A stretch of DNA of 64,000 bases. Source: Dryococelus australis. Its lineage: Eukaryota > Arthropoda > Insecta > Phasmatodea > Phasmatidae. The notes beneath the pieces were generated by a model, which worked only from the letters and a program-made list of their open reading frames with translations, was not told the DNA's origin and made no database searches. Both the position numbers and the translations under genes were made by a program. Shown one piece after another: positions 1 through 64,000 of the stretch. Location of the stretch: positions 43,978,556 to 44,042,555 of the forward strand of contig CM057006.1 in the NCBI GenBank assembly GCA_029891345.1, given 5' to 3'. Every line of letters begins with the position of its first letter. The first letter of the stretch is position 1.

Positions 1-1490
1 GTCACTGCAGTTACCAGGGAAGGAATCCAGGTGTGAGTGCAGGAAATGCACCTTCAAGGACATGTTGCACTCTAAATTCCTATATGCAACAATCATCTCA
101 TTCACCAGTTTTCTGTAGTTTGCATCTCTTTGTTTCCCCAGAAAGTTATTCGTGGCATTTATGGATCACATCCAAGCTTGCTTTTCTTTCGGCGAAAGAC
201 ATACTTCGAAATTTGGGTCTCTCTGAAGTTCCCTAACCTGTAGGCCAACAGACACAACTTCCTTTATCTTTGCTCGTGAAAGACGAGGAAATTTGTTTGA
301 AGGATACATAAATCCTCTTCCAGCTTTGTCCATTGCCTCTACAAATTGCTTAATGGGTACCAACGTGATGTGGAGTGGAGAAAGCAGCACATCTTCACTA
401 GCTACCAGTTTCTCACGTTTGATATTTTCCCCTACTACTTGCCATTTCCATCGAGGCCATTCTTGTTTTATGTAATAAGAATTTCTGTCACGACTATCCC
501 ACTCACAAAGGAAATATCCATACTTTGTGTTGCCTTGTTGCATACCCAAAATAATTGCTATAATTTTCAAATCACCGCATACCTTCCATTCGTCATTTGT
601 ATTCATTGTATTGAATACATTTGAGCATTTTTTTTTCCAAAATTTCGTGGGACTCTTTGGCCATACTAGCATAGGCAACAGGTACAGAAGGCAGGATGTT
701 TCCATTGTGGAGTATAACTACCTTCAAACTAGTTTTGGAGGCTTCTATAAAAAGTCTCCAGTCCTGTGGATCATACTTAAAGTCCAGAACCCTCATTAAC
801 CCACATACATCGTTGCAAAATGTCAGTGAGTTGTCAAACGTATAATATGGAAGAAAAGTACTTTCTCTATGCCTGTAAAATGTAACATTTGTGTCTGGGT
901 GAAGAAGATTGCATTCTTGCAGCCTGGATCCTAGTAGTTCTGATTTTTGTTTACTTAGACCTAAGTCACGAACTAAATCATTTAGGCACGTCTGAGTTAA
1001 GTAAAATGAAGATGAAGTACCTTTGACTTGATATATGTGGGATCAGTTTCTTCAGAAGATGGAAATTATTCACCAACACTGTCTTCACTATCAGTTTCAA
1101 TTTCTTCATGTGCTGGTCTTGAAGGCACTGGATGGTTGGCAGAGCGTGGCACTGGTATGCTTGCAGAAGGCAAGTTTGGGTAGACTATACGATTTTTTGA
1201 TTTCCTGTTTGAAAATCCTTGGACATTTGTCATACAAAAATAACAATCTGTTACATGATCTTTTGATTCCCTCCAAGACATCGGTGCTGCAAACATGGAG
1301 TTACCTTTACCATTCCACCAGTTTATAAGTTCAACGTAACACGTGGAACAACAAATACGTGGGGCCCAGTTCTTGTCCTGGTCTCCTAGCTCCATTCCAA
1401 AGTAATGTTTGTAGGCCTTTTTTTTTTACAATTGGTGACTTTTTTTCCTATGTCTTGCAAATGTGAACTCTCCGCAGATGCAGCAGAAAC
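1..1490 (-). pseudogene. Broken member of the insect 'CEWDSRDR' zinc-binding, transposase-like family (continues past the left edge)
   Basis: Read from about 1490 leftward, the minus strand gives in order: an N-terminal Cys block (SFCCICGEFTF, near 1485); GDQDKNWAPRICCSTC and SKDHVTDCYFCM (1390-1220); an acidic linker; a block ending DVCGLMRVLDFKYDPQDW (about 1030-745); VCGDLKIIAIILGMQQGN then YGYFLCEWDSRDRN (590-470); LLSPLHITLVPIKQFVEAMD; and MSLKVHFLHSHLDSFP near the left edge. I recognise this order from a family present in many copies in insect genomes. No function is established to my knowledge; the spaced D/H/E residues and zinc-binding CxxC/CxxxC pairs resemble a DDE transposase with an inserted finger, which is inference. 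The copy is broken: a frameshift near 1425 in an A-run, a stop at 1066-1068, a frameshift near 600, and a frameshift near 160. It lacks introns across these blocks, consistent with a transposon-like or retro-copied origin. Confidence 0.75.
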
Positions 1491-1499
1491 TATCAGGTG

Positions 1500-2570
1500 T
1501 ATTTCACAATGTTCGGTGGCGGACACATACATGTAACGACACATACACTAAACAAAGAAAAATATTCACTTAAAATAAAAAAATACATCTAGTCTTCAAT
1601 GTGAGGAGAGAGCGCGAGAGAGAGAGTGAACGACGATGTACACTTGGTGCTCACTCTCGCACCCTCTCTGGCAGCCATGTCGTTCTCATAGAAGAGAGAG
1701 GTTGTGTGCAAGTCTAACCTCAAATATCCAGATATATTTTGTTGTTTCTAAAGCATTGTTAAAGATATTTTACCGACTTAACTTATTCATTGCGATTGTG
1801 AAAAGTATAATAACAGCAATATTCTGTTTGGTATGGAGCATAACAAATTATGATTTATTAAGTTCATTTTTCATTTAGGTTAATTGTGTGCATTTTATCA
1901 AATACTGTCATTTGCACATACAAATTATGGTCGTAATCGTGCAAAAATGTAACAAATTAAAATAAGTTACTATTTCTTAAAATACTGTACATTTATTCGA
2001 GGAAAGTGAAAGACCAGCAATATTTTATTTTTCACTATTTATCACTTTTTCTGTCAGAGAAATAATGCTGAAGGCCTACACAGGGCATAAGTCTCAATTC
2101 GCTAAAGTGAGTCAGATTGTGCCAGAGTGGAAGTGGCGAGTGAGAGTGAGCACACTTTTGAGTTGGGACGCGGCCTAAAGCTACTGTACACAATTCGTAT
2201 TGAAAAATTTGCTATGGGTGCAGCCTGTGCTTTTCTGTGATGTCATTGTTTAAAAAAAATAGTTTTTCCACCTTTTTACAACTTAATAAAAACGTTAAAA
2301 GCTTGCAAAATGTTATCCACTTTGATATATACCATCTGAAAATTTTTTAAGAACTTTAGAAGTTAAATTTTTCAGAAACATATGCTTGCAATAAAAAGGT
2401 TTAATGAAATTTTCCTCCATAAGCAGACAAAATATCACGGATACACAAAGTAAACGCTGGTTAAGCTCAACTCTTGCTAACCTGTTAACGACTTGCAGCA
2501 GAATAGCTGAACATAATGGAAACATAGTTACTGGTATACCAACCTCTAAGTCTGAAACAAGTGGAATTCA
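1500..2570. other. No gene seen
   Basis: AT-rich sequence with a short GA-rich tract near 1600-1630. The small open frames show no recognisable domain and no splice or codon pattern worth calling. Confidence 0.5.
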
Positions 2571-2574
2571 GAAG

Positions 2575-2866
2575 TAATAATAAATAAATGCGTATGGGGG
2601 TGGATCCAGGGAGAGACAACACCCTCCGAGTGACGGGCTGTCCAGCTGGGACCCGTAGGTGCACGTCGTCCCCGGACTTGACATGAGATGAGCCCTGGGA
2701 TGGAGCGGCACTGGAATGCAAGGGCGGGGGTAAGGGGAGTTCTCCGAGAAAACCCGCCGGCAAGCGGCATCGTACAGCACGATTCCCATATGCGAAAATC
2801 CGGGATCGAACCCGTATCGCTGTGATGGGAGGCGAGCGCGCTAGCCACTGCGCCGCCGCTGCCCCA
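2575..2866 (-). mobile_element. tRNA-derived SINE
   Basis: On the minus strand the element begins near 2866 with GGGGCAGCGGCGGCGCAGTG and a box A-like TGGCTAGCGCGCTCG. Box B GGTTCGATCCC follows about 45 bp later, then a body with GGATTTTCGCATATGGGAATC and GGCGGGTTTTCTCGG, and an A/T-rich tail near 2575-2590. The same body sequence recurs at 29.9-30.2, 33.6-33.9 and 37.2-37.5 kb, which supports a dispersed family transcribed by RNA polymerase III. Non-coding; the open frames across it are chance. Confidence 0.85.
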
Positions 2867-3054
2867 ATTCAGAAGTCAGTTTCACCAACCGTTTAAACTT
2901 AGGTTTAGTCATATATATTATTGTATATAGTTTAATTATATATGGTTTAATTATATATATATACAACTGTGCCTGGCAGAACATTTCTGATTTGAAATAT
3001 GAATTTCCCATACAAAATTCTTTTGGAAAAACGCTACTCCATGTTAGAAAATTT

Positions 3055-3302
3055 ACCCTTGTAGAACAGTTTTATTTATTTCGCTTTCTGTTTCTTTATG
3101 CACAGACGTGTAGGAATGAGCAGATTTGTAAAGTATTTACTTTCTTAATAATTTTACAGTTTCGTCTGACTGACGCATGAATAAAGTGATGAAGCCCATG
3201 GCAATGTTAATTTTACATAATGCGGAATAATACACAACGTGTATACAAGCAGATCTTAAGCAGGGCTTTCAAAAGTGTTCATCTTACCGTGAACAGCCAA
3301 TA
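3055..3302. mobile_element. MITE family 1, right-half fragment
   Basis: Ends with CTTACCGTGAACAGCC, the family 1 terminal repeat. It carries the internal block GACGCATGAATAAAGTGATG and CCCATGGCAATGTTAATTTT, also found in the copies at 4901-5334 and 42147-42573. The left end is not recognisable. Confidence 0.7.
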
Positions 3303-4273
3303 ACAGTTTCACTGTTTTAACGCACAGAGAGTTTCAATATTAATCTGGAACAACAGGTACATAAACTTACGCTTGAAAGGGGGACGGAAACCCCATGAGG
3401 AGTAATGTCGTGATCGAAACGGCCAATTTGGGGAATCAGGATTTAGGAATTTAGGGAGTATGATTTCGAACGACACTGAGCAGCGCTCGTAGTGTTCCGT
3501 TTTGAAACTGCATTTTTTAACGTTTTGCTGTTTCTTTGTTTTCGTGCAATGAAAAAATTAAACACTTATTAACTCTCAGAAAATAATAAAATACCTTTAT
3601 TTACTCGTTGCAGTAGGGAAAGCCTTCATTAAAAATATAAATTACGAATCTATGATCTTTGTTGCAAACTTTTTTTCCCCCCAAATGTAATGTCCATAAT
3701 ATTATTTGTAATGAACATTATTATGCACTTATGAATTATTAAGTTTTTCTTCTGTGTTATTGGTTTTAATATGCATAGTTCGTACTGTAAAATGAGTAAA
3801 AATGAGATGTAAACAATAGCAGGCTCTTTTGCGGAGGTATTTGGGGATTTAATGTGCTACTTCACCTCAGTAAATTTCAGCCATAAATCTCCAAATATTT
3901 AGGGCCTAAACTTGATCACATGGTCGATTTAGTAACCTAATAAATGTTCTCGCAGCCGTTTCGAACATGGCTTTAGTTCCCAATATAGACTGCTGGAATA
4001 TAATCTAACATGTGTTAGGGTTGCTAACTATGTTAAGAACACAGTTTAGTTAAACATTTTTCGTAGTCTATTTTAATTATTAAATATGACGAGAAAAAGA
4101 AAACCAAAGGACTGTATGCTGTCACCTGAAGGCAGGAATGAATTCTAATTTCCAAAACATCTTCACAATTTTTTCTTTGTGCTGTCTTAACATTTGTCAT
4201 TTTCTCGCCTCATTTGTGTCAGTGGCGTCTTCTTTTAATATTTTTGGATTGTCTTTTGTTGCACAAACAATAT
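3303..4273. other. No gene seen
   Basis: AT-rich sequence that flanks the Polinton on the left. No supported gene or repeat. Confidence 0.5.
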
Positions 4274-4279
4274 GTTGGG
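4274..4279. repeat. Left target-site duplication of the Polinton
   Basis: GTTGGG directly precedes the 5'-AG of the element. GTTGGA directly follows the other end at 28242. Six-bp duplications are the rule for Polintons; five of six bases still match. Confidence 0.75.
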
Positions 4280-4423
4280 AGTAGTAGGGGCGGAGGCGTT
4301 CTACCCCACATTTTTTTACCTTGACCTTTCAGATGTAGTCCCATAAGATTAACTTAGGGCCGAAATCGCTGGAAATCCTAGGCCACCTGCTCGGCGATCT
4401 GCTCCACAATTAGCTCTGCACTT

Positions 4424-4443
4424 AGCTCCGCAATTGCGGAGCT
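4424..4443. promoter_or_regulatory. 20-bp perfect palindrome in an AGCTCC repeat cluster
   Basis: AGCTCCGCAATTGCGGAGCT is self-complementary over 20 bp and is surrounded by five or more AGCTCC words between about 4398 and 4495. The same palindrome is conserved at 28084-28103 in the other terminal repeat. A binding site for an element protein is possible but is inference. Confidence 0.5.
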
Positions 4444-4900
4444 GTAATTGTGTCCACAACTAGCTCCACAGTCAGCTCCGCACTCGGCTCCACATACTCC
4501 AACCCCTTAACCTACATACACCCCTACCCCCTCCTCACCTACCCTTCTTCACAAGATGCTATACCAGGTTTATCTACACATGAGGTCTGATACACTATCA
4601 CCCCTCTCCCCTGCCTACACCCCCACCACTCATCATCCTCCTCTCATCAGATATGGTTAACACCCTCCCCACACCTCCCCAACACTCCTTCCCAGCGAGG
4701 TAGGCTGTCTTCAGTTCCAAACTTGACAGGTAGGCAGCACTGCTATTGTCATCATAGGCCACCGCCCTAGTTGTAGAGTTGACCACCAGGAGCGCTGATG
4801 TCTCTTGATGCCATCATTGGCTTGTAGGTAGTGCACACGTTCTTGCAATGCCTGCCAGAGTGTGGGCGAGTCGCTCACGCTCCAAGAGCCAATCTTGGTA

Positions 4901-5334
4901 TAGGTGGTTCATGGTAAAATGAGCACTTTTGAAAATGCTGCTTAAGATCTACTTGTGTAAATGTTGTATATTCCCCATCTTATGTAGAATTTAACATTGC
5001 CATGGGCCTCGTAACTTTATTCATCCGTCGGTCAAATAAAACACTAAAATTATTAAGAAAGTAAATACTTTCCAAATATGTTAATCTTTACACTTCGATG
5101 AATTAAAAAAAAAACAAAGTGAAAGAAATAATTTCTAGTCATCATGAATGGTTACCTAACACTTTTTATTCGATGTTAGGATGTTAGGATATGGTACTAC
5201 TTTCCATCAATCATTACCAACTTTACTGTTTGAATGTCACTCAGTGCACCCATTAAAATGTATATGTGCATAGGAACAGTGAATATTTTCTAAGGTTCAT
5301 TTCTAAAGTGCTCACTTTATCATGAACAACCTTA
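4901..5334. mobile_element. MITE family 1, full copy inserted in the left Polinton repeat
   Basis: Ends are TAGGTGGTTCATGGTAAAAT on the left and, inverted, AAGGTTGTTCATGATAAAGT on the right, both followed by GAGCACTTT. It is flanked by TA. The right Polinton arm has the uninterrupted sequence (CTTTGTAATGTTATT on its inverted strand), which proves insertion and a TA target. Non-coding; its transposase source is not in the window, though TA targets fit Tc1/mariner-type mobilisation. Confidence 0.88.
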
Positions 5335-5449
5335 AATGTTATTAATAACTCAGATAGGCTGGAAGCTTAAAACAATTCTCTCCACCATATATATAATGCA
5401 GAAGTACATATTAAAATAACTCTTTCTTTGTATGGTCGTGAACTGGGGA

Positions 5450-5984
5450 ACCTCAGTTCCATTACAAGATGCCTTTACTTTCTTGACCATGAGAGCTTAG
5501 ATCCCAATAAAAGTTTAAATGTTGTATTTAGAAAACGAATCACACATACTAACTCGCACATTTAAAACAAAGTCATAATAAAGCAATAAATCATAATTTT
5601 ATAAAATAAAACCTCAGGAATTTATATTAATATATGCATTTTAAATTTTAAAATGTTCAAACATGCATGTATGAAGCGATATATTCACGAATTTGTACTT
5701 TAAAGGAGATTTAGTTTAGAGACTCACAACAGAAAAATATTCAAAATGTAATTTTTTTTACAAAAAAAGTTATCAATTAATTATTTTTTTCAAAACAATC
5801 AACCGAGTGACATATCAAAGATTTCGTATTTATTAGACACTTAATAATTTATCGATAGAAAGAATGATTATGTAACTATAACCATCGCCACCTTGAATTT
5901 AAGTAAGCATAGAAGCATTTTTTACTTTTAAATTAATTATGTAACTGCTCCGAACATCAAATAGAACACATTGTTTACCTTTCA
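5450..5984. other. Polinton subterminal region, no gene
   Basis: Very AT-rich sequence between the terminal repeat and the tandem repeats. No open frame of interest. Confidence 0.5.
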
Positions 5985-6765
5985 ACAGGTCATTTAAGTC
6001 CTTTTATAAACATAGTCAAAATTTCCGATCCATTGATGCTATGGTCATCAAATTCATAACAGTCATAATACCCGACATACAACAATGGTTAGGTCATTTA
6101 GGTCCTAAACCCTTTCTGACAAAAGTTTAATTCGAGTTAAGCCCTTTTATAAGCATAGTTACTCATAATTTCCGAAATATTAATGTTATGGTTATCAAAT
6201 TCATAACATAGACACCATACCCAACATACACCATAATTCTAAGATCATTTAAGCCTTAAAGCCTTTCTGACAATGTCAAACACACCTAAAACCCTTTTAC
6301 AAGCATACTAACTAATAATTTCCCATCTACCAAACCTACAAACATCAAATTCATAACACACACACATCAACCCCAACAATAAACACGACTACAAGATCAA
6401 ATACACCTAAAGATGTTTATAAACAGAGTAACTTATAATTTCTCGTATACCAAATCTACAATCATAAAATTCATAACATACACATAAAGCACAACAACAA
6501 ACAAAAATGCAAGGGCAAACACATCTAAACCCCTTTTATAAGCATAGGTACTTATAATTTCCCATATACCAAAGCTACAAACATCAAATTCATAACACAC
6601 ACAACTCCAACAATAAACAAGACTATAAGGTCAAACACACTTAAAGCCATTTTATAAGCATACCCATAAATCAAAGCTACAATTATCAAATTCATAATAT
6701 ACACATCAAACCCAACAACAAAGAAGACTACAAGGTCAATCACAACTTAAAACCTTTTGTAAGTA
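5985..6765. repeat. Diverged tandem repeats of about 100-150 bp, about six copies
   Basis: The phrase CTTTTATAAGCATAG, then ATAATTTCC, then ATCAAATTCATAA recurs with spacings of roughly 145, 150, 118, 120 and 100 bp. Copies near 6540-6760 are the most alike. The long open frames across it follow from the repeat period and are not considered coding. Confidence 0.75.
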
Positions 6766-7901
6766 TATTTAAGCATAAACATATCAAATGTGTACTCATC
6801 AAAGACATTTACCAAAGTAATATTTATTCTATTCGATTTGAACAGATTTTATTTTTGAGTTCGATACCTGCTTAGAGCAATTAATGTAATGATAGTTCTG
6901 GATTATCAAGTTAGAGTCTCAGTCGGAACACCTAATATTATTTTATATCCGAATTTAACCAAAATTGAGGCTTGCTTTGTATTCCTGCTTATAGTAATTA
7001 ATGTAATGCTATTTTTTGATTACAGAGATGGATTCCCAAGCGACTCACTTAACAGTTATAAAATAATTTTGGGAAATGTCATCTTAAACATTCACTTATG
7101 CTCGATGTCTATCATATTACGCGATTGGTGTATACTGCTCAACTAATGTATTACATGTTCGATATCAACTGTTGAAGGTCGAGAGTGGTAGAGAGAATGC
7201 AGTTATATGATGTAATCGTTTAAATAACAAAATAGGGAAAATCCATACTTGCATAAACATGCGATCAAAATTTACTAGGGATGCACGTACACACATGAAT
7301 AATTAGAAACTAAACATTCACCAAAGTAATATATCATCTCAGCAAAACAGCCAAACTTCAACTGCTATATACCTTTTCATTTGTTTCAGATTTTGCAATA
7401 ATTATAATTATTTCATTATTATTTAGGGATGGAAGGTATTGCATTTACACTATGCTAGCATTCATTATACATACTTATCAACCATGCACATTATATGTAG
7501 AGAGACATATGTCCGCTCCCAAGAAACGACATCTCAAGACTAAAGCCTTACCATAAACATATTATCCATAGGTTATTCATGCTTTACTCCTAGCAGGTCA
7601 ATGCACCCTAACAGGAAGAAATGCGTATACGATTTCATCATATACCAACACACAGACAGAATATCTTCAATTAATTACTTTGATAAACCATTTCATCATA
7701 TGATAGCAAAACACACACCCAGACACAGAATAACACAAATTCACACACACGAAAAAACCTCAAATATTCCAATTTGCAAACCTGCTCCACCCAAGAATTG
7801 CTTCTAATGAACCAAATTAACCCAGATCAACCCAAAATTCACCCAAAATTACCAAAATCTACTCCAAAACACACACACTTACACATCTCATTTGCACATA
7901 A
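6766..7901. other. Polinton left subterminal region, no recognised gene
   Basis: AT-rich. Small open frames at 6889-7146 (+) and 7601-7807 (+) have no recognisable domain and low-complexity composition. Confidence 0.45.
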
Positions 7902-8465
7902 TTAGATTATATTACAGATCCTAGCAAAACTCAATAATCAGGCTAAAATTCAAGCAATTTCAAGCTAAATTCAAGCTAATTTCTAATTTCCTGTCAAATA
8001 TTTCGAAGTGCAATTCAAAATCAATCAAATTTAAGGCCAAAATCAAAATAAATTTTCAAGTTGTGTTCACTCGTTGCGAGGGTTTTTTTTAAAGCTTTAT
8101 TTGCAAGCTAAATTATAATATTTTTTATGAGATTCCAAGAATTTTCATACTTTTCTTGGGATATTTTTTTGACTAATTGATTTAGCTTGCAAATTTAGAA
8201 TAAATTTTGCCTTTTTGACCTAAATTTAGCCTCATTCACTCCCGAGATGGACACTGATCAAAGAGTGAACGAAGCACGTTTTTTAAAAAAGTGTGCCTGA
8301 TTAGGAATGCAGATTTGGATCAAATTTGCTTGATTTTGGGGGTGAAATTGAAAAGATGAATGTTTTCAGAAGAAATTTTAAAAAAAGTTGCTTGAAAATG
8401 AAAAATTTGCTTGAATTTTAGTCAAATTATTGAGTTGAGCCAAGATCTGCAATAGACATCTACTG
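7902..8465. repeat. Foldback repeat, copy A
   Basis: About 560 bp with imperfect inverted ends: it ends GATCTGCAATAGACATCTAC and starts with a decayed inverse, TAGATTATATTACAGATCC. Inner inverted pairs (GCAAGCTAAATTA with GATTTAGCTTGC) give a fold-back structure. A second copy lies at 23827-24372 in the same orientation. No coding capacity. Confidence 0.8.
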
Positions 8466-8679
8466 ATTTATAAAAAAAAGTTTACGTATAAACACAACAG
8501 CACCCTTTAAAAAAATGCTCAAATAAAATTGGCACAAATAAAGTTGAAAGAAGAAATCTCACCTAGATTTCACAAAAATATTTTTTATTCGATCAATCAC
8601 CTTAACAGTACATCTAAAAATTTGTATTAAAATATCGAAACAGTTTCTTGTTTCTGTAAAACCATTTACATCCTCCATT

Positions 8680-10008
8680 TAATAAAATAAAAAAAATATA
8701 CATATCATTAGTAATCTGTTCTTTCATATAATCATGAGTTAAATTCCATTGGCCAGTTAAAATAACATTACAAATTGTATGTGCGTCAACAGCTTCATAA
8801 AATCAACACTAATTTTTGTATTTTTTAAATTTAACTACAGTTGTTTTTCTATATAAGCAATCAACAATATACAAAGGCCTTCGACCCCAAAATGAATAAC
8901 AATTGGTTTTACCATCAGAGTTTAGAACCACCTTATAATAAAGTTAATTATTTCTATATACAGCAGCGAGTTTTATTTTAGAAGTTTGAAAATCGTACAA
9001 GCAAGAAATGCCTTATCACAAAAATTATTGCCAATATCTAGATTCCAATTTTCTTTTGAAAAAATTTCATTTCTGCCATTTTTAACACAAATATTTTTCA
9101 CATTAAATGGTCAAACATAGAAGTATGGACATACTGTTCAGCACGATTTTTTCTATTAGTTTCAAACCCAACAATTACAAAATCAGGCATGTCAAACTGT
9201 AAATTATTAAACTGATCTTTTACATCAAAGTTAAAAACAGTTGTATCAGTAGGAACTTCTTTTTATAAAAATTGCCAATAATCAAAACTAATATGTATTT
9301 TTGGTTCTTTGTTTATTTTTTTTAATTGCAATGGCAGTGTTAGCTTCATATTCATAGGTCACATATTCATATTCATATGTCACATAATTTCTTATTTTTG
9401 AATAACAATTTTACCTGGATCAGCATTATCTCTATCAAGTATACCATCTGCTTTCTTATTTTGAAAGACAAATAAAAAGTTGTTATCTGATGAATTACGA
9501 ATAAAAGTAATTTTATAACCATCTTTCCAATAAATTTAATTGTTATCTCGAATAAAACCAAACAGATATTGGATAAATTGTTTCATTTAGTTTACCATTA
9601 CGAGTATCTTTTATTCGATAATAATCATTAACACAAGATAATTCAAAATAATTTAGTTCGCCTGGAGATCATAACAAAATATTCATCACTGTCGAAGTTA
9701 TATCCAGATTATAACTAGCCTCAATAACATGTCAATATTTTGAGATTTCTACTCAGGAAAACCGAAAAGGAAAAAAGTTAGAACAAATATCAATGTTATC
9801 TAACTTATCATAGTTTTCCGCATCTCCAACTTTATCTCTCTTTTGTAATCTAAATTGTTCATAAACATATGCATCATTTGGAAAAGAAAAGCCATCTCCT
9901 ATAGGACTATCAAACTCAATTCTATTTTTGTAAACATTTAAATTCCCCCTAGTTTGATCAGTTGGGGGGAAAGTGTGTCTCGAAACTCTCAATACTTTTA
10001 TAATTCAT
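8680..10008 (-). pseudogene. Probable Polinton capsid protein (major capsid candidate), decayed
   Basis: A minus-strand ATG at 10008 opens a short frame (SIESFETHFPP). After a frameshift in the C-run near 9962 it continues in the frame with NLNVYKNRIEFDS and DAYVYEQFRLQKRDKVGDA down to FFPFRFS. Stops and frame changes follow, with further coding-like blocks (NYFELSCVNDYYRIKD, near 9650; CYSFWGRRPLYIVDC, near 8880; DAHTICNVILTGQWNL, near 8780). About 430 residues are traceable. It lies next to the other virion-type genes on the opposite strand. The block order fits a large structural protein of insect Polintons that I recall but cannot name with certainty, so the capsid assignment rests mainly on size and neighbourhood. 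It is clearly inactivated. Confidence 0.4.
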
Positions 10009-10096
10009 TTACAAGAAAAAAAATTATATATAAATGAAAGATTCAAAGGATATTTCTCGAGTTAAATAACTCATCGACAGGTTCAAAAATTATAAA

Positions 10097-11008
10097 ATGC
10101 ACCACGAAGTGGAATATGATAGAAATAAGAAAAAAGAGCTGCCATTGATTGATGAATTACGAAATATTGGCAAGAAAGTAGAATGAGTAAGTGAAGAAAA
10201 CAAAAATTTAATAAACACACTTGTTCCTGTTGCAGCAAAAAATTTATGTTATCCACTAACTCCAGAGGAAACATCGTTTGTAAGAGATTTATTCCCGAAA
10301 TCACCTAATATGGATGTTACTCCATTAAAATATTTGCCACCCATAGCCGGTGTTTCTACCACAAATCTCGGAATAGAAATTGCAAAAAGAATTAATTTTA
10401 TAAATTAAAAATATGGTTTACGTGGAGTTGGGGAAGATTTTTATATTGGTGGTACAAAAGAAACATTAAATAAAAATACACTATTTGTTAAGGATAAAGA
10501 ATATAATTTAACACCAGGACTTTGTAATTTGTTAACAGAAAAACAATCAGATCTTGAGGGTAAATACACTACTAATGACATTAAAGAATACACATAAATT
10601 GTTTTATTAACCAATGATTTATTTCAAAATTATATTCCTAATCAGAACAGAAATAATCCATGTTCAAGTAGTGGTCGGAAATACAAAAAAAACAATTAGT
10701 TCGATTTTAGCATAGGCAACTTTGAGGATTTTATAGATGATTTTAAATCTGGAGGCAAGGCATAAAAAAAATACAACAATTTGCCAAAAGAATATATTTG
10801 GATGGATGATGATAGAAACTTAATTCATAGATTGTTAGATATTCATGGCGAAGAAACTGCTGGAAATAAAAATTATTACAATGAAAAAATAAGTGTAATG
10901 AATATGTTAAACAATAAATTTTCTGATTTTGTTGTTAATAACCAGAAAGGGATTCCATATGTAATAAGAGTTTTAAATGTAATTCCACCCTCATTTTGTA
11001 ATTATTAA
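10097..11008 (+). pseudogene. Uncharacterised conserved Polinton protein, decayed
   Basis: From ATG 10097 the frame runs through MHHEVEYDRNKKRAAI, then with several stops and frame changes through YGLRGVGEDFYIGG, NTLFVKDKEYNLTPGL and the tail PKEYIWMDDDRNLIHR to a stop at 11006-11008. The G-x-R...YIG...KDKEY..T.GL pattern with a serine/glycine-rich stretch (PCSSSGRKY) recalls a protein common beside capsid and protease genes in insect Polintons. Its function is unknown to me. The stop at its end separates it from the phospholipase-like frame a few bases downstream, so the two may be consecutive genes or once one reading frame. Roughly 300 codons. Confidence 0.5.
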
Positions 11009-11011
11009 CAC

Positions 11012-11326
11012 CATGGAAAAGGTGTGATAAACTCGGCATTAAACAATTTAAATTTACCCGAATTGCATTTGCCTGGTTATAATTATTGCATGCCATTCAG
11101 AAAATTCAATGAAATATTAGAAATAGGAGACTCAGGAATAAATAAATTAGATGGGGCCTGCAAATATCACTATATTGCATATAGCGATCATAAATATTTA
11201 AAATCTAGACGTGAAGCTGATAAAATTTTACAAAAAGAAGCTATAGAAATTATGTTAGATAAAAATACTCCGACTGGAGAAAAAATTGCTTCTGCTGCTT
11301 TTGCTCAACAATGTTTACATAAATAA
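11012..11326 (+). pseudogene. Phospholipase A2-like protein with damaged active site
   Basis: The frame contains ELHLPGYNYC, then GDSGINKLDGACKYHYIAYS and SRREADKILQKEA. This is the layout of the virion phospholipase A2 domain known from parvoviral VP1 and from insect virus-like elements, used to breach endosomal membranes during entry: a calcium loop, a helix with the catalytic His-Asp pair, and a second helix. Here the calcium-loop glycines are replaced (YCMPFRK) and the catalytic Asp is Tyr (KYHYIAY), so hydrolysis is not expected. The frame itself is open for about 100 codons, longer than its neighbours, and stops at 11324-11326. It sits between the uncharacterised gene and the core-like and protease remnants on the same strand. 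Confidence 0.72.
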
Positions 11327-11448
11327 AATCAGGTTGGGGAATTAAAATGTTTTATTGAATATATAGAAAATTAAAAGAAGACAAAAGTTTCTTACTAGCT
11401 TGATCAATACCAATATCCCCAAAAAAAAAATACTAAAAGAAAAACAGG

Positions 11449-11640
11449 AAGTGGTTTACACCATGGAGGATTTTTACCAACTTTATTTGCAGTTTTAGGT
11501 GCGCTCGGTGCTTTAGCTGGAGGAGCTATTGCAGTTTATAATTCTGTTGGAAAAAAAAACACATAAAAATAATTAGAAGAACAACAAATACACAATTTAG
11601 CAATGGAAAATAAAAATGAAAGTGTGACGATCTACCTAAT
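11449..11640 (+). pseudogene. Hydrophobic core-like (adenovirus pX-like) small protein remnant
   Basis: The frame gives GSGLHHGGFLPTLFAVLGAL, then a glycine/alanine-rich membrane-type helix (about 25 residues), two stops after VGKKNT, and LEEQQIHNLAMENK. Short proteins with GG-F-LP-x-L, a glycine-zipper helix and a tail ending HN-x-AM are regular partners of the protease gene in Polintons and related viruses, where they are thought to be minor virion or core components. The family assignment is by motif only. The C-terminal part abuts the protease remnant. Confidence 0.5.
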
Positions 11641-11803
11641 AGAATGCACAAAAATGAATGTGCTGTGGTAAATTTATATATTTGAACCAATCCTGGTACT
11701 CATTGGGTTTGCTATTTTAAAGAAAACAATGATGTTTACCATTTCGACCATTTTGATTCAGTTATTTGTGGACATAAATGTTCATTTGTTTTATATCTAT
11801 AAT
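11641..11803 (+). pseudogene. Adenain-like cysteine protease remnant with an internal deletion
   Basis: The frame reads KNECAVVNL, a TGA stop, then GTHWVCYFKENN, YHFDHFDS and finally ICGHKCSFVLYL with a stop at 11801-11803. GTHWV supplies the catalytic His of the Ulp1/adenain fold, FD.FDS follows the usual acidic residue, and CGHKC looks like the segment around the catalytic Cys. Adenain-type proteases mature capsids; in intact members these blocks lie farther apart, and the N-terminal part is longer, so this copy has lost sequence as well as gaining a stop. It is inactive. Confidence 0.72.
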
Positions 11804-11844
11804 TTTAAGTTTAATGAAATAATTCTTTTTTTATTTTCTTAATA

Positions 11845-12081
11845 ATGGATATATTAGGGAAACCACTAATCAAATCTTTAAATAAAATTTTTGACACTAG
11901 TGTTTATGCTTGAAAATCATATGTAGATTCACAATGCAATTTGAGTGTTTCTTCTCTACAAAGCGAACTATCCAACTGTTTTGATTACACAAAATCATAT
12001 GTTTCTTTTCTAGGATATAGACGTGTTAATATAGGTGAACCTGTAGATAATAAAGATGCAGCCAATAAAAGATATTTCGAG

Positions 12082-12148
<67 letters not shown>

Positions 12149-12778
12149 TTCTGCATTAAAAAGGGATGTAGATTCGAAATATAAAACTATTATATCTGAT
12201 TATGATCTAAAAGAAAATACAAATTTACAATTCAGTAATACTATTGCTGATTGTATAAAACGAATAAATAATGCGAACAAACATTAAAAAAGGGTGTAGA
12301 TTCGAAATATAAAACTATTATTTCTGATTATGCCTTAAAAACCGATGTCGAATCAAAATACAATACTAGTGCTTCTAATTTAAAAACATATTTAGATTCA
12401 AAATATAATACCATCGTTTCTGCTTTACAATATTAACTTAGTAAAGATTTTGTTCATACACCATACTATGTTTCTATTCAAATTCGTAGAATTAATAATA
12501 TAGCTGATCCTGTAGATGGCAAAGATGCTGTCAATACAATATATTTTGATGAAAAATCGCAAAATTTAAACAAATTAGTTTTGAATTGCTGTCATACACT
12601 TGTTAACACAAAAGTAAAAAAAAAAAAAACTAAAGAAGACTCCAATAGTTACAAAATTAAAACCAATCAGTATAAAAATTCAAGGAAGGAAAATTTCATA
12701 CATTTTATTTATGTGGAACCTGGAATGAAAATAATAATGTTTTTCGCATTGACGATGATGTAAATTTATTTTCTTTTT
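11845..12778 (+). pseudogene. Fibre-like protein with repeated 'N-x-x-x-P-V-D-x-x-D-A' motifs, decayed
   Basis: ATG 11845 opens MDILGKPLIKSLNKIFDTS. Coding-like blocks follow: SELSNCFDYTKSYVSF, RRVNIGEPVDNKDAANKRYF (near 12025-12080), repeated LDSKYNTIVSA-type units (12300-12430), and RRINNIADPVDGKDAVN (near 12490-12540). The G/ADPVDxKDAxNxxYx motif recurs in tail- and fibre-type proteins, where it sits between coiled-coil stretches; a host-attachment role is known for such fibres in viruses and is inferred here. The gene is split by a (TA)n expansion at 12083-12144, by the loss of frame after it, and by stops. Confidence 0.55.
12083..12144. repeat. (TA)n microsatellite inside the fibre gene
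   Basis: About 30 uninterrupted TA units directly after the codons for NKRYF. It shifts or destroys the reading frame, so the expansion post-dates the functional gene. Confidence 0.9.
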
Positions 12779-12929
12779 AATGGATTATACTATTTATAAA
12801 ACAATTTTTGATCATTTATCTCATGACACTAACTCATATTAAGGGAACTTCAAAAATAGATTATAGTAATTCTTTTGATGTTACCAGAGGTGAGTTTCTA
12901 ACTATTAAAAATTAAAAAAATAACTCATC

Positions 12930-13063
12930 TAATTATTTTGTTGATGTTCTATCTTTAATTGATATTGCAAATGCAAATTTAGAAAAATCGTCAATAATTT
13001 GTATAACATATTTGAAACCATTGTTGATATTTAATATGCCTTTTAAATTTCCGGTATCCATCT
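12930..13063 (-). pseudogene. Retroviral-type integrase core fragment
   Basis: From about 13060 the minus strand encodes MDTGNLKGILNINNGFKYVI followed by QIIDDFSKFAFAISIKDR, then a stop. This matches the first two beta strands of the rve integrase core: the first catalytic Asp lies in MDTGNL, and IDDFSKFAF is the usual second strand. The rest of the core, with the second Asp and the Glu, was not found downstream. Integrase is the enzyme that inserts Polintons and makes 6-bp duplications. The fragment directly abuts an unrelated coding fragment (13064-13251), so a deletion junction near 13063 is likely. Confidence 0.68.
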
Positions 13064-13251
13064 CTTATACATTTAAAATTTAATTGGATCTCTATATACT
13101 TTTGTCTTTCTATTTCATAACTAAGATTTCTATCTTTATGGTTAAATTCATCACACTAAATAGCTAATTTTTTACTGTTGAAAATTTAAATTATTTAAAT
13201 CAAATAATGTAGTGTTATCTTCTAGTTGTTTGTCAAGTGATTCGGCCATTT
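13064..13251 (-). pseudogene. N-terminal and nuclease-like fragment beginning MAESLDKQ
   Basis: ATG 13251 (minus) opens [20 protein letters not shown] and stops after 25 codons. In another frame KLAI-stop-CDEFNHKDRNLSYEIERQ and KYIEIQLNFKCIRD follow. The pattern hydrophobic-E/stop-CDE.NH.DR...YE.ERQ..IE..L recalls the C-terminal endonuclease-like domain that accompanies BRO/KilA-type proteins in insect elements, which would agree with the BRO array nearby. The fragment is cut off by the integrase piece. Assignment is tentative. Confidence 0.4.
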
Positions 13252-13267
13252 TGTAAGTAGGAAATCT

Positions 13268-13338
<71 letters not shown>

Positions 13339-13368
13339 CAGATTTCCTACTTACAAAATGGCCGAATC
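13239..13368. repeat. Palindrome 1: 33-bp arms around a (TA)n core
   Basis: The left arm GATTCGGCCATTTTGTAAGT continues with AGGAAATCTGTTT. After about 70 bp of TA repeats, the right arm is the exact inverse, ending ACAAAATGGCCGAATC. The arms include the start codon and first codons of the MAES fragment, so this is an inverted duplication of a gene start and its leader. Confidence 0.9.
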
Positions 13369-13369
13369 A

Positions 13370-13527
<158 letters not shown>

Positions 13528-14460
13528 AGACCAGATACATTGATAAATATAGCATGTCTTACTCAATTCGACAAAGAATATCAATATCATTAATGAATTG
13601 TTGTTGAGTATAATTATTTCCGACAATATTTAATAGTTACGAAAACACGCAATCTGATCATTCATTGTTTCTTTCATTCTATGACATAAATTGATAGAGT
13701 TCTGAATATAATTAAATATTATTATTTGTATACAATTTGGATATTCATTTTTAATTTTATGGATACTTCTTTGAAGATTTATTTATTTCAGTTCTAATGG
13801 CATAATAATCATATTCACAAGCACCATCATATAATTTTAAAAGAACAAAAGTTGGATTTAAATTTAAATTTTGTGTTTGTGGAACAATATGTGGGGTCAT
13901 CTCTCTGATTACCTTATTTCTAACGTTTATTACATCTAATGCTATATCAACAGATTGTCTTAAATTTTCTATACGTTCATTTTTATTTTTGTTTAGATCT
14001 TTGAAATGATTAACTTAATTTTCAACATTTTTATCTGCCGGTCTTTTAATTCAATCATTTTTTGTAATTTATATTCACCATGTTTTCTAATTGGCAGCAA
14101 AATTTCTTCATATAACCAATCTTGAAATTTTTCAGCCATTTCCATTTTAGAAGTAGCCAGAAACTGAAAAAGACCTGTTTCATTAACAAAACAGTTAGAT
14201 TTTTGAATAGCACTAAGTGTCAGTGTTTTGCCGACACCTAATTCATCATATGATTTTAAATATTTTTCTTTTATTTTATCTAATACATCATCTCTAGGTC
14301 GTTTATAGCCACGTATTCGAGCAATCTGATTGGCATAAAACCAAGGATTATTATTCTCATCAATAATCACAGAAACTCGTTTACCATTGTAAATAAGTTT
14401 GTTGTTTATATCTACAATTGAGCCCGTTTTTTATATGCGAGATTATGCGCATGTGAAATT
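13528..14460 (-). pseudogene. BRO-N family protein, array copy 1
   Basis: On the minus strand, KLIYNGKRVSVIIDENNNPW leads into a 125-codon open stretch (14370-13993) holding the BRO-N signature: NPWFYANQIARIRGYKRP, KSNCFVNETGLFQFLATSKM and EMAEKFQDWLYEEILLPIRK, then HGEYKL. The BRO-N domain (baculovirus repeated ORF; also in insect DNA viruses and phages) binds DNA and is usually N-terminal. A C-terminal domain in other frames gives LNPTFVLLKLYDGACEYDYY and AIRT (13870-13790). This is the best preserved open frame of the array. Frameshifts separate the N-terminus, BRO-N and C-terminal domains, so it is a pseudogene. A neighbouring unit (14519-15500) is a tandem duplicate. Confidence 0.78.
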
Positions 14461-14518
14461 GGCGAGTTGTAATGCGTGTTTTTGTATATATTCTTTTTTA
14501 TTAAGAAAAAGAAAAATT

Positions 14519-15500
14519 AAAGAATATAATTTTACAAAATATAGACCAAATTCATTGATAAATATAGAATTGCTTCTTACTCAATTTGACGAAGAGCTTT
14601 ATATCATTAATCAATTGTTGCTGAGTATAATTATTTCCAACGATATAAAATAGTTACGAAAACACTCAATATGGTCATTCAAAGTTTCTTTCATTCTTTG
14701 GTATAAATATATAGAATTTGGAATATAATCAAATCTCAATAATTCTTCGCAATTTGGATGTCTACTATCTATTCTATACAACAATCTTTGAACATATTTT
14801 CATCGAGTTCTTATGATGTAATAATCATATTCAAAATCATTACCAAATAATTTTAAAGGAACAAAAGTCTGATTTAAATGTTGAATTTGTGTTTGTTGTA
14901 CATGAGGGGTCAATTCTCTGATTACCTCATTTCTGTGAGCTATTCCATCTAATGCCATATGAACTGTCTCTCTTAAATTTTCAATACATTCATCTTTAAT
15001 TTTATTTATATCTCTTAAATGATCAAGTTGGTCATCTTTAATTTTGTTCATGTTTTATGTGCTCTATTTGACCTTCACATAATTGCAATACATCTTTTTG
15101 AATCTTATATTCGCCATGTTTTCTAATTGAAGGAATAACTTCATGTGTAATCCATTTTTCAAACATTTTAGAAATTGGTAATTTTGAGCTCATAGTTAGA
15201 TCATAAAGACCATATTATGTGCTAACAATGGTATTTTTTCATTATATGTTAGTCCCGGAATTTTTCCGGGTCTACTAATCGCTTCTAATTTAACTTTATC
15301 TTCTACATCTACATGTTTTCTTATATCATTATCAGTATCTTTATACTCTACTATTTCATCAACATCTTTGGCGTTAAATCAAGGATTACTACTCTCAACA
15401 ATCATGAAAGATTGTTTACCATTGTAAATAAGTTTGTTGTTAATTATGACTACATTTTTATATGCGAAACTATGCGCAACTGAAATTGGCGAGTTGTTAT
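14519..15500 (-). pseudogene. BRO-N family protein, array copy 2
   Basis: Parallel to copy 1 over about 1 kb: upstream leader with ATGCGCA...GAAATTGGCGAGTTGT, then LIYNGKQSFMIVESSNPWFN (15440-15380), then a poorly preserved BRO-N core (IGLTMS-free, with KHVDVEDKVKLEAISRPGKI near 15320-15270), then the open C-terminal stretch 15051-14800 with MNKIKDDQLDHLRDINKIKD, LTPHVQQTQIQHLNQTFVPL and FEYDYYIIRT. The C-terminal domain is the same type as in copy 1, which fixes the pairing. Premature stops separate the two halves. Downstream, LYQRMKETLNDHIECF (near 14690) precedes an extra FINEFGLY motif. Confidence 0.7.
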
Positions 15501-15699
15501 AAGTGTTTTATATATATTCTTTTTTATAAAGAAAATGAAAAATTGAAGATTTCCATTTATAAAATATAGACAATATTCATTGATAAATACACCAGATTTT
15601 TCATTACCTTTGATGGTGAACTCCCAGTTCACCTTTAATACATTTTGTACTCAACTTCTCCAAAGGTTGGGACCCAATTCTGGACGCACACAAAAATTC

Positions 15700-15852
15700 A
15701 ACTTTTTTTCATTTTATAAATTGTTATATAAAATTAAAGAATATAGGCCAGATTCATTAACAAATTCAGTAATTATTTGTTTACCATCAGATAGCACCGT
15801 TTTGGCACTAGTCAAATCTTCAAACAATTTTCAACATTCTTCAGGCTCCTAG
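15700..15852 (-). pseudogene. BRO-N fragment, array copy 3
   Basis: The minus strand carries LFEDLTSAKTVLSDGKQI, then TEFVNESGLYSLIL near 15770-15720. FVNESGLYSLIL is the core BRO-N motif. A related 'SIFINEYGLY' stretch appears on the plus strand near 16612-16645. The copy is only a fragment. Confidence 0.6.
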
Positions 15853-15978
15853 AGCAGTCTATATTTAAGCCTCATCTGCAGGCTAAATCATGTTATCTCG
15901 ATAAAATTTCAACACCAAATTTTTCTTCTTCTTAATAAATTTTTTCTTTCTAGATAACACAAAACAAAAAAAAAAAAA

Positions 15979-16229
15979 ATGGATTCTCTGCTCAACAAGT
16001 TGAACAATTCGCTTGAATTCACCAAACTACAAGATCTGGAAAAAATTAATGGTGTAATGCTACAGATTTTGAAATTTATGAATCTAATTTTGGAAAAAAA
16101 ATTAATTGTATGCTAGATGGCAAAATAAAAATTTCATTACCAGATCGCTATGTCAAGATACCTGATAAAAATTCTTTGCAACTAATAAATGAGAAGGAAG
16201 TTTTTCTAATGTATAAAGGTTTAAAATAA
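15979..16229 (+). pseudogene. Small conserved Polinton protein (OB-like, function unknown)
   Basis: ATG 15979, after an A-run, opens MDSLLNKLNNSLEFTKLQDL. After a frame change near 16065, FEIYESNFGKKINCMLDGKI and KISLPDRYVKIPDKNSLQLI follow to KEVFLMYKGLK and a stop at 16227-16229. A small protein of this design (F/TKL.DL start, beta-rich middle ending L-P-x-R-Y, L.YKG end) is frequent beside the polymerase in insect Polintons. The beta-strand pattern suggests an OB-type single-strand DNA-binding protein, but that is inference. About 83 codons, one frameshift. Confidence 0.5.
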
Positions 16230-16282
16230 ATGAAAAATTTAAGATTTGTCCATGATCTGGAGTTCTCTATTAAGTACAGTTT

Positions 16283-16501
16283 TTAAGCATTAGTTAAATG
16301 TTTTTTTATTCTTTTTAATAAATTTGTTTCTTTATAAATAAACGTGGCCTTGCCTATCTTTCCTTGCAGTTTGACCAACGTTTTAAAAAGTCGCAGTTGC
16401 TCACGACCACCTTCATATAAATTAGATAGAGCCTCTGAAGTACTTAAAAATTTTGTACATAAATTACATTCACATTTACAGTGCTTACAATTATCACTCA
16501 A
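16283..16501 (-). CDS. Small Cys-rich protein, 72 codons
   Basis: Open frame from ATG 16501: MSDNCKHCKCECNLCTKFLS, then a lysine-rich helical tail ending KRIKKHLTNA. Cysteines form CxxCxCxCxxC with a His, compatible with zinc binding. No family recognised. It is one of the few uninterrupted frames in the element; whether it is a real gene is uncertain because an upstream portion may have been lost. Confidence 0.3.
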   Translation of the reverse strand: MSDNCKHCKCECNLCTKFLSTSEALSNLYEGGREQLRLFKTLVKLQGKIGKATFIYKETNLLKRIKKHLTNA

Positions 16502-16709
16502 ATAGCAAATAGAAGAAGTTTTTAGAGAATTAGTAGAGCATCGAGCATAACATTTTTGTCTGTGTGAATTTTCTTTGATAGCACCGAAATGGTGCTATCT
16601 GAAGATATACAAAAATGTCTATATTTATCAATGAATATGGGTTATATAAAATTGTTGACTGTTTTTATTTTTCTTTATCACAATAAAATATATTTCTTTA
16701 TAAATAACA

Positions 16710-16973
16710 ATGGAATGACTATTCTCCTGTGAAACTGAGAATATTTATATATGCAAGCAATGTAAAAAGTGTGGTGAAGTAAAATCCACAAGTAATTTTC
16801 CATCACATAAATACACAAAAAATAAGCATGTTAACACCTGTAAAAAATGTTACAATGAATATTCTATAAATAGTTATGAGTTAAAAAAGAAGAAAGTACA
16901 ATGCGAATGTGGAAAATCTGTTTGCAAGGTAAATCTCGAAAAGAACAAAAATACTAAATTGCACAACACATGA
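16710..16973 (+). pseudogene. Zinc-ribbon protein, copy 1
   Basis: ATG 16710 is followed after two codons by TGA. Then YICKQCKKCGEVKSTSNFPS, NTCKKCYNEYSINSYELKKK and VQCECGKSVCKVNLEKNKNT, then KLHNT and a stop. Pairs CxxC...CxxC make a treble-clef or zinc-ribbon module of the kind seen in HNH-associated and viral proteins; the later CECG...C...H is a second zinc site. Function unknown. The only clear defect is the early stop, and a downstream start would rescue little. Confidence 0.55.
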
Positions 16974-16984
16974 AATTTTACTAG

Positions 16985-17230
16985 GCGATCATTCAACCAA
17001 GACATGCTTTGTATGCAATGAGAATAACCCTATCTAATCTTATGCCGCATAAAAACACAATAGGAGGGCATTTTAACACTTGCAAAAAATGTTATACCGA
17101 ATATGCCAAACAACATTATGAGTCGAAAATGAGAAAGTACAAAGTGAATGCGGAAAATATGTATATAACCATCCTCTAAAAAAGTATAAAATAGTAAATC
17201 ACACATTACAGCAATATATATTCTAAGTGA
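16985..17230 (+). pseudogene. Zinc-ribbon protein, degenerate tandem copy 2
   Basis: Repeats the layout of copy 1: TCFVCNENNP (near 17005-17030), GGHFNTCKKCYTEYAKQHYE (near 17067-17125), SECGKYVYNHPLKKYK (near 17145-17190). Several frame changes and stops. Adjacent and in the same direction, so a tandem duplication. Confidence 0.5.
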
Positions 17231-17365
17231 AACTTCATAAATTTTTATTATAATAAAATGTATTGTATATAAATATGGCGACATTCAATCTAGCGGCCGA
17301 GTTCAGAGAAAAGAGATTGCGCAAGTTGAGAATAAAAATATAATATTTTTATAAATTACATAAAG

Positions 17366-20300
17366 ATGATCTTATTTGCAAATATTATTCAAGCAAGAAA
17401 ATATAAATGTAAAAATCCTATCGTCAATCTAAATGATTTAACAGTTGCGGAATTAAGAACTAAAGCTAAAAGCTTTAACATAAATAATATATATATATAT
17501 AATTTAAGAAAAACTGATTTAATTACAGCTTTTACACCACTAATTATTGATGAACAAAGAAAAAGAAACTTTGCAAATTTACCTTTTCCAAATGGCAAAA
17601 TAGTATATAGAAAAGCCAAGAAGTATTTAAAAGAAATTGTCCCTCTTTCCACTAAAGTATAGGTGAACAACAAAAATAGAAAATCCAATAAAACCTTTGC
17701 TGTCGAAAAAGCTTTAAAATGCAGGTTATCAGCATATAACATTGAAAATAATTTTAATGTAGTTTTGCCCAGGAATTTTTTAATTTCAGTAAAAAAACAT
17801 GTGTTTAAGATATCATGTGATCAACTTATAAAACTTAGATTTGTGAAATCTAACATTAAACTTGTCGCCCATTTTCGAAGGCGGTAAACTCATGAGATAC
17901 AAATACTTGACGACAGTCAATCACACACATTTACAATATTGAACGAAAGAGACATTAAAAATATTTACAAACAAACAAAAGAAGAAATACTCGCATGAAT
18001 AGAAAACATTGAAAGAAGTAATTCAGATTGGGCTTTACATAGCATAGTTGGATTGCAACTAGCCATAAACAAGTATAATCCATTAGATGGAGCATCTGAT
18101 ATTGAACTACCAGAAGTGATTAAGAATAAAAAAGCATGCATCAATGTGAAGAATGATGACCAAAAATGTTTTCTTTGGGCAATAAAATCTGCACTATTAC
18201 CTGCTGAAAAAACCACCCACAAAGAGTATCGAAATATCAAAATGTGGTACTTAACATTGACAAAGCATTAGATAAATTGGATAAATATGAATATCCCATA
18301 AAAATTGACGATATACCAAAAATAGAAAACCAAATTGATGTCTCTATAAATGTATACTCTATTGATGACAAGTTTAGTGAATATCCACTAAATCTTACAA
18401 AAAGTAAAAAGGACAAACACATAAATTTACTTTATTTTAAAAAATGATACAAACTCGCATTACTGTTGGATTAGATATTTATCTAAATTGCTTTCAGCAC
18501 ATAAAAATTAGCACCAAAGTAAAATTTATATATGTGAGAGGTGTCTTCAATGTTATTACTCCCAAGAGAAATTAAATAAACACACAGAAGATTGTTTTAA
18601 AAATGAACCAGTAAAAATTCAATTACCTTCCAAAGGCAAATAAATAAATTATAAAACTATTAAACTTTCTACGAAAGTTCCTTTCGCAATATATTTAGAT
18701 TTTGAATCAATTCTAAAGAAAATATCAACAACTAAACAAAATCCAAACGAAATAAAAATTTTTTAATTAATCCAAAAATATCCTGTTTTAACAGGTGATA
18801 TCGATAATGGTATTTACAAGATGGTGCTCAAAGAAAGATATAATCTTACTAATGATCAAATAAATAACATTGATTTAAAGGTGAATGATGCATCATACAC
18901 AATGAAATATCAGCTACACGAAGCTTCTAGTTTTTGCTATTATATTGTATCTGATTATGGTGATGTTAAGCCACCAGTTGTATATCGAGGTCTATTTGCA
19001 CATGAAAATGTTATACAATCAATTAAAAGGGAAGTAGAAGAAAGTGGGGAAAAATATTCATAAATCGAAGCAATGCATCGATTAACAAAAGAAGAAATGT
19101 CAGCACACAACAAATCTAGAAAATGCACTGTATGCAAATGTTAATATACGAAGGAAAATAAAAAAAGTGTGCCACCACGATCAAATATCTGGAAAATTTA
19201 TTAACCTAACATGCAACAATTGTAATCTACAAGTAAATATGCCCAATTTTGTTCCAATTTATTTTCATAACTTAGCTGGATATGATGCTCACTTGTTCAT
19301 TAAAGAGCTAGGTTATGATGGAAAAAATATACAGATTTACTTGCGAATAACGATGAAAAGTTTATCACTTCTGGGAAAGAAACAGAAAATTAAAAAATGA
19401 TGTTTATAGACATTCAAATATATGGCAAGTAGTTTAGATAAATTATCGTCTAATCTAACTAAAGTACAAATTAAACATACATGAAAACATTTTCCAAGAG
19501 ATAATGTGCATTCAGTTTTCAGGAAAGGTGTTTACCCATACAATTATATGGATAGTTTTAAAAAAATTAACGAAACTCAACTTCCACCAAAGAGTGATTT
19601 TTATAGTAAATTAAATGAATCTGACATATCTGATGAAGATTATGTGCATGCAAGAAATATGTGGAATCAATTTAATATATAAATATTTGTGAGTATAATG
19701 ATTTATATTTAAAAAGTGATGTACTGTAGTTGACAGACATGTTTGAAAATTTGAGATATACATGTATAAATGCATATTGTCTAGACCCTGTGTGGTATTT
19801 TACAGCACCAGGTTTATCTTGGGGTGCAAAGTTAAAAATGACTAAACAACCACTAGATTTATTTATTACATGATCACGACATGATTTTAATGATAGAAAA
19901 AGTTATATGATTTGGAATTTCACTATGCTGTAAGCGATATGTTAAACCAAATAACAAATATTTGGAAGATTTCAATTCAAATCAAGAATCAAATTATTTA
20001 GCTTATCTCGATGCAAATAATTTATATGGTTGGGTAATGTCTTAATATTTACCATATGGAAGTTTCGATTGGGTTTACTATACAGTATATGATTTAGATT
20101 ACTGGAGTGAAAAAATGTTAAACTTGAAAGACGATTCTGAGAATGGTTATATATTATAAGTTGATTTAGAGTGTCCGCAGAAGCTACATAATTTACACAA
20201 AGATATTCCTTTTTGCCCAGAAAATAAGGTAGTTCCAGGAACATATTATTCTAAACTATTAACAACTTTACACATCAAAGAAAAGTATGTACTGCACTAT

Positions 20301-21180
20301 CGTAGTTTAAAACAGTGCCTAAATGATGGATTGAAGCTTACGAAAATACATAGAATATTGAAGTTTAATCAGTCTGATTGGTTAAAAAAAAAAGTATATA
20401 GATTTTAATACATTGATGAGAACTAATGCAAAAAATTATTTTGAAAAAGATTTTTTTTCAAACTGATGAATAATTCTGCGTTTTGTAAAACAATGGAAAA
20501 TATCAGAAACAGAGTAGATATAAGACTGGTTTCAAGTGAAAACATATGCGAAAAATAAGTTGCTAAACCCAATTTCAAAAGGACTATATTTAATAAGAAT
20601 CTTGCAGCCATTCACATGAATAAAGCGAATGTAAAATTTAATAAGCCTATTTACATTGGCATGTCAATTTTAGATATATAGAAAGAATTGATGTATGACT
20701 TCCATTATGAAGTTATGAAAGCCAGATATGGAGATAAAATTTAATGTGCATTCAAGATACTGATAGCTATATATATAACATTAAAACAGATTTTTTTATG
20801 AAGACATGAAGATGATGTTAGATGAATTTGACACAAATAATTATCAAATGACAATATTTATAACATGTTACAAATAAAAAAAAGTAAAATAATTTTTAGA
20901 ATATGTTGGTCTAAGAGCAAAAATGTTTTCATATAGCATTGAGGGTAAAGAAAACAAAAGATCGAAAGGTGTGAAAAAATGTGTAGTCAATAATAGAATT
21001 ACAGTTTGATGAGTTTGATGATAAAATCCAATATAGAACAATAAGTTTAATATAGAAAGAGGAAACACAAAACATATACAGTCGAAGTTAGTAAAATTGC
21101 TTTAAGTCATTGTGATAAAAAGAGAATTATACTATAAAATAAAATAGAGACACTGCCATATGGGTATCGAAATTTATAAT
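17366..21180 (+). pseudogene. Protein-primed family B DNA polymerase of the Polinton, decayed
   Basis: Order of blocks: a SAP-like motif (DLTVAELRTKAKSFNINNIY, 17428-17495); an N-terminal domain with LPEVIKNKKACINVKNDDQK and CFLWAIKSALLP (18100-18200); EYPLNLTKSKKDKHINLLYF (18380-18440); a zinc-type block and exonuclease motif (FVPIYFHNLAGYDAHLFIKE, 19250-19310); YLKSDVL with DMFENLRYTC and AYCLDPVWYFTAPGLSWGAK (19700-19840); motif A YLDANNLYGW (20004-20033); motif B NSAFCKTMENIRNRVDIR (20470-20525); motif C DTDS (20756-20767); and C-terminal YTVEVSKIALSHCDKKRI. A polymerase of about 1,250 residues would replicate the element, primed by a terminal protein. Many stops and frame switches make it non-functional. 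It is the largest gene of the element and on the same strand as the ATPase. Confidence 0.92.
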
Positions 21181-21289
21181 TTTATTAATGAGAGGTGATG
21201 TCCATTTTGGATACAGATTATTTCTGAAAGAAAACTTTTTTATTTTATGTACCTCTTAAGAGGGTCTATAGCACAGGCCCTGTTGAAAT

Positions 21290-22075
21290 TTTCTAATAAA
21301 ATTTACCGCCATCTTGAAGACAGGGTTTAAAACTTCCAAGCTAGTTTTGTCTTCAGATTTCAAACTTCTTTAATCTCCAAAACAATGTCGTTTTCAGAAC
21401 CATCGAAATCAATTAATCAAGCATTTTCATCTCTAATTTCTAAAACAATGTGATTAAACAGCTCATTATTTATTTGATAAAAATCGGATATGGGGTCTCA
21501 TAGTTAATATAATCTACAGAACATTGTTTTTCGTGGAAAAACTATCAATTATATCCATTTCTAAGTGATTAGATTCATCATATTTTATAAACACACCATA
21601 TACTCAATTACACTGGACATTTGTTTTAATTGGATTAAAATTAGGCAATTTAGTACCACTGACACATTTGTCTTTTTCAATAGTCATATTCATTTCAAAG
21701 CCAAGAAATTCAGATAAGTGATCATTAAGTTTAATATCAAACTTAGTTTTAATCATTATTCTTTTTTTCACACTGTCTGTGGTTATTTCAATGTTATTTG
21801 TGGAAAATGGATCATTGAATTCATAATTTCCTTTAAAGAATCGAAATCCTATTGACCTTTGGGAATTGTTATAACTTCGTTTTTATCAACCACAACAAAC
21901 ATTTTTTCCATTGTAGTAATAGCATTGTTGTCTATATTTGGTGTTAAAAATTTTATGTTGAAACTAATCAATGCTATAGATTAAACTTTATGAATTATAT
22001 CATAGCGAAGCTTCATCTTAAGAATGGAACCATTATCTGTTAACTTGAATACTTTACTATCAATTTATTACAAAA
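21290..22075 (-). pseudogene. Polinton structural-type protein ('LGF' family; minor capsid candidate), decayed
   Basis: The minus strand gives FKLTDNGSILKMKLRYDIIH, then IALISFNIKFLTPNIDNN, MEKMFVVVDKNEVITIPKG (21910-21850), and after a frame change FKGNYEFNDPFSTNNIEITT and IMIKTKFDIKLNDHLSEFLG with FEMNMTIEKD, then KLPNFNPIKTNVQCN. The order (aliphatic start with ALI.F....PNI, ITIPKG, then ..L.FLGFE and ..NF.PI) is that of a beta-rich protein widespread in animal Polintons that I believe to be a minor virion protein; that role is inference. Stops after VQCN and further on break it. It lies head to head with the ATPase, starting about 15 bp away. Confidence 0.5.
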
Positions 22076-22088
22076 GTGATATTAAATT

Positions 22089-22760
22089 ATGAAAGTCGAT
22101 TGGGGTGTTGGTGTTTTAATTTCTGAAGGAGGTGCTAAAAATGGCGGACTTTTGCCTGATGATATTAGGGGTATAATTAAAGGCCCAATCAATTGAGGAA
22201 TGATCAATTTAATGATCAATTTAATTTATAAAACAGGTTGGTTAAATTTGAATAAATTGTATGTTTGTTAAAAAAAGTTTGAATCAACACAAATATATTC
22301 AGTTACAAGATAACTTTGATGTGGTATCCAGCAAGTTTAATGAAAATATGGCATACTTTTTTCGTAATACTGAGGAAATGATTCTACTAGACTAATGTGA
22401 AAACAAGTCTCTAGTTATTTTTGATGATGTAATTTTTTATGAACAAAATGTAGTACACTAATATTTTACTAGAGGGAGACATAAAAATATCGATGTATTT
22501 TTATCTTACACAGACATATTTGAGAGTTTCCAAACAATTGGTACGAGACAATTAAATATTTCTACTTATATTTAGACAAGATAACACAAACCTCAAACAT
22601 ATCTATTGCAATTTTGTTGGTGGGGACATGTCATATGAGAAATTTAAAGAGATTTGTACAAAGTGCTGGGATGAAAATTATGTTTTTTTTTTTTAACATT
22701 AGATTTGAGTACAAAAATATACAGTGGTAAGTACAGAAACCAGATCTAACATTTTATAAC
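22089..22760 (+). pseudogene. FtsK/A32-type packaging ATPase, decayed with lost P-loop
   Basis: ATG 22089 opens a frame with GLLPDDIRGIIKGPIN, then TGA, then GMINLMINLIYKTGWLNLNK. This is the Walker A region of the A32/FtsK-like DNA-packaging ATPase, but the Gly-Lys-Ser/Thr core is gone (22178-22200). After frame changes come Walker B KSLVIFDDVIF (22408-22440), a family-specific YFTRGRHKNIDVFLSY block (22461-22510), IYCNFVGGDMSYEKFKEICT (near 22600-22660) and a final LDLSTKIYSGKYRNQ. ATPases of this family pump viral genomes into capsids. The order and spacing are normal; the P-loop loss and stops make it inactive. It follows the polymerase with the inverted structural gene in between. Confidence 0.85.
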
Positions 22761-23520
22761 ATAAAAGTTTGCCTGGTGTACGTGTTTTACATACACTTAA
22801 AACATTATATGTTATAAAACTGTTTTCAGTAACTACAATCCTTGTATATAAGTTTTAACTGTTTCAAAGCTTCGAATCTATTTGAAGCATATGAGTGCCT
22901 TATCTACTTCGAAAAACTGCCACACACTCTTGTAGTAATAGGACAAAGTTTATCTGTACACTCGTGCATGCCCAACCACAGCAAACTCTGTTTGCAATAG
23001 AAAGTATGTAATCACACAACTGTGCTAATATCTACTCGACCTGCAGTGAACTCATGGTGAGCACGATAACAGACTTCAGCTCACCACATCTTACCTCATG
23101 TAGACTTTTAATTGTCACCTCGCTCGCTCGACCACCATGGCTCATTAGTTGCGAGTTTGTCTTGACAATCAAGATTCAGGTGTCGACTCCCGGTTGAGAG
23201 GTTAATTTAATGATGCGAATACATGGTGCCCATATTTGCATTGTTAAATTATCACCAAGACATTCCAAATTTGAGCAAAAAACACTTTGTTGCTCTTGTT
23301 CATATATTCAGTATATGAGTACTGATGCAAAAGATTTTGTACTTCTTAATCTCAAACCCAAAAAGCATGCTCTCTATGATATACTGTATTATATCAGATG
23401 TATAGGGTGGAGTGATTCATATAGTGGAAGATGCCCCATTATATGACTCAAGAGAACCATAAGAAATAAAAAAAAAATTTTAAAAATAAAAATTGAAAAC
23501 CCCTCAATTTACCACTAAAG

Positions 23521-23558
<38 letters not shown>

Positions 23559-23826
23559 AGCCAGTGGTGAAGTGAGGGGTTTCTCCAATTGGAGTTTTAT
23601 TGGTGCTAAATAAGGCCAGATAAATAAAAAAATTCAGTCACTGGCATTGGCATTAACTTGCTCACAAACCTTTTATAGTTGTTAAGAATGTTGAGTATGA
23701 GGGAAAACATTTGCCCATATAGAATTCTGAGCAGTGCTGAAGTGTTATCAAGATAAGATGATTTAACTTGCTTGAATTTACAAAAGGGGTAATTGTGTGT
23801 TATATGTAAACATTTTTTATAAATTC
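22761..23826. other. Polinton right interior, no recognised gene; (TA)n at about 23525-23556
   Basis: An open frame at 23210-23446 (+) has no recognisable domain. Two Cys (CCSC) and a tyrosine-rich tail give no family. A short (TA)n tract lies near 23525-23556. Confidence 0.45.
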
Positions 23827-24372
23827 AGTAGATGTCTATTGCAGATCCTCATGCAACTCAATAATTAGGTTAAAATTCAAACAAATGTATAATTTCCTTT
23901 CAAATCTTTCAAAGTACAACTCAAAATCAATCAAATTTAAGGCCAAAATCCAAATAAATTTTAAACTTATATTCACTCTTTGTGAGGTGTTCTTGTAGCC
24001 TCATTTGCAAGCTAACTCATCATATTCTTGAGGAAATCCCAAGAATTTTCATACTTTTCTTGCGATATTTTTTTTGACAATTGATTTAGCTTGTAAATTT
24101 AGAGTAAACTTAGCCTTTCTTGACCTAAATATAGCCTCATTCATTCCCGAGAAGGACATTGATAAAAGAGTGAACAAAGCATGTTTTAAAAAAGTGTGCC
24201 TTATTGAGAATGCAGATTTGGATCAAATTACTTGATATTGGGAGTTAAATTGAAGAGATGAATAAGGTTTTCAGTGGAAATTGAAAAAAGTTGCTTGAGA
24301 GTGAGAAATTTGCTTGAATTTTAGTCAAATTGTTGATTTGTGCCAAGATCTGCAATATACATCTACTCACAT
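23827..24372. repeat. Foldback repeat, copy B
   Basis: Starts CAGTAGATGTCTATTGCAGA and ends with the near-inverse TCTGCAATATACATCTACT. Aligns along its whole length with 7902-8465 in the same orientation, including AATCAATCAAATTTAAGGCC and AAGAATTTTCATACTTTTCT. Copies differ by scattered substitutions and small gaps. Confidence 0.85.
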
Positions 24373-27320
24373 ATATCAGGAAACTGTAAAACTCCATACC
24401 ATCAAACTTTACAAACAAAACTAAATACTTCAGAACTATATCAACATATCACGCAACTCAAATGAAAAAGCATACAAAAACAGACACAATCATATTATGA
24501 AACCATTTCAAACTATAATACCAACAACATAACACCCAGTTGCAAAACCCCTAACATCAAACTTTACAATCAATACTAATTACTTAACAAGTAAATAAAT
24601 TCTATCATGCAACACAAATGAACAAATCTCCATCTTCTGTCTTCCAATACATATTATCACATACTTAATCTGAAGTATAACGATGTACAAAAAGAAAAAA
24701 AGTCTTACTAGGTTTCCATTTCTCGAATTTACATCAAAACATCAATTAAAACCAAATTATTATCGAAATAAAACACTCATCGTACTCAAATTGTGGTATC
24801 CCATACTACATATAGTAATCAAAACATGTTTACTACATAAAAATTCTATAATCAAAGAATGTTTGTTAAGATCTGCTCTTTTTAACACTTGATTCAATCC
24901 TTCTAGGAAACTTAGCTCTTATTTGCTTAGCAAGTATTTACACAATTAAACCTTCTTTCATCTCACAAGAAGCTTAAATTTTGTTTATATGTAACTATAT
25001 TTATCTACTCCGAAAAGGATAAAAATCATGCATATGTACTGATTTAGTCAATACTTCAACCTAAATGCAGGGCTTTATAGTTACACTAACATATTCTTTA
25101 TTTCAAATCCCAATGAGGTAAATACACATATATGAATTACTGTATGCGATATTTGTTTAAACACACTCACCTTAAACATTAAATATTAAATAATCCCTAA
25201 AAAAATATAATTGTTTATCTGTCTTAAGACATCATAAGTAATATATGTATATTCGCATAACAAAAATACATATTTAGCAAGAATATTTAGATATAAGTAA
25301 TATATACATAGCAATTCAAGAACCATTACTGGGTAAATAGATATTTATTTTAATCGAGTATTAAGTAAATTAACCAAAGTATTGGCATAATGAATATTCA
25401 ACTGCAAGTAGTATTGATCTAAGGAGTTGAAACAAAATACCCATCAACCGATGGGGGGGGGGGGGGACAAAAAAAAGAAAGTGAGTGCTTTATCTAGGAA
25501 GGATATGCAACCACAAACTGCATTACATATATATGTAATTAAAACTAAGTGTTATAAAAATATATATTTTTTAAAATTCATATGAGCATGTATGAAATTA
25601 CTACTCTACATATCATTCCTTATTCCTCAATCCTCAGTCATCAAATATCATTCCTTATTCCTCACAAATTCTTCCTTATTCTCCAAAGAACACATTTAAC
25701 AAGCTAACGCAATAGAACAAAACATAAATAGATATATTCCAACACACACCCACCCATGCACACACACACACACACATATGATATTCCATTTAGTAGAGAA
25801 CGTTTTCTATAATAAATACTTATGTTACACTCATCTCATCTCCTGCACAATATTCACTTACAAATTGAAATTTTGAAGTTTGCATTACATTGTAATAGTT
25901 TGATCCACTCATTTATTCAGACTTATATTTATAATAATTTCTTTAATTTTACATATCCTGATGTCAAAGCTTCATTTACAGAAACAGAGAGCTCATCATA
26001 TACAAAAAATCCGTATGCACACACACACACACACACACACACCATAAATCACACACATACACACCAATCTTTAACAATATTGCCAACAATCCTTACCAAC
26101 AATTTTCAACAATATTTACCAATCTAAGGGTTTATAAGCCTTCTCTATCCATACATATAAGAAAAATGTTTCACCTATTGTCTCCAAAAATTTATAAATA
26201 TCAGTAGAATAAATGTTTTTATAGACATTCAACAAGCCATACATTTTTATATTGAAGTCCTTATCATTTTCTTAACTTTTATAAGCATTTTCTCATAGCA
26301 ACACTTAAATTTGGAAGGGACAAAATGAATAAAAATAATTGTCTTTCATAAACTTTATCTTTATTTCACACAATTATAAAACAATACATAGTAATACGTA
26401 CATACACTCAATCATATTCTCATTTCAACCAAAGTATTTATGCTTTTCTCTCAATTTATACAACATTTCCTGCAGTAACCACTCAAGGTTTCCCTACTCA
26501 CATATACAACATTACAGTTAACACATGTATAGGTCTTATAACTAATTGCAAATGGGCAGTTATTACCTTAATGTTGTCTAGCGCTAAACTTTATCACAAA
26601 TATCTTGCTGCGATACTTGCATTCGCTTCCTGATGATCGACAAATATTATCTTTACACTTCTTATGTCTACATAGGATATCACTACAAGTAAACATAGCA
26701 TCAAACTTATCACAGTGGAACAATTAGTATGCTGAACTGGACAAAACATAACTACATTCATGTCAAAATACATGACAACTTATAGTAAAAGTATTTTGCA
26801 CAATAACAATATTGTTTCTGTATTGCTTCTAGAGACTCATCAGAAACCATTACTGAAGGTGTCACACATGGTAAGTCTTCAATCAGTGTTATCATCTCCA
26901 TATTACAAAAGTGTAAAATATCACTATATGACTCCACTTGTAACAATCCAAATTCCATCACAACCAACAAAGAAGTGAAAACATTCACACAAAACACACG
27001 ATTATATACTATTTTCACAACATAACAATTGTTTTATGTATCATTCAAACTTAGTCAGAGAAAGAGTCAACATTTACACTATCTTAATATATGCCTTTAA
27101 AAATTAACAATGCTCCCATACAGGGAAGCAGGGCTTAAATCTAACACCTTAAACCACTCATCCTAACCAACATTTGTAAAAAATGTTTTGTTATAATGAA
27201 AAGTGTTAACCGTTTCCTTGGTTAATATCATAAGATGATGGCATAGGATCATAAGCTAATACTCAAAATCTACTGTATTAAACAAAAAGAAACATAATTT
27301 CAGCAAAATAGTAATTTTAC
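24373..27320. other. Polinton right subterminal region, no recognised gene; CA and G tracts
   Basis: AT-rich, low-complexity DNA. (CA)n microsatellites near 25741-25776 and 26018-26042 and a G-run near 25453-25466. Open frames such as 25822-26127 (+) and 26758-27018 (-) are without recognisable domains and overlap simple repeats. Confidence 0.5.
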
Positions 27321-27324
27321 AGAA

Positions 27325-27540
27325 AAAATAATCACAAGACCTTCAACGTTGAGAACGCTTACAGCAACATCTGCAATGTTGCCTTCAATGCTGAGAACAT
27401 CTACTGAAACATAAGCCATGTTGCCTTCAACATTGAGAACATCTACAGCAATGTCTGCCACATTGCTGTCAATGTTGAGAACGTCTACAGCAACATCTGC
27501 CATGTTACCTTCCGAAGTTGAGAACATCATCAGCAATGTC
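27325..27540. repeat. Minisatellite, about five 42-bp units, bordering the right terminal repeat
   Basis: Unit AACATCTGCCATGTTGCCTT plus about 22 more bases recurs at 42-bp intervals. As 42 is divisible by three, an open frame (27300-27536, minus) with a 14-residue period runs through it (LNVEGNMADVAVDV repeated). It ends where the terminal repeat begins. Probably not a gene. Confidence 0.8.
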
Positions 27541-28241
27541 TGCCCAGTTCAAAACCATCCAAAAGGAAAGTTTTTTTTAAATATGTACTAATGCATTACA
27601 TATATGATGGAGAGAATTGTCTTAAGCTTCTAGCCAATCTCAGAGATCATAACAACATTTAATAACATTACAAAGATAGACTCTTGGAACGCGAGCGACT
27701 CGCCTGCTCTCTGGCAGGCATTTCGGCAACTTGTGTGCTATCTACCGGCCGATGACAGCATCAAGAGACATCAGCACTCCTGGTGGTCAAGTCTACAACT
27801 AGGATGATAGCCTATGATGACAGCAGTGCTGCCTATCTGTCAAGTTTGGAACTGAAGACAGCCTACCTCACCGGGAAATATTGCATGGGGTAGGTGTGGG
27901 GAGGGTGTTAACCATATCTGGGGAGATGAGGATGATGAAGAGAGGGGGTGTAGTTAGAGGAGAGGGGTGATAGTGTATCAGACTTCATGTGTAGATAACC
28001 CTGGTATAGCATGTTGTGAAGAAGGATGAGTAGGGGTGTATGTAGGTGAAGGGGTTGGAGTATGTGGAGCCGAGAATGGGATTAGCTCCGCAATTGCGGA
28101 GCTAACTGCGGAGCAGATTGCAGAGTAGGTGTCCTAGGATTTCCAACGATTTCGGCACTAGGTTAATCTTATGGTACTACATCTGAAAGATCAATGTCAA
28201 GGTAAAAAAAGGTGGGGTAGAACGCCCCCGCCCCTACTACT
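27541..28241 (-). repeat. Right terminal inverted repeat of the Polinton
   Basis: Inverse of 4280-5449 without the MITE, about 701 bp. Ends ...CCGCCCCTACTACT. Keeps the 20-bp palindrome (28084-28103) and the empty MITE target near 27660-27680. Confidence 0.92.
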
Positions 28242-28247
28242 GTTGGA
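28242..28247. repeat. Right target-site duplication of the Polinton
   Basis: GTTGGA, matching the left GTTGGG at five of six positions. Confidence 0.7.
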
Positions 28248-29439
28248 CTACATCTTAATTCCTTGACGTTCGTTTCTGTTCTAAAGTTTATTACCCATCT
28301 TTGAGTTCTGGTTGATTTCTCATGTCAATTGTTTTTTGGTTCCCATGTGCCATATTTTGGTTTTACATTAAATATTGTACGTAAATGTGTGTTTTTTCTT
28401 GTGGGATTGTTTTATTTGGCTTTTATTCTTCTGCATTTTTAAAGAATTATAGCGACTTCGTTACTCGCACTTGTAAATAAAGGATTTCGTTGATCTCAAA
28501 TTACTTGCCATTTGTTACGACTTTTTAAGTGATTTTTTTTGGTTCTTTTTCGTACTCCTTTATCGCAATTGAGAATATCCAGTTTCACATTGGAAGAAAT
28601 TCTATTAAACAGTAACTAAGAGATTTAAAAAAAATTGTTCTGCAGTGACAACCTATTTTGTTCAGCGAGACTACATAGCACTGAAGATTACAAAGTACCA
28701 CATCTCATTTGAACCGTTTGTAATCTTTGGAGAGACCATTATGGTGTGTGTATTTTTATACCCTCTCCCCCTTTTTTTCTTTTTCTTCGCGGAGAGCTGT
28801 TACGGAAAGTCGTGTTTCGTGTACATTCTGGGTAACTCAAATGAGCACAACAAACTTCTTTCGAGGACTCGTCTGAGCGACTCGTGTTGCAACTACCCAC
28901 TACTCGGCGTGTCAAAGGAGAGAGATAAAGTGAAATGGCTGGTGTCCTTCCAAAAATAATTCCGGAGCGCGCATGGGCCGCGGCCCGTCAACTTGTCAGG
29001 TGTCTCGTCTCCTTCGCTCCGCGCGGGGAACGAAAATACGCCCTCCGGTAAGATATCCCTCGAGGGTTGCTGCCCCTCCCGACACCCGACACTCCGCGCA
29101 TACTGCGTAAACAATCAGCACTTCGCTCTTCCCGGGCCTTTTTTTTTTTTCTGAGACTTCGGTTTGCTGACGTGCTGTGGGCATTGACCGTAAACGGGAT
29201 CGTGGTGGATGTTCACAGCTCGGGATATTGTCATATTCAAACGCCATGCTTGCCAAACTGTACAAATGCCTCTTAAGGGCCCAGGCAGTGTGCAGGAAGG
29301 TCAGGAACTTACTGTCAGGTACATTCATTATACGACCCTTGAGACCTGAGAAGTTCATTCAAGCACATTGCCAAAAAGGTTGTTTCTTTTTGTGAACATG
29401 TTTGTCTGGCAATAATTATGATTAAAGACTAAACTTATT
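28248..29439. other. Unassigned; GC-rich stretch at 28950-29300
   Basis: The first 700 bp is AT-rich host flank. 28960-29300 is clearly more GC- and CpG-rich. The open frames there (28996-29358 minus; 29177-29395 plus) show no domain I recognise; a decayed exon or repeat is possible. Confidence 0.35.
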
Positions 29440-29829
29440 TTGTAGTCACCCATGTATGACGTTTGGTTTTTTTTCCTAGGTATGTCATTTATCACAACTG
29501 TTTTTAACTTCCGTTAACATAAAAGTAGGCCTACCTTATTTTTGGTTAAAATTAAATTTTTCTTGTAGTCCATCTATAAATTAAAATATTATTTATAATT
29601 AATACGAATAAGAACAGGGAGAAAATAGGTGTGTTGGCAATGACTAGTACGAAATAATTATTCTGCAAAATGTTATTGAAGTGAGAGCGCACGAATACGG
29701 TGCGTTGTCCCTTCCGTGTAATTTTCTATACTTGGTCGAGCTATGTTTTCATGAGGCGGAGGAATATCCTAGAAGCAGAACCTGAGCCGGGCTCCAGGAA
29801 AGTTGGAAGTGACCGTGAATGGAGTTTAG
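29440..29829. mobile_element. MITE family 2, copy lacking its left end
   Basis: Shares CCATGTATGACGTTTGGTTT, GAGGCGGAGGAATATCCTAG and the right terminal AGTGACCGTGAATGG with the full copy at 30247-30682. Confidence 0.75.
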
Positions 29830-29854
29830 TAAGAAAACGGGGAGTGTAGTGGAG

Positions 29855-29985
29855 GTGGTGAAGACGTTTGGGCGGCTCTTGACATCGAGGTATTGAGAGC
29901 CGGTGAGGGCGAAGTGAGTGGGGGTGAGTGTGGAGCAGCGCCGTGATGCAAGGACGGGGGAAACGGCAGATCCCCGAGAAAACCC
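29855..29985 (-). mobile_element. tRNA-derived SINE, 3' part only
   Basis: Minus strand carries GGTTTTCTCGGGGATCTGCC, the CTCACTTCGCCCTCACCGGC block and the GAGCCGCCCAAACGTCTTC end. The tRNA-like head is missing; a plus-strand copy begins at the break. Confidence 0.75.
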
Positions 29986-30215
29986 CGTGGTCTTGTAGTG
30001 GTTAGACTACTCGCCTCCCACATCGGCGAACCGTGCTCGATTCCCGGCGGGGATCGCTCCCGGGTTTTCGTATGTGGGAATCGTGCCGGACGATCGTACG
30101 TGTCCGCTGGCCCGCGGTTTTCTCGGGGTTCTCCCGTTCCCCCCGTCATTTCATTTCGGCGCTGCTCTCAAGACATTGATGTTACAAATATCTTCACTCA
30201 TTCACTCACTCATTT
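29986..30215 (+). mobile_element. tRNA-derived SINE, head-to-head with the preceding copy
   Basis: Box A-like TAGTGGTTAGACTACTCGCC and box B-like GCTCGATTCCCGG, followed by GGGTTTTCGTATGTGGGAAT, GCGGTTTTCTCGGGGTTC and a tail with repeated TCACTCA. Confidence 0.85.
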
Positions 30216-30246
30216 AAGTCTGGGCGCTGCTACGTTGACAAACCGA

Positions 30247-30682
30247 TTATAGTCCATTCACGGTTTCTTCGGCCTTTTTGAATCAAACCTTAGAAAAATC
30301 TCCCCATGTATGAAATGTTTAGTTCTTTCCTAAATACGCCCTGTATCACAAGCGTTTTATACTTGTGTTCATAAAAGTTACTTCATTTCCTGTTAAATTG
30401 AAATGTTATTCATATTTGGCTATAAATTATAATGCTTCAATGATAAATAATCTGAATAAAACCAGGGAGAAAACAGGCATGTTGGTAGCACCTAGTGAGA
30501 AATAGTCCTCGTACAAAATCAAAATACTGTTACACTTAGTGCGCACGAATGTGGCGCGTTGTCCCTCTGGTGTAATTCTCCAGGATTAGATAAGCTTAGT
30601 TTAAATGAGGCGGAGGAATATCCTAGAAGTAGAACTTTAGCAGGGCTTGAGAAAAGGCTGAAGTAACCTGAATGGACTATTC
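30247..30682. mobile_element. MITE family 2, full copy
   Basis: Starts TATAGTCCATTCACGGTTTC and ends with CTGAATGGACTAT, an inverted pair with TA at each side. Internal motif GCGGAGGAATATCCTAGAAG is a family hallmark. About 435 bp, non-coding. Confidence 0.88.
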
Positions 30683-30929
30683 AGAACTGTTGTGTTGTCA
30701 CTTCTCTGTGTATCCCCGCCCCCTTTTTTTTTTTCAAGATCGGGCCTCTGAGACAGTCGGTTGTACGTAACTCTGTGGAGAAGGATACGCTGACGCACAA
30801 ATCGTCAATGAGTCAGCTGTTCCCGTAACTTCCATCCCATATCTCGTTAACGCCGAGGAGAAACAAGTCAGCAACTGTAACTGTCGACGGAATCGAAGTT
30901 TCGGGTGTGATGTCCTAATAACACATGCA

Positions 30930-31900
30930 CACCATTGTTTGTGAATATTGCAACACCCAGAAAGAATAGCTTAAATGAATCCAAACTCGGAAGATGTGTA
31001 GAACGGTGTACAAGCAATAAGTGATTACGATTGCAGAGAGATGGCGTACTCGTAGGCCCAGCAGCGCCCTCTCGTGTGTGTGACTGGAAAGGTCCGTGTT
31101 ACGCCAAGCTCAGTCAGTGAAGAGCCGTCAAACGAAGTGAAAGCAAGTGCCAGCATGCCTCAAAGGGCGCCATATAGGCATGTGAGTGAGTTCGAACGGG
31201 GCAAAAGATCGGTCTCCGGGAAACGGGTTTGTCATACCGAGACAGTTAGGCTCATGTAGGGCATGCCACCACGGCAGTGGATGGAAGAAGGTCGTGCGCA
31301 GCGATGAGCGAGTACTGGACCACGCAATGTAGCCACAGCACGGGATGACCGCCATCTTGTCCGCATGGCCGTAACGGACCGTACAACCTCGTCCACAGTG
31401 TTGGCTCGACACTGGAGCACTGCAGTGGGCGTGGACTTGTCTGCGTCGACAGTTAGACGCCGCCTGCTGCGGGCTGGACTGGTGGCACGCATGCCATTGC
31501 GTCGGCTTCAGTACAAACGCCTCCGACTACAACGTGCACGTGAACGCCGCTGCTGACGTGCTGAGTGGCAAGGTGTAGTTTTTTGTCGGACGAGTCCCGC
31601 TTCAACCTGCTCACCAGCGTTGGCCGCATACCGAGGTGACCGCAACCTGGCAGCCTGCACTGTGGAACGGCATAGCGGGCAAATGCCAAGTGTGATGGTG
31701 CGAGGCGCCATTGGATACATCATGTGATAACGACTCCTACGCGTTAAGGGTAATCTGAAGAGCAACCGCTACATCAGGGAGATTTTAGACACCGAGGTAC
31801 TGCCCCTCCTTCAGGCAACTCCACATGCCATATTTCGGCAGGACACGTGTCAGTATCTGCGTGTTTTCTTCTGGAACGAACGAGTATGTGAGTTTTCTCA
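30930..31900 (+). pseudogene. Tc1-type transposase relic 1
   Basis: Around 31155 the frame MPQRAPYRHVSEFERGKRSV resembles the start of a Tc1 transposase DNA-binding domain. A 63-codon stretch (31365-31556) reads DRTTSSTVLARHWSTAVGVD and STVRRRLLRAGLVARMPLRR, the second helix-turn-helix and linker. Further frames give the region of the first catalytic Asp (DESRFNLL, near 31592), VMVRGAIGYI (near 31692) and NLKSNRYIREILDTEVLPLL, then ending AIFRQD where the second catalytic Asp is expected (near 31840). The C-terminal part is missing. Tc1 enzymes cut and paste at TA sites; this one is broken by frameshifts and truncation. Upstream GCAACACCCAGAAAGAA (30950) may be part of its left terminal repeat; no right one was found. 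Confidence 0.78.
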
Positions 31901-33120
31901 GAGTGCTCCCATATTTTGTTTTACACTTACCTACATTTTACGATGCAAGTCCTTTTGTAGGCCCAAGCTAGGCTCTATACAGTAAAAAAATATTACTGCA
32001 TTTATATATATTAAACAAAATTCCAGTTGATGTTCTAACACCGTGAGGTAAACATCGATTTGAAGCACTCTCTCGTCATACCACGAAGATGAATGGCGAA
32101 TACGAAGGCCGATCATGGTGCCGCAACCTGCATCATCACTAAGTGGTTGTCGCCAGTGCCGATTATGCGATCGAGTTTTCACGAACGGTAAAAATTCTCG
32201 TCGGCATGGGAGAACGGTCTGCACGAAGAGAGAGAGTTTTTTTGTTTTTTTCTCCCGCGATGAAGCATTGCGACATTGATCCTACGCAGTTTCTGGGAAA
32301 AGGCGATGCATTGAAAGAACACACCGAGATATGCAAGGATTCGTCAACTGGGAGTCAGCTAGCGTTGCCGGCAAAGCCTCTCGCTACATCGATGGGTACA
32401 CCGATACGACGGACGATTATAGCGAGACAGTTAATGTTAAAGAAGACGGAATTAGTGCAGTAGAGTTAGGTTTGTGTGGAATGATACGCTTGCGAGAGTT
32501 TCGCGCGAAGTCGCCGAACTCCAAAATAAACGATCGCCGGCTCTAAACACGGATGAGCATACAACCTGTGCTACGAAGCAAAGCCAATTTAATACAGAAT
32601 ATGAAACAGGAGGTGAAGATGAACGTGAAGGCAGCGATGGTGCTGGAGATGACGATGGCGATTTTCTCGATGCACTGACACGCCCCCCCCCCCCCCTCCA
32701 GCACATTTGCCGCAACAAGCGACGTGAAGACGGCAGAAGACGCCGAGAATACCGGCTACATAACTTTATTTACCGAAGACCCGAATGAACTCGTTGATAG
32801 ACCCGAGATGACAGTAGATGAGAAACACTCGGGATCACACACAGCGAATTCACAAGGCAGAGTGGAACGAAGTAGGTGGGTTTCCAGCTTATATAAGTAT
32901 TATTATTTTTGGAATTATTTTCCTAGTGCCCCTCCGGGGACGATCTGCACAAATTTCAAGTCGTGCGACGACCGATTGGGAAGCAGGGGGGGGGGGGGCT
33001 GCCGTAGTGATGCATTCTTCAGTACAACGTCCAAGCTGTACTTCGACCAGTGGCGAAGCGTGTTGGGAGCCTGCTGTGGTTCTTAATTTCCGTTGTCTAA
33101 GAAACGATTCCTAAAATTAA
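31901..33120 (+). other. Unassigned GC-richer block with an acidic open frame
   Basis: Between 32140 and 33110 CpG content rises and three overlapping plus-strand frames are open. The frame at 32474-32788 gives NTEYETGGEDEREGSDGAGD, an acidic run ahead of a proline stretch, and then a basic tail. A minus-strand frame (32224-31931) is also open. I recognise no domain. It could be a decayed exon, an element fragment or chance; C- and G-runs at 32683-32697 and 32986-32998 may hide sequencing errors. Confidence 0.25.
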
Positions 33121-33633
33121 TCAACAAATATAATTAACCGAGAAATCCTTTCACCGAGTTCTAGGGACAGTAAAATAAACTATACAGTGCAAACCTTAAT
33201 TTTCATTGGATAACTTCCTAACTGCTTACATTATGTAAAAATAAGTATAGCTGGTTTACGGATAACTAAATACTTGTCAAGTCAACATAAAAAAAAAATG
33301 TTCATGTATATTTCAAATAAAAAATATCAAAACACCGACAGACAATATTATGGCCAACAAATTGTTATAGCAAAAGTGGAAATAATGATTAAACTGGTGG
33401 ACACTGAACATTTTTTATACTCGTTAGGGCGAGAATGGCTTCAATAGTAACTTATTTATAATTCTAACAATGGCGCATTTTCGCTTGATCGACGAATAGT
33501 AGTTAATATGTCAATTGCAAATTTAATTTTTGCGCATAAGAAAAGAATATGCGATTGACTGAAAGACGAAATTAAGCAGGGTGAAATGTTTTGGTGAGAC
33601 GTATTATTTGGCGTTTTGTGTTTGTTAGGCCCC

Positions 33634-33872
33634 GCGTGAGTGAGTAAAGATATTTGGGCGGCTCTTAACAGCGAGGTCTTGAGAGCCGATGAGGGTGATT
33701 GAAGTGAGTATGGAGCGGCGCCGGAATGAAGGAACGGGGGAAGCGGGAATCCCCGAGAAAACCTGCCGACAAACGGCATCGTCCGGCACGATTCCCACCT
33801 GCGAAAATCCGATGTGACCCGGCCGGGGCTTGAACCCGGTTTGCCTTGCTAACAGCTTAGCCACCGTGCCCC
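33634..33872 (-). mobile_element. tRNA-derived SINE
   Basis: Minus strand: GGGGGGGCACGGTGGCTAAG head, GGTTCAAGCCCCGG box B, GTTTGCCGGC/GGTTTTCTCGGGGATTCC body and the AAGAGCCGCCCAAATATC tail. Flanked on its head side by a T-run. Confidence 0.85.
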
Positions 33873-35936
33873 CCCTTTTTTTTTTTCCACCCCGCTCTGC
33901 GTAAGGTACCACTGAAAAGAGTTGTGCGTAGTAAGCAACGAATATGCGAATGCCCCACGTATGGAGTTCCACTAAAATGTGAACTGATGTTTTGAAAGGA
34001 GTAAAGCATATGAAAAATATGTCACTAGCTAAACTTACCCTAAAACGACGATATCTGTTTGAGAAGAAAGCATTAAATACTTATTTTATAAATCGTTTTA
34101 TTGGATGAATAATGATAGTGAACATACAACTACTGCAGTGGATTAAGCTTCACCGTTAACAAAGTTTACAGACATTGCATTCTGAACGCAGAGGCTTCAT
34201 TGGAATGTTTTAGATGAAAGAAAGGCACTTGCAAGATCTAGTACCGAAACGAATAACATGCTTTGCCCAGCAGCATATCTCTGGTCAGTGGACTCTTATA
34301 AACTTCACTTCATCTTACCCTAAAGGAGCGCATTTATCTGCAGCATGGCCTTGGTACTAAATCACTACATCCCGAAACAATAATAATTAAAAAAAATAAT
34401 AATTCTTTTAAAATACCGGGGGTTCAGGGGTATACAGCCGAACACAGTAGGGAAAGACTGGATTACTTATATAGTACGTTTGCATACCAACATCCACACT
34501 GTAAGGACACAAAATGACGTACAGATGACTGGATATCAATTCACGTACCAGCCAATTAAAACAGTACTGCAGTAGTTCATTCACAAGGGAGAACATTCCC
34601 TTATATCCCACGCTCCAACACATATATACAACTTGTAAAAAACTCGTGGACACAACATGAAGTATGAGAAAAACTAGCTACGTTCATATTTACTTAATGA
34701 AAACCTCCAATAGTGAAATGAAATATTTAATTCTGAAAAATATTTAACCAGGTCCCAACTAGACTTTCACCTTAATGAACAGAATTAAAAAATCTGAGCA
34801 AAACCAGCACGCAGCAGCTTTAAAAAATTAATATGTTCACCTCCTTATGTCTGTTGAAAATACCATTTATGTATCATGTGTCAGGTAACTTGAGCAAAAT
34901 CTTTACTGTGCCTAAGTGAGAAAATATAAAATGTTCTGCAGTGTGAAATGATCAGTTAAAATTACTCTCACACACAACGAGTTAAAAGTACCAGTTCGTA
35001 AGCTTGCACATAAGATAATCCCCTGGCTAGCAATTAATTAAATGCGGTAGAGCATATTTAAGAGTTCTCAGGCGTCTCGTGACAATTCAGAAGCTGCTAC
35101 GTAATAGTGAAACCGCTTGCGTGTAGCTAGAACACTTCACCGCGGACCAAACGGTCACTTGAAAAAATCCTGTGGAAATACCTTGCATGTATTTGACGAT
35201 ATTGCAGGTATCATGCGCCTTCTTCAGGCGGCTTTCACATATACCGTCGGCTGTGGAAACTGTTCCAAGCACGAATTTCAGGGCCAATTTAACAATTAAA
35301 ACACAAATTATGCCGGTTATCGGTGGAGCATCAGCCTCCCTGGCTGGCTACCTGTAGAACCCTTCGAGAACAAGATGGAGATGAGGTGATTCTATCGCCA
35401 TCCATAATCGGGGCGGTTACAAAATTCAAATTTACCTGTGCAGTATAGGGTTTAGCTGTGAGGTGCATTCCTTATGTCTATAATACCAGTGACGTCACAG
35501 GACGTTGCCAACTTATGAGAATTATCACATTGCTCAAAAACTTAGTATAAAATAAATAAAATTGAATTAAATATGTCGGTCACAAAACTCTAGTTGCTGC
35601 GTGTACCATAACACACATGTAACATAAAATGTCTGAATAATTAACCTATATGAATAACACTTCACAACATTAGCATTACGTCAACACACAAAAGTGTGTA
35701 AAATAAATTATCATCAACTTGACGTGTAAATGTAATCAAATAATATGCGCAACGAACCAGACATTTCAGTACCGCTAAAACTTCAGCAATCTAAACATGA
35801 ATTCGACAAAAAAATTAAAAAATCGAGATACTGAAAATTCGACAACATTCGATGTATCGATGAAACAGAAACCGTGCCACGACCACGACACCAAGCCAAA
35901 AAAATAACCGAACTGCAAACGACGGCGGTTATTTCA
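33873..35936. other. No gene seen
   Basis: AT-rich, unremarkable. Short frames near 34408-34653 and 35087-35357 show no domain. Confidence 0.5.
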
Positions 35937-36381
35937 CTATCATCCATTCACGGTTACTTCAGCCTTTTCTGAAACCCTCCTAATGTTCTACTTCCAGGAT
36001 ATTCCTCCGCCTCGTGCAAACGGAGCTTAACCGAGTCTAAAAAAAAAAAAAAAAACATCAAAGAGACAGCACACTACTTACATCGGGCTCAGTTTAATAA
36101 TATTTTCCAAAGAACTATTTGTTACTTGGCATTACCAAAACTAAATATTTTACCTATGTTTTTATTCATATTTATTAAGATTGAAATTTTCAGATAAATT
36201 ATAAGTGGAAGTTCAACTTAACCAAAATAAAGGTGCTTTTATGTTAACGCAACTATTGAACGCTTGTGATATATTGTAAATGTAGGAAATAGCCAAGCAC
36301 GTTATACATGAGGAAGGGGAGGGGGGATTTTTCAAAGGTTTGATCCAAAAAAAAATGTGAAGTTACCGTGAATGACTATAA
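35937..36381. mobile_element. MITE family 2, full copy, inverted relative to 30247-30682
   Basis: Left end CATCCATTCACGGTTACTTC, right end GAAGTTACCGTGAATGACTA. Internal TTCCAGGATATTCCTCCGCC is the inverse of the family motif, so this copy is inverted. Confidence 0.87.
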
Positions 36382-37198
36382 ACAATATTAAACGCTCGAC
36401 TCATCCAATGAATTTCCGTGGTATATTTAATTGAGTAAGCCGCGATATGTGCGTGCTGCTTGAAAGTCCGACTATCCCACCAGAAAAAAAAATGTTTAGG
36501 CGTTTATAAACCGTAATTAATAACAGAATATTTCGCTACTTGATTATCACACATTGATTCTTCAAATATTTTCGTTCAGTTACGGGGCATAGATCACCAA
36601 TCTTTTTTTTTTTTTTTTATACGCACAAGTATTGCACACAAAAAACTCATTCTATATGTCGCAGAAACTTACACGCTGGATGTTTTTATTTGGCTGGCAT
36701 CGATATTTGAATTATTTCCCCCTTTCATGTCCGAAAATTCACCAGTACTGGGATGTTACCTATTTTAGAAATGGATGCACAAAGGCGAAGCTATTTTCTT
36801 TTACTTCTTCCCCCCCCCCTTTTACCACCCTACCCGAATGTAGAGGTTTAAGAGCTGTTTGAAAATCGCAGTTTTGTACGATTTGACGGCGCCGTAAAAA
36901 GGCAATCAGCGGAGGTATAAATAAGGCGAAGAGGAGCAAAAAGAAACAAGCGAAAGGAAGCTGGAGGTGATCACACCACGAGGTTTTTGAATAGTTGTTT
37001 GGGTTTGGGATAATGTCTTCCCTTGAAATCAAAAGCTTCTTTAAACCGAGGGGTGGTCTCGCCTTGTAACTGCGCGAGGGGCATTCCTTTCCACCTTGCA
37101 CCCCCTCCCTCCCAGCCAGCGCCATCCACTGCGTCGCTGTCTTCCTCTAAGACACGCTCTTTTCGTTCATGGTGGAAACATTAAGCCGATTCACATTG
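36382..37198. other. No gene seen
   Basis: T-run at 36603-36620 and a C-run near 36811. The open frame 36760-37125 (-) has no recognised domain. Confidence 0.45.
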
Positions 37199-37461
37199 AA
37201 GTGAGTGAGTGTGAAGAGATTTGAACGGCTGTTACCATCGCGGTCTTGAGAGCCGACGCGGGGGCGAAGCGAGATGAGTATGGAGCAGCTCCGGAGCGGG
37301 GAAACGGAAGATCCCCGCGATAAACCCGCCGGCCAGCAGCGTCGCCCGACGCGATCCTCGCGTGCGAAAATCCGGGAGCGACCCCGTTGGGGATCGAACC
37401 CCCTGTTCGCCTAGGGGGGGGGGGGAGGCGAGTAGTCTAACCACTACACCACCGCGGCCCC
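37199..37461 (-). mobile_element. tRNA-derived SINE
   Basis: Minus strand: GGGGCCGCGGTGGTGTAGTG, box A-like TAGTGGTTAGACTACTCG, box B-like GGTTCGATCCCC, body GGATTTTCGCACGCGAGGAT and tail with TCTCTTCACACTCACTCACT. Confidence 0.87.
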
Positions 37462-37479
37462 GATTCTCATTGAAGTTAT

Positions 37480-37884
37480 TATCTTTTCGCGGTTTCTTCG
37501 CACTTTTTTTAAATCAAACCGTCGCAAAATGACCCCACGTATGACGCTTTTAGTCTTTTTCTAAATATTCCATGTATCACAAGCGTTTAATACTTTTCGT
37601 AAAAGTACATTATTTCTGGTTACATTGAACTTTTACTTATAAACTTATTTCATCTATAAATTATAATATGTCGATTATAATTAATGTGAATAAAACAGGA
37701 AGAATATAGGCCTGTTTAGTAAAAAATAGTTCTTATGAAAAATATAATTTTACTGAGCGATGGGTTGTCCGTTTCAATTTTCTAGACTCGGTTAAGCTTT
37801 GTTTGCATGAGCTGGAGGAGTATCTTGGAAGTAGAACTTTAGCAGGGCTTCAGAAAAGTTGGAAGTTAACGTAGATGGAGCATA
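37480..37884. mobile_element. MITE family 2, decayed copy
   Basis: Starts TTTTCGCGGTTTCTTCGCAC, internal GCTGGAGGAGTATCTTGGAA and AGTAGAACTTTAGCAGGGCT, ends GTTAACGTAGATGGAGC. Same orientation as 30247-30682. Confidence 0.75.
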
Positions 37885-38178
37885 ACTCAGGGCGCGTTGT
37901 ATTATATTTGCATTAACTCTGTATATACATATTTTTTTTTGTAAAATCGCAGTCAACTTGTGTGTACTTGGGACAATAAGGTAACTTGAGTTAAAAAGAA
38001 ATTACGTTTGGACATCGGCAGCCCTGCAGTAGAATTAAACAATTTCATAAAGATGTTTGCTGGCAAGAATGTATTGTGCACAATGTTTTGATTCTACTCT
38101 GAGCTGTTGTATGTGCACAATAATATTCCTTTTAAAGTGTCCCAGCTTACGCCAGTATCCCAAGTATATCAAGTTAAC

Positions 38179-38345
38179 TAAAGGCTGTTCACAATGAAGT
38201 GAGCACTTTTGAAATCAACTGCTCCTACCTGAATGTATTTTAACGGGCGTACTGAGCGATACGCACCCAGTAAAGTTAGTAACGATGGAAGGAAAGTAGT
38301 TCCATATCTTAAGGTTAAATAAAATGTAGAGCACAGGGTATTGTC
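38179..38345. mobile_element. MITE family 1, left-end fragment
   Basis: TAAAGGCTGTTCACAATGAA, then GAGCACTTTTGAAA and internal TATTTTAACGGGCG / CCCAGTAAAGTTAGTAACGA, as in 42147-42573. Truncated on the right. Confidence 0.8.
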
Positions 38346-39049
38346 CGGTGTGGTATGGACCAATGGCACGATGGTGAGTTCTTACACACACACCAACAGA
38401 ACCGGCGTCCATGAAGTAGTAGATATGGGTGACCCCCTTCTAATTTGTCTAATGCTCGGTTGCATCGTCGTGGTTCGAAACTCGATCAGAGATCGGATAT
38501 AAGATCGACACAGAAAACTGATGCACCATTCGAGTTCAGAGCTGAACTGGAGATCGAGTTGAAGTTCTTTTCGAGCCGCCGAAATTGACGATTCGAAATT
38601 CGATCCGAGATCAGCTGCCATCGTAGAAAAGTGTAGTTTGAAAATACGGCGATAGAACCACGTTCGATTGTTTTGTTGGAAAAAAAAAAAAAAAATTATG
38701 CGCACTTGAATCTTGTTCATTAAAATTCGTACAACCATAATTCACTTAAAACAGATATAACATCGCACATCTAGTTCTATATATAGTGAGAAATACACCT
38801 ACTTCCAAGCTGTCTTATATTACGAACAAATAGCAAAATTTGTCTCATACTTAGATCGACGAATCGGAGATCCAGAATCATGGAATATTGTTGGGGCAAC
38901 ACTTTTACATTGGAACCAATATCAAACTGGATCCTGGTACGGGACTAGGGCCATTTGATCTCGGATCGAGAAAGTTGGGCATAAGTGCTAGTAAATGTGT
39001 GCAAGCCTCAGTGTGTTAACTTCGATGTGAATCGGCCTTTAGGGCGGCG

Positions 39050-39130
39050 GGTGGGCACGTGCGAGAACCCGGGGCCCAAGCCCCGCCCCCTTTGGCAGGC
39101 CCGTGGACCAATGGCGTTGCAGGAGGGTGG
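39050..39130 (+). promoter_or_regulatory. Candidate CpG promoter with GC box and CCAAT box
   Basis: CpG- and GC-rich island in AT-rich surroundings, with GCCCCGCCCC (GC box, about 39079-39088) and GACCAATGG (CCAAT box, about 39107-39115), directly ahead of a candidate exon. No TATA box seen. Confidence 0.4.
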
Positions 39131-39295
39131 CACAGTTGTCCGCAGCCGGCGCGGAGCGCGCCACGTTGTTCCGGCCGTCTTCGCGCGTGCTTCTTCGGGG
39201 CGCGATCAGCTGAGCGTCCAGAGTCGGTCCCGCGACGGCATCCCGAGACAGCAAGAATCATCGCGCAGCATCCGAGGACAGCAGCAACCGACCTC

Positions 39296-39336
<41 letters not shown>

Positions 39337-39361
39337 CTTCGACGCCGTCGACCACGACCCG
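39117..39361 (+). CDS. Candidate first exon of an unidentified host gene, polyglutamine tract
   Basis: A plus-strand frame stays open from 38985 to 39365 through the CpG island. It is basic and serine/arginine-rich (SRDGIPRQQESSRSIRGQQQ), followed by 12 CAG codons (39300-39335) and ASTPSTTTR. A strong donor GTAAGT follows at 39362. The start and extent are uncertain: an ATG at 39112 (MALQEGGTVV) is in frame, but the whole exon could be 5' untranslated. No conserved domain is visible and no acceptor or further exon was recognised in the rest of the window. If real, the gene runs rightward and its first intron holds the foldback element at 39404-40206. Confidence 0.35.
39300..39335 (+). repeat. 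(CAG)12 trinucleotide repeat
   Basis: Twelve perfect CAG units in the CpG-rich block; would encode polyglutamine in the open frame. Confidence 0.95.
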
Positions 39362-39403
39362 GTAAGTCAACTTCATCGCCCCTCTCCTGACGATTTATTT
39401 ATG

Positions 39404-40206
39404 TCTTAAGGTTGAAGTAAAGCAAATGCCTCTGGAGCACTGCGCCCGACTATACAATGTGAAGAATTCATTTTAAAATGTGGCACAGACGCCATAAAAA
39501 TTGTCAGAAAAGTGCGATTTATGCTGTATGTCAAAGACGAATGTATATATTTTGCAACATTATAAAATATTTCACTAAAATATACTTTTTAAATTAAAAA
39601 AAATTATCGATTAAAATAGTCTGTATTTTAACCAAATTTAACCGCATTTCCATTCTGGATGCTTCGGAAAGCAGAATTTGCAAGAAAATCGTCATGGAAT
39701 ACCGTCATAATGTTTACTATTATTATATGCAAGAAAATTGTAATAATAATGTAGGAAATAATTTTTATAATAATTTTTATATGTGTGCATTTGTCAAGAA
39801 CATTTATGCCTGAAACTGACGTAAATAAAGTTAATTGTAAAATTGATATGATACATAATTGCAATGAATTTATTACACATGATCACAGTAAATATTATGA
39901 CGATCTGTCTTGGAGAAGATCGTCTTACAAATTCTGCTTTCCGAAGCATCCAGAATGGAAACGCGGTTAAATTTTGTTTAAAATACAAACTATTTTAATC
40001 GATTTTTTTTTTTCAAATTTAAAAATTATACTTTAGTAAAATATTTTATAATGTTGCAAAATATAGACATTCTTCTTTCATACACATCATAAATCGCACT
40101 TTTCTGACAATTTTTATGGTGTCTGTGTTACTTAGTTTATGAGTTCTTCACGTCGCATAGTCGGGTGCAGGGCTCCATAGCCAGTTTCTTTACTTCAACC
40201 TTAAGC
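39404..40206. mobile_element. Foldback element, about 800 bp, nearly all terminal inverted repeat
   Basis: Left end CTTAAGGTTGAAGTAAAG, right end the exact inverse. Inner pairs include CGCCATAAAAATTGTCAGAA with its inverse (TTCTGACAATTTTTATGG) and CATTTCCATTCTGGATGCTT with its inverse. TTAA sits at each end, possibly a TTAA target duplication. Short frames within are mirror images, not genes. Confidence 0.88.
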
Positions 40207-40425
40207 AGTGGCGTGTGGTCAAGTGTTGTAAAGTTAAGCTGGTGCTTGCCCACTGCTGTACTGTGCATTCTCGGGTGCACGCACCACCGTGCAGCCTAGG
40301 GGAAACTGAATGCACTCCGACCACTCACAAGCGAGCAGCAAGGACCCGTCACACGCGTCCTGTGACGTCACCTGTCCAAATTGCTCCCCCATGCTGTCCA
40401 CGACAGGGAGAAATGTAACAAATGT
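40207..40425. repeat. Dispersed repeat C, copy 1
   Basis: AGTGGCGTGTGGTCAAGTG, GTTAAGCTGGTGCTTGC and CCACCGTGCAGCC are shared with 41825-41940; TCCGACCACTCACAAGCGAG is shared with 44222-44350. GC-richer than its surroundings; nature unknown. Confidence 0.6.
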
Positions 40426-40910
40426 CATAATTTATTTCCATCAGATATATTTCCTGCACCATGAAATATTAGGCATATAGGTTTTTTTTAATATTACGTG
40501 CAATATTCACTAAAAATAACATTCAAGCTCAGACAGCATCTACATACATTAATTAACTTTATAAACTTATTTAGTTTCCAGCTACTGTTCGTCATTTTAA
40601 AGTTTCGTGACATCAGAAACGGCAATTTTTTTTTTTCAAGCACGATTGTGGTCGGTTGAGCCCGTCAATCATCAAAAAAAAATTTTATAACCGGTCAAGT
40701 ATTCAAATGTTTGATGGAAACTGAAGCCATCCAACTTTTTCAGGCAAATATGGTGGCGTTTACAACGTCTCGGAGACCTCACAACTGTCCAACTTTATTT
40801 GACCAAACTTAATTGGAAGCGATTTTGACGGAAGAATTTGACAGTGTGACAGGGACTCTAAGGGGCTCCCTAGTAAAATACTGTGTGTAAAATCAGCGTG
40901 TGCGCATGTA

Positions 40911-41442
40911 TAGGCTATTTACGGTAAAGTGGGCAGTTCTGAGAGTCCTTTCATTGTGAATAATCTTAATAATATTATTAATCCAAAAGTTTGTATGTTG
41001 TTTTTTTTTTTGTTGTTATTACTCAATCACGTCATATCGGCTCGACGGATTTTGATGAAATTTCGCACAGGGGTAGATTATATTCCGGATTAGCACATAG
41101 GGTACTTTTCATCCCCGGAAAAAGAACGGTTTCTTATGGAATATATGAAATATACCGCCAACCATTTGAGTAGGCACTGGTTGGTGATCTGTTTTCTATA
41201 TATTGCACGCGGTAGGAACCGCATGGTAACAACTATAGTAGTAAGTGAATAAATAAATATATATATACATATATATATATAAGCCTTAGACGTTAACTTC
41301 CGAGTGCGGTGCAATCTACATACGCTGTTTATTACTGACATGGCAATGTTTATTTACAAAGGTGGATAAAATATAGGAAATGGCTGAAGTAAAAAAGTAA
41401 ATATGGCCTCAAAAGTGCCCCCCTTCACTGTGAACAGCCTAT
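40911..41442. mobile_element. MITE family 1-ended element with a longer, different core
   Basis: Left end TAGGCTATTTACGGTAAAGT, right end inverse of CTATAGGCTGTTCACAGTGA. The core (TTGATGAAATTTCGCACAGG, GGATTAGCACATAGGGTAC) is not shared with 42147-42573, so it is a variant or a nested insertion. Contains a short TA tract near 41256-41281. Confidence 0.7.
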
Positions 41443-41824
41443 AGTCCATTAACTTTTTAAAATCTAACCTCTTATAAAAGTCACCCAATGTAGGACACGT
41501 GACTGCTTGTCACCAAAGTACGTAATGCATCACAAGCATTTTATTCCTCTGTTAAGGTAAAAGTATTTTATTTTCGGTTAGAGCGAACTTTTACTTATAT
41601 TTTATCTATACATTATAATATATAATTTATGTATTACGTATATGGTTATAAACAAAGAGACTAGTAAGAAATAGTTCTCGAGCAAAATATTACGAAACTG
41701 AGTGCTCGCCAATGTGGTGGGTTGTGTATTTGGTGTAATTTTCTAGACTTAGTTAAGCTTGGTTTGCAGAGGCGGATTAATACACAGAAAGTAGAAATTG
41801 AGCAGGTAACCCCGAATGGACTAT
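41441..41824. mobile_element. MITE family 2 copy abutting a family 1 element
   Basis: Starts TATAGTCCATTAACTTTTTA and ends CCCGAATGGACTATA. The first TA is shared with the last bases of the preceding element. Confidence 0.78.
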
Positions 41825-42146
41825 ACCCCAGTGGCGCGCGGTGAAGTGCTGCAAGGTTAAGCTGGTGTGCTTGCTAACTTCTGTACGTTCTCGGTGCACG
41901 CATCGGGAGCCAGTAAACCACTGTGCAGCCTACGGCCGACATTATCGCACGATACCTGCAGCCGTACTTGGTTCTTGTACAAGCTTGCACAAGGCCTGGT
42001 GCACGAGCCGGTACACCAGCCGCTATTATGAGCTGCAATGGAATATTCGTATTACACGACAGCAGTTCGCGTGCTAGCATTTGGCACCCTCGGCGGGTGC
42101 GCAGTGTGTACGGTCGTAAATACGAACCCTCATTCGTAGAACTGTT
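41825..42146. repeat. Dispersed repeat C, copy 2
   Basis: AGTGGCGCGCGGTGAAGTG, GTTAAGCTGGTG and CCACTGTGCAGCC match 40207-40300. Its right end, CGGCGGGTGCGCAGTGT with TTCGTAGAACTG, recurs at 45865-45905, in both cases just before a family 1 MITE. Confidence 0.6.
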
Positions 42147-42573
42147 AAACGTTGTTCACGATAAAGTGAGCACTTTAGAAATGAACCTTAGAAAAAAAGT
42201 CGCTTTCCCTGCCTGCATATATTTTAACGGGCGCACTGGGTGATATTTGCCCAGTAAAGTTTGTAACGATGGCTGGATAGTAGTTCCATATTTTAACGTC
42301 GAACAAAAAGTGTTAGGTAACCATTTGTGATAACTTAAAATTATTTTTTCCCTTTCTGTTTTTTTTTTAATGCATCGAAGTGTAAAAATAAGCAAATTCG
42401 TAAACTATTTACTTCCTTAATATTTCACAGTTTCACTTGACCGACGCATGAATAGAGCGATGAGGCCCATGGCAATGTTAATTTTACATAAGGCGGAGAA
42501 ATACACAACATTCATTACAAGTAGATCATAAGCAGTGCTTTCAAAAGTGCTCATTTTACTGTGAACAGCCTAT
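42147..42573. mobile_element. MITE family 1, full copy
   Basis: Left GTTGTTCACGATAAAGTGAG and right, inverted, GGCTGTTCACAGTAAAATGA. About 427 bp; the best reference copy of the family in this window. Confidence 0.88.
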
Positions 42574-42808
42574 ACCAGTTAGTAACTAAAAAAAACTAGC
42601 TAGCACATCTTATTTTTCCTATATTACTGTTCGCCTTTTACATAAATATAAGATTTCATACTGGTCATTTTCTTGAAAATGACGCGAAGTAACTAGAGCA
42701 CGAGTGTTATTTTCAATTTTGACTAAAATTACTGACCGGTTGCAAAAAATAGCGTTTTCTTTACGTACTGGGATACTATCCGCATGCAAAATTTAATGAT
42801 GAACGAAT

Positions 42809-42893
42809 TTGGGTCCGGCGGAGTTTCGAACTCACGTCCGAAAGTTACATATCACTAGCGCGCGCCGCTACTTTACCACTGTAGTACCATCTC
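42809..42893 (-). mobile_element. tRNA-like head of a second SINE type
   Basis: Minus strand: GTACTACAGTGGTAAAGTAG (box A-like) and GTGAGTTCGAAACTCCGCC (box B-like) about 45 bp apart. Different sequence from the main SINE family. No mature tRNA cloverleaf is convincing. Confidence 0.5.
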
Positions 42894-42899
42894 ACACAC

Positions 42900-43205
42900 T
42901 AAGTAACGAGTTTATATACTGCAGACATACTTAATCTTTGAATTAATTATTTTCATATATTAGGTAACGAGTTTATATACTGCAGACATACTTAATCTTC
43001 GAATTAATTATTTTCATACAGTAGGTAACGAGTTTATATACTGCAGACATACTTAGTCTTTGAATTAATTATTTTCATATAGTAGGTAACGAGTTTATAT
43101 ACTGCAGACATACTTAATCTTTGAATTAATTCTTTTCATACATTAGGTAACGAGTTTATACACTGCAGACATACTTAATCTTTGAATTAATTCTTTTCAT
43201 ACAGT
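42900..43205. repeat. Minisatellite, five 60-61-bp direct units
   Basis: GTAACGAGTTTATATACTGC followed by AGACATACTTAATCTTTGAA and TTAATTATTTTCATA recurs five times with one to four changes per copy. The copies are very alike, so the array is young. Confidence 0.95.
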
Positions 43206-45329
43206 AGGTAATGTTTTACGTATTTAGAACGGTTTTAAACAGTAGTTGAAAGTTGTCATCACCAATATTATTCGTCGTTGTCGTATTTTAAATCTATTTG
43301 AAAGAGTTTCAATCTCACGGATGTATGATCAAGATGGAGGCGTCCTTTTCGGTTTCTTTATCAACTAGTTTCAAGTAGTAGCCACGGGGAGCGCCCTACG
43401 TTCTGAAACTGCGATGCGATTGGCCAGGTACGAAAGCGGACGTGGAATTTGCCACGAAAAATAGGACGCGTCCAGTTACCAAACCTGGTACGCAATCTGG
43501 CCTTAGAAGGCGGGAAATGCCACGACGTGTGCCACACTAGCCTGTATACCGGCTGCTATGGCGGACCTCGCACAAGATTTTTACGGAATCTGGTATCGTG
43601 TAATATCGACCTTTAGCTGGTTCTACAATAGTGCCATGCGTTGCGATGAGCGGTAGCCAATCAGGATGAAACAGATTCCATCGCAGCGCGTCGGCGTCGA
43701 GAACGTTGCGCGAAATTCTTGAGTTGCGATTGTCGGCGTCAGCCTGGGACTGAGAAGAAGAGAAGGAGAATAAGCGTTTGTTAACAAGGAGTATAAAATC
43801 ATCAATTTTTTTTCAATTTGAAAACGACAATCACGTTTACGCCGACGATTTCGTATTTATATTTGTATTATTGCTGCGTGGGTGTGAAGAATAGAAGACA
43901 GGGCTTCTTATAGATATGGACAGTAAAATTCTTTTATTAACATCAAAATACCCATCCTTCGTCTTATTATATCCCGTTCCCGCTAATTTTCGTCACACAT
44001 CACATTTATACAACCCTGTTTTTATCTTCTACTACTTAGAACATACAGTTTCAACTTTTTTATGCCTACCTTTTGTTACATTCGTGAGGTCTTGAAACGT
44101 AGTTTCCACCCTTAAACTAGATAGCAGCACCATCTCAGATCGGCGTCCATCGCCGACAGATTGCGTAATTGTGAAACAGCGAGTACAGCTCATCGCAGCC
44201 CAGCGCATTGCAACCCATCGCATTATCGTGGGGCCAGCTCTAAGAGAAACTGAGTGTATTCCGACCACTCACAAGTGAGCAAGCGAGGGACCCATCAGAC
44301 GAGTCATGTGGCGTCACCTGCTGAACTACGTCTTAGTGGCGGAAATGTAAACTAGCAAGTGACAGTGTACAGCATTTAGCTAACGCCAGCTTAAGGCCGG
44401 GCTACAATTTACACGCACCTAACACGTTCACAGTTATGGCGATAAACACATACAAAACACAACAAAATCACAGTGGCCTGGCTGCAACTGATATAACGAT
44501 AGTAATATTAGTTTGTTTATGTTGCTACTTTTGTACCGAAGAAATTAAGTTCCATATAGTCGGTGGTGGTTTTTTTTTGTCAAAAACAAATCTTTTCAGT
44601 GAATCAGTGACGTTTTTAAAATTAGATATAATTTTCGTTTCAATGTTTAACATTAACGTTACCTAAACACGTTACAAGACCCGTAGTTGCGGTTATCCAG
44701 AAATAAACAAAAGAAAATATCTGCCCGAGGAATGAAGTCAAAATACACACTTTCTTGATTCGTAAATAAGTTTTTCATTTGATAACGCAGTATAAATGTC
44801 GGGGTGTCCGATTGGCTGAATATTAACGCACAGCGACAGTAATAAGGAAAGTTAAACAAAGTTGAACTCACCTTGTTACTGTGCTTAGGCAATTATCGCT
44901 ATGCGCGATTGTAGCCACTCTAATAACTGGAAACAAGCCGTTCAACTCATGTATATCGCTGTGTTGCGTTAGTGATGTGCTTATAGCAATTGTAGCCTGG
45001 CATTTACCTTGCAACAGTCCACCACACGCCGCTGCTATATACGAGTATCTCAGTAACTGTTAAGAAAATACTACTTTATCCAAAAAAAAAAAAAAACTAT
45101 ATACAGCCACCACTTTTTTTCTGTTTTCCTTTTTAATATATTCAAATAGAAAAAAAACCACTGAAAACCGTTAAAAAAAAAAAAAAATTATTTTCATAGT
45201 ATTCCCGTGCAGTTTCTTTGGAGAAAGGAAAAAATAAAGTAAGTGGCATCTGTATTTTAATCCAGTGTCATACACCGCGTGCAATAATGCCCTACTGTCA
45301 CAAAAATAAAATTTGCGAGAAATTCAGGC
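43206..45329. other. Unassigned, with a repeat C fragment at 44222-44350
   Basis: A GC-richer part (43390-43750) and AT-rich parts, no supported gene. 44222-44350 shares TTCCGACCACTCACAAGTGA and CACCTGCTGAA-type sequence with 40300-40425. Confidence 0.4.
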
Positions 45330-45910
45330 AGTGTTCCAACTGGCACTTTTTTGTTTTAACAAAATGGTCACGTGACCCGTTTTGTCTACAAAATCTATGA
45401 CGTATTTTTGTCATTTGCGTTTTGTAACTCCAAATCTATGACCAATCACTAAATGAAAATTACCAAATCGCCGTCATATTTGTTTTGCCTGTTTGAAAAG
45501 TTTAAATACACATAGAGGCAAGTTGCTGAAATATTCATGAAATGTGTATTTTCTCATGACACAACTTTTGTCAAATAACAGTTGCACATCGTATTGGTTT
45601 TATATTGCATATTTTAGATTTTAAACGTCGCCCTAAGAAACGTCGGGAATATATACTATTTATTTGAAGACTCCTGTACTTTTAATATTGGAACAATAAC
45701 AACACGGAAATAATAGTAACATGGCATGCTAGACAGTGAAATGTCGGGTGTTCCCACTGAAACCTTACACAATTCTAAACACAAGTTACGAAAAACGAAA
45801 TTCGAATACGAATTTGAACACGGCCTCAGCTTTCCGGCAACGCACACGGCTGTCCTGGGAAGACCCAGCACGGCGGGCGCGCAGTGTTTGGTTCGTAGAA
45901 CTGCTACCAG
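45330..45910. repeat. Diverged direct copy of the sequence downstream of the P-like transposase
   Basis: ACAAAATGGTCACGTGACCC, TCTATGACGTATTTTTG and GTTTTGCCTGTTTGAAAAG parallel 53527-53660; AAACGAAATTCGAATACG...GAACACGGCCTCAG parallels 53740-53790. The two blocks flank the transposase gene in the same orientation. Confidence 0.5.
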
Positions 45911-45911
45911 T

Positions 45912-45985
45912 TAAAGGCTGTTCACAATAAACTGAGCACTTTTGAAAACCAACCTCGTAGAAAAGTCACTGCTCCTACCCGTAGG
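45912..45985. mobile_element. MITE family 1, left-end fragment
   Basis: TTAAAGGCTGTTCACAATAA, GAGCACTTTTGAAAACCAAC. Truncated; a G-run follows at 46011-46023. Confidence 0.75.
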
Positions 45986-47960
45986 AGGGCAACAACGTGT
46001 TGATCTCAGAGGGGGGGGGGGGGCCAAGACAAACACAGACCACCCACCACCCCTGGTCGGGCGAACCGAATGTCCAAAAGTTTTTTTTTTTTTTACATGT
46101 TCGTGTATAGTTTGTGTGTTCTATACTAATCAATACAACCTGAAAAATTTCTTCGGCCATTTGCTATTAGTGGTGATATTTAAATGTTCGAAGAATATCT
46201 CGTACAGGATGTTGACATGTAAAAATACAACTGTCATTCTTGTAAATAATGTTTTCTCACATTAAGCTTAAAACCAACAATAGCTGAATCGGTGACTGGC
46301 AAGGTACTAACTAAATCATAAGTACAATTTCAAATCAAAACTCCAGTTCTACCATTTTCAACATTTTATTGTTTTTATAGTATTGTTACAATTTCTCTCT
46401 AGAAATTAAGTAGACTATAGCAAGTTCGTAAAGGGATGGAGGTCTTAATCAAATAAAAAAAAAAGCATTATAATTTCCATATTTTATTTACGATACCTAC
46501 AGAAAAATTCTCTGAACTCAAAATCTCACAATAAATTGATACCACTTCCTGTTCACGACTAATTACTCCAATTTCATACAATTTATAATTACTTCAAAGA
46601 AATCAATAAAATAAAATAATTATAGATCAGTCCCAATAGACAGTGTATCAATCTATTCAAATATTCTATAAAATATGTGTCCAAATTGACAGTTCGAATA
46701 TTTACAATGAAATTAGTATTACACTTCCATTCAGTCCATGTCCCGCCAGTCGCAATGTTCTAGAGTCATCCGCGCGCTCTCGCGCACAGTAGGCTTCACT
46801 CGTCGGTTTCACACCCTCTCGTCCATTCACGCCACGAACACCTCACTCGCCGTCGTCCCGCAATCTCCAGACGTCGTCCACACTTTACCTCACTCGCGCA
46901 AACTCGGCCAGACGGCCTCCATCAAGGACTGCCGGCCGCTGCGTTGCGGCAGTATATATATATATAGGTCTTAGGCCGCCACCTAGAATCTTCCCCAACT
47001 CGCGTGATGCGTCGCGGAGGGCCGAGGCGCCAGACAGTCCCACCAGAACATTCTTGCGTCGTCGCTAAAGTTATCGGAAACTTTAGCAGACGAGAGGAGG
47101 TCTGTGACGCCAGCAAGTCTCGTCGCTGTTAGTATTCACGGGATTCTAAGCAGGGGCCAGGGATCAGGAGGCTGCGAGCGCATCGTTCTAGGACGAGGGG
47201 AAGGCGAGGTGGGTCTCCGATTACGGCGCGGGGCCCCGTTACGTTAGATTATCAGCGCCTGATGTTCAACCTTGAAAGAAAACCATGGCAAAATAAATAT
47301 TTTATAGTAGAAAAATCATAGGCTTTTAACAATATCATATTCATAGAAGCAATTTTTAATGATAACAATAACAAATGTTTTAAACAATCGAGAATGTGAT
47401 ACATATTCGTGGTGGGAATAGTGGGGAGGTGAAACCGCGCGCATCTTCCTCCCTCTTTTTGTCTCTTCTATAGAGCGTCTCACTCTTAGATTGCAGTGTG
47501 CGGTGTAATTGACATTCACTCTCTCTTTCCAATACATGGCTTCTGTCGTCAACTCTGTCATTGTTCCTGCTTGCACTGTTGCTTGATGTGCTATCTTTAT
47601 CCAGCCTTTAAAAAAAAAAATGCCATTTTCGTTGCGTGCACGCCATGCAATCACAATGGTAGGGTTTCTCACAGGCTTCAGTTTCGAAGGAGCCGCTTTG
47701 CAGGATTGGATTCCTTTACGAGTTGGCAGGGAGGTAAATAGATAAAAATTCGTTTCTCAGCTTGCCAGTCACGTCACAAAGCTGAAGCAATCTGGCAACC
47801 GTGAGTGCCGTAAGCCCTGTGCTGCAATCTAAACGTGAGGCGGACTATACCGCCCCTCCTTCGTGACGTGGTGCAGCTCGCAGCTCCCCGATCCCACCCT
47901 TCGCATCCTCGTAGTTGATGTTTCGACAGTGGGCTGCAGTGTTGGCGAAACTTCCCGAAA
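45986..47960. other. Unassigned; CpG-rich block 46730-47250
   Basis: Mostly AT-rich. 46730-47250 is GC- and CpG-rich with a short (TA)5 in the middle (46951-46964), and could be a promoter or a retroelement long terminal repeat. No coding match. Confidence 0.3.
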
Positions 47961-48148
47961 ATGCCGAACTGTGCAGTGTATGGATGTACTAATCATCGCC
48001 GGAAAACGAAAGGAACTAATATTAAACACTACAGGTTCCCGAAACAATAAGAATTCTGAGATAAGTGGATTGTTGCCTGCAAGAGAAGGGACAACTTTAA
48101 TACTGAGAGAGGTATATATCATGTTTTTTTTCCCCTTATATTTTCTGC

Positions 48149-48325
48149 GGGCCCCAGTAGCGTAGTCGGTTACGCGCCGGTCTGCAGTGCGAGGGGTTCC
48201 TGGTTAGAATCCCGGATAGGGCCTAGATGTCATGTGTTGTCCAATCGCCTCATTTCACCGTCATCGGCGCTAAAAACCTCGCTGTTAAAGTGCCATAAAA
48301 TTATCTCACTCATTCACTCACGCAC
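48149..48325 (+). mobile_element. tRNA-derived SINE, short type, in the transposase intron
   Basis: GGGCCCCAGTAGCGTAGTCG, box A-like TAGCGTAGTCGGTTACGC, box B-like GGTTAGAATCCCGG, then ACCTCGCTGTTAAAGTGCCA and repeated CACTCA at the tail. The tail relates it to the main family; the body differs. Confidence 0.78.
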
Positions 48326-48895
48326 ATACATATTGTCTAGGTTATAATTGTTGCTACAAACAGTCAAATGCTAAGCGTATATTCAAATAAATGGCTCTTG
48401 TAATAATTTACATCCACTGCAAATGTCCTTCCGGGAGCATGTGCAAACTTTCAGTAATACGTCTCCGGCTGTTACGGCAATCTGATATTGTAGATAACGT
48501 AGAAATAACACGCTAACAAGTGAAATGTCTGAACCTCGTTCATAAGGTTTACATGTTTTCGCCGTGAAAAATATGAAGTATTGTAATGTGCTGGCTTGCT
48601 GCGTCTGTTCAGTAAATCATATGAGCTTGTTGGATTCTTGGGGAAATTTAATTACTCTTCCAACTCGCTTCAGCTGAAAACATCCAAGATATTCCTGCAT
48701 TATCATGTTTAGGCATGGTCATCATTAAAGTTGGTATTTTCATATTTGTTAACTTTTCACATAAGCAGTAAAAATCATTGAGTCGGAGTTTTATGCAGTG
48801 GGTGAGCACATTAGTTGCAAGGTAAGCTGCATTTCAATCCAATAAGTTGTAAATTAGAGCACGTGGCCTTGTTTCTTATATGTTTGAATAAGAAG

Positions 48896-48948
48896 GCTCG
48901 GGAAGTATTTCTCGTGTACGTAAGTAACACGAGAAATACTTCCCGAGC
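48896..48948. repeat. Perfect 22-bp hairpin
   Basis: GCTCGGGAAGTATTTCTCGT with GT, a 9-base loop, and the exact inverse. It lies in the intron. Too short a stem for a typical microRNA precursor; may be the remnant of a small foldback insertion. Confidence 0.9.
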
Positions 48949-51900
48949 ATTACATTACATTATTACGCCAAGTATTCATGTAATCCCGCCGAAATAATAA
49001 GTTGTGTACAGCTCTCGTCAAGCCCCGCTCATCTTGCAACACAAATCGTCACTGGTTGCATGTTTTAGAAGTAATCAGACTACCGATACTAGTAGTTCCC
49101 ACGTTTATTTAGGGGGTGATTATGGTTAATCGTACTCAAAACGAGCAAGTTTATTTTAGGGAAGTACATAAAAATGGTAATGATAGTATGTAAAAATGAA
49201 TATGAGACATTGCCGTAAGTTATACGAAAAAATAATATATAATATGCCTTAAAAATGCCAGTGTAATGAATAGTTAATTTGGTTGAAGCCTTGCAGACGT
49301 TTTACAATACTTACGTTAACATCGTGGCTGTAGTGCTAATCCCGTGAAAGTTTCACTAGAAGTCTTACACGCCATGCTGCTTGAGATACTGTATTTATGG
49401 ATTACAAACTAAGAAATAGGCATATTTAAAAAAAATATATATATGAGTGCCTTAACAAATTTTCCGAACAATGTTTTAAATTTAAATGTAGTTATTTAAT
49501 TCGGACATTCCACTCATTTCAGTTAAACAACTCGGAAATTCTCCCCTTACGGTTACTTCGTGTAACTGTAGTTGGACTTGCATCTGGTCGGAATAAATAT
49601 TTTCGTTCGCATAGTAAATTTCAGAGCAACATTGCACTCAGTTGCTTATGGAGTGTTTCATTGGCCTGTGTGGGGGTACTTCCATTAGATATTTGTGCAG
49701 GATATTTGAATTAGAACTTTTCGCGACCCCTTTAGAATTTTTTTTTTAAGGATGGTTGCGGCTGATCACCGAAATCAGGTTCGCGAGCTATAAGTGTACT
49801 ATAAGCCACAGTTTCTCTGTTGTACGGTATTATGTAAGTCTATGACAAAACAAAATGGCTTGGATACAGCCGTCGAATAAGGTGCAGCACCGGAAAGACG
49901 AGGAGGGGAAAAAGGAGATCGCAGAGAAAAACCGGTGCAATGCCCACACATATAATACGCGGGTAGCCGAAGTTATTCTTTCAATAACTAATACGTGTGA
50001 ACCTTTGAGGTTTATTTTTGTGAAGCAGATTGGAAATATTTACTTGATAGTTTATTTCTAGTTAGAATGCTGGATAACTAACTGACAGGCATAGATTTAA
50101 TATGCAATATTCTTATGTCGCAATGTCATTAAGTATGAGCAAATTTCAAACCTCATGTCATACGTTACATATTTATAAAGATATTTATTGCATGTCTTCT
50201 GTTAAAAGGACATTGTACGCGCGTGTTCCAGGCCAAATATGAAAGGGGCGATACGCGTGACTCGTCGCTTCTAAGCACAATGCAAACAGTGTCTTCGTAG
50301 TTTCGCTGTACTTTGAAAATTAGATCAGTAACAGTTGTATTTTGTAATAAGCAATGCAAACCCACAGGTATAACTACAAACACATTGGTTTACTTTACCC
50401 TATGCCTTACAGAAACTGCACAGGCCAGCAGTAAACATGTGTTTTGTTACAGTTTCCACAATTTGTTCTCTTTAAATGCACGTAATATGCTGAAAGTAAA
50501 CGCATACATTAGTATATACTTTGTATACGCCTCCTTAGTCCAAAACCGTATTTATACAACGCTTATTTACTCAGAAAGACGTAAATGCGTAAACACATTT
50601 ATCATAGAAAATCAGTTGGTACAATATCCTCTCAATGAAGATGCATTTGGGGCATGAGTTTAACTAAGATTCATGTGTTAAATTTCAAAAAGAGACACTT
50701 GACACGAACTTTTGAATCACATCTGTTCAAAAACTTTACATACATTTGTAACGTATTTGTACTTTGCTTTCAGCTACAATATGCTCTAAACATTTCGCAG
50801 CAGATGCATTTGAGAAAAAAACGCAGCACATCTTGCTGAAGTATTCACCCAGAAATTACCGCAAATTTAAAGAGGACTCTCTCCCCACACAGGATTTACC
50901 TGGTAAAACTCTGCTTTCATCAACACAGGAAAAGAAAAAGAGAGAAGATAGATTAAAGCAGTGAGCCAAGAGAAATCTTATCCAAGAACTTCTCAGATCA
51001 ACGCAAAACTAGAACGATGAAGAACCTGAAAACACAAACAAGGAAATCAACAATGAAGCAGCCACCACAACACAAAGAAAAGACAAAAAAATACGCCCAA
51101 TTAATATATTATTGCTGATTACAACATCGATAATTTCATTTCTGGTCAACCAGATGCTGTCACGGTGAACATACTTCAAAGTTCTTTAGAAAAAATCAAT
51201 TCCAGACTGAAACGACTGGAAAAATAGAATGAAGAATATAAAATGAAGTTAGAAAACTTCAAAACAGCTGTAAATAATTGGAAATAGAAAAAAATGACTT
51301 TTTTTAAAGTACTGAAGTCTGTAAAAGTTGAGAGTAAAGAAATTGTGAAGCAAAAGATGACCGAAATTCTGTCCAGATACTTCACAAGAGGGAAAATAAG
51401 AGCTATGATGAGTAATGATTCAAGGATTTGCTGGTCTGCAGATTATATTCGGCAGCCATTTCTTTAAGAAGCGTGAGCCCGAAAGGTTACAAATACTTAA
51501 GAAATAAGTTGAAACTTACTCTTCCATCTGTAACCACCCTTAGAAGATGGTCATCCAAAATCGATTGCAGTCCCGGTCTTCAGCGAGATGTGCTGCTTCT
51601 TATGAAAAAAAAAAAAAAAAAACTGCTGTAAGCTTCTCTGAGAGGGATCGAGTAACAGCACTGTCATTTGATGAAATGTACATTTCGAATGATGTGTGTT
51701 TCGACAGCGTCCGCGAAAAAAGTAATGGGACCCCACAAGGCTGTTCAAGTTGTAATGACTCGTGGCTTATTTTCAACATGGAGGCTGCCAGTGTACTAGG
51801 ACTTTGATGCACCAATGACAGAATCCAGATTGAAACAAATAATTATATCTCTAAAATATAGTGATTACCCCATTTACCCTATTACCAGTTATTTGCCCGG

Positions 51901-53120
51901 GTCTAACAGGGAAATTATGAAAACTCTGGGTAGAACAGTCAACAGTTCATCTTTTGTTAATCTTCATGACTCTTCGCGACAAGTTCATGTGTTTGCAGAT
52001 GCTCCACATCTTTTGAAACTTGTATGAAACCACTTTCCAGACAAAGGTTTTGATTTGTCAGCAGGATAAAAAAAAAATAGACACGTGTACTATACAACAG
52101 CTGTTAGATAAATCAACATCGGATCTGAAAATAGCTCACAAAATTACTCAACACCGTCTAGAAGATTGCAAAACACAACGTCAGAAAGTAAAGACTGCAG
52201 CACAACTGCTGTCAAGGAGTGTTGACAAGGTACTGGAATACTGGGGCGAGGAGAATTTGGTGGAAGGAAACTGGAAGCCGACATCGAAGTTCATTTTGTT
52301 GATGAATGCGTGATTTGACGTCTTTAATTCTAGTTTTGCGTTTAACAAAGACAAAAGTAAGTGTGCCTGTCGAGAGAACTTAGAAGAACAAGATAATATT
52401 TTGTTAGCTGTCAATGAACTGATGACGGACATGAGAGTGGCAGGCTGCAAATAGGCTTCGCCATTTCAAAATGATGTTCTTATGAGCAACAATTATTTAG
52501 TGCAAACTGTTCAAATATTTGGAATCATGATTTGATATTACATTTATAATAACAGCCAAGTTAAACCAAGATATATTAGACATTTTATTTTCCTTCCTAA
52601 GGTGGATTGGGCGCACTAACGATCATCCTACTCCTTTGAGTGTCATGTATAGGATAAGAAGCTGCATTCTAGGTAAACACTCATTAGCTTTCTTTGCCGT
52701 CAACAAGAATACAGATCTTCCAGATGATCAGGGTTTCGTGCCTAACGGTACAGATGTAATAGACAGACTGTCAAAGCGCAACAGTGTTGGGTAGTCTCTT
52801 AGAGCACCAAGACATCGCAGTTATGGGCATCGACTTCGACGACGAGCTACACAAACTTAACGATGTTTTGGACAATGATGAGAGTTTCAGCAGATCTCGA
52901 AGTATCGAATATGACAACAAAATTTCAGAAGAAGGTCTCCTATACCTCGCAGGATTTGTTGCGCACCGTTTCAGATCTACATGTCCAGGCCTCCGAGTAA
53001 CAATGAACGAAAATAGTGATGCAAGCAGGAAGAATTCCTTTATTCAAAAAATTTCAGGTGGTGGTTTAATGATTCTCAACGACACGTTTCTACAAACAAT
53101 TAATATAGCAGATAAGTGTT

Positions 53121-53610
53121 TTATTAGTTTTCACTGAGAGTTCATTAGTAGGAATGATAAAATAATTACAACGGTGACTGATATCGTTTTGGGACACTGC
53201 AGTGATTTTCCTAGCGAGGTTGTTTCATACTTTATATCGAAACGCGTACATACACACGAAAAAAGGAAATAAACAAAAACTACAATCAGATATGTGTAAC
53301 AGACACGTGAAAAACAACTAACAAAGCAAAAAAAGTTTCAGTACCTGAAGAAAGTTGTAAAATAATGTTTATGCGAGCATTAAGTGGGTTTCTGTGCCTG
53401 CGAAAGTTGTTTATCTTAGTTCCCGCTATTCCAACTTAATATGCGATGCATTAAAGTTTGTAATGCTAAAAGTTTGTATATTACCCAGTCAACAGAACTA
53501 CCGTTTCCATTGTGACGTCGAAGATGTTTCCAATTGGCACATTTGTTAACAAAATGGTCACTTAACTCGATTTTTTTTTCTATGGATTATGGAATCAATG
53601 ACGTAGTTTT
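53121..53610. repeat. 490-bp direct repeat, copy 1 (3' end of the P-like transposase)
   Basis: Nearly identical to 55202-55689, from TTATTAGTTTTCACTGAGAG to ATGACGTAGTTTT. It contains the last coding-like residues of the transposase (NDKIITTVTDIVLGHCSDFP) and its downstream sequence. Confidence 0.93.
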
Positions 53611-54980
53611 GTGTTTTCCGTTTGGTGTTTTGCCTGCTTCGAAGCTTACAAATTACAAACGCTAAAAGTAAGTACAATAGTAAGCAGGTGACAAAAGAAT
53701 CGTTCCGATTGGAGGTTATACAACGCAAATTGCACATCGCAAATTACGAAACCCAAGACGAAGCCGAACACGGACTGTTTTCAAACTACAGTTGTAAAAA
53801 AGTATGCAACTGTACATAAAAATGTACGTGGCAGTAGTAACTCTCAGTGCATTTTTACACCTACATATTTTCGTGTTGTTTTAATATTCAGTTATATCAA
53901 TTGCCAATACAATACGGGTAATTTCACAGTACTCGTCGCTACCTTTTTTTACCTACATCTTGAAATTCAATATTCACCACGTGTGTGCAATATTACTATA
54001 ACTGTGAGTTACGTTTTACCACTACAATGTGTTAATTTGCACACTACTTATATGGGCAATCTTACTTTACTTCCCACTGCATTTTATCTCTTACACGCTG
54101 TAACTTTACACTGACAAAGTATGCATGACATTAATTTTCTCAGTTTTCTTTTACCCCTACATTAGATTATTGTATGTGTAATTTTACTATTCTTGTTACT
54201 GCTTTTTACATCTTGTAATTTTACACTGGCCGACGTATTTTACAATATATCATAGGAAAACGTGCAGACTACGAACAAGACCATTTTTTTTTTTTCGTTA
54301 ATACACACGGAAATTGCCTGTAAGTTGAGGTTTGTGCGGTAGGGTAAAAGTGCAGTTTCATTCCAATTTATTCAGTTTCAACATTAAACTCCATTTTCGA
54401 AACCCATGTTACCGAAATTCTTCTTTCATCTTTAAGGATAAACGTGATGAGTGATATTACAGCTAAACAACAAAACACTCACTATAAACTTTTCCACTTC
54501 GGAAGTAAAATTTGATTGGACGACAACCGAAAGCATGTTTCGTAGTCGAATGTAGCAGCGATGGTTTTGTAGTGGTCACTATTACGGCCATGGTTCTGGG
54601 TATGTGTATGGTTCTGGGTCAATTGTAGCACGGTGTTTAATTGTAAATGCAATGTTTGTCAGTTTGTCATTGGTCCATGTGGTTACGGTTCGTACAGTGT
54701 GTGCTGCCGCACTGTGAACACACGCCGCGGTACTGCTGGGCTGCAATGCACGTGACGTCATAGGTTGCCTGCGCAGTAGCGTGCCAGTTCCGCCGGCCGG
54801 ACGATTTCACCTCCCCACTGTTCCCACCACGATACATATTAAAAACATCAGTGTTTCATATATCAAACATTAACTATGAGCTAATTAGTTATTTTTTTTG
54901 CCAAGTATATGATTCTTATACTCATTTTGGTTCCTGAACTCTGATATGAGTATTTCAATATTGAGATCATCAGTGTGTTT
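53611..54980. other. No gene seen
   Basis: AT-rich, then a GC-richer stretch near 54680-54810 with a TGACGTCA CRE-like palindrome near 54755. No supported gene. Confidence 0.4.
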
Positions 54981-54984
54981 ACCA

Positions 54985-57125
54985 TACACATGAAGAATAG
55001 ACAATGAATTCTCTCTTCTGTGTCATTGTCATTTGCAGGTAGCTTTTCAGCATTAGAAGTATGGAGAAAGAACATTCGGCTTTCGCAGACGTGACAGGTG
55101 TGGCCAGAAGATAACAAAGAAATTTTTCCAGCTCCGGAAAAAGAGATCTGGTCTCGGGGTGCATATCCCTTAAGCGCTGCACATATTCCATTGTTTTTTT
55201 GTTATTAGTTTTCACTGAGAGTTCATTAGTAGGAATGATAAAATAATTACAACGGTGACTGATATCGTTTTGGGACACTGCAGTGATTTTCCTAGGGAGG
55301 TTGTTTCATACTTTATATCGAAACGCGTACATACATACGAATAAAGGAAATAAACAAAAACTACAATCAGATATGTGTAACAGAAACGTGAAAAACAACT
55401 AACAAAGCAAAAAAAGTTTCAGTACCTGAAGAAAGTTGTAAAATAATGTTTATGCGAGCATTAAGTGGGTTTCTGTGCCTGCGAAAGTTGTTTATCTTAG
55501 TTCCCGCTATTCCAACTTAATATGCGATGCATTAAAGTTTGTAATGCTAAAAGTTTGTATATTACCCAGTCAACAGAACTACCGTTTCCATTGTGACGTC
55601 GAAGATGTTTCCAATTGGCACATTTGTTAACAAAATGGTCACTTAACTCGATTTTTTTCTATGGATTATGGAATCAATGACGTAGTTTTCTACGACCTTC
55701 GAACCCATCTCAGACCATAGATTGTTGAAACCATCTTCATTCATTTTTTCTCTCTCAAATACTTCAAGACAACATTTATTGCCTCACTAGCACCTGCTAC
55801 CTTCATTGTTTTCTTTTGCAAACACAACACTGTCTCAGAAAATAACTCCAGGCATATTCGCAAGCCTAGATACACTTCTCCTTTAGAAAACTGATCGAAT
55901 AAACCCCTTGCTTTACTTGCAACATCTTCGTTACTTTCTGCGAGAGACTGCAAAAACTGAAGAATCACCAGATAAGAGTTGATCACACTGGTAATAGATT
56001 TTACTCTGTCCAGCGCGTGGGGCATAGTGGTTTGGGATCATGGGTTTCTCTTAGGCCTAAATTTGCAGCTAAATAAGTAAAATTCTTTTTTCTTTTTGGA
56101 GAACTTTTAACATTATTACGAATCTCCTGCACCCACTGCATGCAGTCTCTCAGTACAGAGATATTTTTTTAACACAGTCCCGAAGAGCAAGATTTAGCGA
56201 GTGATTCGCACAATGGTAATATTGTGCCTTGGGCAGTTTTTTTTTTTTTTCGTTATTATTGCCTGAACTCCTTTGACAGCACCAGACATGTTGCCCCCAC
56301 TATCATAACATTATCCCCTAAGATATTGAAATGACAACTTGAAACGACAAAGAACATCTTCAGTAACAGCAAACAGTCTCTCTCCTGTGATATCGGGCGT
56401 TTCATTCAAACCAAGATACTTCTTCTGCCTCGAGAATTTGCGAGTTTACCATTTGTATGCAGATTTACGCCTGTTAATTGCAGCTTTCGTCTCTAGTTTC
56501 ATCTACTATAATACTAAACTCCTTCCTGTTTCTAATTTCACTCAATAATCCTCTCAAGATTGAGTGCGCCATATCATTTATCACTTAATTCTGAATTTCC
56601 CAGGATGCAGAATTCTTTTTGTTTTTAAGAAGTTCTGAAGCTCGGGAATTTCATTATCTCGTAAATTTAAAAGCTGATCAAAGTTCCCTGATATGTCACC
56701 ATGAAATCGAAAAGCTAGCCCCTGATGTGCCAAATGTTGTAAAAATTGCTCGTAGTGCTACATGATTTTTTTTGTTGTTGATTACTCAGTAGTTTGTTTA
56801 GCTGGTTTACAACTGGTGTTTATTGTAACAAAATAAATTTCTCTGTTGCTTCCTTATGCATGGAACTATTTTCGTGCTGCGAAAACTTTTAAACTGCTTT
56901 CTTCCAACGTGTGAATCCATGACATATGAGATTAGACTTGTATTGAGGATTGCGTTGTACAAGTTTCTTATATAGTGCTTTGATGCAAGTGAAACAAAAA
57001 GCAGGATTTTTGAAGGATTGTAGTTAAGCCAAAGGTAGACACTAAACCACTTATACTGGAAATGACGAAGCCTTCCTTCTTTATTTGGTGGAATGTGATC
57101 TGGCTGATGAGGCTTGTTATGTCGT
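54985..57125 (-). pseudogene. hAT transposase (ZMYM1-like), decayed and interrupted
   Basis: Minus-strand blocks in order: HQPDHIPPNKE and a TTF-type finger relic (57115-56950), HYEQFLQHLAHQGLAFRFHG with GNFDQLLNLRD (56760-56650), ITGERLFAVTEDV (56395-56350), YDSGGNMSGAVKGVQ with the first catalytic Asp (56310-56265), LRETHDPKPLCPTRWTE (56065-56020), an open 94-codon stretch (56025-55741) with SLAESNEDVASKARGLFDQF, and NLWSEMGSKVVE. After a 488-bp insertion of P-element-derived sequence it resumes with TMEYVQRLRDMHPETRSLFP and the hAT dimerisation motif TPVTSAKAECSFS (55130-55060). hAT enzymes cut and paste with 8-bp duplications. Stops, frameshifts and the insertion make it dead. No terminal repeats were identified. 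Confidence 0.85.
55202..55689. repeat. 490-bp direct repeat, copy 2, inserted in the hAT relic
   Basis: Matches 53121-53610 with only a handful of differences (for example TAGGGAGG for TAGCGAGG). The hAT coding blocks lie directly on both sides. Confidence 0.92.
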
Positions 57126-57948
57126 CGTCGTCATCTTGCTGCAAACTGACTGCGAATATGTCTTCAAGATTGTTACCTATAATTAATTCATTGTTTTTCG
57201 TTATTTGTTTTAGGTATTTCAGTACAGATGTATAGTTCTACAAATAGTGTTAGCTTTTTTGTTATTTATAAAAAAAAAAGACAGGTAAATTTAAGGACAT
57301 CTACTTTCGAGATCATCAAATCTTTCAACTTTTAATGAGATTGTAGTCATTTCGCAGTAGTACAAAAATTTTAGTTAAACCAAGTCAAATATTAACACAA
57401 AATGAAGACTTCACACGCTCATGAAAATACAATAACTTGGTTTTCCCTAAAAATTCTGTTTTTTTTTTTTTTTTTTTTCACAAAAAATTCACATATAATA
57501 TTTAACTAGCATTTTAATTTTCATTAAAATTATTGAATCCATGAATGATTGCATATCCAGTCCAACGAACCACAGCCGACAAACATTTAAGAGGCGTTTT
57601 TCTGGCAAAATTTTTGACAAAATAACAAAACTTATATATAAACATTTTATAAACCATTAAAGACAGGAAAAAATATTTAATTTGGTAATCAAAAACAGTG
57701 TCATTGTACACTTAAATTGTATAAAGCACTGTATGGGTCCCTGTCATTTACAACTTTGAGCATGTAGATATCACTGTATCATGCCAAAATTTCTAATAAT
57801 AACCTATGTAAATTGCAAATATTATTATATTTTTTAATGCATGTATGTTTGTTCCAACATCATGCTCAATCTACTTAATCGATTTTCATAAAAGTTCCAC
57901 TGGAAATATCTTAATCTTAAACAATGGGACAGGTATCAATCACTCTAC
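57126..57948. other. No gene seen
   Basis: AT-rich with a T-run at 57460-57478. No supported gene. Confidence 0.5.
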
Positions 57949-57950
57949 TA

Positions 57951-59158
57951 CACTATCGACCAAAAAGTAATTGGACACCTGTCCACAATGTTTGCTCGGT
58001 GGTTGTCACCCCATTAGAATCTCGTAGGGCCACCCCTTACGGCTATAACAGCAGCCACTCTGTCTGGTATTCTCTCTACAAGTGTGTGCAGGATATCCAC
58101 GGGGATTCATCGCCATTCCTCTTGCAACAATTACATTAGTTGAGCAATGGGTTTTTGCCGCGCCTGATGAGCCATCACCCGGCGATCCAATTCGTCCCAA
58201 AGATATTATATAGGGTCGAGATCGGGGCTCTGGGCGGGCCAGTCCAATCGGCGAACATTGTTGTCGGCATACCACTGCATAGTAGCCCTTGAAACATGGC
58301 ATCTGGCATTGTCATCCTGGAAGTAACACGGGTCTATTCCGTAAAAACACCACAATGTTGGGAGCATTTAATTATCCAGAAAGTTACCATAAGCCTCTGT
58401 GTTCATGCTACCACGGAAAAACATCAGCGGTCCTACGCCGAAGGCAGTGAAATAGCCCCACACCATCACTCCACCACCACCGAATTTCCTAGCTGGCACT
58501 ATACACTCCGGCAGAAGCCGTTCCCCGGGTAGACGCTACTCCCATACCCGTCCATCGGACTGGAATAATGTAAACCTCGACACATTACTCCACAGAACCG
58601 ATTTCCCCTGCTCCAGTGTCCAGTTACGACGGTCCAAACACCACCTGAGTCGCCGAGCTTTATTGCTTGTCGTGATATGGGATTTATGTGCAGCTGCTCT
58701 TCCGAAATATCCAAATCGGTGGGCCTCTGTACCCAATGTTGCAATGGAAACCGATACTCCTGTTGCTGCATGAAACTCCTGTTGGACGGTAGCCATGGGT
58801 TGTGCACTATTTTTGATAATTTCACGTTTCAAGGTTCTGCGATTTCTGTCGGTCAAGATTGGAGGTCGCCCAGAACATGCAGCATTGGCACAATGCCCAT
58901 CGACCTTCCACTTACGCAGAACGAATGCGACCGTTGATTTGGGCCTGTTTATCGTCCGTGCATTCGCCCGGCTGGACAGCACACTGAGATGGCAGCCCAC
59001 AATCACGCCCTTATCGAAGTCCGATAGCTCTGTAACTCGTGCCATCTCCTTATCAACTGGTTTTAAACCGGCCTGCAGCGTATGGCGGCCACACAAGTCA
59101 ACGGACGAACTGAATTACCTATCTTCACCGGTGCCCAATTACTTTTTGGTCGATTGTG
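57951..59158 (-). mobile_element. Complete Tc1/mariner-type element, 1.2 kb, with TA duplications
   Basis: Left end CACTATCGACCAAAAAGTAA and right end, inverted, CACAATCGACCAAAAAGTAA; both continue TTGG-CACC over about 29 bp. TA at 57949-57950 and 59159-59160. The transposase lies on the minus strand. The terminal repeats are almost perfect, so insertion is fairly recent. Confidence 0.95.
58010..59096 (-). pseudogene. Tc1 transposase, inactive
   Basis: A 186-codon open frame (59096-58536; likely start at MARVTELSDFDKGVIVG near 59043) covers the paired-type DNA-binding domain: ELSDFDKGVIVGCHLSV, PKSTVAFVLRKWK, GRPPILTDRNRRTLKREI, and AATGVSVSIATL. The catalytic domain starts with NWTLEQGKSVLWSNVSRFTL, where the usual first catalytic Asp is Asn and the next Glu is Val. 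After a stop near 58536, other frames hold the second block CYFQDDNARCHV (58320-58285) and SPDLDPI before two stops (I-stop-Y, LM-stop-L). About 340 codons in all. Lost catalytic Asp plus stops leave only DNA binding possible. Confidence 0.9.
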
Positions 59159-59189
59159 TACATCAACAGGGATATAAGCATAAGTAGTG

Positions 59190-60630
59190 GAAACAAAATG
59201 TGTTGAACATAAAGTATATTGATTAGATTTTCATTTTATATTATACGACCAAATATCTAATTCTTAGTTTCTGATAGAGCAGAAGTAAATAAAATAATAT
59301 AGTTTCCTTAAGCATAGCATCGCATCGCCATTTCCATATGGCCATGAGTAAAAGCTGACGCACATTAGTTTTTACTTATAGCTCATGTTACTTAATTTAA
59401 AATAAACTGGCATATTGCGTTCTTTACCGTAGGCAGTAAGCACCACACAAAAGTTTTCAGTGAAAAGTTAAAATATCTGGTGGGGATAAATTTACTTGTG
59501 TCGTTAGGCGTGTAACATTTCTTAACTGATATTCTTAAGCAGACCGTTTCACACGCGACATAGTTTTTGAATAAACCGTTATTTCCTGAAGAACAGCACG
59601 CGGTTTGGCGGCTAGCTAGCTAGGTGGAACCCTTGTAAAGCATAAGCATTTTTTAATAATCGTAATTCATATTAAAAGTATTCTTCATCCAGGGTTACAT
59701 AAACTTGAAACCAGTCGGATGCGCTGAGGACGATTTTTGCAAGAATTTTACATGGAAGGTACGATTTTCGAATTAACGCAGCGGGACCATTACAGAAAAA
59801 TTGGAAAACTTACATAATAAAAAAGGTTGGAAAAAAAGGGGGGGGGGATTAATGCACCGTTTAAATTCGCGCCTGTAAACTACAGGCTGTTACACCGAAT
59901 AATTGCCATAGTATTAATAACCCACGACCTTCCTAATGAGCTATCAGAAAAGAAAGGACTTATGCATTACAAAACAAAGGAAACTTATGCAGATGCGATT
60001 TCATCATACTGTGATGTTGAAGGGATGGGACATGCTTTCTGTGTTACTATTTCAACAGTATTGCAGTCTTCGCCTGAAAGAAATATTAAATATGTGTTGT
60101 AATAATATCGTTCTTAAAAGAAGAAAAAAATGATGAAAGTATGTCATCGATAAAATCTAAGTTTGTCTAATGACGAAAATTAGAGATTTCTAGAAGACTT
60201 GAACAGTTGTACTTGTCATTTAGAAACCTTTTATTTAAAAAATACATTTAAAATACCAAGTCTGCCGTGTGGTTGATCTCAACTCTCAAGTCTACCTACA
60301 CTCTCACTTCAAGATTCTAGTGAAGCGTGTAGGGTAAGCTTTTAACATACCTTCATCATCAGTTATTCCTTCACTTTCGGCGAGCTGTATTTTCCTGTTG
60401 GAACCCGGGAAAAAAAAATCTTTTAATCGATTGCTGACCAACCAATCCACTTTTTTTTTGCAGCAGGATGAAACTTGTCTGTTCCAGTTCACGGTATTAA
60501 TGCGGTCTCTTTATTTACAGTACCACAATTTATGCTTGTCACAACAGGCATTCTCACCAACCAGACAAGGTCACATTCACAGCCAGGAATTCAAATGTGA
60601 AGACTGATGGCTCGGTCTTAAAGTTACGAA
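59190..60630. other. No gene seen
   Basis: AT-rich. Open frames 59827-60133 (+) and 60304-60607 lack recognisable domains. Confidence 0.45.
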
Positions 60631-60640
60631 ATGAGTTGTG

Positions 60641-60649
60641 ACACGCACG

Positions 60650-60684
<35 letters not shown>
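60641..60684. repeat. (CA)n microsatellite
   Basis: ACGCACGCACG leading into about 17 CA units. Confidence 0.95.
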
Positions 60685-60686
<2 letters not shown>

Positions 60687-62879
60687 GCACTCTGGCCTTG
60701 GGGCAGGAGGGGTGGAAGGACGAGCAGTCATCACAACACATTCCTCTCCCCCCATCACCTTAACCAGCGACAGCCATGGTGGTTCATATACTCCCCCACC
60801 CCTCCCCGGCCCAAAAAAAACTCACCCCACACAAACAACCCTGAAGTAGTGAGACTGGTATGTGTGAACTGTTCTCCTTACCCTTTCCCATTACAGTGAA
60901 TACCGGATGTCAACACTGTCCTCGCGAGCTCCGTCAGGCCATGCCTCGCGTTTCAGACATCTATTCGCGGTCGCTTCGCATGGACACTCTCGGCCCGTCA
61001 GATCGTATCGTCTGCGTATCATTCTGTTCTGGCAATAATTGACATGAGATTCAAATAATAAGTGCAACCTGAGATTTAATTTGCAGACCTGGTAACACAG
61101 CATTCGCCCCTGTTTTTATCACCCGTTTGTTATATGGATCAGAGCTGTGAAGGGCGCGCCAGTAAAAATATCTTCCGATTTCAATAGAAAACATGTTAAT
61201 AAAAGATTTTGAAATTAGCTTGGCCTTAAATGATCCCGTATATTTCTAGAGGAAGTTAAAGTAAGCACATGTGTTCTAACGCTTTAAACTTGGCCCTCCC
61301 TCCCTTGCACCCCTTGACTGCCTGCAGGGAGGGCCAATGCCCCCCCCCCCCCCGAACCCGCCTCTTGATGTGCCACTGCCTACCTGCATATATTTTAACG
61401 GGAGCTCTGAGTGACACGCAACCAGTTACACGACCTCAGTCCCGCCCTCGCCAGCGAAATTCGCCAGGAGAGATGCGAGGTGTTATGCAGGATTTCCATG
61501 AACTCGTGGAATTCCTTAGAGCATGCGACTTCGCCTCGCTCATGGCTCATTTCCACCCCTACATACTAAAACTCCGCAACATCACAGAGAAACAAGAGAG
61601 AACCTGGCTACTTCTCGAAGCCATGGCGTCATTTGCGGCCCCCTATCCCGTCAACTAGACCCGCATATACCTATTTCCCCTACTCTGTACTGGAGCGACT
61701 CCGAAACACATTACATAAATATTAATCACTATAACGAGCGAAATAGTCGCGTATATATTCTAGTCTTACACAACTGAACATTTTAAGTTTTGCAGCACCA
61801 ATTATTTATTTAAGACGATTTAATAACTTTAATTACAACCGCTTTTAATTTATTTAAATTTTTCCGTGTCAAATAAAAGCTGTTGACGGTAAATTAACGA
61901 CCATGCTGCCATCTCTCGAGCAACTTCATAAGCCCCGCCCCACCAAGTTCTCTCGGACAATCAGAGCCCTCTGGCCTATATTACTGTTTAACTTCACTCA
62001 CGCGACGTGTTTTCATGGCTCTGCTTTCGAATTTTACAAGTCTAAATAATTATCAATACGGAATATAGTTCAAAACAACTGTAAAAATATAAATTCACGC
62101 CTTCAGCGCAATTATACCGCCCGATTTCATAGAAATAAGGCCCCGAAACTGGCCGGAATTTTCCGATCGGTCCGGGACAAAAATCGACCACGTTTAACAA
62201 AACTATTTGGCGCTAGCACCGCGCCAGCCATATCGCTCTCGGACTTCTCCGAGTTAACATGTTTTACTTGACTTTTAGTCGCTCGTCACGGTACATTCAG
62301 ACATGCATTTACACACCAATCAGATTATTTAATGGTTTTTAACAATAACTCATAAGATATGAAGTAATTACTGAAACAACTACACTGATTTAAATTTTCG
62401 CGCAACTTAAATTTACCACTACAATATATATATAATTAAGTTAATTATATAAACCCTTGCCACTCCAGTCATGGGAAAGCTACTTATATCGAAAATTTAA
62501 CTTCATTTGGCTATTAACCTCCGCTTTTTACACCAAACTGTCGCTAGCTCTCTCATAGGGAGCTCGTGACAGTACATCACAAGTCCTGAACTTTAAAATT
62601 CCGCGCTGATAAATTCAATTTAACTTCGCCATTCTCTTTTATCCCGTACAGGCAGGGAAAAAGAGAGTAAAACTCAGCTATGGAAACAGCTCCCAGGCGC
62701 TACCCTGGGAATTATGTAAAAGAATGCTAGCTTTTCCGCATAAAGTAAGTATGATGGGTGCGGAGGGGGGAGGGGGTTAGCTTCTTCTCGCCTCCGCAAG
62801 CTAACTGACAACTAACTGGGTGGCCAAGGTCCCTCACAAGGGACCGATCTACCCCCGCGCTGAGGGAGAAGCGTCCCAG
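60685..62879. other. Unassigned, with a MITE family 1 fragment at about 61380-61435
   Basis: TACCTGCATATATTTTAACG and GCAACCAGTTAC at 61380-61435 are internal family 1 sequence. An open frame to 61658 (+) ends DFASLMAHFHPYILKLRN and then EKQERTWLLLEAMA, helical and amphipathic, but matches no family I know. 61880-62600 resembles non-coding repeat sequence. Confidence 0.35.
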
Positions 62880-63095
62880 TGATGTAAAATGGCGCAACCA
62901 GTAAGTTGGTAAGGATGGGTGGGAAGTAGTCTCATAACTTAATGTCGAATAAAAAGTGTAAGGTAACCATTTGTGATAACTTAAATTATCTCTTTGATAT
63001 CAGTTTTTTTAAATACATTGAAATATAAAAGTTAGCAGATTTTTTAAATATTTAATTTTCAAATAATTTCACAGTTTCATTTTGAGACCCAATGT
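62880..63095. mobile_element. MITE family 1, internal fragment
   Basis: CCAGTAAGTTGGTAAGGATG, GAATAAAAAGTGTAAGGTAA and CCATTTGTGATAACTTAAAT parallel 42253-42340. Both ends are missing. Confidence 0.75.
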
Positions 63096-63571
63096 TGTCT
63101 CATTTAAGCTGCCTGGCATCGAGAAGTTACAAACTGACCGGCCGACTTTGACCGCCACGGTACGCATCGACATGACTGCCCTCTGGCTTCGCTCGGCTGT
63201 CAACGGTGTTAACCCCTAATAAAAATTCACGGTGGAGAATTAACCTTAAAATATTATTCTACACTGATTTAATATCAAATAAAGTTGGGGAATGCGAACT
63301 TACGTCTCTGGAAGCAACAGATGTTTGCAGTGACGAACGGTTTACGAATACGTGTTGCAAAATGGCAAGCTCTGACGCACAGCGCGGGCGACACGTATGA
63401 TGGCTCCCAGCGTACTAGCGGCAGCCAGTGCCTGTGGTTCAAGGCCTTGCCGCTTTGAAGCGTTCCAGTCGCTGGCGCGGCTGGCGCGCCAGCGACTGTT
63501 GAAGACGTAAAGAGCGCGTTGTACGCACCGGATATCCGCACTGTTGTCACGTGTCTCTCAAACAGTCTGTC
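63096..63571. other. GC-richer block with a perfect 14-bp hairpin at 63466-63498
   Basis: CAGTCGCTGGCGCG, a 5-base loop GCTGG, and the exact inverse. The surrounding frames (63206-63400 plus, 63275-63550 minus) show no domain. Confidence 0.4.
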
Positions 63572-63976
63572 CTAATAAAGAAAATCGTAGGGTGTTTTCC
63601 TCTCCAATAAATTTTCGTATAAATACGACCCGATAGCTGAACTATCTTCAGAGACGTTCGGCTGTTGGGGACTTGCACGACGATGGAAATATGTTAAGTA
63701 AATGAAATTAGGCCTCCTGGCCAAAATTATAGGCATGTGTTTGTAGACCTTAGAATTGGATTTGCAAAGTGTTGTACCCGACTGGATTTCTTCGTAATCT
63801 TTGGACTTAGAAAAGTTAAATCTTGAAGACAAAATGTTCAAAAATATAAAATACGGCGTTTTGTTTTCGTTAAAGTTAACGCAGTGTATAGTTGTAACAT
63901 AATTTGTTACATCCAAAAAAAATGTTGCTATTTCAGCCAAAACAGTAAAAGATTCCGCCTTATGGGTTGTGATCAT
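63572..63976 (-). CDS. Unidentified 134-codon open frame
   Basis: An uninterrupted minus-strand frame in AT-rich DNA, with an aliphatic and aromatic composition (VLAEIATFFLDVTNYVTTIH near the start). No domain, signal peptide or splice context is recognised. In DNA with about 60 percent AT a frame of this length is above chance but not compelling; a decayed element or an exon is possible. Confidence 0.15.
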   Translation of the reverse strand: MITTHKAESFTVLAEIATFFLDVTNYVTTIHCVNFNENKTPYFIFLNILSSRFNFSKSKDYEEIQSGTTLCKSNSKVYKHMPIILARRPNFIYLTYFHRRASPQQPNVSEDSSAIGSYLYENLLERKTPYDFLY

Positions 63977-64000
63977 TTTGAAAGCCAGTACTATAAAATA

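Follow-up and report, generated by a model that had tools for sequence, protein, structure and literature searches.

The locus very probably results from two integrations, an inner Polinton being nested in an older, gene-less outer element. In the window, which is the whole stretch of 64,000 nucleotides of Dryococelus australis DNA that was analysed, the outer element spans 4280–28241 (23,962 bp including the inner insertion), and the inner, gene-carrying Polinton spans 7901–24367 (+ strand, 16,467 bp), as delimited by its duplication, end copies, and gene pieces. An earlier note had described 4274–28247 as one whole Polinton. We do not follow this description, because an inner CACATA pair and three empty sites reveal that the genes and the outer ends belong to two elements. 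The order of the two insertions follows from the empty sites. The divergences of the terminal repeats are alike in the outer (0.115) and the inner element (0.100–0.126), and hence cannot date it.

The outer element has AGTAGTAGGGGCG at its left end and ...CCTACTACT at its right end. Its arms can be aligned in inverted orientation over 621 and 573 bp. Identity extends to 505 of the 565 ungapped columns, and the alignment scores 718, whereas none of 50 shuffles of one arm exceeded 38. The arms thus align well in the pairwise comparison proposed earlier, and the inverted ends starting with 5'-AG at 4280 and 28241 are real. The terminal repeats, previously put at about 0.7 kb, exist but measure about 0.62 kb. 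They start with AGTAG and are located at 4280–4900 (+), where the left copy opens 5'-AGTAGTAGGGGCG, and at 27669–28241 (−). The flanking hexamers GTTGGG (4274–4279) and GTTGGA (28242–28247), which were said to lie 23,962 bp apart, are indeed present. They agree at five of six positions (chance of at least 5/6: 0.0046) and represent the two copies of the outer target-site duplication. The left arm (4280–7894, +) is composed of the terminal repeat and subterminal tandem repeats at 6020–6662, and searches with open-piece profiles and paralogues found no gene in it; the same holds for the right arm (24374–28241, +) in profile and paralogue-piece searches. Of 880 paralogue gene pieces, 169 match the inner element, whereas three match the outer arms, weakly and over 15–30 residues. 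GC content is 38–40% in the flanks, 33–35% in the outer arms, and 27% in the inner part.

The outer element has many relatives in the genome. Its left repeat used as a query matched all of the best 40 out of 1397 candidates, and these 40 include both ends in the window. Left arms that contain the non-coding repeats seen here occur at loci L029, L033, L036, L038, L042, L046, and others. L029 is complete at 7,483 bp, lacks the gene block, and has a perfect 6-bp duplication, CCCGAC, on both sides; its left end begins with GG, not AG. The first of the two integrations was that of a gene-less element of roughly 7.49 kb with 0.62-kb inverted ends (AGTAGTAGG), which duplicated 6 bp at its target GTTGG(G/A), as the ends, the relatives, and this complete copy show.

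Non-autonomous TIR or foldback-like elements have long inverted arms and tandem repeats, and carry no genes. The outer element shares these three features, but differs from them by the Polinton-type 6-bp duplication (5/6 in the window) and 5'-AG ends. As probed with the 880 paralogue pieces, its arms carry no core Polinton genes; it is Polinton-like in its ends only, and we do not class it as a Polinton. As no gene was traced in it, the element was most likely mobilised in trans, and its 5'-AG ends and 6-bp duplications suggest that a Polinton-type integrase would have moved it. Tentatively, the outer family may be a gene-less Polinton satellite, which would be copied by a protein-primed polymerase, inserted in trans by a Polinton integrase, and amplified alongside thousands of helper Polintons, for which it would provide landing sites. 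In another conceivable, though not favoured, view, the outer element was once an autonomous Polinton whose genes disappeared through internal deletion, and does not stem from an old non-autonomous family. Polinton-like ends with 6-bp duplications are consistent with such a loss, and so is related gene DNA at other distances inside two of eight other outer copies (about 20 kb of interior fetched from each), namely at C4:137.82 Mb (L033/L034) and C8:59.02 Mb (L040/L041); gene blocks are therefore not rare near outer ends. However, the gene-less form itself has been amplified, as seen from the repeat-bearing left arms at the loci listed above, and the L033/L034 gene block bears its own inverted repeats at both edges.

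The inner element is flanked by a perfect 6-bp duplication (6/6) with CACATA at 7895–7900 and 24368–24373. The earlier suggestion to look for related copies and empty sites proved fruitful: many copies were found, and three other outer copies, L030, L033, and L036, are contiguous across the insertion point with a single CACATA, which makes them paralogous empty sites. Against this reading, all three have 3–4 extra bases just past CACATAT that are absent from the window. The CACATA duplication and these uninterrupted relatives show a second, later step, in which a 16.5-kb Polinton with AGTAGATG ends entered the outer element at CACATA and likewise duplicated 6 bp. Polinton target-site duplications are given as 6 bp (PMC10045372) and Polinton lengths as 15–20 kb (PMC4028283), a range that includes the inner length of 16.5 kb and excludes 24 kb. 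We inspected six further inner left ends. They were chosen from those copies, 25 out of the 39 others, whose match starts at query base 1–3. In all six, A(G/T)TAGAT begins at the base expected for the end, and their flanks, compared by eye, are unlike the window's and one another. The agreement from base 3 is partly due to the choice of copies, and the switch to unlike flanks is the test.

The terminal regions of the inner element were delineated by self-alignments and, for the left one, a genome search. The left region (7901–8513, +) consists of a unit with inverted ends (7903–8464) and an extension to 8513, and the right region (23777–24367, −) contains the corresponding unit at 23829–24367. 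Polintons carry terminal inverted repeats of hundreds of base pairs; the units here are about 560 bp long. Their cores are in direct orientation over 530 columns (K2P 0.126), and the inverted parts are limited to 59 columns at the outer end and 107 at the inner end. The inverted extension continues beyond the unit, with 8383–8513 pairing with 23910–23777. The direct orientation speaks against the two-element reading, and a flipped core is our candidate explanation for it. As a genome query, the left terminal region gave 40 matches out of 40 among the best-scored candidates, the 39 others at 84–89%. Since each unit has inverted ends while the two are arranged as direct repeats, and weak inverted matches of these ends recur at other copies, two MITE-like units of ~560 bp might have enclosed the genes and been mobilised together with them as a composite. 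We consider this unlikely, as the inverted extension turns the whole end into an inverted repeat whose core would be flipped, and as genes are found at the window's spacing in 9 of 39 unit copies, which is what true termini would show.

As regards gene content, the inner element is a Polinton of the usual kind. The earlier note held polymerase B, integrase, ATPase, and protease all to be traceable; the first two are identified via less decayed paralogues that have profile matches, and the other two are tentatively named from paralogue similarity and motifs. Protein-primed DNA polymerase B (17999–21170, +) is split into 13 open pieces over three frames, which match by tblastn the PF03175 loci L001–L008 (best 2.9e-21) as well as L033 and L041, and the L033 pieces match the window in return. 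The integrase (rve) remnant (12888–13064, −) is 52.5% identical at the amino-acid level over 59 columns to L034:1495–1881 (PF00665, E=1.7e-9). The profile search that had been recommended was unproductive for the window itself, as Pfam gave no polymerase B, integrase, A32, or adenain match at E≤0.05 in 137 open pieces. The putative adenain-like cysteine protease remnant (11626–11931, +) shows 48% amino-acid identity to L034:3078–3491 (E 1.7e-30); we take it to be a protease from the motif order THW / FDSFG / CGH, and it has no profile match and no convincing PDB match (best 0.34). The remnant at 22155–22758 (+), pieces of which match L034:237–870 and L041, presumably encoded an A32/FtsK-like packaging ATPase judging by its motifs, and it has no profile match. 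A decayed gene in several pieces at 8683–9980 (−) matches L034:5357–6742 at 54–86% amino-acid identity and is assumed by us, by motif only, to be capsid-like. Another decayed gene at 21423–22061 (−), which matches L041:8761–9168 (E=1.3e-33), is presumably a second capsid-like candidate. A PDB sequence search with one paralogue piece of these capsid candidates retrieved ribosomal uL23 proteins only (best 0.0017).

The inner element contains further genes. Gene pieces at 10253–11351 (+) include a parvovirus-type phospholipase A2 (PLA2) domain at 11009–11323 (PF08398, E=4.9e-10), for which no homologue was found in the protein database. It is followed by a short Gly/Ala-rich piece (11437–11544, +) that matches L034:3667–3825 and presumably resembles adenovirus pX/mu, and by a fibre-like repeat protein remnant (11872–12556, +) with a paralogue match and PHROG tail fibre matches (E=4.4e-4 for 12437–12760 and 1e-3 for 11914–12156). 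Two BRO-family genes are tandem duplicates (13500–14564 and 14515–15589, 72%). Copy 1 (13633–14430, −), its extent taken from the duplication, has a Bro-N domain at 13996–14430 (PF02498, E=8.9e-19), and copy 2 (14614–15378, −) has Bro-N at 15041–15378 (PF02498, 2.7e-5 and 1.5e-4) and DUF3627 at 14614–14799 (PF12299, 8.3e-7). Zinc-ribbon/endonuclease VII-like pieces at 16719–17176 (+) have a paralogue match, and phrog_1035 matches 16719–16970 (E=8.4e-5) and not the piece at 16985–17176. Searching IMG/VR with a polymerase B piece returned one locus with 19 residues matched. Judging from this gene content, the inner element would have replicated by its protein-primed polymerase B and integrated by its rve integrase, and presumably relied for packaging on an ATPase, a protease, and capsid proteins of its own. 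It then decayed, leaving polymerase B in 13 pieces.

We then inspected how the genes are placed relative to both kinds of ends. The PLA2 and polymerase B queries each have at least 150 genome matches (150/150 scored candidates), and the BRO query has at least 151 (from 150 scored candidates). Among the 39 other inner-end copies, nine lie within 25 kb of a listed place for PLA2, BRO, or polymerase B. All 11 placements keep the window's order and strand, with PLA2 at 3.4–4.5 kb, BRO at 5.2–8.5 kb, and polymerase B at 10.6–12.5 kb. In contrast, none of 38 other outer-end copies is near a listed place, a count that covers best-scored places only and is no census, the polymerase B of L033 itself being unlisted. 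Among the best 40 of each, the window is the one place where an inner end is found within 30 kb of an outer one. BRO is placed relative to PLA2 as in the window in all four listed pairs (window included), and relative to polymerase B in seven of eight; in the eighth pair, the two genes share a strand at a distance of 18 kb. A different arrangement is seen in one further BRO copy, which is located 3' of a listed polymerase B at 6.9 kb, on the same strand. Given the shared placement and the at least 151 matches, we reject the reading of the BRO genes as a private insertion in the window. A single 24-kb Polinton with both ends, in which the internal CACATA pair and the repeat units arose by chance or were added later, would fit the aligned outer arms, the 5/6 hexamers, and the gene DNA in two of eight other outer copies, but is highly improbable. 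Unless L030, L033, and L036 are excision products, it is ruled out by the perfect internal duplication exactly where these three relatives are contiguous. Also against it are inner ends elsewhere at a fixed distance from genes with no listed gene near the 38 other outer ends, and the L033/L034 gene block, which has another place, another order, and other inverted ends than the window's.

The inner element can be compared with known systems. With Polinton/Maverick elements (polintoviruses) it shares polymerase B, the rve integrase, putative protease- and ATPase-like genes, the 6-bp duplication, and the 16.5-kb length; it differs in having an apparently partly flipped terminal unit, a PLA2 domain, and a pair of BRO genes. 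Adintoviruses (Adintoviridae) resemble it in being animal-associated and in having the polymerase B and integrase gene set. Their OTU domain sits on polymerase B and their chromodomain on the integrase. These two domains define the group (PMC11071296). Polinton-related elements with a parvovirus-type PLA2 have been drawn, T. castaneum and A. pisum fragments being named among others in a figure legend (PMC3671162). The inner element shares PLA2 in such a setting and, compared with what the legend gives, has defined ends, a target duplication, and at least 150 PLA2 matches in its genome. BRO genes (Bro-N) are reported as accessory in some polintons and polinton-like viruses (PMC12721341); here, in an insect lineage, two of them stand in tandem together with DUF3627 and in most cases have PLA2 on one side and polymerase B on the other. 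The titles and abstract openings surveyed in the open literature on Polintons in cockroach and stick insect, Bro-N, and nested elements or inverted repeats in insect genomes contain no description of this element.

The locus shows that nested elements with similar ends may be misread as a single element. Taking 4274–28247 as a reference for the lineage, as was put forward earlier, would combine the genes with ends that are not theirs; the usable candidate reference is 7901–24367. The locus also preserves two 6-bp integration events, alongside three empty sites in the same genome. According to the genome paper of Dryococelus australis, 1.56 Gb of repeats were left unclassified, and neither Polinton nor Maverick is mentioned in its main text (PMC10268593). 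The at least 150 matches each for PLA2, polymerase B, and BRO point to a very large Polinton family in this insect.

The outer element occupies 4280–28241 (23,962 bp including the inner element), starting with AGTAGTAGGGGCG and ending with its inverse. Pairwise alignment of its two arms shows 505 identical among 565 ungapped columns (89%) and scores 718, versus a maximum of 38 among 50 shuffles, and the bordering hexamers are GTTGGG and GTTGGA. These data confirm the inverted ends, the span, and the flanks from which the earlier note had read one whole Polinton. That reading stands for the outer ends, but not for a single element, as there are a second pair of ends, a CACATA duplication, and three empty sites. 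CACATA occurs on each side of the inner element, at 7895–7900 and 24368–24373, and the chance of a perfect hexamer match is 0.00024. We compared the window with 20 stretches fetched from the same genome. In three of them (L030, L033, and L036), the equivalent of window base 7900 is directly followed by that of base 24373; the window flanks joined across the inner element align continuously with these relatives, which have a single CACATA. Hence, the duplicated CACATA in the window versus the single one in its uninterrupted relatives delimits the inner element to 7901–24367 (16,467 bp). Right after CACATAT, the three relatives each have three to four additional bases absent from the window.

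Without the inner element, the outer element measures 23,962 − 16,467 − 6 = 7,489 bp. L029 contains a complete outer copy of 7,483 bp with CCCGAC on either side, and its BLAST matches to 4280–28241 at E ≤ 1e-8 all lie within the outer element. With Polinton-like ends and no traced genes, the outer element is not classed as a Polinton. Its left arm has tandem repeats at 6020–6662 (unit of 119–150 bp), and its right arm at 27340–27544 (unit of 42 bp). Elsewhere in the window are a 61-bp tandem repeat (42892–43211, five copies, 93% matches) and transposase fragments, namely two of Tc1/mariner type (PF01498; 31308–31553, plus strand, 5.5e-10; 58539–59114, minus strand, 6e-8), a hAT C-terminal fragment (PF05699; 54982–55305, minus strand, 7.3e-8), and a TNP-like GTP-binding insertion domain (PF21788; 52017–52310, plus strand, 1.1e-10), which we take to be P-element-like.

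The inner left end reads ATTAGATTATATTACAGATCC, and the right end, inverted, reads AGTAGATGTATATTGCAGATC. Six further inner left ends were read, drawn from the 25 copies (of 39 besides the window's) with a match beginning at query base 1–3. Each of the six starts with A(G/T)TAGAT at this position; the flanks, judged by eye, differ from the window's and from one another. The terminal units (7903–8464 and 23829–24367) are in direct orientation over 530 columns (K2P 0.126), and inverted only at their edges, over 59 columns at the outer end and 107 at the inner end. We infer that the terminal unit is an inverted repeat, the core of which was flipped on one side via recombination between its own inverted ends.

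K2P is 0.115 between the outer ends (35 transitions and 25 transversions), 0.100–0.126 for the inner units, and 0.11–0.14 between the outer arms and L033 or L036. The insect substitution rate is ca. 3e-9 per site per year, which is not phasmid-specific; at this rate, the divergence corresponds to near 20 million years. Divergence cannot separate the dates of the two insertions, and their order, outer then inner, follows from the empty sites in L030, L033, and L036. A reading frame in the flanking DNA matches 18 proteins at E ≤ 0.001, every one of them annotated as D. australis. The D. australis assembly has 3.42 Gb, 17 major scaffolds, and an N50 of 262.27 Mb, according to PMC10268593, which also states that long-read indel errors might be corrected by short-read polishing. 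Some frameshifts in the window may therefore be assembly errors, while the in-frame stops and 10% end divergence would not stem from such indels.

Of 158 open pieces of at least 45 aa, we searched 137 against Pfam, as a set and for some pieces singly; the remainder comprised 12 at or next to the terminal repeats, seven TA-repeat pieces, and two others. These searches gave Phospholip_A2_4 (4.9e-10) at 11009–11323, three pieces with Bro-N (8.9e-19, 2.7e-5, and 1.5e-4), and DUF3627 (8.3e-7). The profile check proposed in the earlier note gave no direct match to polymerase B (polB), rve integrase, A32 ATPase, or adenain among these 137 pieces at E ≤ 0.05. From the gene set it had named, polB and integrase were recovered via paralogues, and the putative ATPase and protease are homologous to paralogue pieces without a profile match. 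Specifically, the polB pieces at 17999–21006 have counterparts at eight PF03175 loci elsewhere in the assembly (best 2.9e-21), with paralogue pieces extending the map to 21170, and the rve region L034:1495–1881 (PF00665, 1.7e-9) has its window counterpart at 12888–13064. Also homologous to paralogue pieces are protease-like (11626–11931), ATPase-like (22155–22758), and fibre-like (11872–12556) genes, and a first and a second capsid-like candidate (8683–9980 and 21423–22061). These names are presumptive, coming from sequence motifs and, for the fibre-like gene, also from weak PHROG fibre matches (4.4e-4 and 1e-3).

Mismatches between 11 gene pieces and the paralogue number 134, 100, and 189 at codon positions 1, 2, and 3, respectively, and this third-position excess is the pattern expected of former coding sequence. 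The catalytic pair of parvovirus-type phospholipase A2 (PLA2) is His-Asp; as the window piece has HY at this position, its PLA2 is, judging from sequence, probably inactive. The tandem BRO genes (13500–15589) share 72% nucleotide identity over 1.1 kb (K2P 0.196 over 843 columns), having diverged further than either pair of element ends. Within the inner element, long (TA)n runs, pure or nearly so, lie at 12084–12144, 13271–13526, and 23525–23555; one of them has 82-bp arms, at 13367–13530, that are 99% complementary.

We then inspected which ends own the genes. All 40 scored candidates match for the inner left end (best 40 of 2,670 first candidates) and for the outer left end (best 40 of 1,397), so the related copies that the earlier note suggested looking for number at least 39 and 38, respectively, besides the window's. 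These were compared with listed PLA2, polB, and BRO places (150 each), which are samples, being the best-scored places only. A listed gene lies within 25 kb of nine of the 39 other inner-end copies. The 11 placements among the matches listed all follow the window's order and strand, with PLA2 at 3.4–4.5 kb (same strand), BRO at 5.2–8.5 kb (opposite strand), and polB at 10.6–12.5 kb (same strand). No listed PLA2, polB, or BRO lies within 25 kb of any of the 38 outer-end copies besides the window's two. The chance expectation for such end–gene pairs is ca. 0.26 per list set. Within the two lists of best-scored places, inner and outer ends come within 30 kb of each other in the window alone. We also compared 880 open pieces, taken from polB loci and from the gene regions of paralogues, with the window. 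At E ≤ 1e-3, 169 of them have a match in the inner element; the outer arms give one weak match on the left and two on the right (15–30 residues, E 3e-4 to 7e-4). A clean split of genes between end types is counted against by two of eight other outer copies (L033/L034, one locus, and L041), which contain gene DNA related to the inner element at distances unlike the window's; it is absent from the other six, two fetched stretches having covered ca. 20 kb of interior side per copy. In L041, DNA of the polB-to-ATPase region (7451–9876; C8:59.02 Mb) lies ca. 17 kb inside another outer end.

The L033/L034 outer element holds its gene block at window-equivalent 25060, bordered by different inverted repeats (L033:4680–4841 with L034:7345–7184, 83%); PLA2 and polB are convergent there, and the window's BRO genes have no BLAST match in the block. 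Its gene order differs from the window's. The block may be another nesting, read from the near side, and perhaps represents a third lineage of Polintons inserted into elements of this outer family. Among the matches listed, four PLA2–polB pairs, including the window's, comprise two in the window's order and two convergent. BRO is placed as in the window in all four PLA2–BRO pairs and seven of eight polB–BRO pairs; one further BRO copy, 6.9 kb 3' of a polB from another list and on the same strand, represents another arrangement.

Genome matches number at least 150 each for PLA2 (150/150 scored, from 15,107 first candidates) and polB (150/150, from 12,854), and at least 151 for BRO (150 scored, from 5,871). 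Besides the window, pairs of gene lists have three, three, and six elements in common, excluding an 18-kb polB–BRO pair. Were these lists drawn at random, the overlap would give ca. 3,700–7,400 copies, but they hold the best-scored places; roughly, the family may number thousands of copies. The inner element is identified as a Polinton by its length, target duplication, polB, and integrase. It shares the parvovirus-type PLA2 domain with Polinton-related elements, as named in a figure legend of PMC3671162, and Bro-N with some polintons, as stated in PMC12721341.
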